A stretch of 64,000 nucleotides of DNA, taken from Tricholoma matsutake (lineage: Eukaryota > Basidiomycota > Agaricomycetes > Agaricales > Tricholomataceae). The translations under genes and the position numbers were made by a program. Numbering within the stretch: position 1 is the first letter of the stretch; every line of letters begins with the position of its first letter. Of the stretch, positions 1 to 64,000 are shown piece by piece. The DNA lies in assembly GCA_026075535.2 (NCBI GenBank), contig AP026538.1:16190337-16254336 (forward strand), in the 5' to 3' direction. The notes beneath the pieces are model-generated. The model was not told the origin of the DNA and made no database searches. It worked only from the letters and a program-made list of their open reading frames with translations.

Positions 1-1
1 A

Positions 2-496
2 ATGCTTGGCAATTCTGTAAGAGGGCTCACCCCCATGCAGAAACGCCTCCTGTACCATTCGTGCGTCGTGCCCATCATGACATACGGATTGAGACTCTGG
101 CACTTCAAAGGCGCTCGCATCAAAGGTGTCATCAAAACATTGGCCCAAGTGCAGTCCATCGTGGCTCGTTGGATCCTGGGTGCATTTCGGACCACCCCTA
201 TCGGTGGTCTGGAAAGGATCGCAGGACTACTGCCTATGCAGCTGTTACTGTGTCATCTGGTCGACAGGGGAGTATTCCGAACCCCCCTACTGGCCCCATC
301 AAACCCCCTAAGAGCAATCTTAGGGCCCAATCATGTTGGCACTACCCACTCTCATGAGCTAGGACTCTGGGGAGGAAACATGCTCGACACACTCACCCTA
401 CAGGGTCCATCTGTCGCTTCAGCTGCAGCTTTGGCCCTTGTGCCAGGTGATGAGTTCGACCCCTTTGGGGAAGAAACACACCTGGAAACAGAGTGA
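2..496 (+). pseudogene. LINE L0 ORF2 fragment: RT thumb/connection region
   Basis: About 160 codons of the region after the RT active site, aligning without gaps to L1 and L2 (for example MLGNSVRGLTPMQKR, then MTYGLRLWHFKGAR). In an intact copy this segment links the RT palm to RNase H. The frame terminates at 494-496 because one base is missing compared with L1 (GAAGAAACACACC against GAAGAAAGCACACC), so the product would be truncated. The true start lies left of the window. Confidence 0.8.
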
Positions 497-708
497 AGGA
501 TCTATTCCCCACTCGCTACGCTCCTTGACTTGTTACAACCACCATAAATAGTGGTAAACACCTCTGCTCAACGTTGCAAGCGACGTCGACACTTCAATTT
601 TCGTCCGATTTTCGATCGGATTTCACCATCACGAACGCTCTCGGCGTCTCCAGGCCTACCCTGATTTGCTAAGAGATCCGTCCATCCGATCTCCGTGGAT
701 GCCCCGGT

Positions 709-725
709 CATTGTTTTTGACAATG
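709..725 (+). other. 5' UTR hairpin of E1 with compensatory change between subfamilies
   Basis: CATTGT (709-714), loop TTTTG, ACAATG (720-725). In E15 the same site reads CACTGT/ACAGTG (50302-50307 and 50313-50318), so one U-A pair is replaced by C-G. E7 has the U-G intermediate. E6, E9 and E13 carry a C-A mismatch here. A second stem about 100 nt upstream, TCCGAT/ATCGGA with a 5-nt loop, is kept in nearly all copies. Confidence 0.6.
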
Positions 726-1002
726 GCTGCTATCTGTCTCGTTCTCCTGGGCTTCGAGGATCCTGACTAGGTGAGTGTTGTTTATGAAAGAGTAGTCTGG
801 GTCCCTCTGGGGGCTTAGAGTGGGTGTGGGATGCCTGCTTCAACGCTCGCCCAAGTCGACACACTCGTTTAGTTGGGGGAGGTCTGGCTTAGGGAGAAGG
901 GACGTTATCACTGGATTGCTAGTTGTCTGGGAGGCTTCTAGCCTCCATGCTCTGTGAGTTTCTATTACTAGAGACATGCTACACTGACTACCCTCTGGAA
1001 TA

Positions 1003-1038
1003 CACCATCGTTAAAAGGGGCTGGGCGATGGTGCCCCC
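1003..1038 (+). other. Candidate H-type pseudoknot in the E1 5' UTR
   Basis: An 8-bp stem CACCATCG (1003-1010) / CGATGGTG (1026-1033) encloses GGGG (1017-1020), which can pair with CCCC (1034-1037) directly after the stem. That is the geometry of an H-type pseudoknot. The block is among the best conserved parts of the 5' UTR in E1, E4-E7 and E9-E15. E11 has a G-U pair in stem 1 (TGATGGTG) and E15 a terminal mismatch. Folding is inferred from sequence only. Confidence 0.5.
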
Positions 1039-1293
1039 TAGCGGCTAGGCTTACACCTCGGTGGCCGCTCCTCACCACTATCCCTCTACCTCCGGTGCTC
1101 ACTCCTCTGGGGTGTTATGACCCGGGTTCAATCTTCTCCCACCGGGCTACAGGATGTGCGGCCTGTTCCCCCCTCGGAGCGTTCAGAGGCAGTATCGGGT
1201 GGACCCGGAATAGAGATATGGGATCACCCGTTATCGATGGCACGCTACGTATTTTGATTCTTACCATCATCTACAAGCACTAACTTCCTCTCA

Positions 1294-2103
1294 ATGCCTA
1301 AACGGCGAACTAGAGACCATACACCACGTTGGGGTCTACACGACCCCTCCCTGATTACGGGCGACATCTATGACGATGATGTCCAAGACTACGACACCCG
1401 GTACGATCACGACGATCCGGGTGTAGCTACTGCCCTACGGGCAGTTAGAGATCTATGGGCTGGAGAGGACCTCTCCGACCCTGAGGATGACGAGGACTCT
1501 CTTGCTATGCAAGAGGCCCTCAATTACGCCGAGAGCAGCCCCAAGCTGGCCTCGAGGCAAACGATCGACCGTGTGCTGTGGGCGCAGGACGTCCATGTTG
1601 CACATAAACGATGGACTCGCAGTCTCGAACGCGAGGACATGTACACTCAGGAGCTCGGCATTGCTGAGCTCTTCTATCCGGAGGCATCCCCTGCCCCTTT
1701 ACCGCCTTTGCCCCCCATCCCTGAGCTGGTGGAGGACGAAGCGCCGTTATCTGTGAATGAGAGGCTGGAAATCGAAGCCACCTCTCATGCCATGCTACAC
1801 CAACTCGACGCGATGACCATGTTCATTGGTACCGTCCGTACATCCGCCGTTCCCCCTGCAGAGAGGAACGCATGGCGCCAAATGGCCTGGGAGTTATTCA
1901 CGACCACCTGGCGACTGTCTGAGACAATGTCGGCGGAACTAGCAGCCGTTCCGACACCTCTCGACCTCACGTCTCCGGCAGCCTTCCGGGCTTCCTATGC
2001 GGCGGTGCACACCGCTCAACCAGAGCCTCAATCTGGGGAACCCTCGTCCCCAGCACGGCGCCGTCATCCTCGAGGTCCTCGTGGACAGCAGCGCCGCAAC
2101 TAG
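1294..2103 (+). CDS. E-element protein, subfamily A (269 aa), function unknown
   Basis: I recognise no known family. N-terminal basic stretch MPKRRTR; acidic low-complexity segment near residues 60-70 (DPEDDEDS); conserved ELGIAELFYPE from residue 120; proline-rich PPIPELVEDE linker; probable helical domain at residues 160-240 containing FIGTVR, WRQMAWELFTTTWRLS and LDLTSPAAFRASY; arginine-rich tail RRRHPRGPRGQQRR. No membrane segment, zinc knuckle or catalytic motif is visible, and it does not resemble LINE ORF1. A role in binding the element RNA, suggested by the basic tail, is inference. The ATG at 1294 is chosen because every intact copy starts at the equivalent ATG, after a conserved TCTC(A/G)ATG context. 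Against E15, 26 of 64 codons (1813-2004 versus 51438-51629) differ, 16 of them synonymously. Confidence 0.8.
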   Translation: MPKRRTRDHTPRWGLHDPSLITGDIYDDDVQDYDTRYDHDDPGVATALRAVRDLWAGEDLSDPEDDEDSLAMQEALNYAESSPKLASRQTIDRVLWAQDVHVAHKRWTRSLEREDMYTQELGIAELFYPEASPAPLPPLPPIPELVEDEAPLSVNERLEIEATSHAMLHQLDAMTMFIGTVRTSAVPPAERNAWRQMAWELFTTTWRLSETMSAELAAVPTPLDLTSPAAFRASYAAVHTAQPEPQSGEPSSPARRRHPRGPRGQQRRN

Positions 2104-2106
2104 TAC

Positions 2107-2545
2107 AGGGGGCTATCCCCCTCTACGTTCACGGCCACCAAGTAACTGGTGGCCATTATCGGGATGGTGACATGGTGTCGCTTCCCTATACCTTCCCCCC
2201 ACTGCGGGGGGGACGATGTCATCGAGTGCATGCACATAGGTGCATTTGCTCGAGGGGGGTCTCGGCCCCCTACTTACGGCGGTCACGGTGAATAACCAGG
2301 TGAACAACCACCCGCCTTGTTACTGTCACTCGTGCACAACACGGTGATGGTCCACCTCATTCGTCTGGGGTGGTCAATCCTCGTTGGCTGGAAAAACGCA
2401 GACGGTTATTCCTCCCGCAAGGGGGGATTTACGGTGAATTAACACTGCTGCGCCTGGTCTGGCCTCGGTCGGACATGTGGCTGGGGGACCGTTTGCTCCA
2501 GGGGGCGATCTAATGGCTAACTTCGGGAGGGGGGGCGCCCCCTCC
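2107..2545 (+). other. Structured 3' UTR of E1: chain of hairpins
   Basis: Successive stems: AGGGGG 2107-2112 / CCCCCT 2117-2122; GGCCACCA 2133-2140 / TGGTGGCC 2147-2154; GTGACA 2167-2172 / TGTCGC 2176-2181; CCCCC 2196-2200 / GGGGG 2206-2210; AGGGGG 2253-2258 / CCCCCT 2266-2271; CCTCCC 2411-2416 with GCAA tetraloop / GGGGGG 2421-2426; GGAGGGGG 2526-2533 / CCCCCTCC 2538-2545. The same positions pair in the other subfamilies, often with different bases. No ORF with an ATG start explains this conservation. Confidence 0.7.
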
Positions 2546-2680
2546 AGATTATTGCCTTTCCTGGCTGAGAGGCCAACGTCTGTGGAACTGCCCGCCTAAA
2601 GGTGGCTAAAACGGGGACCTGAGTGGGATATGGGCGAGGGGAACGCGTAGATAAAGTAGTACCCAAGTTTGTACCTTGCT

Positions 2681-2720
2681 CCGCGGACTGCGTTCGAGCC
2701 CCGCGTTATAAATTCTGATC

Positions 2721-2758
<38 letters not shown>
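2681..2758 (+). other. E1 3' tail shared with the LINE, followed by poly(A)
   Basis: The block beginning CCGCGGACTGCG at 2681 and ending TTATAAATTCTGATCC precedes the poly(A). The corresponding 41 nt of E8 (24037-24077) and L2 (24198-24238, minus strand) match at 38 positions by hand count. In LINE/SINE pairs such a shared 3' end is the signal used by the LINE RT, so this is the likely recognition site. Confidence 0.75.
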
Positions 2759-2761
<3 letters not shown>

Positions 2762-2772
2762 CCCCACTCGCT

Positions 2773-3745
2773 TTTCCTCTCATCGCCTCACCTCCAAGGA
2801 GGATGGAGCGAGGAATTCTTACAGGGTGACCTCAACAAGGCCTGGGCCTCTGCCCAGGTAGAGGATGACACTCTCGTCGTTGCAGTGGACGCTTCAGTGC
2901 CCACAGATGCTAAATTTCAAGCTGTTGCCTGCACTCTTGTCTTCGGACAGGGAGAACAGGTAGATCGCGTTGTCTCAGCTTCTGGGAGGAGGACCCCCCC
3001 AGAAGTTGAACTATTTGCTCTCCAATTAGGTGTATCCTCTGCGTGCAGCAGGGGATGCAAAAAGTTGGTAATATTCTCAGATTCTACCACGGGCATCAAG
3101 TCCCTAATTGATCCAAAGCCATGTTCTGGGCAAATCTTTGCCCTGGACGCTTGTCGCTCTCTTTGCCCCTGGCTAGCTGGGGATGAGGAGAGAAACATTA
3201 TATTCTGGCATGTCCCCTCAAAATTCGAGTGGAACGTACACAAGAAGGCTCACGATGTAGCTACATCCACCAAGATCTCCGTGGGCAGACACCCGCGGAT
3301 GTCTTTAGACTACCTTAAAAATCAGGTCGAAAAGGCTGTTTGTAAGGATTGGGACACCCGGTTCTCAGATCTGGCGTATCGTGGTCAGCACTTCTACCAA
3401 CTCAAAGGAGTAGGCAGAAAACTGGTATTACCCTCGACTCACAAAGGTGGGCCTTGGCTGAAAGTAATGGGGAACAACACTACGTTGACTTCCCGTTCAA
3501 CTCGCATGATCACTGGCCATGCTCCTATAGGGGAGTATCATCATCGTCTCTCCCTCGACGGGGAGTACCAATGTTGGTGCCTTGGCCCCAAGATACAAAC
3601 TTGGGACCATTTGCTATGCATCTGCCATAAGGTGGATCGCAAAGATACTCATGCAAGCCCAGACTCCGTCGAAGGCTTCCACGAATTTATGGACAATAAC
3701 CCGGTCCTCGGGTCATTCAACTCACTTACGTGGGATCCAGGATAG
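2773..3745 (+). pseudogene. LINE L0 ORF2 fragment: RNase H and C-terminal zinc motif
   Basis: RNase H-like domain with the expected acidic residues: AVDASVPT, PEVELFALQLG, IFSDSTTGI and a late AHDVATS. It is followed by a cysteine/histidine cluster (CWCLGPK, DHLLCIC) typical of the C-terminus of LINEs with RNase H. It would remove the RNA strand after first-strand synthesis. The stop at 3743-3745 is the natural ORF2 end, matching L1 and L2. The N-terminal side is out of frame with the RT fragment (several indels around the E1 insertion), so this copy cannot make a whole ORF2. Confidence 0.75.
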
Positions 3746-4292
3746 GCTGTGCACGCAGGGTGTATGACCCCCGTCTGGTTCTGGCTAGTGTTATCGGTAT
3801 GTCGGGGTGGCTGCAGAGCACCAGATGAGTCCGTTAACCCTCATAAAGGGGGCCCACCCGTGTTCAGGAGCGACTGTCAGGGAGGGGGGACACAAAACTA
3901 GGTACTGGTTCGGGGAGGCGCCTGAGCGCTTCCAGATCCTCTGTTGGTTATGCGTAATGGCGACTCATTCGACTATGCTTTCCTTTCCGAGCTGAGAGGC
4001 TCACGTCGGGGTGGCAGTTTCCCCTAAATCTTGCACTCATACCCATAGGGATTCAGGGAACACGACATCGCCAAGTCTGGGTTGTCGGTATGCCACCACT
4101 GGCAAGTCCATTTACTTGATAAAGGGGGCCCCCTTAGTGGTCGTTGCAGCTATCCAGGTGGTTGGTGCGAAGATCAGCAGGAGGAGGACTTGGGCTGGGC
4201 GTAGTGTACCTCATTTGTATGTCTCTACCACAGACTGCAATCGGGCACCACATTATAAATCTTTGACCCAAAAGAAAAAAAAAAAAAAAAAA

Positions 4293-4415
4293 GTGCATTA
4301 TCACCACCATTGTCACTACTATCACTGGTCCCTCAAAGTACTGTTTGTGTATAGATTCTTTTATGAGAAGGGCCCATAGACATTTCCTTAGGTCATGTAC
4401 AGTGACTGTCACCGA
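4293..4415. other. Short unassigned flank between L0 and E2
   Basis: 123 bp with no resemblance to the E or L elements. It is probably the sequence into which L0 inserted. No gene is visible. Confidence 0.5.
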
Positions 4416-5222
4416 TTTTTTTTTTTTTTGGGTCAAAAATTTATAATGTGGGGCTCGAACACAGTCCGCGGAGCGGGGTACAAACTCGGGTACTACTCTA
4501 TCTATGCGTTCCCCTCACCCATCTCCCACCCAGGTCCCCATTTTAGCCACTTTAGGCGGGCAGTGCCACAGACATTGGCCTCTCAGCCAGGAAAGGCAAT
4601 AATCTGGAGGGGGAGCCCCCCCTCCCGAAGCTAGCCATTAGGTCGTCAGCTAGTGCGGAACGGTCCCCCAGCCACATATCCAACCGAAGTCAGATCAGGT
4701 GCGGCCGTGTTAATTCACTGTAAATCCCCCCTTGCAGGAGGAATAACCGTCCGCATGTTCCCAGCCAACGAGGGTTGACCACCCCAGGCAAATGAGGTGG
4801 ACCATCACTGTGCCTGCGCACAAGTGACGAAAATGAGGTAGCTGGTTATTCACCTGGTTACTCACTGGAACTACCGTAGGCAGGGGCCCAAGGCCCCCCT
4901 CGAGCAAGTGTCAAACCGTGCATGCGCTCGATGACAACGTCCCCCCCGCAGTGGGGAGAAGGTGTAGGGTAACGGCTAAGCGTCATTATCCTGATAACGG
5001 CCACCACTCCTGTGGTGGGCATATATGTGGAGGGGTGGTACCCTTTTCAGTAGCGACGCTGCTGTGCTCGAGGACCTCAAGGATGGCAGCGTCGTGATGG
5101 GGACGAGGGTTCCCCATGTTGGAGCTCTGCTTGAGCTGCCTGCCTAGCCGCATAGGAAGCCCTGAAGGCTGCCGGTGACATGAGATCAAGAGGCAACCTG
5201 GCAGCTGCTAGTTCTGCCGACA
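4416..5222 (-). mobile_element. E2, partial E element (3' part only)
   Basis: Reads on the minus strand from 5222 to the poly(T) at 4416-4429. It keeps the last ~58 codons of the ORF (5047-5222, stop at 5047-5049), the 3' UTR hairpins and the shared 3' tail. Its 5' half is absent: the sequence meets the poly(T) of E3 at 5223 and never resumes to the right. The ORF end resembles E11 most closely (subfamily C-like). Loss by deletion or recombination is inferred from the missing right half. Confidence 0.8.
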
Positions 5223-6670
5223 TTTTTTTTTTTTTTTGTTTTTTGGGTCAACAATTTATAACGCGGGGCTCGATCGCAGTCCGCGGAGCAGGATACAAAC
5301 TTGGGTACTACTGTAACTACGCTTCCCCTCCCCCATATCCTACCCAGGTCCTCGTTTTAGCCACTTTAGGCGGGCAGTGCCACAGACGTTGGCCTCTCAG
5401 CCAGGAAAGGCAATAATCTGGAGGGGGAGCCCCCCCTCCCGAAGCTAGCCATTAACTCGTCCACCAGTGCAGAACGGTCCCCCAGCCACATATCCAACCG
5501 AAGTCAGATCAGGCGCGGCCGTGTTAATTCACTGTAAATCCCCCCTTGCGGGAGGAATAACCGTCTGCATACTCCTGGCCAGCGAGGATTGACCACCCCA
5601 GACGAATGAGGTGGACCATCACCGCGCTCCCGCGCGAGTGACAGAGATGTGGTAGCTGGTTGTTCACCTGGTTATTCACCGGAACTACCGTGGATAGGGG
5701 GGCCAAGGCCCCCTTCGAGTAGATGCCGTCGAGGGCATACGCTCGGTAACAACGTCCCCCCCGCAGCGGGGAGAAGGTAGAGGGAAGCGACAAACTGTCA
5801 CTATCCCGACATCGGCCACCAACTAATTGGTGGGAGTAGATGTGGGGGGGTGACACCCCCCTTTCAGTAGCGGCGCTGCTGTGCTCGAGGACCTCGAGGA
5901 TGGCGGCGTCGTGATGAGGACGAGGGTTCCCCATGATGGAGCTCTGCATGAGCTGCCTGCCTAGCCGCGTAGGAAGCCCTGAAGGCTTCCGGTGACGTGA
6001 GGTCGAGAGGCAATCCGGCAGCTGCTAGTTCTGCCAACATTGGCTCGGACAATCGCCAGGTGGTCGTGAATAGTTCCCAGGCCATCTGACGCCATGCGTT
6101 CCTCTCAATGAGCGGAACGGCGGATACTCGGACGGTACCGACAAAAATCGTCATAGCCTCCAGTAAATGTAGAAAGCCATGAGAAGTGGACGTTATGTCC
6201 ACCCTCTCATCTCTCGACAACGGAGGCTCATCCTCCACCAACTCTGGGATGGCGGATGAACCCGGTGATGTGGGGAGGGGCGGCGCAGATTGCTCCTGCT
6301 GCCCCTCCGGATAGAGGAGCTCGGCGATGCCGAGCTCTTGATTGTTGTTGGCCTCGAGCCCAAGCTCGAGAGCCAGATCATGCACCTCATCGGCTATCAC
6401 TTGTGATGCCAAGAAGCGGTTTATCGTCTCCTGCGAGGCTAGCTCGGTGAGACCCAGGATGAATTCGACGTCTCCGCCTGTGGCAGAGCCGTCATCGTCG
6501 TCTGGCAGGTCGGAGGAGTCATCCTCCGCCCAAAGATTGTGGAACTGGTTAGCCACATCAGAGTCCCATCCGCTCAGGGAGACGTGTCCGAACTCTGGGA
6601 GGTAATTGTCGTCGAAGTCGGCGAAGTCGGCGATTGTGTATAGGAGGGGGTCGCCATGAGCCGCCTGGTG
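5223..6670 (-). mobile_element. E3, partial E element (subfamily C), lacks the 5' UTR
   Basis: Poly(T) at about 5223-5245 (broken by one G), shared tail, hairpin 3' UTR and nearly all of the ORF. The copy ends abruptly at 6670, eleven codons into the ORF, where the poly(T) of E4 begins. The missing 5' end is not found on the far side of E4, so the junction is a rearrangement and not a simple nested insertion. Confidence 0.8.
5864..6670 (-). pseudogene. E-element protein, subfamily C, N-terminally truncated (269 codons)
   Basis: Open from the junction at 6670 to the stop at 5864-5866, starting at HQAAHGDPL and so lacking the first 11 residues of the 280-residue subfamily C protein. It retains ELGIAELLYPE, the PELVEDE linker, FVGTVRVSAVP, the WRQMAWELFTTTW block and the basic tail. 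It still has CGA where E15 has a TGA stop (SSSSRRRHPRG). Expression is unlikely because ATG and leader are gone. Confidence 0.75.
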
Positions 6671-8923
6671 TTTTTTTTTTTTTTTTTTGGGGTCAACAAT
6701 TTATAACGCGGGGCTCGATCGCAGTCCGCGGGTCAAGATACAAACAAGGTACTACTAAGACTACGCATTCCCTATGTCCGCATCCCACACCAGGTCCCTT
6801 GCAGAAGCCACGTTATGGCGGGCGTACCAGCGTTGTCCTCTCAGACAGGAAAGGCAATAATCTGTAGGGGAGGGGCCCCCCCTACAAAGGCTAGCCGTTA
6901 GTTCGCCGTCTGGTGCTATCTCGGTCCCCCCGGCCACATACCCGACCGAAGTCAGATCAGGCGCAAGCAGTGTCAATTCACCGTAAGTCCTCCCTTGCGG
7001 GAAGAGTAACCGTCTTTCACCAGACAACGAGGATTGACCACCCCGGGTGAGTGAGGTGGACCATCACTGTGTCCACGCACAAGTGACAGTGACAAGGCAG
7101 CTGGTTATTCACCGGAACTGCCGTAGCTGGTTATTCACCGGAGCTACTGTAGGTAGGGGGTCGAGGCCCCCCCTCGAGCAAATGCTACTCTGAGCATGCA
7201 CTCGGTGACATCATCCCCCCCGCAGTGGGGGGAAGGTAAAGGGCAGCGACATAATGTCACCATCCCGACAACAGCCCTAGTGGGCGGTGAAGAGAAGGGG
7301 GGGTCCCCTTCTTCAAGCTCGGCGTGGACGTTGGCGGGGGCCACGAGGACGTCGACGCCGTTCCGGGGACAAGGGTTCCTCGGTTGGAGGCTCTGCCGCT
7401 GGTGGAGCAGACTGAGCCGCCTGCATCGCCGCATAGGAAGCCTGGAAGGCTGCCGGGGACGTAAGGTCGAGGGGAGCTGATGCCGCGCGAAGCGACTCCA
7501 TCATGCTCCCTGAAAATCGCCAGGTGGTGGTGAAGAGCTCCCACGCCATCTGACGCCAAGAGTTCCTGTCGTTGAGAGGAACTGCGGATACACGGACGGT
7601 ACCTACAAAGGAGGTCATCATGTCCAGTAGATGTAGCATGGCATCAGAGGTGGCTTCGATTTCCAACCTCTGATCCCTAGATAGTGGCACTTCGTCCTCC
7701 ACCAACTCGGGGATGGGGGGCCAAGGCGGTAACGGGGCAGGGGATGCCTCCGGATAAAGGAGCTCAGCGATACCGAGCTCCTGTGAATACATATCCTCCT
7801 TAGGGAGGCTACAAGCCCAGCGCTTGTGTTCGACGTCGACACCAAGTGCCCATCGTACACGATCGATCGTTTTCCTCGAGGAGAGCCTAGGCCCCCCCTC
7901 GGCGAAAGCGAGAGCCTCCTGCATGGCAAGAGAGTCATCATCATCATCATCGTTAGGGTCGGAGAGGTCTTCCCCGGCCCATAGATCTCTAGCTGCCCTA
8001 AAAGCAGCTGCTACCTCCGATTCGTCTTGGACGAACCGGGAGTCGTAGTCTTGGACGCCATCATCAAAGATGTCGCCCGTGATCAAAACGGGGTCACGTA
8101 GACCCCGATGTGGTGGTTGGTCTCTGGTTCGCCGTTTGGGCATCGAGAGTGTGTGTGTTAGTGCTAGTAGGTGATGGTAGGAATCAAAATACGTAGCGTG
8201 GAATCGATAACGACTGGTCCCTTATCTATATTCCGGGTCCATCCGACACAGCCTCCGAACGCTCCGAGGGGGCGAGCAAGCCGCACATCCTGCTGCCTAG
8301 TGGGAGAAGATTGAACCCGGGTCATGCCACCCTAGGAGAGTGAGCACCGGAGGTAGAGGGATGGTGGTGAGAAGCGGCCACCAAAGTGTAGGCCTAGCCG
8401 CTAGGGGGCACCATCGCCCGGCCCCTTTTAACGATGGTGTATTCCAACGGGTAGTCAGTGTAGCTTGTCCCTAGTAGTAGTGACTCACATAGCATGGAGG
8501 CTAGAAGCCTCCCAGACAACTAGCAATCCAGTGATAACGTCCCTTCTCCCTTAGCCAGACCTCCCCCAACTAAACGAGCGTGTCGACTTGGGCGAGCGTT
8601 GAAGCAGGCATCCCACACCCACTCTAAGCCCCCAGAGGGACCCAGACTACTCTTTCATAAACGACACTCACCTAGTCAGGATCCTCGAAGCCCAGGAGAG
8701 CGAGACAGATAGCAGCCATTGTCAAAAACAATGACCGGGGCATCCACGGAGATCGGATGGACGGATCTCTTAGCAAATCAGGGTAGGCCTGGAGACGCCG
8801 AGAGCATTCGTGATGGTGAAATCCGATCGAAAATCGGATGAAAATTGAAGTGTCGACGTCGCATGCAACGTTGAGCAGAGGTGTTTACCACTATTTATGG
8901 TGGTTGTAACAAGTCAAGGAGCG
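6671..8923 (-). mobile_element. E4, complete-length E element (subfamily B) without a matching target duplication
   Basis: Poly(T) at 6671-6688, shared tail, 3' UTR, ORF, 5' UTR and the 5' end at 8923. The left flank is E3 coding sequence (GCCGCCTGGTG) and the right flank is LINE ORF1 (ATGATAACCAGCG). The two do not match, although the other intact copies show 13-16 bp duplications. The simplest reading is recombination between one copy inserted in E3 and another inserted in L1 ORF1. Confidence 0.8.
7313..8143 (-). CDS. E-element protein, subfamily B (276 aa)
   Basis: Intact from ATG at 8143 to the stop at 7313. The protein appears identical to that of E8 (22625-23455), which sits in a different target, so this form was mobile recently. 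Subfamily B features: a run of six aspartates near residue 65, WALGVDVEHKRW in the middle, and an arginine-rich tail RRRRPRGPRQRPRR. The overall layout is as described for E1. Confidence 0.8.
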   Translation of the reverse strand: MPKRRTRDQPPHRGLRDPVLITGDIFDDGVQDYDSRFVQDESEVAAAFRAARDLWAGEDLSDPNDDDDDDSLAMQEALAFAEGGPRLSSRKTIDRVRWALGVDVEHKRWACSLPKEDMYSQELGIAELLYPEASPAPLPPWPPIPELVEDEVPLSRDQRLEIEATSDAMLHLLDMMTSFVGTVRVSAVPLNDRNSWRQMAWELFTTTWRFSGSMMESLRAASAPLDLTSPAAFQASYAAMQAAQSAPPAAEPPTEEPLSPERRRRPRGPRQRPRRA

Positions 8924-10793
8924 ATGATAACCAGCGTCTTACCAATGCATGTCAGAATCGTACTCTAGAAGAGGGGGGAGATCAGGCAAAGCAATGGATG
9001 AGGGGGGACTCTCTAGATCAGGTACGCCCAGAACTCCCGGCGATGATCCAATTGACTCTCTGCGGCTCTCTTCGAGCTGCAGATCCACACAGAACGTTCC
9101 CTCAGGGGGCCCACATAGGACCCAAAGAGGCTCTCCAACCCCCTCCCCCTATGGGGCGGGCATCGTCACACTGCGAGCACAACGATTCAGTGTGCCAGCG
9201 CTATCTTCCAGGGATGCCACTGTGTCTCCTGCACCTCCTGCTACCCCTTCCACACCTGCCTTGCAGTGGGCTGATGAAGTGGCTAATAAGTCTTCCCCCC
9301 ATGTCATTCAGGACACGGAGATGGCTAGCAATGACTGGAGTGGACCCCAGACCTTTGCCAAAGACTTGGGAGAATACACTGAAGGATTCTGGATTGTTCT
9401 GAACAGGATGGGATCCAGACGACCTACTGCTGAAGAACGGCAGCTTATCGCAGAACAACTGGGCTCAGTGCTGGTAGCAGCTGCCGAGGCTGGTCTCAAT
9501 TGCAACTCAGGAAGTCCGGGGAGCAATAGATAGGATGGTTGGGGGCAGTAAACGACCCAGGTCGGGCACTGTCACCAACGATCCCGATGACGTCCCAAGG
9601 ATGGACTATCTGGAGGGATGGGATGGACATCGCCCCCCCCCTCACAAATCACCAAGGACTCGAGGCCCGAAAGGGGCTCGACCTCTTCCTAAACCCCCAG
9701 CAGGGGATGTCTCTTCATCATGGGGTCGAGGACCACCTCCCCCCGTGAACTGGTCGACCAGGCCTTTGGGCAGGGGGACCTTTGCTCAGGTCGCTCGCTT
9801 CCATGGGGGGCAAACACCTAACACATCCATGAATGGCCTTGTGTGTTTAGCCAAGGCCTTCCCTGAACTTCCAACCGAGAAGCTGGCTGACATACAGCAG
9901 CACGTCGGTCCCTCCAAACTGAAGGCTGCAAAGCCATCACCTACTGTCCATGGACCGTCGAGATGACAGGTCCTGGTACACATTCATCCCCCCCTTTGGG
10001 TGGAGATGAACCCTGCTGACTTCCTGGACCATGTCCGGGCCACCCTCGGGCTGCACCACTCTAAACTAGTGGCCCAGTCCGCATCGATGCATGCTGGTAA
10101 TCTATCAGTAGCTACAGATGTTGTCGCCTCCGAGGAGGACCTTCGTTGTTTCAAGGAGGCTGCCCACAAGGCATTCCCTTTCACGTTGCAAGTTGATGCA
10201 GCGCTACCCACGTCCACATCATACCTTAAACTGGTCGATGTGCCATACATCGCTAACGACAAGGCTTTAACTCCTGAGGTCGTCATTGCACACTTGGGAA
10301 AGTCTGGAATATCGGACCTCACAGTGTTACAGGTCCCTCCACGGGTGATACATGATTCGAAGATGTCGGATACGTGCACCGTCTACCTTAACATCGCTGA
10401 CTCAGTCAGCGGTGCATGAGCCAAGGCTCTTATCAGTTGTGGCGTCCAGTTGGGGCGCTACGTCGCTTATGTTAGGGCTGCCAGGGTGAACCCCGGCTTG
10501 CCTCTCTGCCAACGATGCTGGAAGTGGGGGCACCCCACCCCAGCATGCAGAGCTCCACAGACCAAGTGCCCAGTCTGTGCAGGCCCACACCATAAGGAGC
10601 ACCATCGTGCCCTTGCAGGGTGTTGTAAGGGAAACGCCAAGGCGAACCCTCCCGTCCCAGCTACCCCTGAAGGGGCAGCCTGTCCTCACCCGGCTAGGTG
10701 TATAAACTGCCGGAAGAACCATGCCTCTGACGATCGTCGGTGCAACTTTTGGTGACACCGCTTTGACCGTGACTGGATCAAAGCTCACTATGA

Positions 10794-13020
10794 TTTTTTT
10801 TTTTTTTTTTTTTTGGATCAGAATTTATAACGCGGGGCTCGAACGCAGTCCGCGGAGCAAGGTACAAACTTGGGTACTACTTTATCTACGCGTTCCCCTC
10901 GCCCATATCCCACTCAGGTCCCCGTTTTAGCCACCTTTAGGCGGGCAGTTCCACAGACGTTGGCCTCTCAGCCAGGAAAGGCAATAATCTGGAGGGGGCG
11001 CCCCCCCCTCCCGAAGTTAGCCATTAGATCGCCCCCTGGAGCAAACGGTCCCCCAGCCACATGTCCGACCGAGGCCAGACCAGGCGCAGCAGTGTTAATT
11101 CACCGTAAATCCCCCCTTGCGGGAGGAATAACCGTTTGCGTTTTTCCAGCCAACGAGGATTGACCACCCCAGATGAATGAGGTGGACCATCACCGTGTTG
11201 TGCACGAGTGACAGTAACAAGGCGGGTGGTTGTTCACCTGGTTATTCACCGTGACCGCCGTAAGTAGGGGGCCAAGACCCCCCTCGAGCAAATGCACCCA
11301 TGTGCACGCACTCGATGACATCGTCCCCCCCGCAGTGGGGGGAAGGTATAGGGAAGCGACACCATGTCACCATCCCGATAGTGGCCACCAGTTACTTGGT
11401 GGCCGTGAACGTAGAGGGGGATAGCCCCCTGTACTAGTTGCGGCGCTGCTGTCCACGAGGACCTCGAGGACGACGGCGCCGTGCTGGGGACGAGGGTTCC
11501 CCAGATTGAGGCTCTGATTGAGCGGTGTGCACCGCCGCATAGGAAGCCCGGAAGGCTGCCGGAGACGTGAGGTCGAGAGGTGTCGGAACGGCTGCTAGTT
11601 CCGCCGACATCGTCTCAGACAGTCGCCAGGTGGTCGTGAATAACTCCCAGGCCATTTGGCGCCAAGCGTTCCTCTCTGCAGGGGGAACGGCGGACGTACG
11701 GACGGTACCAATGAACATGGTCATCGCGTCGAGTTGGTGTAGCATGGCATGAGAGGTGGCTTCGATTTCCAGCCTCTCATTCACAGATAACGGCACTTCG
11801 TCCTCCACCAGCTCAGGGATGGGGGGCAAAGGCGGTAGCGGGGCAGGGGATGCCTCCGGATAGAAGAGCTCAGCAATGCCGAGCTCCTGAGTGTACATGT
11901 CCTCGCGTTCGAGACTGCGAGTCCATCGTTTATGTGCAACATGGACGTCCTGCGCCCACAGCACACGGTCGATCGTTTGCCTCGAGGCTAGCTTGGGGCT
12001 GCTCTCAGCATAATCGAGGGCCTCCTGCATAGCAAGAGAATCCTCGTCATCCTCAGGGTCGGAGAGGTCTTCTCCAGCCCATAGATCTCTAACTGCCCGT
12101 AGGGCAGTAGCTACATCCGGATCGTCATGATCGTACCGGGTGTCGTAGTCTTGGACGCCATCATCATAGATGTCGCCCGTAATCAGGGAGGGGTCGTGTA
12201 GACCCCAGCGTGGTGTTTGCGCTCTAGTTCGCCGTTTAGGCATTGAGAGGGGAAGTTAGTGCTAGTAGGTGATGGTAGAAATCAAGATACGTAGCGTGCC
12301 ATCGATAACAGCTGGCCCCTTATCTCTATTCCGGGTCCACCCGATACTGCCTCCGAACGCTCCGAGGGGGGGACAGGCCGCACATCCTGTAACCCAGTGG
12401 GAGAAGATTGAACCCGGGTCATACCACCCTAGAAGAGTGAGCACCGGAGGTAGAGAGTTGGTGGAGAGTGGCGGCCACCAAGGTGTCGACCTAGCCGCCA
12501 GGGGGCACCATCGCCCGGCCCCTTTTAACGATGGTGTATTCCAACGGGTAGTCAGTGTAGCTTGTCCCTAGTAGTAGTGACTCACATAGCATGGAGGCTA
12601 GAAGCCTCCCAGACAACTAGCAATCCAGTGATAATGTCCCTTCTCCCTAAGCCAGACCTCCCCCAACTAAACGAGTGTGTCGACTTGGGCGAGCGTTGAA
12701 GCAGGCATCCCACACCCACTCTAAGCCCCCAGAGGGACCCAGACTACTCTTTCATAAACGACACTCACCTAGTCAGGATCCTCGAAGCCCAGGAGAGCGA
12801 GACAGATAGCAGCCATTGTCAAAAACAATGACCGGGGCATCCACGGAGATCGGATGGACGGATCTCTTAGCAAATCAGGGTAGGCCTGGAGACGCCGAGA
12901 GCGTTCGTGATGGTGAAATCCGATCGAAAATCGGACGAAAATTGAAGTGTCGACGTCGCATGCAACGTTGAGCAGAGGTGTTTACCACTATTTATGGTGG
13001 TTGTAACAAGTCAAGGAGCG
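10794..13020 (-). mobile_element. E5, complete E element (subfamily A) inserted in L1 ORF1
   Basis: Poly(T) at 10794-10814, 5' end at 13020. The target duplication is AAGCTCACTATGA at 10781-10793 and AAGCTCGCTATGA at 13024-13036, with one mismatch. A few bases (13021-13023) lie between the element end and the right-hand duplication. The insertion splits the end of ORF1. Confidence 0.9.
11434..12243 (-). CDS. E-element protein, subfamily A (269 aa)
   Basis: Intact ORF from ATG at 12243 to the stop at 11434. It differs from E1 at only a handful of residues (for example RAQ for RDH near residue 7, SEP for PEP near residue 245). It is oriented against the LINE genes it interrupts. Confidence 0.8.
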   Translation of the reverse strand: MPKRRTRAQTPRWGLHDPSLITGDIYDDGVQDYDTRYDHDDPDVATALRAVRDLWAGEDLSDPEDDEDSLAMQEALDYAESSPKLASRQTIDRVLWAQDVHVAHKRWTRSLEREDMYTQELGIAELFYPEASPAPLPPLPPIPELVEDEVPLSVNERLEIEATSHAMLHQLDAMTMFIGTVRTSAVPPAERNAWRQMAWELFTTTWRLSETMSAELAAVPTPLDLTSPAAFRASYAAVHTAQSEPQSGEPSSPARRRRPRGPRGQQRRN

Positions 13021-13250
13021 ATGAAGCTCGCTATGATGAGGTGAGTGCGAGATGCAATTCTCGCTCCCCTCCTGCTTACCATCCCACAGGATGCGGTGGC
13101 CGAATGTAAATGAGGGACAGACTTAGATCTACCCCTCAGCTGCGCATATTTAGTCAAAATGTAAACAGAAACTGGGGTTACATGGACTCGTTACTGGCAG
13201 ATCTCGTAGATGACTATGATCTGCTTTTTATCCAAGAGCCTCCTTGGCGA

Positions 13251-15510
13251 CAGCGCTCCTTGACTTGTTACAACCACTATAAACAGTGGTAAACACCTCT
13301 GCTCAACGTTGCCAGCGACGTCGACACTTCAATTTACGTCCGATTTTCGATCGGATTTCACCATCACGAACGCTCTCGGCGTCTCCAGGTCTACCCTGAT
13401 TTGCTAAGAGATCCGTCCATCCGATCTCCGTGGATGCCCCGGTCATCGTTTTTGACAATGGCCGCTATTCGTCTCGGTCTCCTGGGCTTCGAGGATCCTG
13501 GTTAGGTGAGTGCTGGCAATGAAAGAGTAGTCTGGGCCCCTATGGGAGCTCAGAGTGGGTGTGGGATGCCTACTTCAATGCTCGCCCAAGTCGTCGCATT
13601 CGTTTAGCTGGGGGAGGTCTGGTTCAGGAGGAGGGACATATCCACTGGATTGTGGGTCGTCTGGGAGACTTCCTACCTCCATGCTGTGTGAGTTTCTACA
13701 TCTAGAGACCTGCTACACTGACTACCTATTGGAATACACCATCGTTAAAAGGGGCCGGGCGATGGTGCCCCCTGGTGGCTAGGTCGACGCCCTGGTGGCC
13801 ACTATTCACCACCGACTCTTTACCTCCGGCACTCACACCCTTGAGGTGTTTGGAACCGGGTTCAATCGTCCCTCCCTATCGGCAGCAGGATTTGCGGCCT
13901 GCCTGCCCCCTCGGAGCGTCTGGAGGCTGTGTCGGGTGGACCCGGAATTGAGATAAGGGACCGTCTGTTACCGTTATCACGCTACGTATCTTGACTTCTA
14001 CCGTCATCTACTTGCACTAATACACACACTCTCAATGCCCAAACGGCGAACTAGAGGCCAACCACCACATCGGGGTCTACGCGACCCCGTTTTGATCACG
14101 GGCGACATCTTTGATGATGACGTCCAAGACTACGACACCCGATTCGTGCAAGACGAATCGGAGGTAGCAGCTGCTTTCAAGGCAGCTAGAGATCTATGGG
14201 CCGGGGAAGACCTCTCCGACCCTAACGATGATGACGACGACGAGTCTCTTGCCATGCAAGAAGCTCTTCTTTTTGCCGAGGGGGGGCCTAGGCTTTCCTC
14301 GAGGAAAACGATCGATCGTGTACGATGGGCACTTGGTGTCGACGTCGAACACAAGCGCTGGGTTCGTAGCCTCCCGAAGGAGGATATATATTCACAGGAG
14401 CTCGGTATCGCTGAGCTCCTTTATCCGGAGGCATCCACTGCCCCACCACCGCCTTGGCCCCCCATCCCTGAGTTGGTGGAGGACGAAGTGCCGTTATCTA
14501 GGGATCAGAGGCTGGAAATCGAAGCCACCTCTGATGCCATGTTACATTTACTGGACATGATGACCTCCTTTGTAGGTACTGTCCGTGTGTCCGCGGTTCC
14601 TCTCAACGACAGGAACTCTTGGTGTCAGATGGCATGGGAGCTCTTCACCACCACCTGGCGATTCTCAGGGAGCATGATGGAGTCGCTTCGCGCGGCATCG
14701 GCTCCCCTCGACCTTACGTCTCCGGCAGCCTTCCAGGCTTCCTATGCGGCGATGCAGGCGGCTCAGTCTGCCCCACCAGCGGCAGAGCCTCCAACCGAGG
14801 AACCCTTGTCCTCGGAACAGCGTCGACGTCCTCGTGGCCCCCGCCAACGACCACGCCGAGCTTGAAGAAGGGGACCTCCCCTTCTCTTCACCGCCCACCA
14901 GGGCTGTTGTCGGGATGGCGACAATATGTCGCCGCCCTTTACCTTCCCCCCACTGCGGGGGGGATGATGTCACCGAGTGCATGCTCAGAGTAGCATTTGC
15001 TCGAGGGGGGGGCTTCGACCCCCCACCTACAGTAACTCCGGTGAATAACCAGTTACGGCAGTTCCGGTGAATAACCAGCTGCCTCGTCACTGTCACTTGT
15101 GCGTCGACACAGTGACGGTCCACCTCACTCACCTGGGGTGGTCAATCCTCGTTGTCTGGTGAAAGACGGTTACTCTTCCCGCAAGGGAGGATTTACGGTG
15201 AATTGACACTGCTTGCGCCTGATCTGACTTCGGTCGGATATGTGGCCGGGGGGACCGAGATAGCACCAGACGGCGAACTAACGGCTAGCCTTTGTGGGGG
15301 GGGCCCCTCCCCTACAGATTATTGCCTTTCCTGTCTGAGAGGACAACGCTGGTACGCCCGCCGTAACGTGGCTTCTGCAAGGGACCTGGTGTGGGATGCG
15401 GGCATAGGGAATGCGTAGTCTCAGTAGTACCTTGTTTGTATCTTGACCCGCGGACTGCGATCGAGCCCCGCGTTATAAATTGTTGACCCCAAAAAAAAAA
15501 AAAAAAAAAA
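13251..15510 (+). mobile_element. E6, complete E element (subfamily B) inserted in the L1 endonuclease region
   Basis: Target duplication AGAGCCTCCTTGGCGA (16 bp) at 13235-13250 and 15511-15526. Poly(A) at 15491-15510. The 5' junction reads CAG before the conserved CGCTCCTTGAC, three bases not explained by the duplication. The insertion falls just after the FIQEPPW motif of the LINE endonuclease. Confidence 0.92.
14035..14865 (+). CDS. E-element protein, subfamily B (276 aa)
   Basis: Intact. The protein differs from the one in E13 at only two or three positions although the targets differ, so the two copies separated recently. It carries NSWCQMAW where most copies have NSWRQMAW, a CpG-type C to T change of the arginine codon. 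A strong hairpin, GAAGGGG 14867-14873 / CCCCTTC 14878-14884, starts within two bases of the stop codon. Confidence 0.8.
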   Translation: MPKRRTRGQPPHRGLRDPVLITGDIFDDDVQDYDTRFVQDESEVAAAFKAARDLWAGEDLSDPNDDDDDESLAMQEALLFAEGGPRLSSRKTIDRVRWALGVDVEHKRWVRSLPKEDIYSQELGIAELLYPEASTAPPPPWPPIPELVEDEVPLSRDQRLEIEATSDAMLHLLDMMTSFVGTVRVSAVPLNDRNSWCQMAWELFTTTWRFSGSMMESLRAASAPLDLTSPAAFQASYAAMQAAQSAPPAAEPPTEEPLSSEQRRRPRGPRQRPRRA

Positions 15511-17343
15511 AGAGCCTCCTTGGCGATTAATAAGACACGCCCCTTCTGCCCACAACAGGGAAGGGGAAGAAGTTATAGGTGCACCAATGAGCCCAAATTG
15601 GGGAACTTTAGTGTGCCCATCGGGAATTGACTCCCCTCCACGCATGGCTGTGTATTTTGCAAACAGCATCGCTAATCTAAGACCGGGTCTCAGACGAGAT
15701 CTGATCAACAATTGTGACATTCTCTTGTTCTCATTGGGAATAGGAGAGGATGTCATGTTACTTGCTAATGTCTATTCGGATAGCCAACACTCAGCCATCA
15801 TGCTCTTATTTGAGAACATCATGACAATCCCATGCTTACACTTCATGTGCGGCGATTTTAACGTGAGACACACCTCCTGGGATCCCCAGGGGCCTGAACA
15901 CTCGATCCATGCTGACCACTTAGTGGAAATTGCTATGGCATTAGGCCTGACTAGAGCCCTACCAGTAGTGGAGGGCCCCACCCACTTCCCCCCTCAACAG
16001 GGCCTTCACCCCACGGTGATCGACCTGATGTTCATACCTATGGATCTTAGATTCGTATTGTATTGTGAGATTGTACCTGAAGCCAGAGGGACATCTGACC
16101 ACGCCCCACTGACATTAGTGCTACCTGGCCTGGGATCTTTGGTTCCGGTTACCAAGTGGTCCATCAAAAAAGGATCCGAGGAGGAAGCATAATACCGGGA
16201 TGCTGTCTCCTCCACTTTAACTCCGTGGCTAGAGTGGCACGGAGATACCTCGGCAGAAATCGATGATGTCGTTTCGGCGATATCAACAATTTTAAACAAG
16301 GCATGGGAAAACCATGCCAAGGAATCTTGCCTCGGCAAGTCGTCCAAAGGTTGGTGGACAGACAAATGCAGTGGTGCTCTAGACGCTTACAGAGCCTCTT
16401 GTGATGAGGAGGACTGGAAGCACTACAGGAAAGTCATGCGACATGCAAAGCGTGACTTTTTCGACAACTGTATCCAAGAAGTGGCTATGATGAATAGACA
16501 ACCCTGGGACTTGATGTCCTGGACTCATCAACGTAACCTCCCATCGTATGAGGCAATCTCCTATCGGGGAGAACCTTGCAATGATCTGGATTCCCTCTGG
16601 GCTGCCCTAGATGGGTCCTATAACACTGCTTCAGATCAAGTAGTCGATCTGAGCATTCTTGATGAACTTGATCTGGTGCCTGAAAGGGCCTGGATCCCAT
16701 TCTCTGTTACGGAAATGAAAGAAGCACTAAATGCATGTTCTTCCTGTTCCGCTCCAGGTCCTGATCATGTTATGTGGTTGCACCTAAAACACTGGTGTAG
16801 CAACCCAGAAGTGGCAGGGCTCATCACCCGCATTGCTGAGGCATGCATCACTGCTGGTCATTGGCCGGCTCACTTTAAGGAATCCCTGTCGGTTATTATC
16901 CCGAAACCAGAAAAACCTAATTACTCCACCCCAAAGTCGTTCAGGCCCATTGTGCTACTGAACACTCTGGGAAAATTAGTCAAAAAAATGTTGTCTAGAC
17001 AACTCCAATTTGACAGTGTCGCACATGAGGCCTTCGAGCAAAATCAGTTCGGGGGTGTCGCCCAGCGTTCCACTGAGGACGCAGGAATCTACCTTACCCA
17101 CCTGGTCAGAGCAGGATGGGCCAAGGGGCTTAAAACGAGTGTTGTCGCATTTGACATCGCTCAGTTCTTTCCCTCCCTGAACCACCAGGTTCTGCTGGAG
17201 ATCATCTCCCGGTCGAGTAGTGAATTTCTTCCATTAATACCTGGTCGGTTGTAAAACGACTTACAAATGGAATGCTTTCTCGTCTGGCTCCTTTGCAGCT
17301 GATGTGGGAGTGGGACAAGGCAGAGCCTTGTCCCCAGTCTTAT

Positions 17344-19199
17344 TTTTTTTTTTTTTTGGGTCAACAATTTATAACGCGGGGCTCGATCGCAGTCCGCGGA
17401 GCAGGATACAAACTTGGGTACTACTATAACTACGCTTCCCCTCACCCATATCCTACCCAGGTCCTCGTTTTAGCCACTTTAGGCGGGCAGTGCCACAGAC
17501 GTTGGCCTCTCAGCCAGGAAAGGCAATAATCTGGAGGGGGGGACCCCCTCCCGAAGCTAGCCATTAGATCGTCAGCTGGTGCGAAGCGGTCCCCCGGCCA
17601 CATATCCAACCAAAGTCAGATCAGGCGCAGTGGTGTCAATTCACCGTAAATCCCCCCTTGCGGGAGGAATAACCGTCCGCATACTCCCAGCCAACGAGGA
17701 TTGACCACCCCGGACGAACGAGGTGGACCATCACCGTGTCATGCACGAGTAACAGTAATGTGGCAGCTGGTTGTTCACCTGGTTATTCACCGGAACTGCC
17801 GTAAGCAGGGGGCCAAAGCCCCCCTCGAGCAAATGCACTGCCAGCACATGCACTCGATAGCAATTTCCCCCCCGCAGCGGGGAGAACGTAAAGGGTAGCG
17901 ACATTTGTCACCAACCCGACAACAGCCAGCGGACTGGTGGTGATGGGTGTGGAGCGGAATGCCCCACACAAGTAGCAGCACGGCCATCTGTGATGATGAC
18001 GGCACTGTACTGGGAACGAGGGTTCCCCAGATTGGAGCTCTGCTAGAGCTGTTGGCATCGCCACACAGGAAGCTGGAACAGCTGCCGGAGGCGTAGGATC
18101 ATTGGAACGATTGTCTCTGGTTGTCCGCTTGGGCATCAGGAGCAAGTTAGTACTGGTATATGATGCTAGTGATCGAAATACGCAGTGTGCAGTGTAAGTG
18201 AGGGCCTCCTGCCTAGCAAGAGAGTCCACGTAGTCGTCAGGGTCGGGGAGGTCCTCCCCAGCCCACAGATCTCAAACTGCCTAGGGCAGCTGCTACCTCC
18301 AGTTCGTTCTGTGAGAACTGGGTGTCGTAGTCTTGGGCATCATCACCAACGATGTCACCCGTAATCAAGGTGGGGTCGTGAAGGCCCCAGCGTGTGGTTT
18401 GGTCTCTGTTCAGCCGTTTGGGCATTGAGAGTGAGTTAGCACAGGTAAATGACGATAACAGTCAAAATACGTAGCGTAAGGTCGATAACAGATGGCCCCT
18501 TATCTCAGTTCCAGGTCCACCCGATACAGCCTCCAAACGCTCCGAGGGGGCGAACAGGCCACGCATCCTGTTGCCTGGTGGGAGAAGATTGAACCCGGGT
18601 CATAACACCCTAAAAGAGTGAGCACCGGAGGTAGAGAGTTGGTGGTGAGTAGCGGCCACCAGAGCGTCGACCTAGCTGTCAGGGGGCACCATCGCCCGGC
18701 CCCTTTTAACGATGGTGTATTCCAACGGGTAGTCAGTGTAGCATGTCTCTAGTAATAGAAACTCACAGAGCATGGAGGCTGGGAGCCTCCCAGACGGCCA
18801 GCAGTCCAGTAAGAACGTCCTTCCCCCTAAGCCAGACCTCCCCCAGCTAAACAAGCGCTTCTACTTGGGCGAGCATTGAAGCAGGCATCCCACACCCGCT
18901 CTAAGCCCCCATAGGGACCCAGACTACTCTTTCATAGACATCACTCACCTAGCCAGGATCCTCGAAGCCAAGGGGAACAAGACAGATAGCAGTCACTGTT
19001 GGAAACAATGACCGAGACATCCCCGGAGATCGGATGGACGGATCTCTTAGCAAATCAGGGCAAGCCTGGAGACGCCGAGAGCGTTCGTGATGGTGAAATC
19101 CGATCGAAAATCGGACAAAAATTGAAGTGTCGACGTCGCGTGCAACGTTGAGCAGAGGTGTTTACCACTATTTATGGTGGTTGTAACAAGTCAAGGAGC
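17344..19199 (-). mobile_element. E7, internally rearranged E element inserted in L1 RT
   Basis: Poly(T) from about 17343, 5' end at 19199, and target duplication GTCCCCAGTCTTAT at 17330-17343 and 19209-19222. At 1.86 kb it is ~0.4 kb shorter than other complete copies. It contains two regions equivalent to the ORF start. The 9 bp between the 5' end and the right duplication are extra. The insertion lies close to the RT active-site coding region of L1. Confidence 0.85.
17783..18425 (-). pseudogene. E7 ORF, chimeric and deleted, with two start regions
   Basis: A first start (ATG at 18423-18425) gives MPKRLNRDQTTRWGLHDP and continues to the acidic region with a frameshift near 18235. After LARQEALTY the sequence jumps back to leader sequence and a second ATG at 18134-18136 (MPKRTTRDNRSND), then jumps forward to the C-terminal part (PAAVPASCVAM). 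The central conserved blocks (ELGIAEL, WRQMAWELF) are absent. Two related copies seem to be joined within one element. Template switching during reverse transcription is one explanation; recombination is another. Confidence 0.7.
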
Positions 19200-21841
19200 T
19201 GAGGCTGTGTCCCCAGTCTTATCGGCGTTATATCTGACGCCCATAATGAAACTCTTCAGAAGAAGTGAAATCGGCAGAGATGTTGATCTCATGTCCTATG
19301 TGGACGATGGCACCCTCATCGCCCACTCTCCACAGTTGGAGGACAACCTCCCCCTCCTCAAAAAAGTGTATGGCTGGATCTTCCAGGCATTCACCTCCCT
19401 CAGACTTGTCCTTGAACATGACAAGTCTGAAATATTTCACTTCTCAAGGGCGAGGAGATTCACTCCCTTACCCATTGACCTCGGTTTTGCTACTTACACG
19501 GGCAATACCCCCCTCAAACCCAAAGTCACCTGGAGGTACCTTGGATTTTTCTTCGACCGCAAACTCTCCTTCAAGGAGCATACGCAGTTCTACTCCACCA
19601 AAGCCCTTACCACTGCGAGGGCAATGGGAATGCTTGGCAATTCTGTGAGAGGGCTAACCCCTATGCAGAAATGCCTTTTTACCTATTATGACATACGGAC
19701 TTAGACTCTGGCATTTCAAAGGTGCTCGCGTCAAAGGTGTCATCAAAATGCTGGCCCAAGTGCAGTCCATTGCTGCTCGTTGGATCCTTGGCGCATTCAG
19801 AACCACCCCTATCGGTGGTCTGGAAAGCATCGCAGGGCTGCTGCCTATGCAGCTGCTACTGCGTTGTCTGGTCGACAAGGGAGTTCTCCGAACCCCCCTA
19901 CTGGCCCCATCACACCCCCTAAGAGCGATCCTAGGGCCCAATCATGTCGGCACTACCCACTCTCATGAGCTAGGACTCTGGGGAGGAAATGTGCTCGACA
20001 CACTCACCCTACAGGGTCCATCTGTCACTTCAGCTGCAGCTTTGGCCCTTGTACCAGGCGATGAATTCGACCCCTTTGGGGAAGAAAGCACACCCGGGAA
20101 CAGAGTGAAGGATTTATTCCCCACTCACTTTTCCTCTCGTCGACTCACCTCCAAGGAGGATGGGGCAAGGAGTTCTTACAGGAGCGACCTCGACAAAGCC
20201 TGGGCTTTGGCTCAGATGGAGGATGACACTCTTGTCGTCGCAGTGGACGCTTCGGTGCCCACAGATGCTAAATTCCAAGCCGTCGCTTGTGCTCTCATCT
20301 TTGGACAAGGGGAACAGGTAGACCGCGTTGTCTCAGCCTCTGGGAGGAGAACCCCCCCAGAAGTCGAACTCTTTGCTCTCCAACTGGGCATATCCGCTGC
20401 ATGTAGCAGGGGATGCAGAAAGTTGGTGATATTCTTGGACTCTACCACAGGCATCAAGTTCCTCATAGATCCAAAACCACGCTCTGGGCAAATCTTTGCT
20501 CTGGACGCTTGTCGCTCTCTTCGTCCCTGGCTAGCTGGGGATGCGGAGAGAATTGTAACATTCTGGCATGTCCCCTCGAAGTTCGAGTGGAACATACACA
20601 AGATGGCTCACGATGTAGCTACATCTACCAAGATCTCCATGGGCAGACACCCGTGGATGTCCTTAGACTACCTTAAAAACCAGGTCGAAAAGGCTGTTTG
20701 TAAGGATTGGCACACCCAGTTCTCAGATCCGGTGTATCGTGGATGGCATTTCTACCAACTCAAAGGAGTAGGCGGAAAACTGGTAGTACCCTTGACTCAC
20801 AAAGGTGGGCCTTGGCTGAAAGTAATGGGAAACAACACCACGTTGACTTCCCATTCAACTCGTATGATCACTGGCCATGCTCCTATAGGGGAGTATTGTC
20901 AACGTCTCTCCCTCAATGGGGAGTACCAATGTTGGTGCCTTGGTCCCAAGATACAAACTCGAGACCATTTGCTGCGTGTCTGCCCTAAGGTGGATTGCAA
21001 AGAAACTTGTGCAAGCCCAGACTCCATCGAAGGTTTCCACGAATTTATGGACAACAACCCGGTCCTCGGGTCATTCAACTCACTTGTGTGGGATCCAGGA
21101 TAGGCTGTGCGCGCAGGGCGTATGACCCTCGTCTAGTTCTGGCTAGTGTTATCGGTATGTTGGGGTGGCTGTAGGGTACCAGACGAGTCCGTTAACCCTC
21201 ATAAAGGGGGCCCACCCGTGTTCAGGAGCGACTGTCAGGGAGGGGGGACACGAAACTAGGTACTGGTTCAGGGAGGCGCCTGAGCGCTTTCAGATCCTCT
21301 ATTGGTTGCGCATTATGGCTTAATTGCTGGCTACGCCTTCCTTTCTGTCGGGGCGGCAGTATCCCCTAAATCTTGCACTCATACCCATAGGGATTTGGGG
21401 AACACGGCATTGTCAAGCTCGGGTTGTCAGTATGCCACCACTGGCAAGTCCATTTACTCGATAAAGGGAGCCCCCTTAGTGGTTGTTGCAGCTATCCAGG
21501 TGGTTGGTGCGAAGATCAGCAGGAGGAGGACTTGGGCTGGGCGTAGTGTACTTCATTTGTACGTCTCTACCGCGGACTGCGATCAGGTGCCACATTATGA
21601 ACTTTTGACCCAAAAAAAAAAAAAAAATTGGCCAGCAGTGATGCAAGCCTCAGCGATGCAGGTGATGATGAGACCTGCCACCTCTCGGTTGCTACACCAG
21701 TGTTTTAGGTGCAACCATGTAACATGATTGGGACCTGGAGCAGATCGGGAAGAACACGCACTAAGCGCTTCTTTCATTTCCATGATGGAGAACAGGACCC
21801 AGACCCTTTCAGGCACTGGATCGAGTTCATCTAGAATGCTC

Positions 21842-24093
21842 CAACGCTCCTTGACTTGTTACAACCACCATAAATAGTGGTAAACACCTCTGCTCAACGT
21901 TGCATGCGACGTCGACACTTCAATTTTCGTCCGATTTTCGATCGGATTTCACCATCACGAACGCTCTCGGCGTCTCCAGGCCTACCCTGATTTGCTAAGA
22001 GATCCGTCCATCCGATCTCCGTGGATGCCCCGGTCATTGTTTTTGACAATGGCTGCTATCTGTCTCGCTCTCCTGGGCTTCGAGGATCCTGACTAGGTGA
22101 GTGTCGTTTATGAAAGAGTAGTCTGGGTCCCTCTGGGGGCTTAGAGTGGGTGTGGGATGCCTGCTTCAACGCTCGCCCAAGTCGACACGCTCGTTTAGTT
22201 GGGGGAGGTCTGGCTAAGGGAGAAGGGACGTTATCACTGGATTGCTAGTTGTCTGGGAGGCTTCTAGCCTCCATGCTATGTGAGTCACTACTACTAGGGA
22301 CAAGCTACACTGACTACCCGTTGGAATACACCATCGTTAAAAGGGGCCAGGCGATGGTGCCCCCTAGCGGCTAGGCCTACACTTTGGTGGCCGCTTCTCA
22401 CCACCATCCCTCTACCTCCGGTGCTCACTCTCCTAGGGTGGCATGACCCGGGTTCAATCTTCTCCCACTAGGCAGCAGGATGTGCGGCTTGCTCGCCCCC
22501 TCGGAGCGTTCGGAGGCTGTGTCGGATGGACCCGGAATATAGATAAGGGACCAGTCGTTATCGATTCCACGCTACGTATTTTGATTCCTACCATCACCTA
22601 CTAGCACTAACACACACACTCTCGATGCCCAAACGGCGAACCAGAGACCAACCACCACATCGGGGTCTACGTGACCCCGTTTTGATCACGGGCGACATCT
22701 TTGATGATGGCGTCCAAGACTACGACTCCCGGTTCGTCCAAGACGAATCGGAGGTAGCAGCTGCTTTTAGGGCAGCTAGAGATCTATGGGCCGGGGAAGA
22801 CCTCTCCGACCCTAACGATGATGATGACGATGACTCTCTTGCCATGCAGGAGGCTCTCGCTTTCGCCGAGGGGGGGCCTAGGCTCTCCTCGAGGAAAACG
22901 ATCGATCGTGTACGATGGGCACTTGGTGTCGACGTCGAACACAAGCGCTGGGCTTGTAGCCTCCCTAAGGAGGATATGTATTCACAGGAGCTCGGTATCG
23001 CTGAGCTCCTTTATCCGGAGGCATCCCCTGCCCCGTTACCGCCTTGGCCCCCCATCCCCGAGTTGGTGGAGGACGAAGTGCCACTATCTAGGGATCAGAG
23101 GTTGGAAATCGAAGCCACCTCTGATGCCATGCTACATCTACTGGACATGATGACCTCCTTTGTAGGTACCGTCCGTGTATCCGCAGTTCCTCTCAACGAC
23201 AGGAACTCTTGGCGTCAGATGGCGTGGGAGCTCTTCACCACCACCTGGCGATTTTCAGGGAGCATGATGGAGTCGCTTCGCGCGGCATCAGCTCCCCTCG
23301 ACCTTACGTCCCCGGCAGCCTTCCAGGCTTCCTATGCGGCGATGCAGGCGGCTCAGTCTGCTCCACCAGCGGCAGAGCCTCCAACCGAGGAACCCTTGTC
23401 CCCGGAACGGCGTCGACGTCCTCGTGGCCCCCGCCAACGTCCACGCCGAGCTTGAAGAAGGGGACCCCCCCTTCTCTTCACCGCCCACTAGGGCTGTTGT
23501 CGGGATGGTGACATTATGTCGCTGCCCTTTACCTTCCCCCCACTGCGGGGGGGATGATGTCACCGAGTGCATGCTCAGAGTAGCATTTGCTCGAGGGGGG
23601 GCCTCGACCCCCTACCTACAGTAGCTCCGGTGAATAACCAGCTACGGCAGTTCCGGTGAATAACCAGCTGCCTTGTCACTGTCACTTGTGCGTGGACACA
23701 GTGATGGTCCACCTCACTCACCTGGGGTGGTCAATCCTCGTTGTCTGGTGAAAGACGGTTACTCTTCCCGCAAGGGAGGACTTACGGTGAATTGACACTG
23801 CTTGCGCCTGATCTGACTTCGGTCGGGTATGTGGCCGGGGGGACCGAGATAGCACCAGACGGCGAACTAACGGCTAGCCTTTGTAGGGGGGGCCCCTCCC
23901 CTACAGATTATTGCCTTTCCTGTCTGAGAGGACAACGCTGGTACGCCCGCCATAACGTGGCTTCTGCAAGGGACCTGGTGTGGGATGCGGACATAGGGAA
24001 TGCGTAGTCTTAGTAGTACCTTGTTTGTATCTTGACCCGCGGACTGCGATCGAGCCCCGCGTTATAAATTGTTGACCCCAAAAAAAAAAAAAA
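21842..24093 (+). mobile_element. E8, complete E element (subfamily B) inserted in L3
   Basis: Target duplication ATCTAGAATGCTC at 21829-21841 and 24094-24106; poly(A) at 24080-24093. 3' UTR stems equivalent to E1: GCAA-loop hairpin CTTCCC 23764-23769 / GGGAGG 23774-23779, and TGTAGGGG 23882-23889 / CCCCTACA 23898-23905, where E1 has GGAGGGGG/CCCCCTCC. The shared 3' tail is at 24037-24077. Confidence 0.92.
22625..23455 (+). CDS. E-element protein, subfamily B (276 aa)
   Basis: Intact and apparently identical in sequence to the E4 protein. It is preceded by a leader ending CACTCTCG before the ATG and followed at once by the GAAGGGG/CCCCTTC-type hairpin. The longest overlapping reverse-strand and +1 frames are shadows. 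Confidence 0.8.
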   Translation: MPKRRTRDQPPHRGLRDPVLITGDIFDDGVQDYDSRFVQDESEVAAAFRAARDLWAGEDLSDPNDDDDDDSLAMQEALAFAEGGPRLSSRKTIDRVRWALGVDVEHKRWACSLPKEDMYSQELGIAELLYPEASPAPLPPWPPIPELVEDEVPLSRDQRLEIEATSDAMLHLLDMMTSFVGTVRVSAVPLNDRNSWRQMAWELFTTTWRFSGSMMESLRAASAPLDLTSPAAFQASYAAMQAAQSAPPAAEPPTEEPLSPERRRRPRGPRQRPRRA

Positions 24094-24166
24094 ATCTAGA
24101 ATGCTCAGATTGACTACTCAATCTGAAGCAGCATTGTAGGACCCATCAAGGGCAGCCCAGAGGGAA

Positions 24167-24197
<31 letters not shown>

Positions 24198-25654
24198 CGG
24201 TCAAAAATTTATAACGCGGCGCCCGATCGCAGTCCGCGGTAGAGACGTACAAACGAAGTACACTACGCCCAGCCCAAGTCCTCCTCCTGCTAATCTTCGC
24301 ACCAACCACCTGGATAGCTGCGGTGACTACTAAGGGGGCCCCCTTTATCGAGTAAACGGACTTGCCAGTGGTGGCGTACCGACAACCCGAGCTTGACGAT
24401 GTCGTGACCCCGAATCCCTACGGGTATGCGTGCAAGATTTAGGGGATACTGCCGCCCTGACGTGAGCCTCTCAGCTTGGAAAGGAAAGCGTAGTCGACTG
24501 GGGTCGTCGTAACGCGTAACCGACAGAGGATCTGGAAGCGCTCAGGCGCCTCCCCGAACCGGTACCTAGTTTCGTGTCCCCCCTCCCTGACAGTCGCTCC
24601 TGAACACGGGTGGGCCCCCTTTATGAGGGTTAACGGACTCGTCTGGTGCACTACGGCCACCCCGACATACCGATAACACTAGCTAGAACCAGACGGGGGT
24701 CATACGCCCTGCGCGCACAACCTATCCTGGATCCCACGCGAGTGAGTTGAACGATCCTAGTGCAGGATTGTTGTCCATGAATTCATTGAAGCCTTCGACA
24801 GAGTCGGGGCTAGCACGAGTTTCTTTGCGATCCACCTTGGGGCAGACGCGCAATAGATGGTCTCGAGTTTGTATGTCGGGACCAAGGCACCAGCATTGGT
24901 ATTCCCCGTCAAGGGATAAGCGTCGACGATACTCCCCTATGGGAGCATGGCCAGTGATCATGCGAGTTGAACGGGAAGTCAACGTAGTGTTGCCCCCCAT
25001 AACTTTCAGCCAAGGCCCACCTTTGTGAGTCGAGGGTAATACTGGCTTCCCACCGACTCCTTTGAGCTGGTAGAAGTGTCGTCCCCGGTACGCAGGATCT
25101 GCGAACCGGGTGTGCCAATCCTTACAAACGGCCTTTTCGACCTGATTTCTAAGGTAGTCTAGAGACGTCCGTGGGTGTCTGCCCACGGAGATCTTGGTAG
25201 ATGTAGCTACATCGTGAGCCATCTTGTGTACGTTCCACTCGAACTTTGAGGGGACGTGCCAGAATGTAACGTTCCTCTCCTCGTCTCCGGATAGCCAGGG
25301 ACGGAGGGAGCGACAAGCGTCCAGAGCAAAGATTTGCTCAGAGCGTGGTTTAGGATCGATTAGGGACTCAATGCCCGTAGTAGAGTCCGAGAATATCACC
25401 AACTTTTTGCAGCCCCTGCTGCACACAGCCGAGACGCCCAGTTGGAGAGCAAAGAGTTCGACTTCTGGGGGGGTTCTCCTCCCCGAAGCAGAGACAACGC
25501 GATCTACCTGTTCTCCCTGTCCGAAGACAAGAGCACAGGCGACAGCCTGAAATTTGGAATCTGTGGGCACTGAGGCGTCCACCGCAACGACGAGAGTGTC
25601 GTCCTCGACCAGGGCAGACGCCCAGGCCTTATCGAGGTCACTCCTATACGAATT

Positions 25655-27910
25655 ACGCTCCTTGACTCGTTACAACCACCATAAATAGTGGTAAACACCT
25701 CTGCTCAACGTTGCAAGCGACGTCGACACTTCAATTTTCGTCCGATTTTCGATCGGATTTCACCATCACGAACGCTCTCGGCGTCTCCAGGCGTGCCCTG
25801 ATTTGCTAAGAGATCCGTCCATCCGATCTCCGTGGATGCCCCGGTCATCGTTTTTGACAATGGCCGCTATTCGTCTCGGTCTCCTGGGCTTCGAGGATCC
25901 TGGTTAGGTGAGTGCTGGCAATGAAAGAGTAGTCTGGGCCCCTATGGGAGCTTAGAGTGGGTGTGGGATGCCTACTTCAATGCTCGCCCAAGTCATCGCA
26001 TTCGTTTAGCTGGGGGAGGTCTGGTTCAGGAGGAGGGACATATTCACTGGATTGTGGGTCGTCTGGGAGACTTCCTACCTCCATGCTGTGTGAGTTTCTA
26101 CATCTAGAGACCTGCTACACTGACTACCTATTGGAATACACCATCGTTAAAAGGGGCCGGGCGATGGTGCCCCCTGGTGGCTAGGTCGACGCTCTGGTGG
26201 CCGCTATTCACCACCGACTCTTTACCTCCGGCACTCACACCCTTGAGGTGTTTGGAACCGGGTTCAATCGTCCCTCCCTATCGGCAGCAGGATTTGCGGC
26301 CTGCCTGCCCCCTCGGAGCGTCTGGAGGCTGTGTCGGGTGGACCCGGAATTGAGATAAGGGACCGTCTGTTATCGTTATCACGCTACGTATCTTGACTTC
26401 TACCGTCATCTACTAGCACTAATACACACACTCTCAATGCCCAAACGGCGAACTAGAGGCCAACCACCACATCGGGGTCTACGCGACCCCGTTTTGATCA
26501 CGGGCGACATCTTTGATGATGACGTCCAAGACTACGACACCCGATTCGTGCAAGACGAATCGGAGGTAGCAGCTGCTTTCAAGGCAGCTAGAGATCTATG
26601 GGCCGGGGAAGACCTCTCCGACCCTAACGATGACGACGACGACGAGTCTCTTGCCATGCAAGAGGCTCTTCTTTTTGCCGAGGGGGGGCCTAGGCTTTCC
26701 TCGAGGAAAACGATCGATCGTGTACGATGGGCACTTGGTGTCGACGTCGAACACAAGCGCTGGGTTCGTAGCCTCCCGAAGGAGGATATATATTCACAGG
26801 AGCTGGGCATCGCTGAGCTCCTTTATCCGGAGGCATCCACTGCCCCACCACCGCCTTGGCCCCCCATCCCTGAGTTGGTGGAGGACGAAGTGCCGTTATC
26901 TAGGGATCAGAGGCTGGAAATCGAAGCCACCTCTGATGCCATGTTACATTTACTGGACATGATGACCTCCTTTGTAGGTACTGTCCGTGTGTCTGCGGTT
27001 CCTCTCAACGACAGGAACTCTTGGCGTCAGATGGCGTGGGAGCTCTTCACCACCACCTGGCGATTCTCAGGGAGCATGATGGAGTCGCTTCGCGCGGCAT
27101 CGGCTCCCCTCGACCTTACGTCTCCGGCAGCCTTCCAGGCTTCCTATGCGGCGATGCAGGCGGCTCAGTCTGCCCCACCAGCGGCAGAGCCTCCAACCGA
27201 GGAACCCTTGTCCTCGGAACGGCGTCGACGTCCTCGTGGCCCCCGCCAACGACCACGCCGAGCTTGAAGAAGGGGACCTCCCCTTCTCTTCACCGCCCAC
27301 CAGGGCTGCTGTCGGGAGGGTGACAATATGTCGCCGCCCTTTACCTTCCCCCCACTGCGGGGGGGATGATGTCACCGAGTGCATGCTCAGAGTAGCATTT
27401 GCTCGAGGGGGGGGCCTCGACCCCCTACCTACAGTAGCTCCGGTGAATAACCAGCTACGGCAGTTCCGGTGAATAACCAGCTGCCTCGTCACTGTCACTT
27501 GTGCGTGGACACAGTGATGGTCCACCTCACTCACCTGGGGTGGTCAATCCTCGTTGTCTGGTGAAAGACGGTTACTCTTCCCGCAAGGGAGGACTTACGG
27601 TGAATTGACACTGCTTGCGCCTGATCTGACTTCGGTCGGATATGTGGCCGGGGGGACCGAGATAGCACCAGACAGCGAACTAACGGCTAGCCTTTGTAGG
27701 GGGGGCCCCTCCCCTACAGATTATTGCCTTTCCTGTCTGAGAGGACAACGCTGGTACGCCCGCCGTAACGTGGCTTCTGCAAGGGACCTGGTGTGGGATG
27801 CGGACATAGGGAATGCGTAGTCTTAGTAGTACCTTGTTTGTATCTTGACCCGCGGACTGTGATCGAGCCCCGCGTTATAAATTGTTGACCCCAAAAAAAA
27901 AAAAAAAAAA
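25655..27910 (+). mobile_element. E9, complete E element (subfamily B) inserted in L2 between RT and RNase H
   Basis: Target duplication CTCCTATACGAATT at 25641-25654 and 27911-27924; poly(A) at 27893-27910. The 5' junction is a single extra A before CGCTCC. It lies on the strand opposite to the LINE genes. Confidence 0.92.
26437..27267 (+). CDS. E-element protein, subfamily B (276 aa)
   Basis: Intact. Closest to the E6 and E13 proteins (RGQPPHRG near the N-terminus, FKAARDLW, RRIYSQ-type junction before ELGIAEL) but keeps NSWRQMAW, so E6 and E13 share a later change to cysteine. Confidence 0.8.
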   Translation: MPKRRTRGQPPHRGLRDPVLITGDIFDDDVQDYDTRFVQDESEVAAAFKAARDLWAGEDLSDPNDDDDDESLAMQEALLFAEGGPRLSSRKTIDRVRWALGVDVEHKRWVRSLPKEDIYSQELGIAELLYPEASTAPPPPWPPIPELVEDEVPLSRDQRLEIEATSDAMLHLLDMMTSFVGTVRVSAVPLNDRNSWRQMAWELFTTTWRFSGSMMESLRAASAPLDLTSPAAFQASYAAMQAAQSAPPAAEPPTEEPLSSERRRRPRGPRQRPRRA

Positions 27911-29627
27911 CTCCTATACGAATTCTTCGCTCCATCCTCCTTAGAGGCGAGGCGATGAGAGGAGAAGCGAGTGGGGAATATATCCTTCACTCTGTTTCCA
28001 GGTGTGTTTTCTTCCCCAAAAGGGTCGAATTCATCGCCTGGTACGAGGGCCAAGGCTGCAGCCGAAGCGACAGACGGCCCTTGCAAGGTGAGTGTGTCGA
28101 GCACGTTCCCTCCCCAGAGTCCGAGCTCATGAGAGTGGGTGGTGCCGACATGATTAGGCCCTAAGATCGCTCTCAGGGGGTGTGAAGGAGCCAATAGAGG
28201 GGTTCTGAATACCCCTCTGTCGACTAAGCGACGCAATAACAGCTGCATAGGCAGCAGTCCAGTGATACTTTCCAGGCCCCCGATTGGGGTGGTTCTGAAT
28301 GCACCGAGGATCCAACGTGCAGCAATGGACTGCACTTGGGCCAACGTTTTGATGACACCTTTGACGCGAGCGCCTTTGAAGTGCCATAGTCTGAGTCCGT
28401 ATGTCATAATAGGTACTACACACGAACGGTACAGAAGGCGTTTCTGCATAGGGGTTAGCCCTCTGACAGAATTGCCGAGCATTCCCATCGCCCTCGCCGT
28501 GGTGAGGGCTTTGGTGGAGTAGAACCGCGTGTGCTCCTTGAAGGAGAGTTTGCGGTCGAAGAAAAAGCCGAGGTACCTCCAGGTAACCTTGGGTTTGAGG
28601 GGGGTATTGCCCGTGTAGGGGGCAAATCCGAGGTCAATGGGCAGGGGGGTAAATCTCCTCGCCCTTGAGAAGTGAAAGATTTCAGACTTGTCGTGTTCAA
28701 GGACAAGCCCGAGGGAGGTGAACGCCTGGAATATCCAGCCATACGCTTCTTTGAGCAGGGGGAGGTTATCCTCCAGCTGTGGAGAGCGGGCGATGAGAGT
28801 GCCATCGTCCACATAGGACATGAGATCGACATCCCTGCCGATTTCGCTTCTTCTGAAGAGTTTCATGATGGGCGTTAGATATAACGCCGATAGGACAGGG
28901 GACAAGGCAGAGCCTTGACCCACTCCCACATCGGCTGCAAAAGAGCCAGACGAGAAAGCGTTCCATTTGTAGGTCGTTTTGCGACCGACGAGGTATGAGC
29001 GGAAGAAATTCACTACCTGCGCAGGGAATCCCGACCGAGAGATGATCTCCAATAGAACCTGGTGGTTCAAGGAGGGGAAGAACTGAGCGATGTCGAAAGC
29101 GACAACACTCGTTTTGAGCCCTTTGGCCCACCCTGCTCTGACCAGGTGGGTCAGGTAGATACCTGCGTCCTCAGTGGAACGTTGGGCGACTCCTCCGAAC
29201 TGATTTTGCTCGAAGGCCTCGTGTGCGATACCATCGAACTGAAGCCACCTGGACAGCATCTTCTCGACTAGTTTGCCCAAAGTGTTCAGCAGCACGATGG
29301 GCCTGAACGACTTAGGGGTAGAATAGTTAGGTTTCCCTGGCTTCGGGATGATGACCGACAGGGATTCCTTGAAGTGAGCCGGCCAATGACCAGCCGTGAT
29401 GCACGCCTCAGCAATGTGGGTTATGAGCCCTGCCACTTCTGGGTTGCTACACCAGTGTTTTAGGTGCGACCACGTAACATGATCGGGCCCTGGAGCGGAA
29501 CGGGAGGAGCATGCATTTAGCGCTTCTTTCATTTCCGTGACGGAGAACGCGATCCAGGCCCTTTCAGGCACCGGATCAAGTCCATCGAGAATGCTCAGAT
29601 CGACTACTCGATCTGATGCGGCATTAT

Positions 29628-31880
29628 TTTTTTTTTTTTTTGGGGTCAACAATTTATAACGCGGGGCTCGATCGCAGTCCGCGGGTCAAGATACAAACAA
29701 GGTACTACTAAGACTACGCATTCCCTATGTCCGCATCCCACACCAGGTCCCTTGCAGAAGCCACGTTACGGCGGGCGTACCAGCGTTGTCCTCTCAGACA
29801 GGAAAGGCAATAATCTGTAGGGGAGGGGCCCCCCCTACAAAGGCTAGCCGTTAGTTCGCCGTCTGGTGCTATCTCGGTCCCCCCGGCCACATATCCGACC
29901 GAAGTCAGATCAGGCGCAAGCAGTGTCAATTCACCGTAAGTCCTCCCTTGCGGGAAGAGTAACCGTCTTTCACCAGACAACGAGGATTGACCACCCCAGG
30001 TGAGTGAGGTGGACCATCACTGTGTCCACGCACAAGTGACAGTGACGAGGCAGCTGGTTATTCACTGGAACTGCCGTAGCTGGTTATTCACCGGAGCTAC
30101 TGTAGGTAGGGGGTCGAGGCCCCCCCCTCGAGCAAATGCTACTCTGAGCATGCACTCGGTGACATCATCCCCCCCGCAGTGGGGGGAAGGTAAAGGGCGG
30201 CGACATACTGTCACCATCCCAACAACAGCCCTAGTGGGCGGTGAAGAGAAGGGGGGGTCCCCTTCTTCAAGCTCGGCGTGGTCGTTGGCAAGGGCCACGA
30301 GGACGTCGACGCCGTTCCGGGGACAAGGGTTCCTCGGTTGGAGGCTCTGCCGCTGGTGGAGCAGACTGAGCCGCCTGCATCGCCGCATAGGAAGCCTGGA
30401 AGGCTGCCGGAGACGTAAGGTCGAGGGGAGCTGATGCCGCGCGAAGCGACTCCATCATGCTCCCTGAAAATCGCCAGGTGGTGGTGAAAAGCTCCCACGC
30501 CATCTGACGCCAAGAGTTCCTGTCGTTGAGAGGAACTGCGGATACACGGACGGTACCTACAAATGAGGTCATCATGTCCAGTAGATGTAGCATGGCATCA
30601 GAGGTGGCTTCGATTTCCAACCTCTGATCCCTAGATAACGGCACTTCGTCCTCCACCAGCTCAGGGATGGGGGGCCAAGGCGGTAACGGGGCAGGGGATG
30701 CCTCCGGATAAAGGAGCTCAGCGATGCCAAGCTCCTGTGAGTATATATCCTCCTTTGGGAGGCTACGAGCCCAGCGCTTGTGTTCGACGTCGACACCAAG
30801 TGCCCATCGTACACGATCGATCGTTTTCCTCGAGGAGAGCCTAGGCCCCCCCTCGGCAAAAAGAAGAGCCTCTTGCATAGCAAGAGAGTCGTCGTCGTCC
30901 TCATCGTTAGGGTCGGAGAGGTCTTCCCCGGCCCATAGATCTCTAGCTGCCCTGAAAGCAGCTGCTACCTCCGATTCGTCTTGGACGAACCGGGAGTCGT
31001 AGTCTTGGACGCCATCATCAAAGATGTCGCCCATGATCAAAACGGGGTCACGTAGACCCCGATGTGGTGGTTGGCCTCTGGTTCGCCGTTTGGGCATCGA
31101 GAGTGTGTGTGTTAGTGCTAGTAGATGATGGTAGGAATCAAAATACGCAGCGTGGAATTGATAACGACTGGTCCCTTATCTATATTCCGGGTCCACCCGA
31201 TACAGCCTCCGAATGCTCCGAGGGGGCGAGCAAGCCGCACATCCTGCTGCCTAGTGGGAGAAGATTGAACCCGGGTCATACCACCCTAGGAGAGTGAGCA
31301 CCGGAGGTAGAAGGATGGTGGTGAGAAGCGGCCACCAAGGTGTAGGCCTAGCCGCTAGGGGGCACCATCGCCCGGCCCCTTTTAACGATGGTGTATTCCA
31401 GCGGGTAGTCAGTATAGCATGTCTCTAGTAGTAGAAACTCACAGAGCATGGAGGCTGGAAGCCTCCCAGACGACCAGCAGTCCAGTGATAATGTCTCTCC
31501 TCCCTAAGCCAGACCTCCCCCACCTAGACGAGTGTGACGACTTGGGCGAGCGTTGAAGCAGGCATCCCACACCCACTCTAAGCCCCCAGAGGGACCTAGA
31601 CTACTCTTTCATAGACAACACTCACCTAGTCAGGATCCTCGAAGCCCAGGAGAACGAGATGAGTAGCAGCCATTGTCAAGAACAATGACCGGGGCATCCA
31701 CGGAGATCGGATGGACGGATCTCTTAGCAAATCAGGGCACGCCTGGAGACGCCGAGAGCGTTTGTGATGGTGAAATCCGATCGAAAATCGGACAAAATTT
31801 GAAGTGTCAACGTCGCGTGCAACATTGAGCAGAGGTGTTTACCACTATTTATGGTGGTTGTAACAAGTCAAGGAGCGACG
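29628..31880 (-). mobile_element. E10, complete E element (subfamily B) inserted in L2 upstream of the RT palm
   Basis: Target duplication TGATGCGGCATTAT (14 bp) at 29614-29627 and 31881-31894; poly(T) at 29628-29641. Three bases (ACG) separate the element end GGAGCG from the right duplication. It has the same orientation as the LINE it interrupts. Confidence 0.92.
30267..31097 (-). CDS. E-element protein, subfamily B (276 aa)
   Basis: Intact from ATG at 31097. Small differences from the other B copies: LIMGDIF for LITGDIF, an NDEDDDDS acidic run, and GPCQRPRR in the tail. Confidence 0.8.
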   Translation of the reverse strand: MPKRRTRGQPPHRGLRDPVLIMGDIFDDGVQDYDSRFVQDESEVAAAFRAARDLWAGEDLSDPNDEDDDDSLAMQEALLFAEGGPRLSSRKTIDRVRWALGVDVEHKRWARSLPKEDIYSQELGIAELLYPEASPAPLPPWPPIPELVEDEVPLSRDQRLEIEATSDAMLHLLDMMTSFVGTVRVSAVPLNDRNSWRQMAWELFTTTWRFSGSMMESLRAASAPLDLTSPAAFQASYAAMQAAQSAPPAAEPPTEEPLSPERRRRPRGPCQRPRRA

Positions 31881-33128
31881 TGATGCGGCATTATAGGACC
31901 CATCAAGGGCAGCCCAAAGAGAGTCCAGATCGTTACAAGGTTCTCCCCGATAGGAGATTGCCTCAAACGACGGGAGGTTACGTTGTCGAGTCCAGGACAT
32001 TAAATCCCAGGGTCGTCTATTCATCGTAGCCACTTCTTGGATACGGTCGTCAAAGAAGTCACGCTTCGCATGTCGCATAACTTTCCTATAGAGCTTCCAG
32101 TCCCCCTCATCACGAGAGGCTCTGTAAGCGTCCAGGGCACCACTGCATTCGTCTGTCCACCAGCCCTTGGACGACTTGCCGAGGCGAGATTCCTTGGCAT
32201 GGTTTTCCCATGCCATGTTGAAGATCGTTGATAACGCCGAAACGACCTCATCGATCTCTGCCAAAGTATCTCCGTGCCAATTTAGCCACGGAGTTAAAGC
32301 GGAGGAGACAGCATCCCGATAGGATGCTTCCTCCTCGGATCCTTTTTTGATGGACCACTTGGTGACCGGGACCAACGATCCTGGGCCAGGCAGCACTAAC
32401 GTCAGAGGGGCGTGGTCAGACGTCCCCCTGGCTTCAGGTACGATCTCGCAGTACAGTACAAACCTAAGATCCGTAGGTACGAACATCAGGTCGATCACCG
32501 TAGGGTGAAGGCCCTGTTGTGGGGGGAAATGAGTAGGGCCCTCCATGACTGGTAGGGCTCTCGTCAGGCCTAGTGCCGTAGCGGTTTCCACTAAGTGGTC
32601 AGCATGGATCGAGTGTACAGGCCCCTGGGGGTCCCAGGAGGCGTGTCTCACGTTGAAGTCGCCACACATGAAATGCAGGCGTGGGATCGTCATGACACTC
32701 TCGAACAAGAGTGTGATGGCCGAATGTTGGCTATCCGAGTAGACGTTAGCAAGTAGCATGACATCCTCCCCTATTCCCAGTGAGAACAGAAGAATGTCAC
32801 GATCGTCGATCAGATCTCGTCTGAGACCCGGTCTTAGATTGGCGATGCTGTTCGCAAAATATACAGCGACGCGTGGGGGGGAGTCGATCCCCGATGGGCG
32901 CACCAAGGTACCCCAATTAGGGCTCATCGGTGCGCCAATGACTGCTTCCCCGTTCCTGTTGTGGGCAGAGGGGGCGTATCTTATTAATGGCCAAGGAGGC
33001 TCTTGGATGAAAAGCAAATCATAGTCGTCTATAAGGTCTGCCAGTAACGAGTCCATGTATCCCCAATTACGGTTAACATTCTGACTAAATACGCGTAGCT
33101 GCGGTGTAGATCTAAGTCTATCCCTCAT

Positions 33129-35165
33129 TTACGTTCGGCCACCGCGTCCTGCGGGATGGTGAGCAGGAGGGGAGCGAGAATTGCGTTTCGCACTCACCTC
33201 GTCATAGCGAGCTTTGATCCAGTCACGGTCAAAGCGATGTCGCCAAAAGTTGCATCGACGATCGTCAGATGCGTGGTTTTTCCGGCAGTTCAAGCACCTA
33301 GCCGGGTGCGGACATGCTACCCCCTCTGGGGTAGCTGGGACGGGAGGGTTCGCCTTGGCGTTTCCCTTACAGCACCCCGCTAGGGCACGATGGTGCTCCT
33401 TGCAGTGTGGGCCTGCACAGATCGGACACTTTGACTGTGGAGCTCTGCATGCTGGGGTGGGGTGACCCCACTTCCAGCACCGTTGACATAGCGGGAGCCC
33501 AGGATTTGCCCTGGCAGCCCTAACATAAGCGACGTAGCGTCCAAACTGGACGCCACGTCCGATAAGAGCTTTCGCTCGTGCGCCGCTGACCGAGTCAGCG
33601 ACATTGAGATAGACGGTGCACATGTCCGACATTCTCGAATCACGGACAACCCGTGGAGGGACTTGCAGCACAGTGAGGTCAGATATACCTGACTTCCCCA
33701 GGTGTGCTATGACGACGTCGGGCGTGATCGCCTTGTCGTTTGCGATGTAGGGCACGTCTACCAACTTGAGGTACGACGTGGACGTCGGTAGCGCTGCATC
33801 AATTTGGAGCGTGTAGGGGAAGGCCTTGTGAGCCGCCTCCTTGAAACATCGTAGGTCCTCATCCGAGGCCACTACGTCAGTGGACACCGAGAGATTCCCG
33901 GCGTGCATGGTAGCAGACTGTGCCACTAGCTTGGAGTGGTGCAGTCCTAGGGTCGTCCGGACATGGTCCAGGAAGTCAGCAGGGTTCATTCCCTCCTCTA
34001 GGGGGGGTCGAACGTGAACGAGGACCTGTCTTCGAGACGGTCCGTGAACGGTGGGCGAAGGCTTAGCAGCCTTGGGCCTGGATGGACCGACGTGCTGCTG
34101 GATGTCAGCTAGTCTGTCGGTTGGAAGCTCAGGGAAGGCCTTGGCAAGTCGCACAAGGCCATCCATGGAAGTGTTAGGAGCTCGCCCCCCGGGGAAGCGA
34201 GCAACCTGAGCAAACGTCCCCCTGCCCGAAGGCTTGGTTGACATGTTCACGGGGGGAGGAGGTCCTCTGCCCCATGAAGAAGATGTGCCCCCTGTTGGGG
34301 GTTTAGGAAGAGGTCGAGCCCCTCTCGGGCCTCGTGTCCTCGCAGATTTGTGAGGGGGGGGGCGTGGCCCATCCCATCCCTCCAGGTGCTCCGTCCTTGG
34401 GACGTCGTTAGGGTCGGTAGTCGCAGGTCATTTGCCTGCACCGCCAGCTCTGTCAATAGCTCTTCGGAGGGTCGTGTTCCCCGAGTCGCGATGGAATCCA
34501 ACTGTGGTCGCTGCATACAGCACCGCCCCCAGTTGTTCTGCGATTTCCTGCCGTTGCTCAGCAGTGGGTTGTCGGGCTCCAGTCCTGTTCAGGACAGTAA
34601 TGAATCCCTGGGCGTATTCCCCGAGGTCGTGGGCGAAGGTGACTGGACCGGCCCAATCGTCGTCCACATCGCTCGCCATCACCGTGTCTTGGATCACGGG
34701 CTCGGGGTTGGGTGTCATAGCTTCGTCTCCCCACCGAGAGGTAGGAGTGGAAGGAGTGGTAGGTGGTGCAGGGGACGCTGTGGCCCTCCTGGGAGATAGA
34801 GTCGGCACGCTGAACCGCTGTGCGCGAGGTGTGATCGTTCCGGCCCCATACGGGGAGGGAGTTGGAGAACTTCTTTGGGACCGATGAGGGCCCACCGAAG
34901 GTGCTATCTGTGAGGATCTACGGCCCCCAGAGGGCCGTAGAGAATCAATGGGATCGTCGCCAGGAGTTCTGGGCGTACCGGCTCTGGAAGGGTCCCCCAC
35001 GTCCATCGCTTCGCCCGATCTCCCCCTTAGTCTGCTGACAGAATCTGACATGCGTTGGTAAGACGCTAAATAAACCGGATCGCTGGGATCGTTGACAGAT
35101 GGAACCACAAAAGATGAAAACGGTGTCGACGAAGTTTTTGGTGGCTGTGCACGTCGCGGTAACAA
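33129..35165 (-). pseudogene. LINE L2 ORF1 (zinc-knuckle RNA-binding protein), one internal TGA
   Basis: One frame of 679 codons from 35165 to the TAA at 33129-33131, broken only by TGA at 34428-34430. L1 has CGA at that position (9553-9555), so it is a C to T change. The 5' end is uncertain because the upstream frame runs into E11. The first half is Ser/Pro/Arg-rich. The second half has a folded region before a CCHC knuckle (CQRCWKWGHPTPAC), then CPICAGPHCKEHH and CLNCRKNHASDDRRC. The stop codon is followed directly by the ORF2 ATG in the same frame (TAAATG). The protein would coat the LINE RNA; the same role for E RNA is inference. Confidence 0.8.
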
Positions 35166-35660
35166 GACAAGAAGCGAAGACGAGCGCTCCTTGACTTGTT
35201 ACAACCACCATAAATAGTGGTAAACATTCCTGCTCAGCATTGGAAGCAACATTGAGACTGCAATTTCGGTCCGATTTTCGATCGGATTTCACCATCATGA
35301 ACGCTCTCGGCATCTCCAGGCGTAGCCTGATTTGCTAAGGGATCCGTCCATCCGATCTCTGTGGATGCCTTGGGCACTGTTTCTGACAGTGTCTGCTATT
35401 CGTCTCGTTCTCCTGGGCTTCGAGGATCCTGGCTAGGTGAGTGTTGTCAATGAAAGAGTAGTCTGGGTCCCTATGGGGGCTCAGAGTGGGTGTGGGATGC
35501 CTACTTCAACGCTCGCCCAAGTCGTCGCATTTGTTTAGTTGGGGGAGGTCTGGCTTAGGAGGAGGGACATTCTCACTGGACTGCTGGTTGCCTGGGAGGC
35601 TTCCAGCCTCCTTGCTTTGTGAGTTTCTACTACTAGAGACATGCTACACTGACTACCCAT

Positions 35661-37919
35661 TTTTTTTTTTTTTTTTTTTTTTTGGGTCAACAATTTATAA
35701 CGCGGGGCTCGATCGCAGTCCGCGGAGCAGGGTACAAACTAGGGTACTACTATATCTACGCGTTCCCCTCGCCCATCTCCCACCCAGGTCCTCGTTTTAG
35801 CCACTTTAGGCGGGCAGTGCCACAGACGTTGGCCTCTCAGCCAGGAAAGGCAATAATCCGGAGGGGAAGCCTCCCCCTCCCGAAGCTAGCCATTAGGTCG
35901 CCCACTGGTACCAACCGGTCCCCCAGCCACATATCCAACCGAAGTCAGATCAGGCGCAGTGGTGTCAATTCACCGTAAATCCCCCCTTGCGGGAGGAATA
36001 ACCGATAGCCTACTTCCAGCCAGCGAGGATTGACCACCCCAGACGAATGGGGTGGACCATCACCGTGTTTGCGCACGAGTGACAGAGATGTGGTAGCTGG
36101 TTGTTCACCTGGTTATTCACCGGAACTACCGTAGGCAGGGGGGCCGAGGCCCCCCTTCGAGCAAACGCCGACATGTGCGTGCACTCGATGACAACGTCCC
36201 CCCCGCAGTGGGGGGAAGGTGGAGGGAAGCGACACGATGTCACTATCCCGATATCGGCCCCCAATTATTGGGTGGGCATGGTTGTGGAGGGGTGTTCCCC
36301 TATAGGTGGCGGCGCGGCTGTCTCCGAGGACCTCGAGGATGACGGCGCCGTGATGAGGACGAGGGTTCCTCATGATGGAGCTCTGCATGAGCTGCCTGCC
36401 TAGCCGCGTAGGAAGCCCTGAAGGCTTCCGGTGACGTGAGATCGAGAGGCAACCCGGCAGCTGCTAGTTCTGCCGACATTGGCTCGGACAATCGCCAGGT
36501 GGTAGTGAATAGTTCCCATGCCATCTGGCGCCATGCATTCCTCTCTATGAGCGGAACGGCGGATACTCGGATGGTACCGACGAAAATCGTCATAGCCTCC
36601 AGTAAGTGTAGAAAGCCATGAGAGGTGGACGTTATGTCCACCCTCTCATCTCTCGACAACGGAGGCTCATCCTCCACCAACTCTGGGATGGCGGATGAAC
36701 CCGGTGATGTGGGGAGGGGCGGCGCAGATTGCTCCTGCTGCCCCTCCGGATAGAGGAGCTCGGTGATGCCGAGCTCTTGATTGTTGTTGGCCTCGAGCCC
36801 AAGCTCGAGAGCCAGATCATGCACTTCATTGGCTATCACTTGTGATGCCAAGAAGCGGTTTATCGTCTCCTGCGAGGCTAGCTCGGTGAGACCCAGAATG
36901 AATTCGACGTCTCCGCCAGTGGCAGAGCCGTCATCGTCGTCTGGCAGGTCGGAGGAATCGTCCTCCGCCCAAAGATTGTGGAACTGGTTAGCCACATCAG
37001 AGTCCCATCCGCTCAGGGAGACGTGTCCGAACTCTGGGAGGTAGTTGTCGTCGAAATCTGCGAAGTCGGCATTTGTGTATAGGAGGGGGTCGCCATGAGC
37101 CGCCTGGTGTCGAGTTCGCGCTCTACGGTTTGCAGAGGGCATTGAGGATGATTTAGCACAAGTAGATGACGGTAGAAGTCAAGATACGTAGCGTGATACC
37201 GATAACAGACGGTCCCTTATCTCAATTCCGGGTCCACCCGACACAGCCTCCAGACGCTCCGAGGGGGCAGGCAGGCCGCAACACCTGCTGCCGATTGGGA
37301 GGAACGATTGAACCCGGTTCCAAACACCTCAAGGGTGTGAGTGCCGGAGGTAAAGAGTCGGTGGTGAATAGCGGCCACCAGAGCGTCGACCTAGCCACCA
37401 GGGGGCACCATCGCCTGGCCCCTTTTAACGATGGTGTATTCCAATAGGTAGTCAGTGTAGCAAGTCTCTAGATGTAGAAACTCACGCAGCATGGAGGTAG
37501 GAAGTCTCCCAGATGACCCACAATCCAGTGAATATGTCCCTCCTCCTGAACCAGACCTCCCCCAGCTAAATGAATGCGATGACTTGGGCGAGCATTGAAG
37601 TAGGCATCCCACACCCACTCTAAGCCCCCATAGGGGCCCAGACTACTCTTTCATTGCCAGCACTCACCTAACCAGGATCCTCGAAGCCCAGGAGACCGAG
37701 ACGAATAGCAGACACTGTCAGAAACAGTGACCGGGGCATCCACGGAGATCGGATGGACGGATCTCTTAGCAAATCAGGGCAAGCCTGGAGACGCCGAGAG
37801 CGTTCGTGATGGCGAAATCCGATCAAAAATCGGACCGGAATTGGAGTGTCGATGTCGCGTGCAACGTTGAGCAGAGGTGTTTACCACTATTTATGGTGGT
37901 TGTAACAAGTCAAGGAGCC
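35661..37919 (-). mobile_element. E12, complete E element (subfamily C) nested in E11
   Basis: Target duplication CACTGACTACCCAT at 35647-35660 and 37920-37933; poly(T) at 35661-35683. It inserted into the 5' UTR of E11, shortly before the pseudoknot region, so E copies also insert into each other. Confidence 0.92.
36300..37142 (-). CDS. E-element protein, subfamily C (280 aa)
   Basis: Intact from ATG at 37142. Subfamily C starts MPSANRRARTRHQAAHGDPL and has DNYLPEFGHVSLSGWDSD, where A and B have GDIFDDxVQDYD. From ELGIxELLYPE onward it aligns to A and B. The C-terminus differs from other C copies (RGPRRQPRRHL). The post-stop hairpin is AGGGG/CCCCT. Confidence 0.8.
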   Translation of the reverse strand: MPSANRRARTRHQAAHGDPLLYTNADFADFDDNYLPEFGHVSLSGWDSDVANQFHNLWAEDDSSDLPDDDDGSATGGDVEFILGLTELASQETINRFLASQVIANEVHDLALELGLEANNNQELGITELLYPEGQQEQSAPPLPTSPGSSAIPELVEDEPPLSRDERVDITSTSHGFLHLLEAMTIFVGTIRVSAVPLIERNAWRQMAWELFTTTWRLSEPMSAELAAAGLPLDLTSPEAFRASYAARQAAHAELHHEEPSSSSRRRHPRGPRRQPRRHL

Positions 37920-38231
37920 CACTGACTACCCATTGGAATACACCATCGTTAAAAGGGGCTGGGTGATGGTGCCCCCTGACAGCTAGGTCGATGCTCTGGT
38001 GGCCGCTACTCACCCCCAACTTCTCACCTCTGGTGCTCACTCCTTCAGGGTGGTATGACCCGGGTTCGATCTTCTCCCACTCGACAGCAGGATGTGCGGC
38101 CTGTCTGTCCCCTTGGAGCAATTGGAGGCTATATTGGGTGGATCTGGAATTGAGATAAGGGACCATCTGTTATCATTATCACACTACGTATCTTGACTTC
38201 TACCATCATCTACTTTGCTAAATCATCCTCA

Positions 38232-39068
38232 ATGCCCTCTGCAAACCATAGAGCACAAATTTGACACTGGGTGGCGCACAGCAACCCCCTCTTACACTCC
38301 AATTTCGACGTCGCAGACTTTGATGATGACTATCTCCCAGAGTTCGGTCACATCTCTTTGGGCGGATGGGACTCTGATGTGGACAACCAGCTCCACAATC
38401 TATGGTCAGAGGACGACTCCTCCGACCTATCAGAAGTTGACAACTCTGCCATCGGCGGAGACGTTGAATTTATCCCAGGTCTCACTGAGCTAGCCTCGCA
38501 GGAGACTATAAACCACGTCTTGTGGTCACAACAGGTGGCCAACGATACAAGTAATCTGGCTCTTGAGCTTGGGCTTGAGGCCAACAACAATCGGGAGCTC
38601 AGCATCGCCGAGCTCCTTTATCCAGAGGGGCAGCAGGAGCAATCTGTGCCACCCCTCCCCACTTCACTGGGTTCATCCGCCATCCCAGAGTTGGTGGAGG
38701 ATGAGCCTCCGTTGTCGAGAGATGAGAGGGCGGAATTAACAGCCGCTTCTCATGGCTTTCTACATGTACTGGAGGCAATGACAATTTTCATCGGTACTGT
38801 CCGGGTGTCCACCGTCCCTCTCACAGAGAGGAACGTATGGCGTCAGATGGCTTGGGAATTATTCACAACCACCTGGCAATTGTCTGAGCCAATGTCGGCA
38901 GAACTAGCAGCTGCCGTGTTGCCTCTTGATCTCACATCACCGGCAGCCTTCAGGGCTTCCTACGCAGCTAGGCAGGCAGCTCTAGCAGAGCTCCAACATG
39001 GGGAACCCTCGTCCCCATCACGACGCCACCATCCTCGAGGTCCTCGAGCACAGCAGCACCGCTACTGA
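38232..39068 (+). pseudogene. E11 ORF, subfamily C-like, stopped at codon 11
   Basis: The family start codon lies at 38232-38234 (MPSANHRAQI), but codon 11 is TGA at 38262-38264, where E15 has CGA. The frame is open afterwards to 39066-39068 and keeps all conserved blocks: ELSIAELLYPE, PELVEDEPPLS, FIGTVRVSTVP, WRQMAWELFTTTW, and the basic tail. A 265-codon frame beginning at 38271 starts with GTG and is not a credible start. The spacing of conserved blocks is normal. Confidence 0.75.
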
Positions 39069-40557
39069 AAAGGGGTACCACCCCTCCACATATATGCCCA
39101 CCACAGGAGTGGTGGCCATTATCGGGATAATGACACTTAGCTGTTACCCTACACCTTCTCCCCACTGTGGGGGGGACATTGTCATCGAGCATGTGCACGG
39201 TTTGACACTTGCTTGAGGGGGGCCTTGGCCCGCTGCCTATGGTAGTTCCGGTGAGTAACCAGGTGAATAACCAGCTACCTCATTTTCATCACTCATGCGC
39301 AGGCACAGTGATGGTCCACCTCATTTGCCTGGGGTGGTCAACCCTCGTTGGCTGGGAACATGCGGACGGTTATTCCTCCTGCAAGGGGGGATTTACAGTG
39401 AATTAACACGGCCATGCCTGATCTGACTTTGGTTGGATATGTGGCTGGGGGACCATTCTGCACTAGCTGACGACCTAATGGCTAGCTTTGGGAGGGGGGG
39501 CTCCCCCTCCGGATTATTGCCTTTCCTGGCTGAGAGGCCAACATCTGTGGCACTGCCCGCCTAGAGTGGCTAAAATGGGGACCTGGGTGGGAGATGGGCA
39601 AGGGGAATGCATAGATAGAGTAGTACCCGAGTTTGTACCCCACTCCGCGGACTGCGTTTGAGCCCTGCGTTATAAAATTTTGACCCAAAAAAAAAAAAAA
39701 ATGACCCAGACCTTCACCGGCGCATCATATCCCAACACCATGACTCACAGATTGCTGGCCACCCCAGACGCTGGAAGACCTTGGAGCTCACCTCACGGAA
39801 CTATTGGTGGCCACAAATGTCACGGCTCATTGGTCAGTATTGTCACACTTGTGACCTTTGCTTATGCACCAAGGTTCCTCGTCGCAAGCCTATTGGTGAG
39901 CTACACCCTCTTCCTGTTCCAGAGAGTCGTTGGGATGTCATCAGCGTCGACTTTGTGGTGGAATTGCCAGAGTCAAATGGGTTTGATGCGGTGATGTGCA
40001 CAGTTGACTCAGTGGGAAAATGCACTCACTTCATTCCCACTCACACCACTGTCAGTGCCCTAGGTGCCGCTCGACTCTACCTCCACCACGTGTGGAAATT
40101 ACATGGACTTCCTGGTGCCTTCCTCTCGGATTGTGGCCCTCAGTTCATGGCAGAGTTCACTCGTGAGCTGTACTGACTCCTGGGGATCAAACTCCTCGCT
40201 TCAACCGCTTATCACCCACAAACTGATGGCCAGACAGAGCGAGTCAACCAGGAACTGGAGCAGTACATCTGCCTCTTTGTCAATGAATGCCAGGACAATT
40301 GGGACGATCTCCTTCCTTTGGCCGAGTTCAGATACTACAACCATGTCCATGCTTCCACTCAACAGACCCCTTTCCTCTTAGACACTGGATGACATCCATG
40401 CATGGGATTTGAACCTCGCCAAACTCCCTCACACATCGAGATGGTGAATGAGTTCACAGAACACATGAGGGATAGCTTGGAGGAGGCAAGGGCAGCCTTA
40501 GCAAAGGCGAAGGACGACATGGCACAATTTTACAACCAATGCCACTCCCCAACCCCT

Positions 40558-42809
40558 CGCTCCTTGACTTGTTACAACCACTATAAACAGTGGTAAACAC
40601 CTCTGCTCAACGTTGCCAGCGACGTCGACACTTCAATTTACGTCCGATTTTCGATCGGATTTCACCATCACGAACGCTCTCGGCGTCTCCAGGTCTACCC
40701 TGATTTGCTAAGAGATCCGTCCATCCGATCTCCGTGGATGCCCCGGTCATCGTTTTTGACAATGGCCGCTATTCGTCTCGGTCTCCTGGGCTTCGAGGAT
40801 CCTGGTTAGGTGAGTGCTGGCAATGAAAGAGTAGTCTGGGCCCCTATGGGAGCTCAGAGTGGGTGTGGGATGCCTACTTCAATGCTCGCCCAAGTCGTCG
40901 CATTCGTTTAGCTGGGGGAGGTCTGGTTCAGGAGGAGGGACATATCCACTGGATTGTGGGTCGTCTGGGAGACTTCCTACCTCCATGCTGTGTGAGTTTC
41001 TACATCTAGAGACCTGCTACACTGACTACCTATTGGAATACACCATCGTTAAAAGGGGCCGGGCGATGGTGCCCCCTGGTGGCTAGGTCGACGCCCTGGT
41101 GGCCACTATTCACCACCGACTCTTTACCTCCGGCACTCACACCCTTGAGGTGTTTGGAACCGGGTTCAATCGTCCCTCCCTATCGGCAGCAGGATTTGCG
41201 GCCTGCCTGCCCCCTCGGAGCGTCTGGAGGCTGTGTCGGGTGGACCCGGAATTGAGATAAGGGACCGTCTGTTACCGTTATCACGCTACGTATCTTGACT
41301 TCTACCGTCATCTACTTGCACTAATACACACACTCTCAATGCCCAAACGGCGAACTAGAGGCCAACCACCACATCGGGGTCTACACGACCCCGTTTTGAT
41401 CACGGGCGACATCTTTGATGATGACGTCCAAGACTACGACACCCGATTCGTGCAAGACGAATCGGAGGTAGCAGCTGCTTTCAAGGCAGCTAGAGATCTA
41501 TGGGCCGGGGAAGACCTCTCCGACCCTAACGATGATGACGACGACGAGTCTCTTGCCATGCAAGAAGCTCTTCTTTTTGCTGAGGGGGGGCCTAGGCTTT
41601 CCTCGAGGAAAACGATCGATCGTGTACGATGGGCACTTGGTGTCGACGTCGAACACAAGCGCTGGGTTCGTAGCCTCCCGAAGGAGGATATATATTCACA
41701 GGAGCTCGGCATCGCTGAGCTCCTTTATCCGGAGGCATCCACTGCCCCACCACCGCCTTGGCCCCCCATCCCTGAGTTGGTGGAGGACGAAGTGCCGTTA
41801 TCTAGGGATCAGAGGCTGGAAATCGAAGCCACCTCTGATGCCATGTTACATTTACTGGACATGATGACCTCCTTTGTAGGTACTGTCCGTGTGTCCGCGG
41901 TTCCTCTCAACGACAGGAACTCTTGGTGTCAGATGGCATGGGAGCTCTTCACCACCACCTGGCGATTCTCAGGGAGCATGATGGAGTCGCTTCGCGCGGC
42001 ATCGGCTCCCCTCGACCTTACGTCTCCGGCAGCCTTCCAGGCTTCCTATGCGGCGATGCAGGCGGCTCAGTCTGCCCCACCAGCGGCAGAGCCTCCAACC
42101 GAGGAACCCTTGTCCTCGGAACGGCGTCGACGTCCTCGTGGCCCCCGCCAACGACCACGCCGAGCTTGAAGAAGGGGACCTCCCCTTCTCTTCACCGCCC
42201 ACCAGGGCTGTTGTCGGGATGGCGACAATATGTCGCCGCCCTTTACCTTCCCCCCACTGCGGGGGGGATGATGTCACCGAGTGCATGCTCAGAGTAGCAT
42301 TTGCTCGAGGGGGGGGCTTCGACCCCCCACCTACAGTAACTCCGGTGAATAACCAGTTACGGCAGTTCCGGTGAATAACCAGCTGCCTCGTCACTGTCAC
42401 TTGTGCGTCGACACAGTGACGGTCCACCTCACTCACCTGGGGTGGTCAATCCTCGTTGTCTGGTGAAAGACGGTTACTCTTCCCGCAAGGGAGGATTTAC
42501 GGTGAATTGACACTGCTTGCGCCTGATCTGACTTCGGTCGGATATGTGGCCGGGGGGACCGAGATAGCACCAGACGGCGAACTAACGGCTAGCCTTTGTG
42601 GGGGGGGCCCCTCCCCTACAGATTATTGCCTTTCCTGTCTGAGAGGACAACGCTGGTACGCCCGCCGTAACGTGGCTTCTGCAAGGGACCTGGTGTGGGA
42701 TGCGGGCATAGGGAATGCGTAGTCTCAGTAGTACCTTGTTTGTATCTTGACCCGCGGACTGCGATCGAGCCCCGCGTTATAAATTGTTGACCCCAAAAAA
42801 AAAAAAAAA
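40558..42809 (+). mobile_element. E13, complete E element (subfamily B) inserted in Ty3 integrase
   Basis: Target duplication ACTCCCCAACCCCT at 40544-40557 and 42810-42823; poly(A) to 42809. The 5' end joins the duplication directly with CGCTCCTTGAC and no extra bases. Nearly identical to E6 along its whole length. Confidence 0.92.
41339..42169 (+). CDS. E-element protein, subfamily B (276 aa)
   Basis: Intact. Compared with E6 it has GLHDPVL for GLRDPVL and SSERRRRP for SSEQRRRP; both share NSWCQMAW. This is the only B copy in the window lying outside a LINE. Confidence 0.8.
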   Translation: MPKRRTRGQPPHRGLHDPVLITGDIFDDDVQDYDTRFVQDESEVAAAFKAARDLWAGEDLSDPNDDDDDESLAMQEALLFAEGGPRLSSRKTIDRVRWALGVDVEHKRWVRSLPKEDIYSQELGIAELLYPEASTAPPPPWPPIPELVEDEVPLSRDQRLEIEATSDAMLHLLDMMTSFVGTVRVSAVPLNDRNSWCQMAWELFTTTWRFSGSMMESLRAASAPLDLTSPAAFQASYAAMQAAQSAPPAAEPPTEEPLSSERRRRPRGPRQRPRRA

Positions 42810-43335
42810 ACTCCCCAACCCCTCAGTACAAGGTTGGTGATTGAGTTTATCTTGACTCCAGTGACGTCTCCACTACACGTCCATCCAAGAAACTCACTCA
42901 TCACTTCTTGGGACCTTTCCTCATTGTCAAGTGTGTTGGAATGCATGCCTATTGTCTATGCCTCCCAGCCTCCATATCCAGACTCCATCCCATCTTCCAT
43001 GTTGTCAAATTGCTTCCAGCTCCCCCAGATCTGTTCCCGGGACGCCATTCACACCCACCACCACCACCTACAGTGATCGAGGGAGAACCCCCATACGAAG
43101 TCGAGTCAATCTTGGACAGCCATTTGCATCGAGGAAAACTCCAGTATTTGGTACATTGAAAGGGTTATGGGTATGAGGAGAACTCATGGGTCGAAGAGTC
43201 TGACATAAATGCCCCTCGGTTAATCAAGGAATTCCACTGATGGCACACTGCTGCACCGCGTCGCATTCAAGTCATGGACTTTGGTCATATGCAATTTCGA
43301 ATGCATCGGGGTGATGCATCTTAGAGAGGGGGTGA

Positions 43336-43760
43336 TGTAAGGGGACTAGGGGGGTGCCCTGTGTGTTTTTCCTATTTTTTATCTTTGTCCTATATTTTTC
43401 CCCACCTCATTTCCTTCTATTCTTCATTTTGTCTGATTTTCTGGATTTTATTACTAATTTTCCCTTGCTACCATGTTTGTACATGTTGACACTTTTATAT
43501 TTAGAGGCGGAGTACCCCTTCCAACACATACCCCTTGGTATGATGTCATTCGGCAGCCTTGATCTGCCTATCTCTGCCTTTTTCTATTTTTAGGTTATAT
43601 TTGATTTTTGTCGTCTTCACATATACTGGGCATCAGCAAGGGGATCCTTAGAGTTTTCTCTTCGGATTTCCCTTTGCTAGGTGTGTCCCCAATGCCTGTA
43701 TTATGTAGTATAATTTTAACTTCGGATTTCCCTTTGCTAGAGGCTTAGGTTGCCCTTATA
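43336..43760 (+). repeat. 3' LTR of the Ty3 chromovirus
   Basis: Begins TGTAAGGGGAC and ends TTGCCCTTATA, near-inverted termini. It contains two copies of CTTCGGATTTCCCTTTGCTA (43654-43675 and 43719-43740 approximately). Its internal end resembles the solo LTR at 58910-59528. It invades the 3' end of the minus-strand gene to its right, whose last codons (IRAT, stop 43745) come from the LTR. A target duplication cannot be checked because the 5' LTR is missing. Confidence 0.7.
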
Positions 43761-45349
43761 GTAGCTGTGGTCATAATAATGGGAACAGGCGATGGTGGGG
43801 AGCGAATGGATTCACCCAAATGGGCTGGATTGACAAACATTGATGACTTTGGGAGATGGATCATCAACGGCGCCATGGCATCTGCATTCCGTGGATCTTT
43901 GTCTTCTGATTCCTCCTCGGAGCTTCCCTTGTTCTCCAATTTGGCCAGCCGCTTTTTCGTCGCCGCCAATTGACCATGCAACATGAAAACCTCCTGCTTC
44001 ATCTTCTCCAACTCCATCTCATTCCTCAACCCCCTCATCTCAGCCTCCAGCACCGGAATGCTCACCAGCACCTTTTCTCTCAACTCACCCATCTCAGCCT
44101 CCAATGCCGGAATGCTCACTGTCATCTTTTCCTTCAACATGTTCAAAACTTCCATGTATCCACGCAACATGAGGCTTTCCTTATCCAATTTCCCTTGATT
44201 TTCTGCCAAGCCCGATACGAGTGTGCAGAGGTCTTGGAGCTCCCATTGTAAACCACCGACGGTGGGCATGCAATTTGGATGGGTGACATGACCTGGGGGT
44301 GGTGGCGCAGGAAGTGTGGTGTCAATGGATTGGGGGATCGTGAGGCTTGTTGATGGGACAGGCTCTGGGGTTGGTATATGGTCAGAGATGCATGAAGTTG
44401 AGGGGACGGGGGCTGGCATGATGGGGATGTACTCATCTGACTCACCAGCAGTGTCTGCTGCCCAGTGTTTTCTCTTCAGCGCCGTTCTCGGTCGTTCACT
44501 TTCCTCTGCCTTCACCTTTTTCTTCCCAATGACCTTTTTTCTCCCCTTGAGCTCCCCTGCCACTATCAATTCATCCCGCCATGCTGAACGTGATGCTGTA
44601 TATGAGCATTTCATCTTGCCCTTGTGGCATGTCATGCAAGCAATCTGGATGCCCATCGTTTGGCAGGTTGTCAGGCCCCTCAAACTGCAGGTGTTGCACA
44701 GAGCAGTGGGCCATTCCACAATGGACCTCCATATATCATCTTCAGGTAGAGCAGGAGTGGCCATCATGATTGGCAGGTTGGCATGGATGAATGGTGGCTC
44801 TTTTGTGATGTTGCTGTCCTCTGTTTCAGCTGGCACCAGCTGTGGTGACACCTTTCGGTGTTTCGACTGAGGTGGAGCCAGGTGTTCTATGACCTTCTTT
44901 TCCTTGCCCTTGCCCTTGCCCTTGCTCTGGGCTCTTGCAGCTACTTCTGTTTGGTTGGTCTGAGCCTCCGGCGTCACAGTGGTAGGAATGGGTGCAGACA
45001 CGGCGACGAGTGATTCGGCTGCAGAACCAGGAGCAATGATAGGTGGCATAGCCATGGTGGGGATTTGGAGCATGACATGCATGGCCAGGAGAGTGCTGCT
45101 TGGCGCAGCAATGGGCAAAGGTTGACAAATATATATGCTCTGGTTGATGGATTCCCAAGGTGCTGGGCCAGACTTATCCCACTGATGGAGTACTTTGAAC
45201 ACATGTTTGAGGAACGGTGTCATCGCCGCTTCCTTCGCCAACACCTTTTGCCTATAATCCAACTCCAAAGCCTTCTTAGAAAGATTCATAGGACATAATA
45301 AAAATCATGCACCAACTTGCCCAACATGGATTTCGAATCCATGGTCATC

Positions 45350-47573
45350 ATCGCTCCTTGACTTGTTACAACCACCATAAATAGTGGTAAACACCTCTGC
45401 TCAACGTTGCATGTGACGTCGACACTTCAATTTTCGTCCGATTTTCGATCGGATTTCACCATCACGAACGCTCTCGGCGTCTCCAGGCCTACCCTGATTT
45501 GCTAAGAGATCCATCCATCCGATCTCCGTGGATGCCCCGGTCATTGTTTTTGACAATGGCTGCTATCTGTCTCGCTCTCCTGGGCTTCGAGGATCCTGAC
45601 TAGGTGAGTGTCGTTTATGAAAGAGTAGTCTGGGTCCCTCTGGGGGCTTAGAGTGGGTGTGGGATGCCTGCTTCAACGCTCGCCCAAGTCGACACACTCG
45701 TTTAGTTGGGGGAGGTCTGGCTTAGGGAGAAGGGACATTATCACTGGATTGCTAGTTGTCTGGGAGGCTTCTAGCCTCCATGCTATGTGAGTCACTACTA
45801 CTAGGGACAAGCTACACTGACTACCCGTTGGAATACACCATCGTTAAAAGGGGCCGGGCAATGGTGCCCCCTGGTGGCTAGGTCGACACCTTGGTGGCCG
45901 CCACTCTCCACCAACTCTCTACCTCCGGTGCTCACTCTTCTAGGGTGGTATGACCCGGGTTCAATCTTCTCCCACTGGGTTACAGGATGTGCGGCCTGTC
46001 CCCCCCTCGGAGCATTCGGAGGCAGTATCGGGTGGACCCGGAATAGAGATAAGGGGCCAGCTGTTATCGATGGCACGCTACGTATCTTGATTTCTACCAT
46101 CACCTACTAGCACTAACTTCCCCTCTCAATGCCTAAACGGCGAACTAGAGCGCAAACACCACGCTGGGGTCTACACGACCCCTCCCTGATTATGGGCGAC
46201 ATCTATGATGATGGCGTCCAAGACTACGACACCCGGTACGATCATGACGATCCGGATGTAGCTACTGCCCTACGGGCAGTTAGAGATCTATGGGCTGGAG
46301 AAGACCTCTCCGACCCTGAGGATGACGAGGATTCTCTTGCTATGCAGGAGGCCCTCGATTATGCTGAGAGCAGCCCCAAGCTAGCCTCGAGGCAAACGAT
46401 CGACCGTGTGCTGTGGGTGCAGGACGTCCATGTCGCACATAAACGATGGACTCGCAGTCTCGAACGCGAGGACATGTACACTCAGGAGCTCGGCATTGCT
46501 GAGCTCTTCTATCCGGAGGCATCCCCTGCCCCGCTACCGCCTTTGCCCCCCATCCCTGAGCTGGTGGAGGACGAAGTGCCGTTATCTGTGAATGAGAGGC
46601 TGGAAATCGAAGCCACCTCTCATGCCATGCTACACCAACTCGACGTGATGACCATGTTCATTGGTACCGTCCGTACGTCCGCCGTTCCCCCTGCAGAGCG
46701 GAACGCTTGGCGCCAAATGGCCTGGGAGTTATTCACGACCACCTGGCGACTGTCTGAGACGATGTCGGCGGAACTAGCAGCCGTTCCGACACCTCTCGAC
46801 CTCACGTCTCCGGCAGCCTTCCGGGCTTCCTATGCGGCGGTGCACACCGCTCAATCAGAGCCTCAATCTGGGGAACCCTCGTCCCCAGCACGGCGCCGTC
46901 GTCCTCGAGGTCCTCGTGGACAGCAGCGCCGCAACTAGTACAGGGGGCTATCCCCCTCTACGTTCACGGCCACCAAGTAACTGGTGGCCACTATCGGGAT
47001 GGTGACATGGTGTCGCTTCCCTATACCTTCCCCCCACTGCGGGGGGGACGATGTCATCGAGTGCGTGCACATGGGTGCATTTGCTCGAGGGGGGTCTCGG
47101 CCCCCTACTTACGGCGGTCACAGTGAATAACCAGGTGAACAACCACCCGCCTTGTTACTGTCACTCGTGCACAACACGGTGATGGTCCACCTCATTCGTC
47201 TGGGGTGGTCAATCCTCGTTGGCTGGAAAAACGCAAACAGTTATTCCTCCTGCAAGGGGGGATTTACGGTGAATTAACACTGCTGCGCCTGGTCTGGCCT
47301 CGGTTGGACATGTGGCTGGGGGACCGTTTGCTCCAGGGGGCGATCTAATGGCTAACTTCGGGAGGGGGGGGCGCCCCCTCCAGATTATTGCCTTTCCTGG
47401 CTGAGAGGCCAACGTCTGTGGAACTGCCCGCCTAAAGGTGGCTAAAACGGGGACCTGAGTGGGATATGGGCGAGGGGAACGCGTAGATAAAGTAGTACCC
47501 AAGTTTGTACCTTGCTCCGCGGACTGCGTTCGAGCCCCACGTTATAAATTCTGATCCAAAAAAAAAAAAAAAA
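45350..47573 (+). mobile_element. E14, complete E element (subfamily A) inserted in the gag-like gene
   Basis: Target duplication ATCCATGGTCATC at 45337-45349 and 47574-47586; poly(A) at about 47558-47573. Two bases (AT) lie between the duplication and CGCTCCTTGAC. The tail ends CTGATCC before poly(A), as in E1 and E5, a subfamily A mark. Confidence 0.92.
46129..46938 (+). CDS. E-element protein, subfamily A (269 aa)
   Basis: Intact. Differs from E5 by few residues (LIMGDIY, LWVQDVH, LDVMTMF), and both carry RAQTPRWG. The A copies in three separate targets therefore form one young lineage. Confidence 0.8.
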   Translation: MPKRRTRAQTPRWGLHDPSLIMGDIYDDGVQDYDTRYDHDDPDVATALRAVRDLWAGEDLSDPEDDEDSLAMQEALDYAESSPKLASRQTIDRVLWVQDVHVAHKRWTRSLEREDMYTQELGIAELFYPEASPAPLPPLPPIPELVEDEVPLSVNERLEIEATSHAMLHQLDVMTMFIGTVRTSAVPPAERNAWRQMAWELFTTTWRLSETMSAELAAVPTPLDLTSPAAFRASYAAVHTAQSEPQSGEPSSPARRRRPRGPRGQQRRN

Positions 47574-47767
47574 ATCCATGGTCATCCGAGTACCATCCAA
47601 AAATGTATTGAGGGCGCGCTCCATGGATTCGGTGTGCTGAGAAGACATGATAAAACTCTTTGTACTTAGGGTGGATGCAGTTGATAGTGTCAATAAATGC
47701 AATGTCAGTTTCAACTTCCATATTCAAAATTCACGTGACCACATTTGTTGATCAATTTTTGCATCTT

Positions 47768-49363
47768 ATGGAATATTCAGGCAGCTCATCAGTAAACTTG
47801 CCAAATTTGCCACCAACAAGTATGCCCACTCTGGTCCTCGACGCCTTGGATATTCTGGGTAGTCCTGATTCACCAGCGGTGGATATAAATAATCTGGACC
47901 TGGCCACTTTTCATATTCCTGAATGTCCTGATTCACTGGCGGTGGATGGTACTCTTCATTTCTCCATACCACATTCATTGATACATTCCTCATTTGCTTT
48001 TGATATTTCTGAAGCGGCTGCAGATATTATCCATTTGGCAACCCCACCTGCCGAAAATTCCCAATCTTTTGACTTGGATGCATTTCACATTCCTGGTAGT
48101 CCCGACTCACCCACAGTGAGCACCATTCATTTGACATCATCACCACCACACTATGACCTAGATCTCTTTCATATTCCTGACTCGCTGGCCACCAATGCAT
48201 TTTATATTCCTGGTAGTCCTGACTCGCCAGTGGTGATCAGCACTGTTCATTTGACATTATCGCTGGCACACCATGACTGAGACATGTTTCATATTCCTGA
48301 CTCGCTGGCCACCAATGCATTTTATATTCCTGGTAGTCCTGAGCCGGTGGTGAGCACCACTGCTCATTTGACATTATTGCTAGCACACCATGACCTAGAC
48401 ATGTTTCATATTCCTGACTTGCTGGCCACCGATGTGTTTTATATTCCTGGTAGTCCTGAGCTGGTGGTGAGCACCACTGTTCATTTGACACTATCGCTGG
48501 CACACCATGACCTAGACATGCATATTCCTGACCCGCCGGCCACTGATGTGTTTTATATTACTGGTAGTCCTGAGTCGCTGGTGGCGAGCACCACTGCTCA
48601 TTTGACATCATCCCCGGCACACAATGACATGAACATGTTTCATATTCCTGACTCGCCAGGCACAGATTGTTCTGGAGTTGATTTTGGAGCCCCAATGGTG
48701 CTACATACCCATACCATTGACCCAGACACTTTTTATATTCCTGGCAGTCCTAATCATTCAGCAACACTGCCATCACAGTTACAAATGGTGGACACTCTTG
48801 AGATCCCTGCCAGTGTTGACATGCCAGATGCAGACAGTGCACACTTCTGGTTTACTGAGGTGACTGAAGGTAGTGACATGGAGCTCGATGTCTCTATGGC
48901 CTATATTGAACCTGTGCTGGATCATGTCACCCCGACATTGTCCTCGCCTGGATATTCTCATAGTTCAATATTGACACAGAGAGATTCAGATGAGGTCCAT
49001 TCCCCCCCTGGCTCTCCCCAAAATGTTCCTCAGTGCACCGTCCACCTTTTGTTACCCAGCCGCATTCATCCAGTATTCCCAGGTTGTACTCCATTGACAC
49101 CGGCATCATCCCAGCAGGCCCCCCAAGTAAGTCCTGAACTTTGGCCGGGAGCTGCAGAATAATGATTGTAGGAGATTTTGACTTATTCTGACACTGTTGA
49201 ACACAGCTACCGTGAGGCCATCAAGACGGTGAAGTCCAACATTGCAGTAAACCATGCCCTTCACCGGCAGCTCACCACCCTTGATGAGGCAATGTGCCAG
49301 ATGGCCCAATTAATGCAGCAGAAGTGCAGGACAATGATGAATTCTTTACCAAGGACATCGTAA
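47768..49363 (+). pseudogene. Protein with ~39-residue tandem repeats, two exons predicted, one internal stop
   Basis: An open plus-strand frame, probably from ATG 47768 (MEYSGSSSVNLP). About five repeats of roughly 39 residues (117 bp) follow between 48165 and 48660, each with FHIPDSLAT, FYIPGSPD and HLTLSLAHHDLDM. TGA at 48278-48280 stands where other repeats have CTA, so either the copy is dead or translation begins at the next ATG (48284). A GTAAGT donor at 49127 and TAG acceptor at 49171 (45-nt intron) join this frame exactly to the open frame 49172-49363, a helical segment ending at TAA. The function is not recognised. It diverges from the gag-like gene, so it may belong to the same old element. 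Confidence 0.45.
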
Positions 49364-50091
49364 AATTATCACTAGCAACTTCTTTTGTTTTGCTTAATGT
49401 ATATGTCAACCGTGCTAGCTGGCACCATTTTTTGGCAATTACAATCTTTTCAGTAATTACCGGCGGCGAGAATTGTCGCCCATGAAGGGTAGACCATATT
49501 TTTCTAGCAATTACTGGCAGTGATTGTTGCTGCTGGTGCTATAATTCTATTCACTGGGCCCACATGGATCAAGCAATTACCACCAGTAATAATCATCGCC
49601 GGTGCCATGTAGTAAAATGGTGACTGTGCTAGCTGGCACCGTGAGTCAGATGTTACTGCCACCGAGAATCTTTCAGCAATTACCACTGGGAAGAATCATC
49701 ACTGGCAGTGAATCTGTATACTGGGCCCACATGGATGCATCACACCCTTGGCCCACACGAGTCTTTCTTGCTATGGGCCCAATCCGCTACTGACAGATCT
49801 ATCGTTGTTTTGCAGAAATCCACTGGATGGATGTATCGTGGATTTCTACTGAATAGGCTGATGTATTGAGACATGGCACAGGCACTCACCCAAGGCCTAT
49901 AGGACTTCTAGATCTCAATGTAGTGCAGAGATAATGGTATAATCTTGTATCAATACATGTTCCCTGAAATGGTAGATGATCCAGATAGGAAATAAGACCA
50001 TAAGATGCATGAGAGAGAGGGTTGAACCAAGTAGTCCCCAAAGGGCAATAATCTGAGGATAACTCAGTAGTGTCTCAACACGCTTCTAATC
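49364..50091. other. Non-coding stretch with degenerate repeats
   Basis: No convincing gene. GTGCTAGCTGGCACC occurs at 49412 and 49626, ACTGGGCCCACATGGAT near 49553 and 49720, and several variants of CAATTACYRSCRG lie between them, suggesting a decayed repeat. GAAATCCAC (49815-49823) and GTGGATTTC (49838-49846) form a 9-bp inverted repeat. Confidence 0.5.
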
Positions 50092-50106
50092 AGAAAGCAG
50101 GAGTAA

Positions 50107-52366
50107 CATCAAGCTCCTTGACTTGTTACAACCACCATAAATAGTGGTAAACACCTCTGCTCAACGTTGCACGCGACGTCGACACCTCAATTTTGGTCCG
50201 ATTTTCGATCGGATTTCGCCTTCACGAACGCTCTCGGCGACTCCAGGCTTGCCCTGATTTGCTAAGAGATCCGTCCATCCGATCTCTGTGGATGCCCCGG
50301 TCACTGTTTTTGACAGTGTCTGCTATTCGTCTCGCTCTCCTGGGCTTCGAGGATCCTGGTTAGGTGAGTGTTGGCAATGAAAGAGTAGTCTGGGCCCCTA
50401 TGGGGGCTTAGAGTGGGTGTGGGATGCCTACTTCAACGCTCGCCCAAGTCGTCGCATTCGTTTAGCTGGGGGAGGTCTGGTTCAGGAGGAGGGACATATT
50501 CACTGGATTGTGGGTCGTCTGGGAGGCTTCCTACCTCCATGCTGCGTGAGTTTCTATCTCTAGAGACCTGCTACACTGACTACCCATTGGAATACACCAT
50601 CATTAAAAGGGGCCGGGCGATGGTGCCCCCTGGTGGCTAGGTCAATGCTCTGGTGGCCGCTACTTACCACCGACTCTTTACCTCCGGCACTCACACCCTC
50701 GAGGTGTTCGGAACCGGGTTCAATTGTCCCTCCCAATCTGCAGCAGGATTTGCGGCCTGCCTGCCCCCTCGGAGCGTCTGGAGGCTGTGTCGGGTGGACC
50801 CGGAATTGAGATAAGGGACCGTCTGTTATCGTTAACATGCTACGTATCTTGACTTTTACCGTCATCTACTTGTGCTAAATCATCCTCAATGCCCTCTACA
50901 AACCGTAGAGCGCGAACTCGACACCAGGCGGCTCATGGCGACCCCCTCCTATACACAAACGCCGACTTCGCCGACTTCGACAACAATTACCTCCCAGAGT
51001 TCGGACACGTCTCCCTGAGCGGATGGGACTCTGATGTGGCTAACCAGTTCCACAATCTTTGGGCGGAGGATGACTCCTCCGACCTGCCAGACGACGATGA
51101 CGGCTCTGCCACAGGCGGAGACGTCGAATTCATCCCGGGTCTCACCGAGCTAGCCTTGCAGGAGACGATAAACCGCTTCTTGGCATCACAAGTGATAGCC
51201 GATGAGGTGCATGATCTGGCTCTCGAGCTTGGGCTCGAGGCCAACAACAATCAAGAGCTCGGCATCGCCGAGCTCCTCTATCCGGAGGGGCAGCAGGAGC
51301 AATCTGCGCCGCCCCTCCCCACATCACCGGGTTCATCCGCCATCCCAGAGTTGGTGGAGGATGAGCCTCCGTTGTCGAGAGATGAGAGGGTGGACATAAC
51401 GTCCACTTCTCATGGCTTTCTACATTTACTGGAGGCTATGACGATTTTTGTCGGTACCGTCCGAGTATCCGCCGTTCCGCTCATTGAGAGGAACGCATGG
51501 CGTCAGATGGCCTGGGAACTATTCACGACCACCTGGCGATTGTCCGAGCCAATGTCGGCAGAACTAGCAGCTGCCGGATTGCCTCTCGACCTCACGTCAC
51601 CGGAAGCCTTCAGGGCTTCCTACGCGGCTAGGCAGGCAGCTCATGCAGAGCTCCATCATGGGGAACCCTCGTCCTCATCATGACGCCGCCATCCTCGAGG
51701 TCCTCGAGCACAGCAGCGCCGCTACTGAAAGGGGGGTGTCACCCCCCCACATCTACTCCCACCAATTAGTTGGTGGCCGATGTCGGGATAGTGACAGTTT
51801 GTCGCTTCCCTCTACCTTCTCCCCGCTGCGGGGGGGACGTTGTTACCGAGCGTATGCCCTCGACGGCATCTACTCGAAGGGGGCCTTGGCCCCCCTATCC
51901 ACGGTAGTTCCGGTGAATAACCAGGTGAACAACCAGCTACCACATCTCTGTCACTCGCGCGGGAGCGCGGTGATGGTCCACCTCATTCGTCTGGGGTGGT
52001 CAATCCTCGCTGGCCAGGAGTATGCAGACGGTTATTCCTCCCGCAAGGGGGGATTTACAGTGAATTAACACGGCCGCGCCTGATCTGACTTCGGTTGGAT
52101 ATGTGGCTGGGGGACCGTTCTGCACTGGTGGACGAGTTAATGGCTAGCTTCGGGAGGGGGGGCTCCCCCTCCAGATTATTGCCTTTCCTGGCTGAGAGGC
52201 CAACGTCTGTGGCACTGCCCGCCTAAAGTGGCTAAAACGAGGACCTGGGTAGGATATGGGGGAGGGGAAGCGTAGTTACAGTAGTACCCAAGTTTGTATC
52301 CTGCTCCGCGGACTGCGATCGAGCCCCGCGTTATAAATTGTTGACCCAAAAAAAAAAAAAAAAAAA
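50107..52366 (+). mobile_element. E15, complete E element (subfamily C)
   Basis: Target duplication AGAAAGCAGGAGTAA (15 bp) at 50092-50106 and 52367-52381. Six extra bases (CATCAA) lie between the left duplication and GCTCCTTGAC. Poly(A) ends at 52366. 3' UTR stems: GGGGGGT 51731-51737 / ACCCCCC 51741-51747, CCACCAA 51759-51765 / TTGGTGG 51770-51776, GGAGGGGG 52153-52160 / CCCCCTCC 52165-52172. The target is not a LINE. Confidence 0.92.
50889..51728 (+). pseudogene. E-element protein, subfamily C, with late TGA
   Basis: Open from ATG 50889 to TGA at 51681-51683, 264 codons. The frame then continues unbroken through the basic tail to the family stop at 51726-51728 (279 residues). E3 has CGA at the premature stop, so only the arginine-rich tail would be lost. 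Otherwise complete and close to E12. Confidence 0.75.
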
Positions 52367-52381
52367 AGAAAGCAGGAGTAA

Positions 52382-52739
52382 ATAAAGGCAAGGCATTTCA
52401 TGGACTGCAAGAGGCCCAATGTCAATCAGTGGAGGAATGAGGACAGGACACTCAGTAAAGTGTTTATCAATGTTGTGATTGGGAGTATGATCAGCACCTT
52501 GTCCCCAGTTCTCTCAACATCAATCCCCACCTCTACATACATTCCTATACCCTCTACATACATTTTTCTAGCTGTAGATGATGTACAAGCCCAGTAGATG
52601 GTACCCCCTCCCCTCATTCTGTCCCTTCTCCCTATTTCCTCCCTTCCTATCTCATACAGCACCCTCCCCATTGATGTATTTGGTTATGAATATGAATATA
52701 CAGCCATGCACATGCATTACAGACACCCCCCACTTTCCA
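52382..52739. other. Unassigned stretch
   Basis: Pyrimidine-rich plus strand with no gene I can support. The short frames present lack conserved motifs. It probably belongs to the LINE remnant that follows. Confidence 0.4.
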
Positions 52740-53448
52740 TAGCATTGTCATCGCACTACAAAAGACACATAGTGGCATAAAGATAAAGGTCAAATGGGTA
52801 CCAGGACATAAGGGAGTGGAGAGAAACGAGCGAGCAGATGAAGAAGCAAAGAAGGCCAGGCAGCAGCAGCATGGACGATCTACCGAGGTTCCTATGCAAT
52901 AAGCTCCCATGTAGCACATCGGCAGTGAAACAAGCTTACGGGGAGAAACTGAAACAATGGGCACAGCACATCTGGACAAGCTCATACAGATATGAGAAAA
53001 TAAAGAACACCGACCCAAATGTGCCATCAGGAAAATACACCAACTCATCATGCTGTTACCAAGGAAGCTAGCAAGTATACTCACACAACTGAGGACAGGA
53101 CACGCGCCACTAGCTAAGCACCTACACCGCTTAGGAAAGAATGACTCACCGAAATGCCCAGCCTGCCAACATAGTGACAAAACCATACAACACTTATTAC
53201 TACACTGCCCCGCACATGGAGAAGCCAGGCAAGCACTACAAAATGCAACAGGGGAGGAGCATAGACTTGACAAAACTATTCATGACAAAGAAAACATTAT
53301 GCGCACTATTCACTTTTGTAGCTGCAACTGGCCACCTACAAGACACATTCAGGGAGATACCCACCCTAGTACAAGAACCACGACCAAGAAGGGACTGAAA
53401 GGAGCTGGGGAGCACGAGAGAGAAATGGGGAATGAAATGAACCAGTAA
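52740..53448 (+). pseudogene. Remnant of a second LINE family: RNase H end and C-terminal zinc motif
   Basis: The reading near 52787-52860 gives WVPGHKG followed by NERADEEAKK, the last conserved RNase H motif. After two stops, 53050-53448 gives LTQLRTGHAPLAKHL, then CPACQHSDKTIQHLLLHCP, a Cys/His C-terminal motif common in LINEs with RNase H. The sequence is clearly different from L0-L3. There is no poly(A) or target duplication that I can find, so it is old and truncated at both ends. Confidence 0.7.
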
Positions 53449-53465
53449 TTTACCCTCCCCCACCT

Positions 53466-53625
53466 ATTCCGGTCGGAGTCCAGTTATTCCAGTTGGAGTC
53501 CAGTTATTCCGGTTGGAGTCCAATTATTCTGGTTGGAGTCCAGTTATTCTGGTCAGAGTCCAGTTATTCTGATTGGAGTCCAGTTATTCCAGTCGGAGTC
53601 CAGTTATTCCGGTTATTCAGACCAG
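53466..53625 (+). repeat. Minisatellite with 20-bp unit, about 8 copies
   Basis: Tandem copies of GGAGTCCAGTTATTCYGGTY with scattered substitutions. Related TTATTCCGGTT motifs recur near 55635-55690, suggesting one dispersed source. The copies are contiguous, without unique spacers. Confidence 0.85.
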
Positions 53626-53724
53626 ATTCTGGTTACTCCAGAGCCTCAACTTAGAGTATATACCCTAATGGATAGTCAAATTTCAAGTCTTAAGTTGTCA
53701 AAGTGCCTACAAAATATATCTGTG

Positions 53725-53815
53725 CAGAGTAAGGATTGAACTCAAGACATCTTGATTAGAGTGATCACATGACAAACCAAAAATGTGTGCTTAACCAGTT
53801 GAGCCACAGGAGAAT
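53725..53815 (-). repeat. tRNA-derived SINE-like head
   Basis: On the minus strand TGGCTCAACTGG matches an RNA polymerase III A box and GAGTTCAATCC, about 60 nt downstream, a B box. The arms do not form a normal cloverleaf acceptor stem, so this is more likely a SINE head or tRNA fossil than a functional tRNA. Confidence 0.5.
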
Positions 53816-53897
53816 TATTGGATAGAAATATAATGTTTATTCATGACACTCTTATTTTTTTCAAAGTAGTTAAGATCAAATTTTTTTAATTAACCAC

Positions 53898-54157
53898 ATC
53901 CCTCACATTGAATGCGAGGGAGTGGGGATAATTGTAATTATATACATACACAAAAAATCCTCCCTCTCACAAGCTGCGAGAGGGAGTTTTATTTATATAC
54001 ATAAAAAGCTAACCCCTCACGCCGAACACGAGGGGGGAGGTAAAAACATGAAGAAAAAAATCCCTCCCCCATGCAAAATGGGGGAGGGGGGGCACAATAC
54101 TAATAAATAATTAAAAATACAAAAAAAATCCCTCCCCACACAAAGTGCGGGGGAGGG
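53898..54157. repeat. Array of five C-tract/G-tract hairpins
   Basis: Stems: CCCTC/GAGGG (about 53900-53920); TCCCTCTC 53961-53968 / GAGAGGGA 53978-53985; CCCCTC 54013-54018 / GAGGGG 54030-54035; CCCTCCCCC 54062-54070 / GGGGGAGGG 54080-54088; CCCTCCCC 54130-54137 / GGGGAGGG 54150-54157. Spacers are A/T-rich and mostly begin with a run of A. Arm sequences vary while pairing is kept. Confidence 0.7.
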
Positions 54158-54188
54158 GGAGGGGACGCGACCCCACTGTTGTCTGTCG

Positions 54189-54405
54189 TTCCACCCACGT
54201 TCCACCCCATGAGCAGTTGCTCGTGAGGCTGGGGGTGGGTGGCTTGTCGTCGTTGTCGTTCCACCCACGATCCACCCCACGAGCAGTTGCTCATGAGGCT
54301 GGGGGCGGGTGGTGTGTCGTTGTCGTCTCCTGTCCCTGCGCCTGGGCATCATTCCACCCACGATCCACCCCACGAGCAGTTGCTCGTGAGGCTGGGGGTG
54401 GGTGG
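54189..54405. repeat. Three imperfect repeats, each a nested palindrome
   Basis: Copies at about 54189-54242, 54269-54312 and 54352-54405. Each reads CCACCCACGATCCACCCC, then CACGAGCAGTTGCTCGTG (an 8-bp stem with two-base loop), then GCTGGGGGTGGGTGG, whose G tracts can pair with the leading C tracts. No coding use is evident. Confidence 0.7.
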
Positions 54406-54679
54406 CTTGTCGTCATTTGTCGCTGTCGTCCCCTGTTTGGATTTCTGTTTTTTTCTTGTTTTTTTTGGGGGGGGGGTTTGGGCGCGTCAGTGCGATGTGG
54501 CGTGAGTGCAGAGGTGGGTGGGTGCTTACTAGGCAGGTACCCCCCCTTCTGGGGTCTCCTGGCATCCCTCTGCACCCTCCTAGCCTATGTCGACAGCCTC
54601 ACATCCCATTTGAATGGGGAAGAGGGGATCGGGTGGGCATGGGCGTGGGTTGTGTGTTTTTCGTTGTGGCAGGTTGTCC

Positions 54680-55262
54680 CCAGTAGTATAGAGCCTAAAA
54701 AGCAATGAATTACAATTAGTTGATTGATAAAAACAAAAAGAAAAAAGAAAAAAACTTATCTATGGCCCAAACGACGTTGCCGTCATTTGGGCCCGCGTTC
54801 CATCCAGTCGGCTCGCATTTTTTGTCATGGCAGGTCATCCCCAGTAGTATACAACCTAAAAAGCAATAAATTACAATTAGTTAGTTTATAAAAACAAAAA
54901 GCAAATAAAAAAAACTCACATAGGGCCCAAACGACGCGATCTGCGTCGTTTGGGCCCGTGTTGGCTCGTTTGCAGGTGGTGGCATCGTTACTAGTAGATT
55001 ATAACCTAGAAAACTAAAAAAAATGAGTTAGTTAGTTTATTAAAACAAAAACCAAACGAAAAAAACTTACGTAGGGCCCAAACGACGCGATCTGCATCGT
55101 TTGGGCCCGTGTTGGCTTGTTTGTGGGTGGTGGCATCGTTACTAGTAGATTATAACCTAGAAAACTAAAAAAATGAGTTAGTTAGTTTATTAAAACAAAA
55201 ACCAAACGAAAAAAACTTACATAGGGCCCAAACGACGCGATCTGCATCATTTGGGCCCGCGT
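54680..55262. repeat. Tandem repeat of ~150-160 bp, four units, each with a long palindrome
   Basis: Palindromes start at about 54764, 54923, 55074 and 55224. In the second unit GGGCCCAAACGACGC and GCGTCGTTTGGGCCC form a perfect 15-bp stem around GATCT (54923-54957). Units 3 and 4 have one and two mismatches, and unit 1 is shorter and more diverged. Between palindromes each unit has A-rich sequence with TTAGTTAGTTTAT and a CTAGTAGATTATAACCTA-type block. No ORF crosses the array. Confidence 0.8.
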
Positions 55263-55527
55263 TCCGTCCAGTCGGCTCGTTTGAAGGTGGTGGTGATGGT
55301 GGCATTGGGTGTGGGAATGGTGGTGGTGGGTGCGCACGCAGTGGTGGTGGTAGAGTGGAGAGGAGGAGGAGGCGGCGTTGGCAACAGTGGTGGTAGTGGT
55401 TGTGAGCTGGCAGTCACGTGTCACATGTCATGTGTATGCATACTTATCAATTATTCCGTTAATGGCTGTGATTAACTACGTACCTTGGTTGGGTAATAAA
55501 AGTATTAAATGTATACCAAAGAATAAT
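55263..55527. other. G/T-rich simple sequence
   Basis: GGTGGTG-rich low-complexity DNA, about 55285-55410, followed by ordinary A/T-rich sequence. The reading frames here are low-complexity Gly/Val/Thr and not credible genes. Confidence 0.5.
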
Positions 55528-55605
55528 TCCTTGGTAGCTCAGTGGTTAAGCGTGCTGTTATGTATGCAGACCCAAGGTCAAGAGTTCGATTATTGATGTG
55601 TGTCG
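55528..55605 (+). repeat. tRNA-derived SINE-like head
   Basis: TGGTAGCTCAGTGGTTAAGC resembles a tRNA D arm and A box, and GAGTTCGATTATT about 45 nt later a B box. The 3' half does not complete an acceptor stem. The sequence that follows repeats TTATTCCGG. Confidence 0.5.
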
Positions 55606-56343
55606 AACTTTTATTTGGGAAAGCATGTGCATTCCGGTTATTCCGGTTAGTCTGGTTATTCCTGTTATTCCGGTTGTGATGAGTCCGGTCAGATTCTGGG
55701 GATTCTGGCTGTAAATTGGATCCTCATTCTGACCGGAATTGTGCTGCATAGGGAAAACTACATACAAAAAAATTTCCACCGGATTCCAGAAATTCCGGCC
55801 CGACAAACTGGAATCCAACCAGAATAGGTGGGGGAGTGTAAAGTACTCAAATGAACGATGAACACAGATGAGATGACACACTCATACACTATCCACAGTC
55901 CAGCACCACTTATTATGGCGCCAATGGTGCTTGAGAGCCACACTGTGGTTTCTCCAAGCTGATGACGAAGAATTTGTTTTGGGTGATAGCACAATAAACA
56001 TACTATACTGTGTACACTTTTATCTCTCACATATGGTATGCCACAAAAGAGAATAAATGGGAAGAAAAAAAAAAAAAAAAACAGACACCCCCCAATTAAG
56101 AGAAGAGACCCCCTCCTCCTCTGAACCAGAGAGGGTGCTTGTTATGACTTAAATATAGCTGTAAAAGTGAAAACAGCTGTTTATTAACACTATATATACA
56201 TACATAAGTTTTATCTATTAAAAAAAAGTGAAGGGAAAGGGTCAGGAATGAGTGGAATAGCATGCTCATCATCAGGAATGATGAGCACAACATTAGCCAA
56301 GGCTGTGGCGCATGTTAATCACCGTGGGAGATGCTGATCGGGT
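55606..56343. other. Gene-free stretch
   Basis: Contains the TTATTCCGG-type direct repeats (55630-55690), a related GGATTCCAGAAATTCCGG block near 55780, and an A18 tract near 56067-56084. No supported gene. Confidence 0.4.
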
Positions 56344-57258
56344 GCTGATCGGTAGGGCATGACTCAGGTAACCCCCAGGTATAATTTCGTGTACCTGTAC
56401 CCATACCCATGAACACCATACCCGTTATGGTTATGGGTGCAGTTTTACCATGGGTATGGGGGGGTTTTGGTCGAAACCCATGGGTATGACATTAATAACT
56501 TATTATAATTCTAAATATATCTAAATACAATGAAGAACCACCCCCAACTCGCAATTGCGAGCGAGGGGGGGTGGTACCGGTGATGTATGGGCTGTTGTGA
56601 GTTAGCAAACTAAGAAACACCCCCACTTCATGTTTGTGAGTGAGAGGGGGTGGTAGTCAGGACTTGGCAGCCGTTGTGAGAGAAACAGATGAAGAACCAC
56701 CCCCAACTCGCATTTGTGAGAGGGGGTGGTAGTGGTGATGCTGCAGCCATTGTCAACTAGAGGAGGCCATTGTTGACTAGAGGGGGCCATTGTTGATGAG
56801 AGGGGGCCATTGTTGATGAGAGGGGGCCATTGTTGTCATTGTTGCCTAGTAGAAAAACCACCCCCCACTTGCATTTAGAATGAGGGGGGTGTGTCGTCAT
56901 TGTCTAGTAGAAAAAACACCCCCCACTCGCATTTAGAACGAGGGGGGCATGTTGGTAGTAGTTGTCATCATTGTTGCCTAGTAGAAAAAACACCCCCCAC
57001 TCACATTTAGAATGAGGGGGGCGTGTTGGTAGCAGTTGTCATCATTGTCGAGCCATTGTTGTTGTTGTTGATGTTGATCAACAAAGTCATTTGATAAAAC
57101 ATGTGACCATTGGACCGGTACCATGATACCCATAACACCATGGGTACGGTTACGGTTTTGCCTCAGGTATGGAAATCCAAACCCATACCTGTACCTGAGC
57201 ATACCCATATGCAGAAACACACAGTGTTACCCATACCTGAGTCATGCCTTACTGATCA
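56344..57258. mobile_element. Non-autonomous DNA element with ~25-bp terminal inverted repeats
   Basis: Left end CTGATCGGTAGGGCATGACT (56345 on) is the inverse of AGTCATGCCTTACTGATCAG (to about 57258), with two or three mismatches over ~25 bp. Further in, CCATACCC-rich blocks also face each other. It has no transposase. A GGTG on both flanks could be a 4-bp target duplication, but that is weak. It encloses six C-tract/G-tract hairpins. Confidence 0.6.
56537..57023. repeat. Six related C-tract/G-tract hairpins inside the TIR element
   Basis: Located at about 56537-56575, 56618-56654, 56696-56730, 56858-56891, 56917-56949 and 56991-57023. The first has ACCACCCCC/GGGGGTGGT arms and an inner palindrome CTCGCAATTGCGAG. 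The later ones share ACTYGCATTTAGAAYGAG loops. Between copies 3 and 4 the phrase GAGAGGGGGCCATTGTTGAT repeats. Confidence 0.7.
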
Positions 57259-57975
57259 GGGTGGGAACTGGTGGTGGGAATATATCTGGGACATCCCCAG
57301 GGCTATGCTTATGTGATCACTATACATAGCTTACCTTGCTGGGGAACGATTTATTGTAGGGTATAGAGCAGATCATGCCTAAGAATAGTGAGGCAGACAC
57401 ATGATGTCTCACTATTCTTAGGCTTGTATTGTGGGAAGGTCAGGTGCATTCAACAGCATTTGACTCTGTGTAAGTTCCTGTGACTGGTGTTACAAAAAGC
57501 TTTGAAACTCCCAGTTTTTGGCACTTGTTGACTCAGCTTCCTTCTACTAGCACTACCACTTGATATTCCCTTTATTTTATGTTGTATATCAATTAAATAT
57601 ACGTTAGTCAATGTGTATTTAAATTCTAAAGCAGTACTGTATTCTCCTCGTAGATTCTGAGGCAGTTTACAAAAGATTTTGAAACTCTTGACCCTTGTTA
57701 GTATCTACAAAATGGAATGTGGGCATCATTCTGGTGGAGTTAATGGGGCTCACAGTTCTAGAGCAGTTGTTGGTTACTAGGCAATTTCATGTTGTACATG
57801 GTTCTATGGGAGGGGGTGATCTATGGTTCTCTTCCCATGCTGAACCTTTCTCACCACCCAATCTTGGCTATCATGCCCAGGACCTCCCTCTTCCTGTTGA
57901 ATTGCAACACAGTGTTCTCTGCATCAAATTTCAGAGATGCCCTGACCCATGAGTTTTGGTGTGTATTGATACTGC
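57259..57975. other. Gene-free stretch with one strong hairpin
   Basis: GCCTAAGAATAGTGAG (57377-57392) and CTCACTATTCTTAGGC (57408-57423) are a perfect 16-bp inverted repeat, and AGACA/TGTCT inside extends the stem. TTACAAAA(A)G then TTTGAAACTC occurs near 57492 and 57670. Short frames here look like noise. Confidence 0.6.
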
Positions 57976-58512
57976 TGGAGATGGCAGATCTGTCTCCTAT
58001 AGCAGAGTGGTGGATGGGATAGTGATAGCCTCAGCATGACATGACTATGTACATGCAGGTGGGCTACTGGCTAGATGATCACATAACTACCAGAGTAGGT
58101 GCCCACACACCCTACTCCATCTGCCCACCTCCAAAAAAGGCGATGTCCTCGTTGCCACAGAAAGAAAACAAACAAACAACAATAGGTAGAAATAATAGTA
58201 ACATCACCAGAAAAATTCTATGGTTGATAAATAAAAATAAAGTGAGGGAAAACTCAACAAGGAAGTACCCATCCCAAGGCTCGAAGCGCTTGACTCAAGT
58301 CAGCAAGGTGGGTCCTGATCCCAGTCAAGCTTCAGGACAGGGGCAGGAGTAGTTCTGGAAGGAATGATGACAACAGGTTCTCCAGAGGCGATACCAGAAG
58401 GATGTTGATGAGTAATAAATGGTTGAGACAAAACATGAGATGGCAGAGATAGATGTAAAATATTTTGAGACAAAAAAAATTGTGGGGGGGCTCGTCATCG
58501 TCTTGTTTGTTG

Positions 58513-58800
58513 TCACAGGGTTCTGAATGGCTGCCGATGGCCTGTCTTCAGACCAGAGAAGTCTCGTGAGGGTGCAGGTGCAGTATGTGGGGGAATAGGC
58601 ATGGACTCAGCATCATCTGCCCAGCTGAAATGCACAGGAGGTGGTGGTGTAGGGCTCAATGGTGGTTTGACAAGAGGCGGGAGTAACGAGACAGTGCATT
58701 TCTGGGTGCACTGGGATTGGCATGGGTGCATGGGCAGAGATGGGGGTGTATCCAGCAAATTGGGGGTGCTCATGGGTGATGACAGCATCAGTAGTGACAC
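58513..58800 (-). pseudogene. Pro-rich ORF fragment of the small LTR element
   Basis: 95 codons, including PPPPVHFSWADDAESMPIPP and PSRDFSGLKTG. The style matches repeat-associated proteins of basidiomycetes, but I cannot assign a family. It is probably the distal part of the same minus-strand gene as 60215-60760, cut by the solo LTR and several stops. Confidence 0.4.
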
Positions 58801-58909
58801 AGTAGGTGTGCAGGATACAGGGGGTGGTGAAACAGCTCATTTCTGGGGAGTTTGGGGTGAGCTGGGTGGTTGGGATGCATTTGGGGGCCATTCTAGTGCA
58901 TGTAGGTGC

Positions 58910-59528
58910 TGTAAGGGGAACACCTTATGAGCCCCTACAATGGTTGGTGCACCTTTGCAACTGTTTCCACAAATGCACAAACATTCATGCAACAAAGCAC
59001 CTTTCACACAATGAGGTGCCTTTTGCGCCAACCATCTACAAACTTTCTGATATATTGATCCATCAGCCCCTATTGTACTCTCACCATTCTCACAGTCAAA
59101 ACCCCTGTGCAAACCATTGTTGCAGTTTGCGCCTTTGCACAAACCAGTTGCACAATTGTTGCACCTGTGGAAACAATCAAGGATGTCTTTGCACACCCAT
59201 TACCAATCATGGCCTGATGCAGACACCACTTACCAAGCATGGCCTGATGCGGACACTATCACTGATTTTTGGCCATCTCCCCAAATAGGAACACAACCCT
59301 GGATCTGAATTAGTGCTAGGATGGAAGGGGCTCCAAGTATTTTAGAACGTCGCATGCCTTCCATATATATACTTCAGCCTTGCAATGGACTCCTTAGAGT
59401 TTTCTCTTTGGTTTTCCCTTGCAAGGTATGGGTCTTTTCCTTGTTCAATAGTTATTGAATCTAATCTTTGGTTTTCCCTTGCAAGTATTGAGTTCTTAGG
59501 ACTCTGATCATAAGGCTGCCCTTACAGG
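58910..59528. repeat. Solo LTR with 5-bp target duplication
   Basis: Starts TGTAAGGGGAAC and ends GCTGCCCTTACA, near-perfect inverted ends. GGTGC is present on both sides (58905-58909 and 59529-59533). It contains two copies of CTTTGGTTTTCCCTTGCAA, as the Ty3 LTR at 43336-43760 has two CTTCGGATTTCCCTTTGCTA. It is therefore a related chromovirus LTR left by LTR-LTR recombination, nested in the small LTR element. Confidence 0.8.
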
Positions 59529-60214
59529 TGCATGATCCATCATTTTCTAGCTGTGGCCTGTGCTCCAGAGTGGGGTAGAGCAGGGTGTTTGGCCATCATT
59601 GACAAGTACATTGTTGATGACATGGCAGGCTGTGTGGATGCATAAGATGTTGTGGTGGGCTCATAGTGGATAATGGGGGTCTGTGGCACTAGCTGGGGGG
59701 AGCTTGGTGGTGTAGGATGGCTCCTGGATCATCGTTTGGGATGGTGGGGCCTGCCGGGTTCATATGTCAAGCAGATGATGTGTTTCAATGAATGCAGTTG
59801 CTCATTGTCTTGCAAATTAGCTTCCTCAGCTGTAGACAGTCCCTGTACATCATTTACAGCATTGTTAGCAGTCTCAAGGGTGTCAGCAGGCATCTGGGTG
59901 CTAGACAATGCCCTAGTTGTTGTTTTTCAGCCATTTGCATCAGGTATCATTGCTGTTGCTGATGGTGACATGGTGGCAGCACTGGGGGGCTTGGAGTGTG
60001 AAAGGAGGGGCTGGGGAGCTGGGTAGAGTGCTGTAGATAGGTCTGGAAGCAAATGACATCATTTATGAGCTGTTGAGAGCTGGTTTGAAGCAGGGAAGGT
60101 TGTCGTTGTCAACAATGTTGTCAACATTGATGGGGGCTGTGTAGGCATTGTTGGCAGTGATGTGGCAGCATTGGCAGGGAAGGGGACACTGGTAACAATG
60201 TGGATGGAGGTGTT

Positions 60215-60760
60215 TCAAGACAAGTTGGGGGGGTCTGTTGACATCCCAGCATTTTTTCTTAGTTGTGGTGGCGGCAACTTGTCATTGAGTGCGGTTTGCA
60301 TAACAGTGTTTGCAGTGGAGTTGGGGGTAGTTTGGGTGGTCTTTGAAATCCATTGCAGGCTGTCATTCACCTGTTCCTTGGTTTTTACTGCATGTATTAT
60401 GTCGTCAAACACATTTTTTGCAAGCCAGTATCCTTCCTCTCAACCCAGGTTCATTCCTTTCTCTATTCCTTCCTTTAGACCTTCTTTCTTCCCTTGCTGT
60501 ACTCCCACCTTCTCACCTTCCTCCACCACATGGTTCCAGAGTAGTCTGAGGTTTGCGCTGTCGCTAGTGGCAGATGCCCAGTCACAGAATTGGGTGATGC
60601 TCTTGTGGTCTGCCATTTTGAGGAAGCTGTGGAAGTCACTGGCTGATGATGTTGATTCGGATGCCATAGTCATGTTTCCATTTGTGGGTGACATGACAGC
60701 TGTGTTGGGAGCAGTAGGTTTTTTTTTCAAGGACTTCTTCATCTTTCTGGGGCCCAGCAT
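60215..60760 (-). pseudogene. Repeat-associated ORF of the small LTR element (182 codons)
   Basis: Frame from ATG 60760 (MLGPRKMKKSLKKKP) through SASDFHSFLKMADHKSITQF and NLRLLWNHVVEEGE to a stop at 60215. One TGA lies at 60440-60442 in the context GMNLG-stop-EEGYWLAKNVFDDI, where an arginine would fit. The product is charged and helical. Ends rich in EEG/KEG repeats suggest a coiled coil. It may be gag-like; that is not shown. Confidence 0.5.
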
Positions 60761-61278
60761 GGCTGGATCAACTAAGCAGACAGTGTTATGGTAGTACAGT
60801 TATATGGTGAAGCAGTTTTTGGTGTTTCAGTGGTGGTTATATGGTGGACAGTGGACAGTTTTACAGTAATGGAATTATCAGAGAAGCTTGAAAAGCAGAT
60901 GAAAAAGCCTGAGAAAAGACAATAGAACTTGAGAAAAGCCAAGAAAAGCAGCAGATAGTGTGTTAAAGTAAGAAGCACACTCTCATCACCAAGATGGAGA
61001 TGGTGGGTCCATCTCCTATAGCAGAGTGGTGGATGCGATAGTGATAGCCTCAGCATGACATGACTATGTACATGCAGGTGGCTACTGGCTAGGTGATCAT
61101 GTGACTACTGGAGTAGGTGCCCACACACCCTACTCCACTGCTGCTGGCCAATGCCCTGTCTTATTTGCTGACATTGTGTATCCACTGACTCATGATCAAT
61201 TTACAGTCTGGAAACATGACTAATAAGCCATACTACTTTGTGGCCCAAACCAGCTCATACTACCTGCCAATCCAGTAA

Positions 61279-61608
61279 GTGTCTTCATCCTCATTTGTGT
61301 GGCTATATTGGTTGATCCTGTTGCAGAACTTGACAGACAGGGAGTTGTTGAACTGTCATGCTGAAGTGAAGGCCCTGCAAACCCAGCTTGGCACATTGTA
61401 CAAGGATGCCAGTCATCATCTCTACATGGCCAAGGTTGAGAAGCTGAAAGAGCAAGATATTACATTGAAGACATATGCAACTTTGAAGGAAAGGATGAAG
61501 CATAATCTGAAATTGTTCAAAAGCAGGTTTTCAGAAATTCCAATCAAACCATCATCCCATGACAGTGCCAATGACACCATGGCTGATCCCCCTGCTAATT
61601 TTCACTGA
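61279..61608 (+). CDS. Hypothetical helical protein fragment (109 codons, probably exon 2)
   Basis: The frame ends at 61606-61608. From LTDRELLNCHAEVKALQTQL it looks like a real helical protein (heptad-like pattern through KEQDITLKTYATLKERMKHN). The first ~16 codons coincide with a possible intron: GTAAGT near 61275 to TTGCAG at 61327. An upstream segment from ATG 61219 (MTNKPYYFVAQTSSYYLP) does not join in phase with that acceptor, so the exon structure is uncertain. The family is not recognised. Confidence 0.4.
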   Translation: MSSSSFVWLYWLILLQNLTDRELLNCHAEVKALQTQLGTLYKDASHHLYMAKVEKLKEQDITLKTYATLKERMKHNLKLFKSRFSEIPIKPSSHDSANDTMADPPANFH

Positions 61609-61728
61609 TGTGGCATTACTCAATGACATGGCCTACCTTACTCTTTTTCATCTATGTAGCTAGGACCAACATTGTTATTTTAGTTAGGATGAACACTGTT
61701 TTTTTTGCTGGATCTAACCCATTAATAT

Positions 61729-63059
61729 TAGTGTTTGAAGGTCTGTTTCATGCAACCAGAAAAAAACCAAAACTGAACCAAACCAAACTGCAGTTTGGTT
61801 GTTTTGCAGTTGTGGTTGCCCTCATTTACTCATCCCATTGGTTACAGTTGCATTGATTTGAATAATTATTGAAAGTCGATTAAAACTGGTTCTAACCAAG
61901 GTCGGTCTACCTACTATACTTGATCTAAGTACATATAGTTTAGTTATAATCAAATGTAGTAATAACTAAAATAACAAAATACTGGGACATTCCCAAGAAA
62001 TATAAACATGAAAAGCAAGGGTTTATATACCTTGAGGCTGTGCATGGACCATTGGTCATGTTTGCACTCCCAAACAAAAAAAGTGGTGCCACTTGTTCAC
62101 CATTCCCATGGCTGCCAAACCAACAATGCATCCATCAAAACTACCACCTGCCACCAATGCTCTGCCTCCTTCCACCACCACCGCTTTGTCAATGCCCACC
62201 ACTACTCCCACATCCCCTGCAAACAAACCACATTGGGCCCAGATGACAACAATTGTCATTTGGTCCCTAGGTAATGTTTTTTAAAGTTGTTCTTTGAACT
62301 AACTAATATCTTCTTTTTCTTTGTTAGATTCTAACTATATTGTAACCATGAAATGGCGCCAAGACGGCACCCCCTGCTCGCAGGGTGATAATGGGTCCTG
62401 TTCCCACTGACAACAACTGGAGATGGGTGGTGGATGATGGCGCCAATGCTGGATGACGAGGGGAGTGGACGACGACATGGCCGATGAAGACCAGACAACA
62501 ACAATTGCAAGTGACAATGCCAATGCCAGCACCAGCGCCAACACCAATGCCAATGCCAACACCAGCAACAACACCAGTGACAATGCCAACACCAGCAACA
62601 ACGCCATCGCCAACGCCGGAACAATGCCAACAAAGACGCAAATGCCAGACAACAAGCACAATGCCTGCAGATTCCCCCTCACTCCAAATGTAGGAGTTTT
62701 TTTTTCTATCTTTCTGCTTTGTGCTCGCTGACCCTATTTTCCCAGTTCTTTTTTAATTTATCATCCACATGCTCACTTGCAGGCTCCTGCCTGCAAGGGG
62801 CTTTATTTTACTTTAGAATATTATTAGTATAACTATAATTATGTAGATAATGTCAGTTTAGACTGATGCAAGTCAGTCGAAGACTGGTTGTGGTCGAACC
62901 GACTACAACCAGTAGTCAGGCTGAACTGGACTGCACACAACCAACTATGTGCGGTCCAGTTCAGTTTTATTTAGTTTTTGAATGTAATTGAACTGGTTAC
63001 AGTTCCAGTTCCATCCCAAAATGGAAAAAAACCAGACTGAGCCGGACCTTCAAACACTA
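61729..63059. mobile_element. hAT-like non-autonomous DNA transposon with 8-bp target duplication
   Basis: Terminal inverted repeats TAGTGTTTGAAGGTC (61729-61743) and GACCTTCAAACACTA (63045-63059) are perfect. ATTAATAT duplicates at 61721-61728 and 63060-63067. An 8-bp duplication and this TIR form fit the hAT superfamily. The 1.33 kb interior has no transposase. It contains a 20-bp palindrome at 61781-61800, a CAATGCCAACACCAGCAAC-type simple repeat (62515-62625), and CTGAACTGGACTGCACA (62921-62937) opposite TGTGCGGTCCAGTTCAG (62948-62964). Confidence 0.8.
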
Positions 63060-63235
63060 ATTAATATTGCCCATACTCATTGTCCATCTTGTTTGCCAAA
63101 CAGTGCATATGTGCTCACAATATATGGAGTCAATCCAATGACAACTGATTGGTATTCAGCTTCTGTGCCCTCTTCCCCTGTCAAACAAGGTCTTTATACT
63201 CCCCCCCCCCCAATCTGATTGGACTCCACTCAGAC

Positions 63236-63342
63236 ACTCAGACAGTCCAAGGACAGTCCTAGGACTTTGCTTGGACTTTTTTGGCTGAAAGTTCTGCCAA
63301 ACCAGATGTCCAGTCCAAGCTGAGTCCTTGGACTGTCCGAGT
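63236..63342. repeat. Fold-back repeat of 107 bp
   Basis: ACTCAGACAGTCCAAGGAC (63236-63254) faces GTCCTTGGACTGTCCGAGT (63324-63342), an inverted repeat of 19 bp with one mismatch. No clear target duplication. It could be a tiny MITE. Confidence 0.6.
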
Positions 63343-63370
63343 TGCTTATATAATTGACTAAAAAAATCTG

Positions 63371-63452
63371 TGGCTACCACAGGGATTGAACCCTCGTAGT
63401 CACATGATAAAGTACAATTAAGGCAACAATATAACCATTAGACTAAAGCATC
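63371..63452 (-). repeat. tRNA-derived SINE-like head
   Basis: On the minus strand TAGTCTAATGG fits an A box and AGGGTTCAATCCCTG is a near-ideal B box and T arm, about 40-50 nt apart. The acceptor arm (CTGTGGTAGCCACAG side) does not pair with the 5' side. This is the best tRNA-like fold of the three heads. Confidence 0.5.
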
Positions 63453-63467
63453 ATTACAGGTACATAG

Positions 63468-64000
63468 TTTTTTTTTTTTTTTTTTTTTTTTTTTGGGTCA
63501 ACAATTTATAACGCGGGGCTCGATCGCAGTCCGCGGAGCAGGATACAAACTTGGGTACTACTATAACTACGCTTCCCCTCACCCATATCCTACCCAGGTC
63601 CTCGTTTTAGCCACTTTAGGCGGGCAGTGCCACAGACGTTGGCCTCTCAGCCAGGAAAGGCAATAATCTGGAGGAGGAGACCCCCTCCTGAAGCTAGCCA
63701 TTAGATCGTCAGCTGGTGCGAAGCGGTCCCCCAGCCACATATCCAACCGAAGTCAGATCAGGCGCGGCCGTGTTAATTCACTGTAAATCCCCCCTTGCGG
63801 GAGGAATAACCGTCCGCATACTCCCAGCCAATGAGGATTGACCACCCCGGATGAACGAGGTGGACCATCACCGTGTCATGCACGAGTAACAGTAATGTGG
63901 CAGCTGGTTGTTCACCTGGTTATTCACCGGAACCGCCGTAAGCAGGGGGCCAAAGCCCCCCTCGAGCAAATGCACTGCAAGCACATGCACTCGATAGCAA
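63468..64000 (-). mobile_element. E16, E element running off the right edge
   Basis: Poly(T) at 63468-63494, then shared tail and 3' UTR in the same order as the other copies, including the GCAA-loop hairpin. The window ends before the ORF. It most resembles E7 (GCGAAGCGGTCCCC and following). Its target duplication cannot be checked. Confidence 0.85.

What the first reader, a model, noticed from the sequence alone, without database searches (positions are those of the whole stretch)
518..64000. A LINE-dependent short retroelement family that encodes its own conserved protein
Sixteen copies (E1-E16) share one design: 5' end (C)GCTCCTTGACTTG, ~780-nt leader, one ORF of 269-280 codons, ~620-nt structured 3' UTR, poly(A), and 13-16 bp target duplications. 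There is no RT or endonuclease. SINEs are normally non-coding, and known ORF-only derivatives such as HAL1 keep a LINE ORF1. This protein does not resemble the LINE ORF1 here (no zinc knuckle) or any family I know. I infer a parasite of the LINE that brings its own protein.
Basis: partly seen in the sequence, partly recalled or inferred. Interest (0 to 1): 0.88.

Follow-up and report, generated by a model that had tools for sequence, protein, structure and literature searches.

The report
LINE-tailed retroelement with its own protein
In the probable centromeres of the matsutake mushroom, a 2.2-kb jumping element that has no copying enzyme seems to borrow that of a neighbouring element by carrying the same ends, yet it keeps a conserved protein of its own; the element itself was probably catalogued in 2001 under another name, but this arrangement is unusual.

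Summary
The window lies in Tricholoma matsutake chromosome 1, in a GC- and LINE-rich block that others proposed as a centromere. It holds 16 E 3' ends; 11 copies are complete (2.2 kb, poly(A); exact 13-17 bp target duplications in 9), each with one ORF (269-280 codons in ten, 264 in one). This is the mark of an element copied in trans by that LINE. The ORF is under purifying selection (dN/dS 0.14-0.38) and large indels between its three subfamilies keep the frame. No RT was seen in the copies examined. The protein has no useful match in Pfam, NCBIfam or PDB sequences; comparison with the LINE ORF1 is inconclusive, and both predicted models are of low confidence. E is very probably marY2N (described 2001 as LINE-like); a 97% identical protein sits in UniProt as 'CzcA-like protein'. 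So the element is probably not new; an RT-less, protein-coding LINE partner concentrated in centromeric blocks is a new variant of a known kind, closest in logic to Drosophila HeT-A.

The parts
518..2759 (+). E copy, complete, subfamily B; poly(A) to about 2759; ORF 1294-2103 (269 aa); target duplication ATTCCCCACTCGCT
4416..5224 (-). E fragment (3' part)
5223..6356 (-). E fragment (3' half)
6671..8923 (-). E copy, complete, subfamily C; ORF 7313-8143 (276 aa); no target duplication found
10794..13020 (-). E copy, complete, subfamily B; ORF 11434-12243 (269 aa); 14-bp duplication with one mismatch
13254..15511 (+). E copy, complete, subfamily C; ORF 14035-14865 (276 aa); 17-bp duplication
17340..19199 (-). 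E copy with internal deletion (two BLAST pieces 19199-18194 and 18094-17340)
21844..24094 (+). E copy, complete, subfamily C; ORF 22625-23455 (276 aa); 13-bp duplication
25655..27910 (+). E copy, complete, subfamily C, inside the LINE copy 24199-35176; ORF 26437-27267 (276 aa); 15-bp duplication
29624..31877 (-). E copy, complete, subfamily C, inside the same LINE; ORF 30267-31097 (276 aa); 14-bp duplication
35185..39701 (+). E copy split by the nested copy 35660-37918 (pieces 35185-35658 and 37920-39701)
35660..37918 (-). E copy, complete, subfamily A, nested in another E; ORF 36300-37142 (280 aa, P0002); 15-bp duplication
40558..42810 (+). E copy, complete, subfamily C; ORF 41339-42169 (276 aa); 14-15 bp duplication
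45352..47574 (+). E copy, complete, subfamily B; ORF 46129-46938 (269 aa); 14-bp duplication
50113..52371 (+). E copy, complete, subfamily A; ORF 50889-51683 ends early (264 aa); 15-bp duplication
63468..64000 (-). E 3' part, cut by the window edge
24199..35176 (-). Partner LINE, read here as one copy interrupted by two E copies: 5' end about 35176, ORF1 pieces 34428-35051 and 33129-34385 (zinc knuckles), EN 31845-33128, RT 27823-29598, 3' end 24199
24199..24269 (-). LINE 3' tail shared with E
21539..21612 (+). second LINE 3' tail shared with E
3723..4270 (+). third LINE 3' UTR in the window, tail decayed

Best explanation
E is a non-autonomous, protein-coding non-LTR retroelement that uses the RT-endonuclease of the neighbouring two-ORF LINE. 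Shown from sequence: E and LINE have nearly the same first ~18 nt and share the last ~66 nt before poly(A) at 78% identity, including a likely hairpin; E inserts end in poly(A), are mostly 5'-complete in this window, and most complete ones have 13-17 bp duplications; the ~280-aa ORF is under purifying selection across three subfamilies; the listed E and LINE matches lie in the same compact block or blocks of every chromosome. Inferred: a polyadenylated RNA starts at the shared 5' motif, is translated to the E protein (acidic N-terminal half, helical core, arginine-rich tail), and is copied in trans by LINE ORF2p, which recognises the shared 3' hairpin and poly(A), at sites nicked by the LINE endonuclease. 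The most likely job of the E protein is a Gag/ORF1p-like one, acting on its own RNA; this step rests only on selection, the basic tail and the absence of any other gene in the element. The element is very probably marY2N.
For: Shared 3' tail: LINE ends ...CCGCGGACTGCGATCGGGCGCCGCGTTATAAATTTTTGACCC(A)n and E ends ...CCGCGGACTGCGATCGAGCCCCGCGTTATAAATTGTTGACCC(A)n; mean E-LINE identity 77.7% (65-85%) over the tail in 130 pairs of 13 LINE and 10 E rows, out of 16 and 18 distinct tails; hairpin paired in 94.4% of cells against 20-62% when slid. Shared 5' end CGCT(C/T)CTTG(A/T)CTTGTTAC. Exact target duplications in 35 of 40 rows, 34 of 39 distinct copies. dN/dS 0.14 within C, 0.21 within B, 0.24-0.38 between subfamilies with dS 0.65-1.65; alignment gaps of 15 or more columns are 15 or 21 long. 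Genome counts, all with up to 3 mismatches and 0 in the reversed-pattern control: E 5' ends 1252, LINE 5' ends 382, tails by an E-tail pattern that also admits LINE tails 1340. EN, RT and RNase H lie on the LINE.
Against: No expression or mobilisation data. The 5' match is short, and LINE subgroups differ from E by one or two bases in it. Hairpin measures are not all strong against shuffles (percentage paired 26, further pair types 80 of 500), and the double changes can come from CpG decay on both arms. That the E protein acts in E's own spread is not shown. No LINE target duplication could be measured for comparison. 45 of 139 best E protein matches hold in-frame stops.
Confidence: 0.72

Rival explanations
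1. E is a HAL1-like derivative: its protein is a strongly diverged N-terminal part of the LINE ORF1, with the LINE's own termini kept.
For: Shared 5' and 3' termini. hhalign of all E against the LINE ORF1 N-region aligned an 18-column basic RxPRG-like tail, and none of 60 column shuffles reached that score.
Against: Best probability 4.4%, 0.9% with the shallower LINE profile; the E core against the ORF1 N-region was reached by 5 of 60 shuffles; BLASTP of two members gave E 0.025 for that single comparison, on E residues 77-115, outside the conserved core. I saw no zinc knuckle in E.
Confidence: 0.2
2. E is a host gene that became a retrogene family copied by the LINE by chance, without needing its protein.
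For: mRNA-like design with leader, ORF, 3' UTR and poly(A).
Against: LINE termini are built in at both ends; purifying selection persists across subfamilies with dS above 0.6; the protein searches gave only T. matsutake E-type proteins and two unnamed ENA fragments (10 hits among 5647 scored candidates; 12 among 7997). A source gene with introns in this genome was not excluded, because only the best matches are scored.
Confidence: 0.07
3. The E protein serves the LINE or the centromere as well (mutual partner), as HeT-A Gag serves TART, so 'parasite' is the wrong word.
For: Listed E and LINE matches share 14 compact stretches; by the two 5' patterns E outnumbers the LINE about 3 to 1; HeT-A precedent (PMC5537684, passages).
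Against: The LINE has its own ORF1; co-location follows from use of the same machinery.
Confidence: 0.22
4. Chance or assembly artefact.
For: None found.
Against: Zero matches in the reversed-pattern controls of five searches with four longer patterns and 4 against 1101 for the 13-mer; database records of the same protein from other T. matsutake sequences.
Confidence: 0.01

Closest known systems
marY2N of Tricholoma section Caligata (Murata et al. 2001, AB047280)
   Same: LINE-like non-LTR element resembling an mRNA with poly(A) tail, so far exclusive to the section, and proposed as enriched in centromeric regions of T. bakamatsutake (PMC10627285, passages and the Introduction); a 279-aa T. 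matsutake UniProt protein, Q9C4A5, is 97% identical to an E protein.
   Different: The 2001 paper is not held, so the identity is not proved; the held paper calls it a LINE, whereas E lacks RT and depends on a separate LINE.
HeT-A of Drosophila
   Same: Non-LTR element without pol that encodes its own Gag, presumably copied by another element's RT, and confined to one chromosomal domain (PMC5537684, passages).
   Different: Telomeric and end-added; E inserts internally with target duplications in putative centromeres, and its protein is not recognisably Gag.
HAL1 (half L1)
   Same: RT-less LINE-related element with a single ORF.
   Different: HAL1 encodes ORF1p of L1 (PMC5753468, passages); E's protein shows no convincing ORF1 homology here.
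SINE/LINE pairs with shared 3' tail ('stringent' type)
   Same: Common 3' tail with stem-loop, taken as the basis of trans mobilisation (PMC3747384, passages).
   Different: SINEs are normally non-coding and Pol III-derived (recalled, and PMC6022598 passages); E is 2.2 kb, codes for a protein and also shares the LINE 5' end.
Eg-R1/ROPIP1 and EKA of Blumeria
   Same: Fungal non-LTR-related elements with an ORF; Eg-R1 is described as probably non-autonomous and Pol II-transcribed (PMC6022598, passages; EKA: PMC4641428, search listing only).
   Different: ROPIP1 is a 74-aa peptide with a proposed effector role; EKA derives from LINE ORF1; Eg-R1 inserts lack genomic poly(A).
Celine, centromeric LINE of poplar
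   Same: LINE colonising centromeres (PMC11288735, search listing only).
   Different: A LINE; no coding non-autonomous partner is mentioned in what I saw.

Membership tests
SINE | non-coding body of tRNA, 7SL or 5S origin with Pol III promoter | tested here: not met
   conserved ORF; no tRNA in the window; no significant Rfam match in the one copy scanned, lowest E 0.35. Pol III boxes were not scanned for.
SINE/LINE pair of the stringent type | 3' tail shared with a partner LINE | tested here: met
HAL1-type ORF1-only LINE derivative | ORF homologous to the LINE ORF1 | tested here: inconclusive
   no convincing homology, profiles shallow; low-confidence models
HAL1-type ORF1-only LINE derivative | LINE termini kept | tested here: met
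autonomous LINE | own RT and endonuclease | tested here: not met
   40 both-ended copies of 2204-2241 bp; no Pfam match in three E proteins at E up to 1
marY2N | sequence of AB047280 | not testable with these tools
   the 2001 paper is not held and no tool here gave the GenBank record; indirect: Q9C4A5, 97% identity
HeT-A-like division of labour | no RT, own conserved protein, partner element with RT in the same domain | tested here: met
HeT-A-like division of labour | own protein directs targeting to the chromosomal domain | not testable with these tools
   needs localisation data
CzcA-like heavy-metal efflux protein (database name of the E protein) | match to a known efflux-pump family | tested here: not met
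   no Pfam match for P0001-P0003 at E up to 1; in NCBIfam only one unrelated match, E 0.19, for P0003

The most novel reading that the evidence does not exclude
E and the LINE form a two-element centromere-building system: the E protein packages E RNA and carries the complex to centromeric chromatin, while the LINE supplies EN-RT, so that targeting and enzyme come from different elements, a centromeric counterpart of HeT-A and TART. The E protein would then be a new, lineage-specific Gag-like family.
Probability: 0.2. Interest if true: 0.86.

Novelty: new variant of a known kind. Interest (0 to 1): 0.62.

Why it matters
LINE-dependent elements are normally non-coding or carry a piece of the LINE's own ORF1. 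An element that keeps LINE ends yet maintains its own, apparently unrelated protein under selection raises a testable question: what can a protein do for an RNA that is copied by someone else's enzyme? Because both elements fill putative centromeres on every chromosome, it also gives a natural system to ask how retroelements find and build centromeres in mushrooms, and, if E is marY2N, it would correct the description of marY2N as a LINE.
Full report
What the window is. The window is contig 1, 16.19-16.25 Mb. That paper reports one GC-rich, LINE-rich region per chromosome, two on chromosome 1, and suggests that they are centromeres. The protein searches list 139 E matches (1747 candidates, 138 scored), 150 LINE ORF1 matches (600 candidates, 150 scored) and 150 subfamily-B matches (1466 candidates, 150 scored). 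By my reading of the listed coordinates they lie in 14 compact stretches on the 13 contigs, two on contig 1, that add up to about 8 Mb, about 5% of the genome. The lists are capped at the best matches. Of the roughly 100 listed places of the E 5' 13-mer (1101 in all) one, at contig 1 11.92 Mb, lies outside the two contig 1 stretches. Of 40 LINE 3' UTR matches one lies outside, at contig 10, 5.46 Mb.

The observation. Sixteen E 3' ends and 13 E 5' ends are in the window. Eleven copies are complete. All 11 carry the ORF, 10 at full length. In all, 40 both-ended rows were measured: 11 window copies, 28 from loci L009-L038 (one of them, L009, is a window copy again), and one from L071. Of the 30 loci L009-L038, two (L022, L037) did not align as one piece and hold other E pieces. 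Of the 40 rows 36 have an ORF of 269-280 codons, one has 264 and three are broken early. The 28 loci copies were chosen by protein score, so their intactness is biased upward; the window copies are not. In one search I count 94 of 139 matches without in-frame stops and 45 with one or more, again among the best matches.

LINE dependence. The partner LINE has an ORF1 of 640 aa with zinc-knuckle-like cysteine motifs (no Pfam match; the motif is read by eye) and an ORF2 with endonuclease, RT and RNase H. LINE 3' ends in held sequences (16 distinct tails) and E 3' ends (18 distinct) share the last ~66 nt before poly(A); in the 13 LINE and 10 E rows that I gave to the mean identity is 77.7%, range 65-85%, over 130 pairs. 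The shared part contains a five-pair hairpin with a two-pair inner helix: 94.4% of cells pair, against 20-62% when the partner is slid; three pairs have a both-sided change, and 9 of 500 shuffles reach that; for percentage paired it is 26, for further pair types 80, for the covariation score 18 of 500. Those changes are CpG-type and could be decay, so I treat the hairpin as likely, not proved. The whole 3' UTR of one copy is more stable than 20 of 20 shuffles. The 5' ends agree over CGCT(C/T)CTTG(A/T)CTTGTTAC and then part. E inserts have poly(A), and exact target duplications of 13-17 bp in 35 of 40 rows; 34 of those 35 duplications begin with A, which may be shared with the poly(A).

Abundance and completeness. 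E 5' ends number 1252 (up to 3 mismatches in 30), LINE 5' ends 382 (up to 3 in 27; more diverged LINE subfamilies may be missed). Tails of E type number 631 and of LINE type 249 at up to 1 mismatch in 34; at up to 3 mismatches the E-tail pattern gives 1340, which includes LINE tails because these differ by two bases. The tail is rich in CpG and decays, so the comparison is rough; still, E has about as many 5' ends as there are tails found, and in the window 13 5' ends stand against 16 3' ends, one of them cut by the window edge. Most E insertions therefore seem to be 5'-complete; this is unusual for LINE-type copying as I know it (recalled).

The protein. Three subfamilies, A (280 aa), B (269) and C (276), share a 104-aa core without gaps. 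dN/dS: within C 0.14 (21 pairs), within B 0.21 (3 pairs), within A 0.18 (325 pairs, biased by the choice of loci), A-B 0.38, A-C 0.24, B-C 0.28, from 36 coding sequences of at least 264 codons. Gaps of 15 or more columns between subfamilies are all 15 or 21 long. The leaders of one A and one C representative are 94% identical although the first 360 nt of their ORFs are 47% identical, which suggests exchange of leaders between subfamilies by recombination or template switching. The first 180 nt are 87-98% identical between the three representatives, in 60-column steps. Protein searches returned only Tricholoma matsutake proteins and two unnamed ENA sequences (10 hits among 5647 candidates; 12 among 7997). 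One hit, Q9C4A5, is named 'CzcA-like protein'; no efflux family matched.

Relation to LINE ORF1. With nine LINE rows hhalign gave 0.9% probability; with ten LINE-family N-regions, including unnamed JGI and ENA relatives, it gave 4.4%, aligning only a basic RxPRG-like tail. None of 60 column shuffles reached that score, but for the core alone 5 of 60 did. I count this as inconclusive. The predicted models are too weak to compare.

What is known. The held literature names marY2N as a LINE that resembles an mRNA with poly(A) tail, so far exclusive to Tricholoma section Caligata, and reports marY2N-rich regions, proposed as centromeric, on at least 10 of 13 T. bakamatsutake chromosomes (PMC10627285, passages and Introduction). 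Its primary paper is not held. I searched the library for T. matsutake with retrotransposon, marY2N, megB1 with Tricholoma, AB047280, Q9C4A5 or CzcA-like protein, retroelement with Tricholoma and Murata, ORF1-only LINE derivatives and centromeric nonautonomous elements; in the listings and passages that I saw, none describes an RT-less protein-coding partner of a LINE in Tricholoma. That is a statement about this open-access library only. HeT-A lacks pol, and its Gag is reported as needed for telomere targeting (PMC5537684, passages). [quoted passage not shown]

Judgement. The element is real, abundant and probably already named. Its classification as a protein-coding, LINE-dependent element with LINE termini, concentrated in putative centromere blocks, is the new part. 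Confidence 0.72 in trans mobilisation by this LINE with a conserved own protein; the protein's role is inference.

Noticed in passing
L078:4785-4917 (contig 12, 9,912,785-9,912,917): The right telomere of contig 12 (TTAGGG repeats) starts directly inside the 3' UTR of an E element, so the putative centromeric block reaches the chromosome end; it looks like a broken end healed by telomere addition.
   Followed up: partly
L009-L038 and window 5' junctions; L042-L068: Between the target duplication and CGCT of E there are often a few extra bases such as CAT, CGT, CGA, CATCAT or CGTCGT; LINE 5' ends also often follow CAT. Unexplained; could be start-site heterogeneity or a junction repeat.
   Followed up: partly
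L071:4757-4758, L072:5059-5060, window 33128-33129: The LINE ORF2 start codon directly follows the ORF1 stop codon, which suggests termination-reinitiation.
   Followed up: no
window 35176-35185: An E copy (+) and the LINE copy (-) lie head to head with under 10 bp between their 5' ends.
   Followed up: no
window 8923-8933: An E copy (-) abuts a LINE leader in the other orientation and has no matching target duplication, so this junction is probably rearranged.
   Followed up: no
G000 contig 1:11,920,359 and contig 10:5,456,175: Rare outliers of the E 5' 13-mer and of the LINE 3' UTR outside the compact stretches.
   Followed up: no
window 39700-40540 and 43745-45289: A retroelement integrase-like stretch (my reading, not searched) next to E, and a 514-aa ORF with a cysteine cluster and no Pfam match above its curated cut-off.
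   Followed up: no
E matches: In-frame stops in decayed E copies are mostly TGA, with some TAG and few TAA, consistent with C-to-T decay.
   Followed up: no
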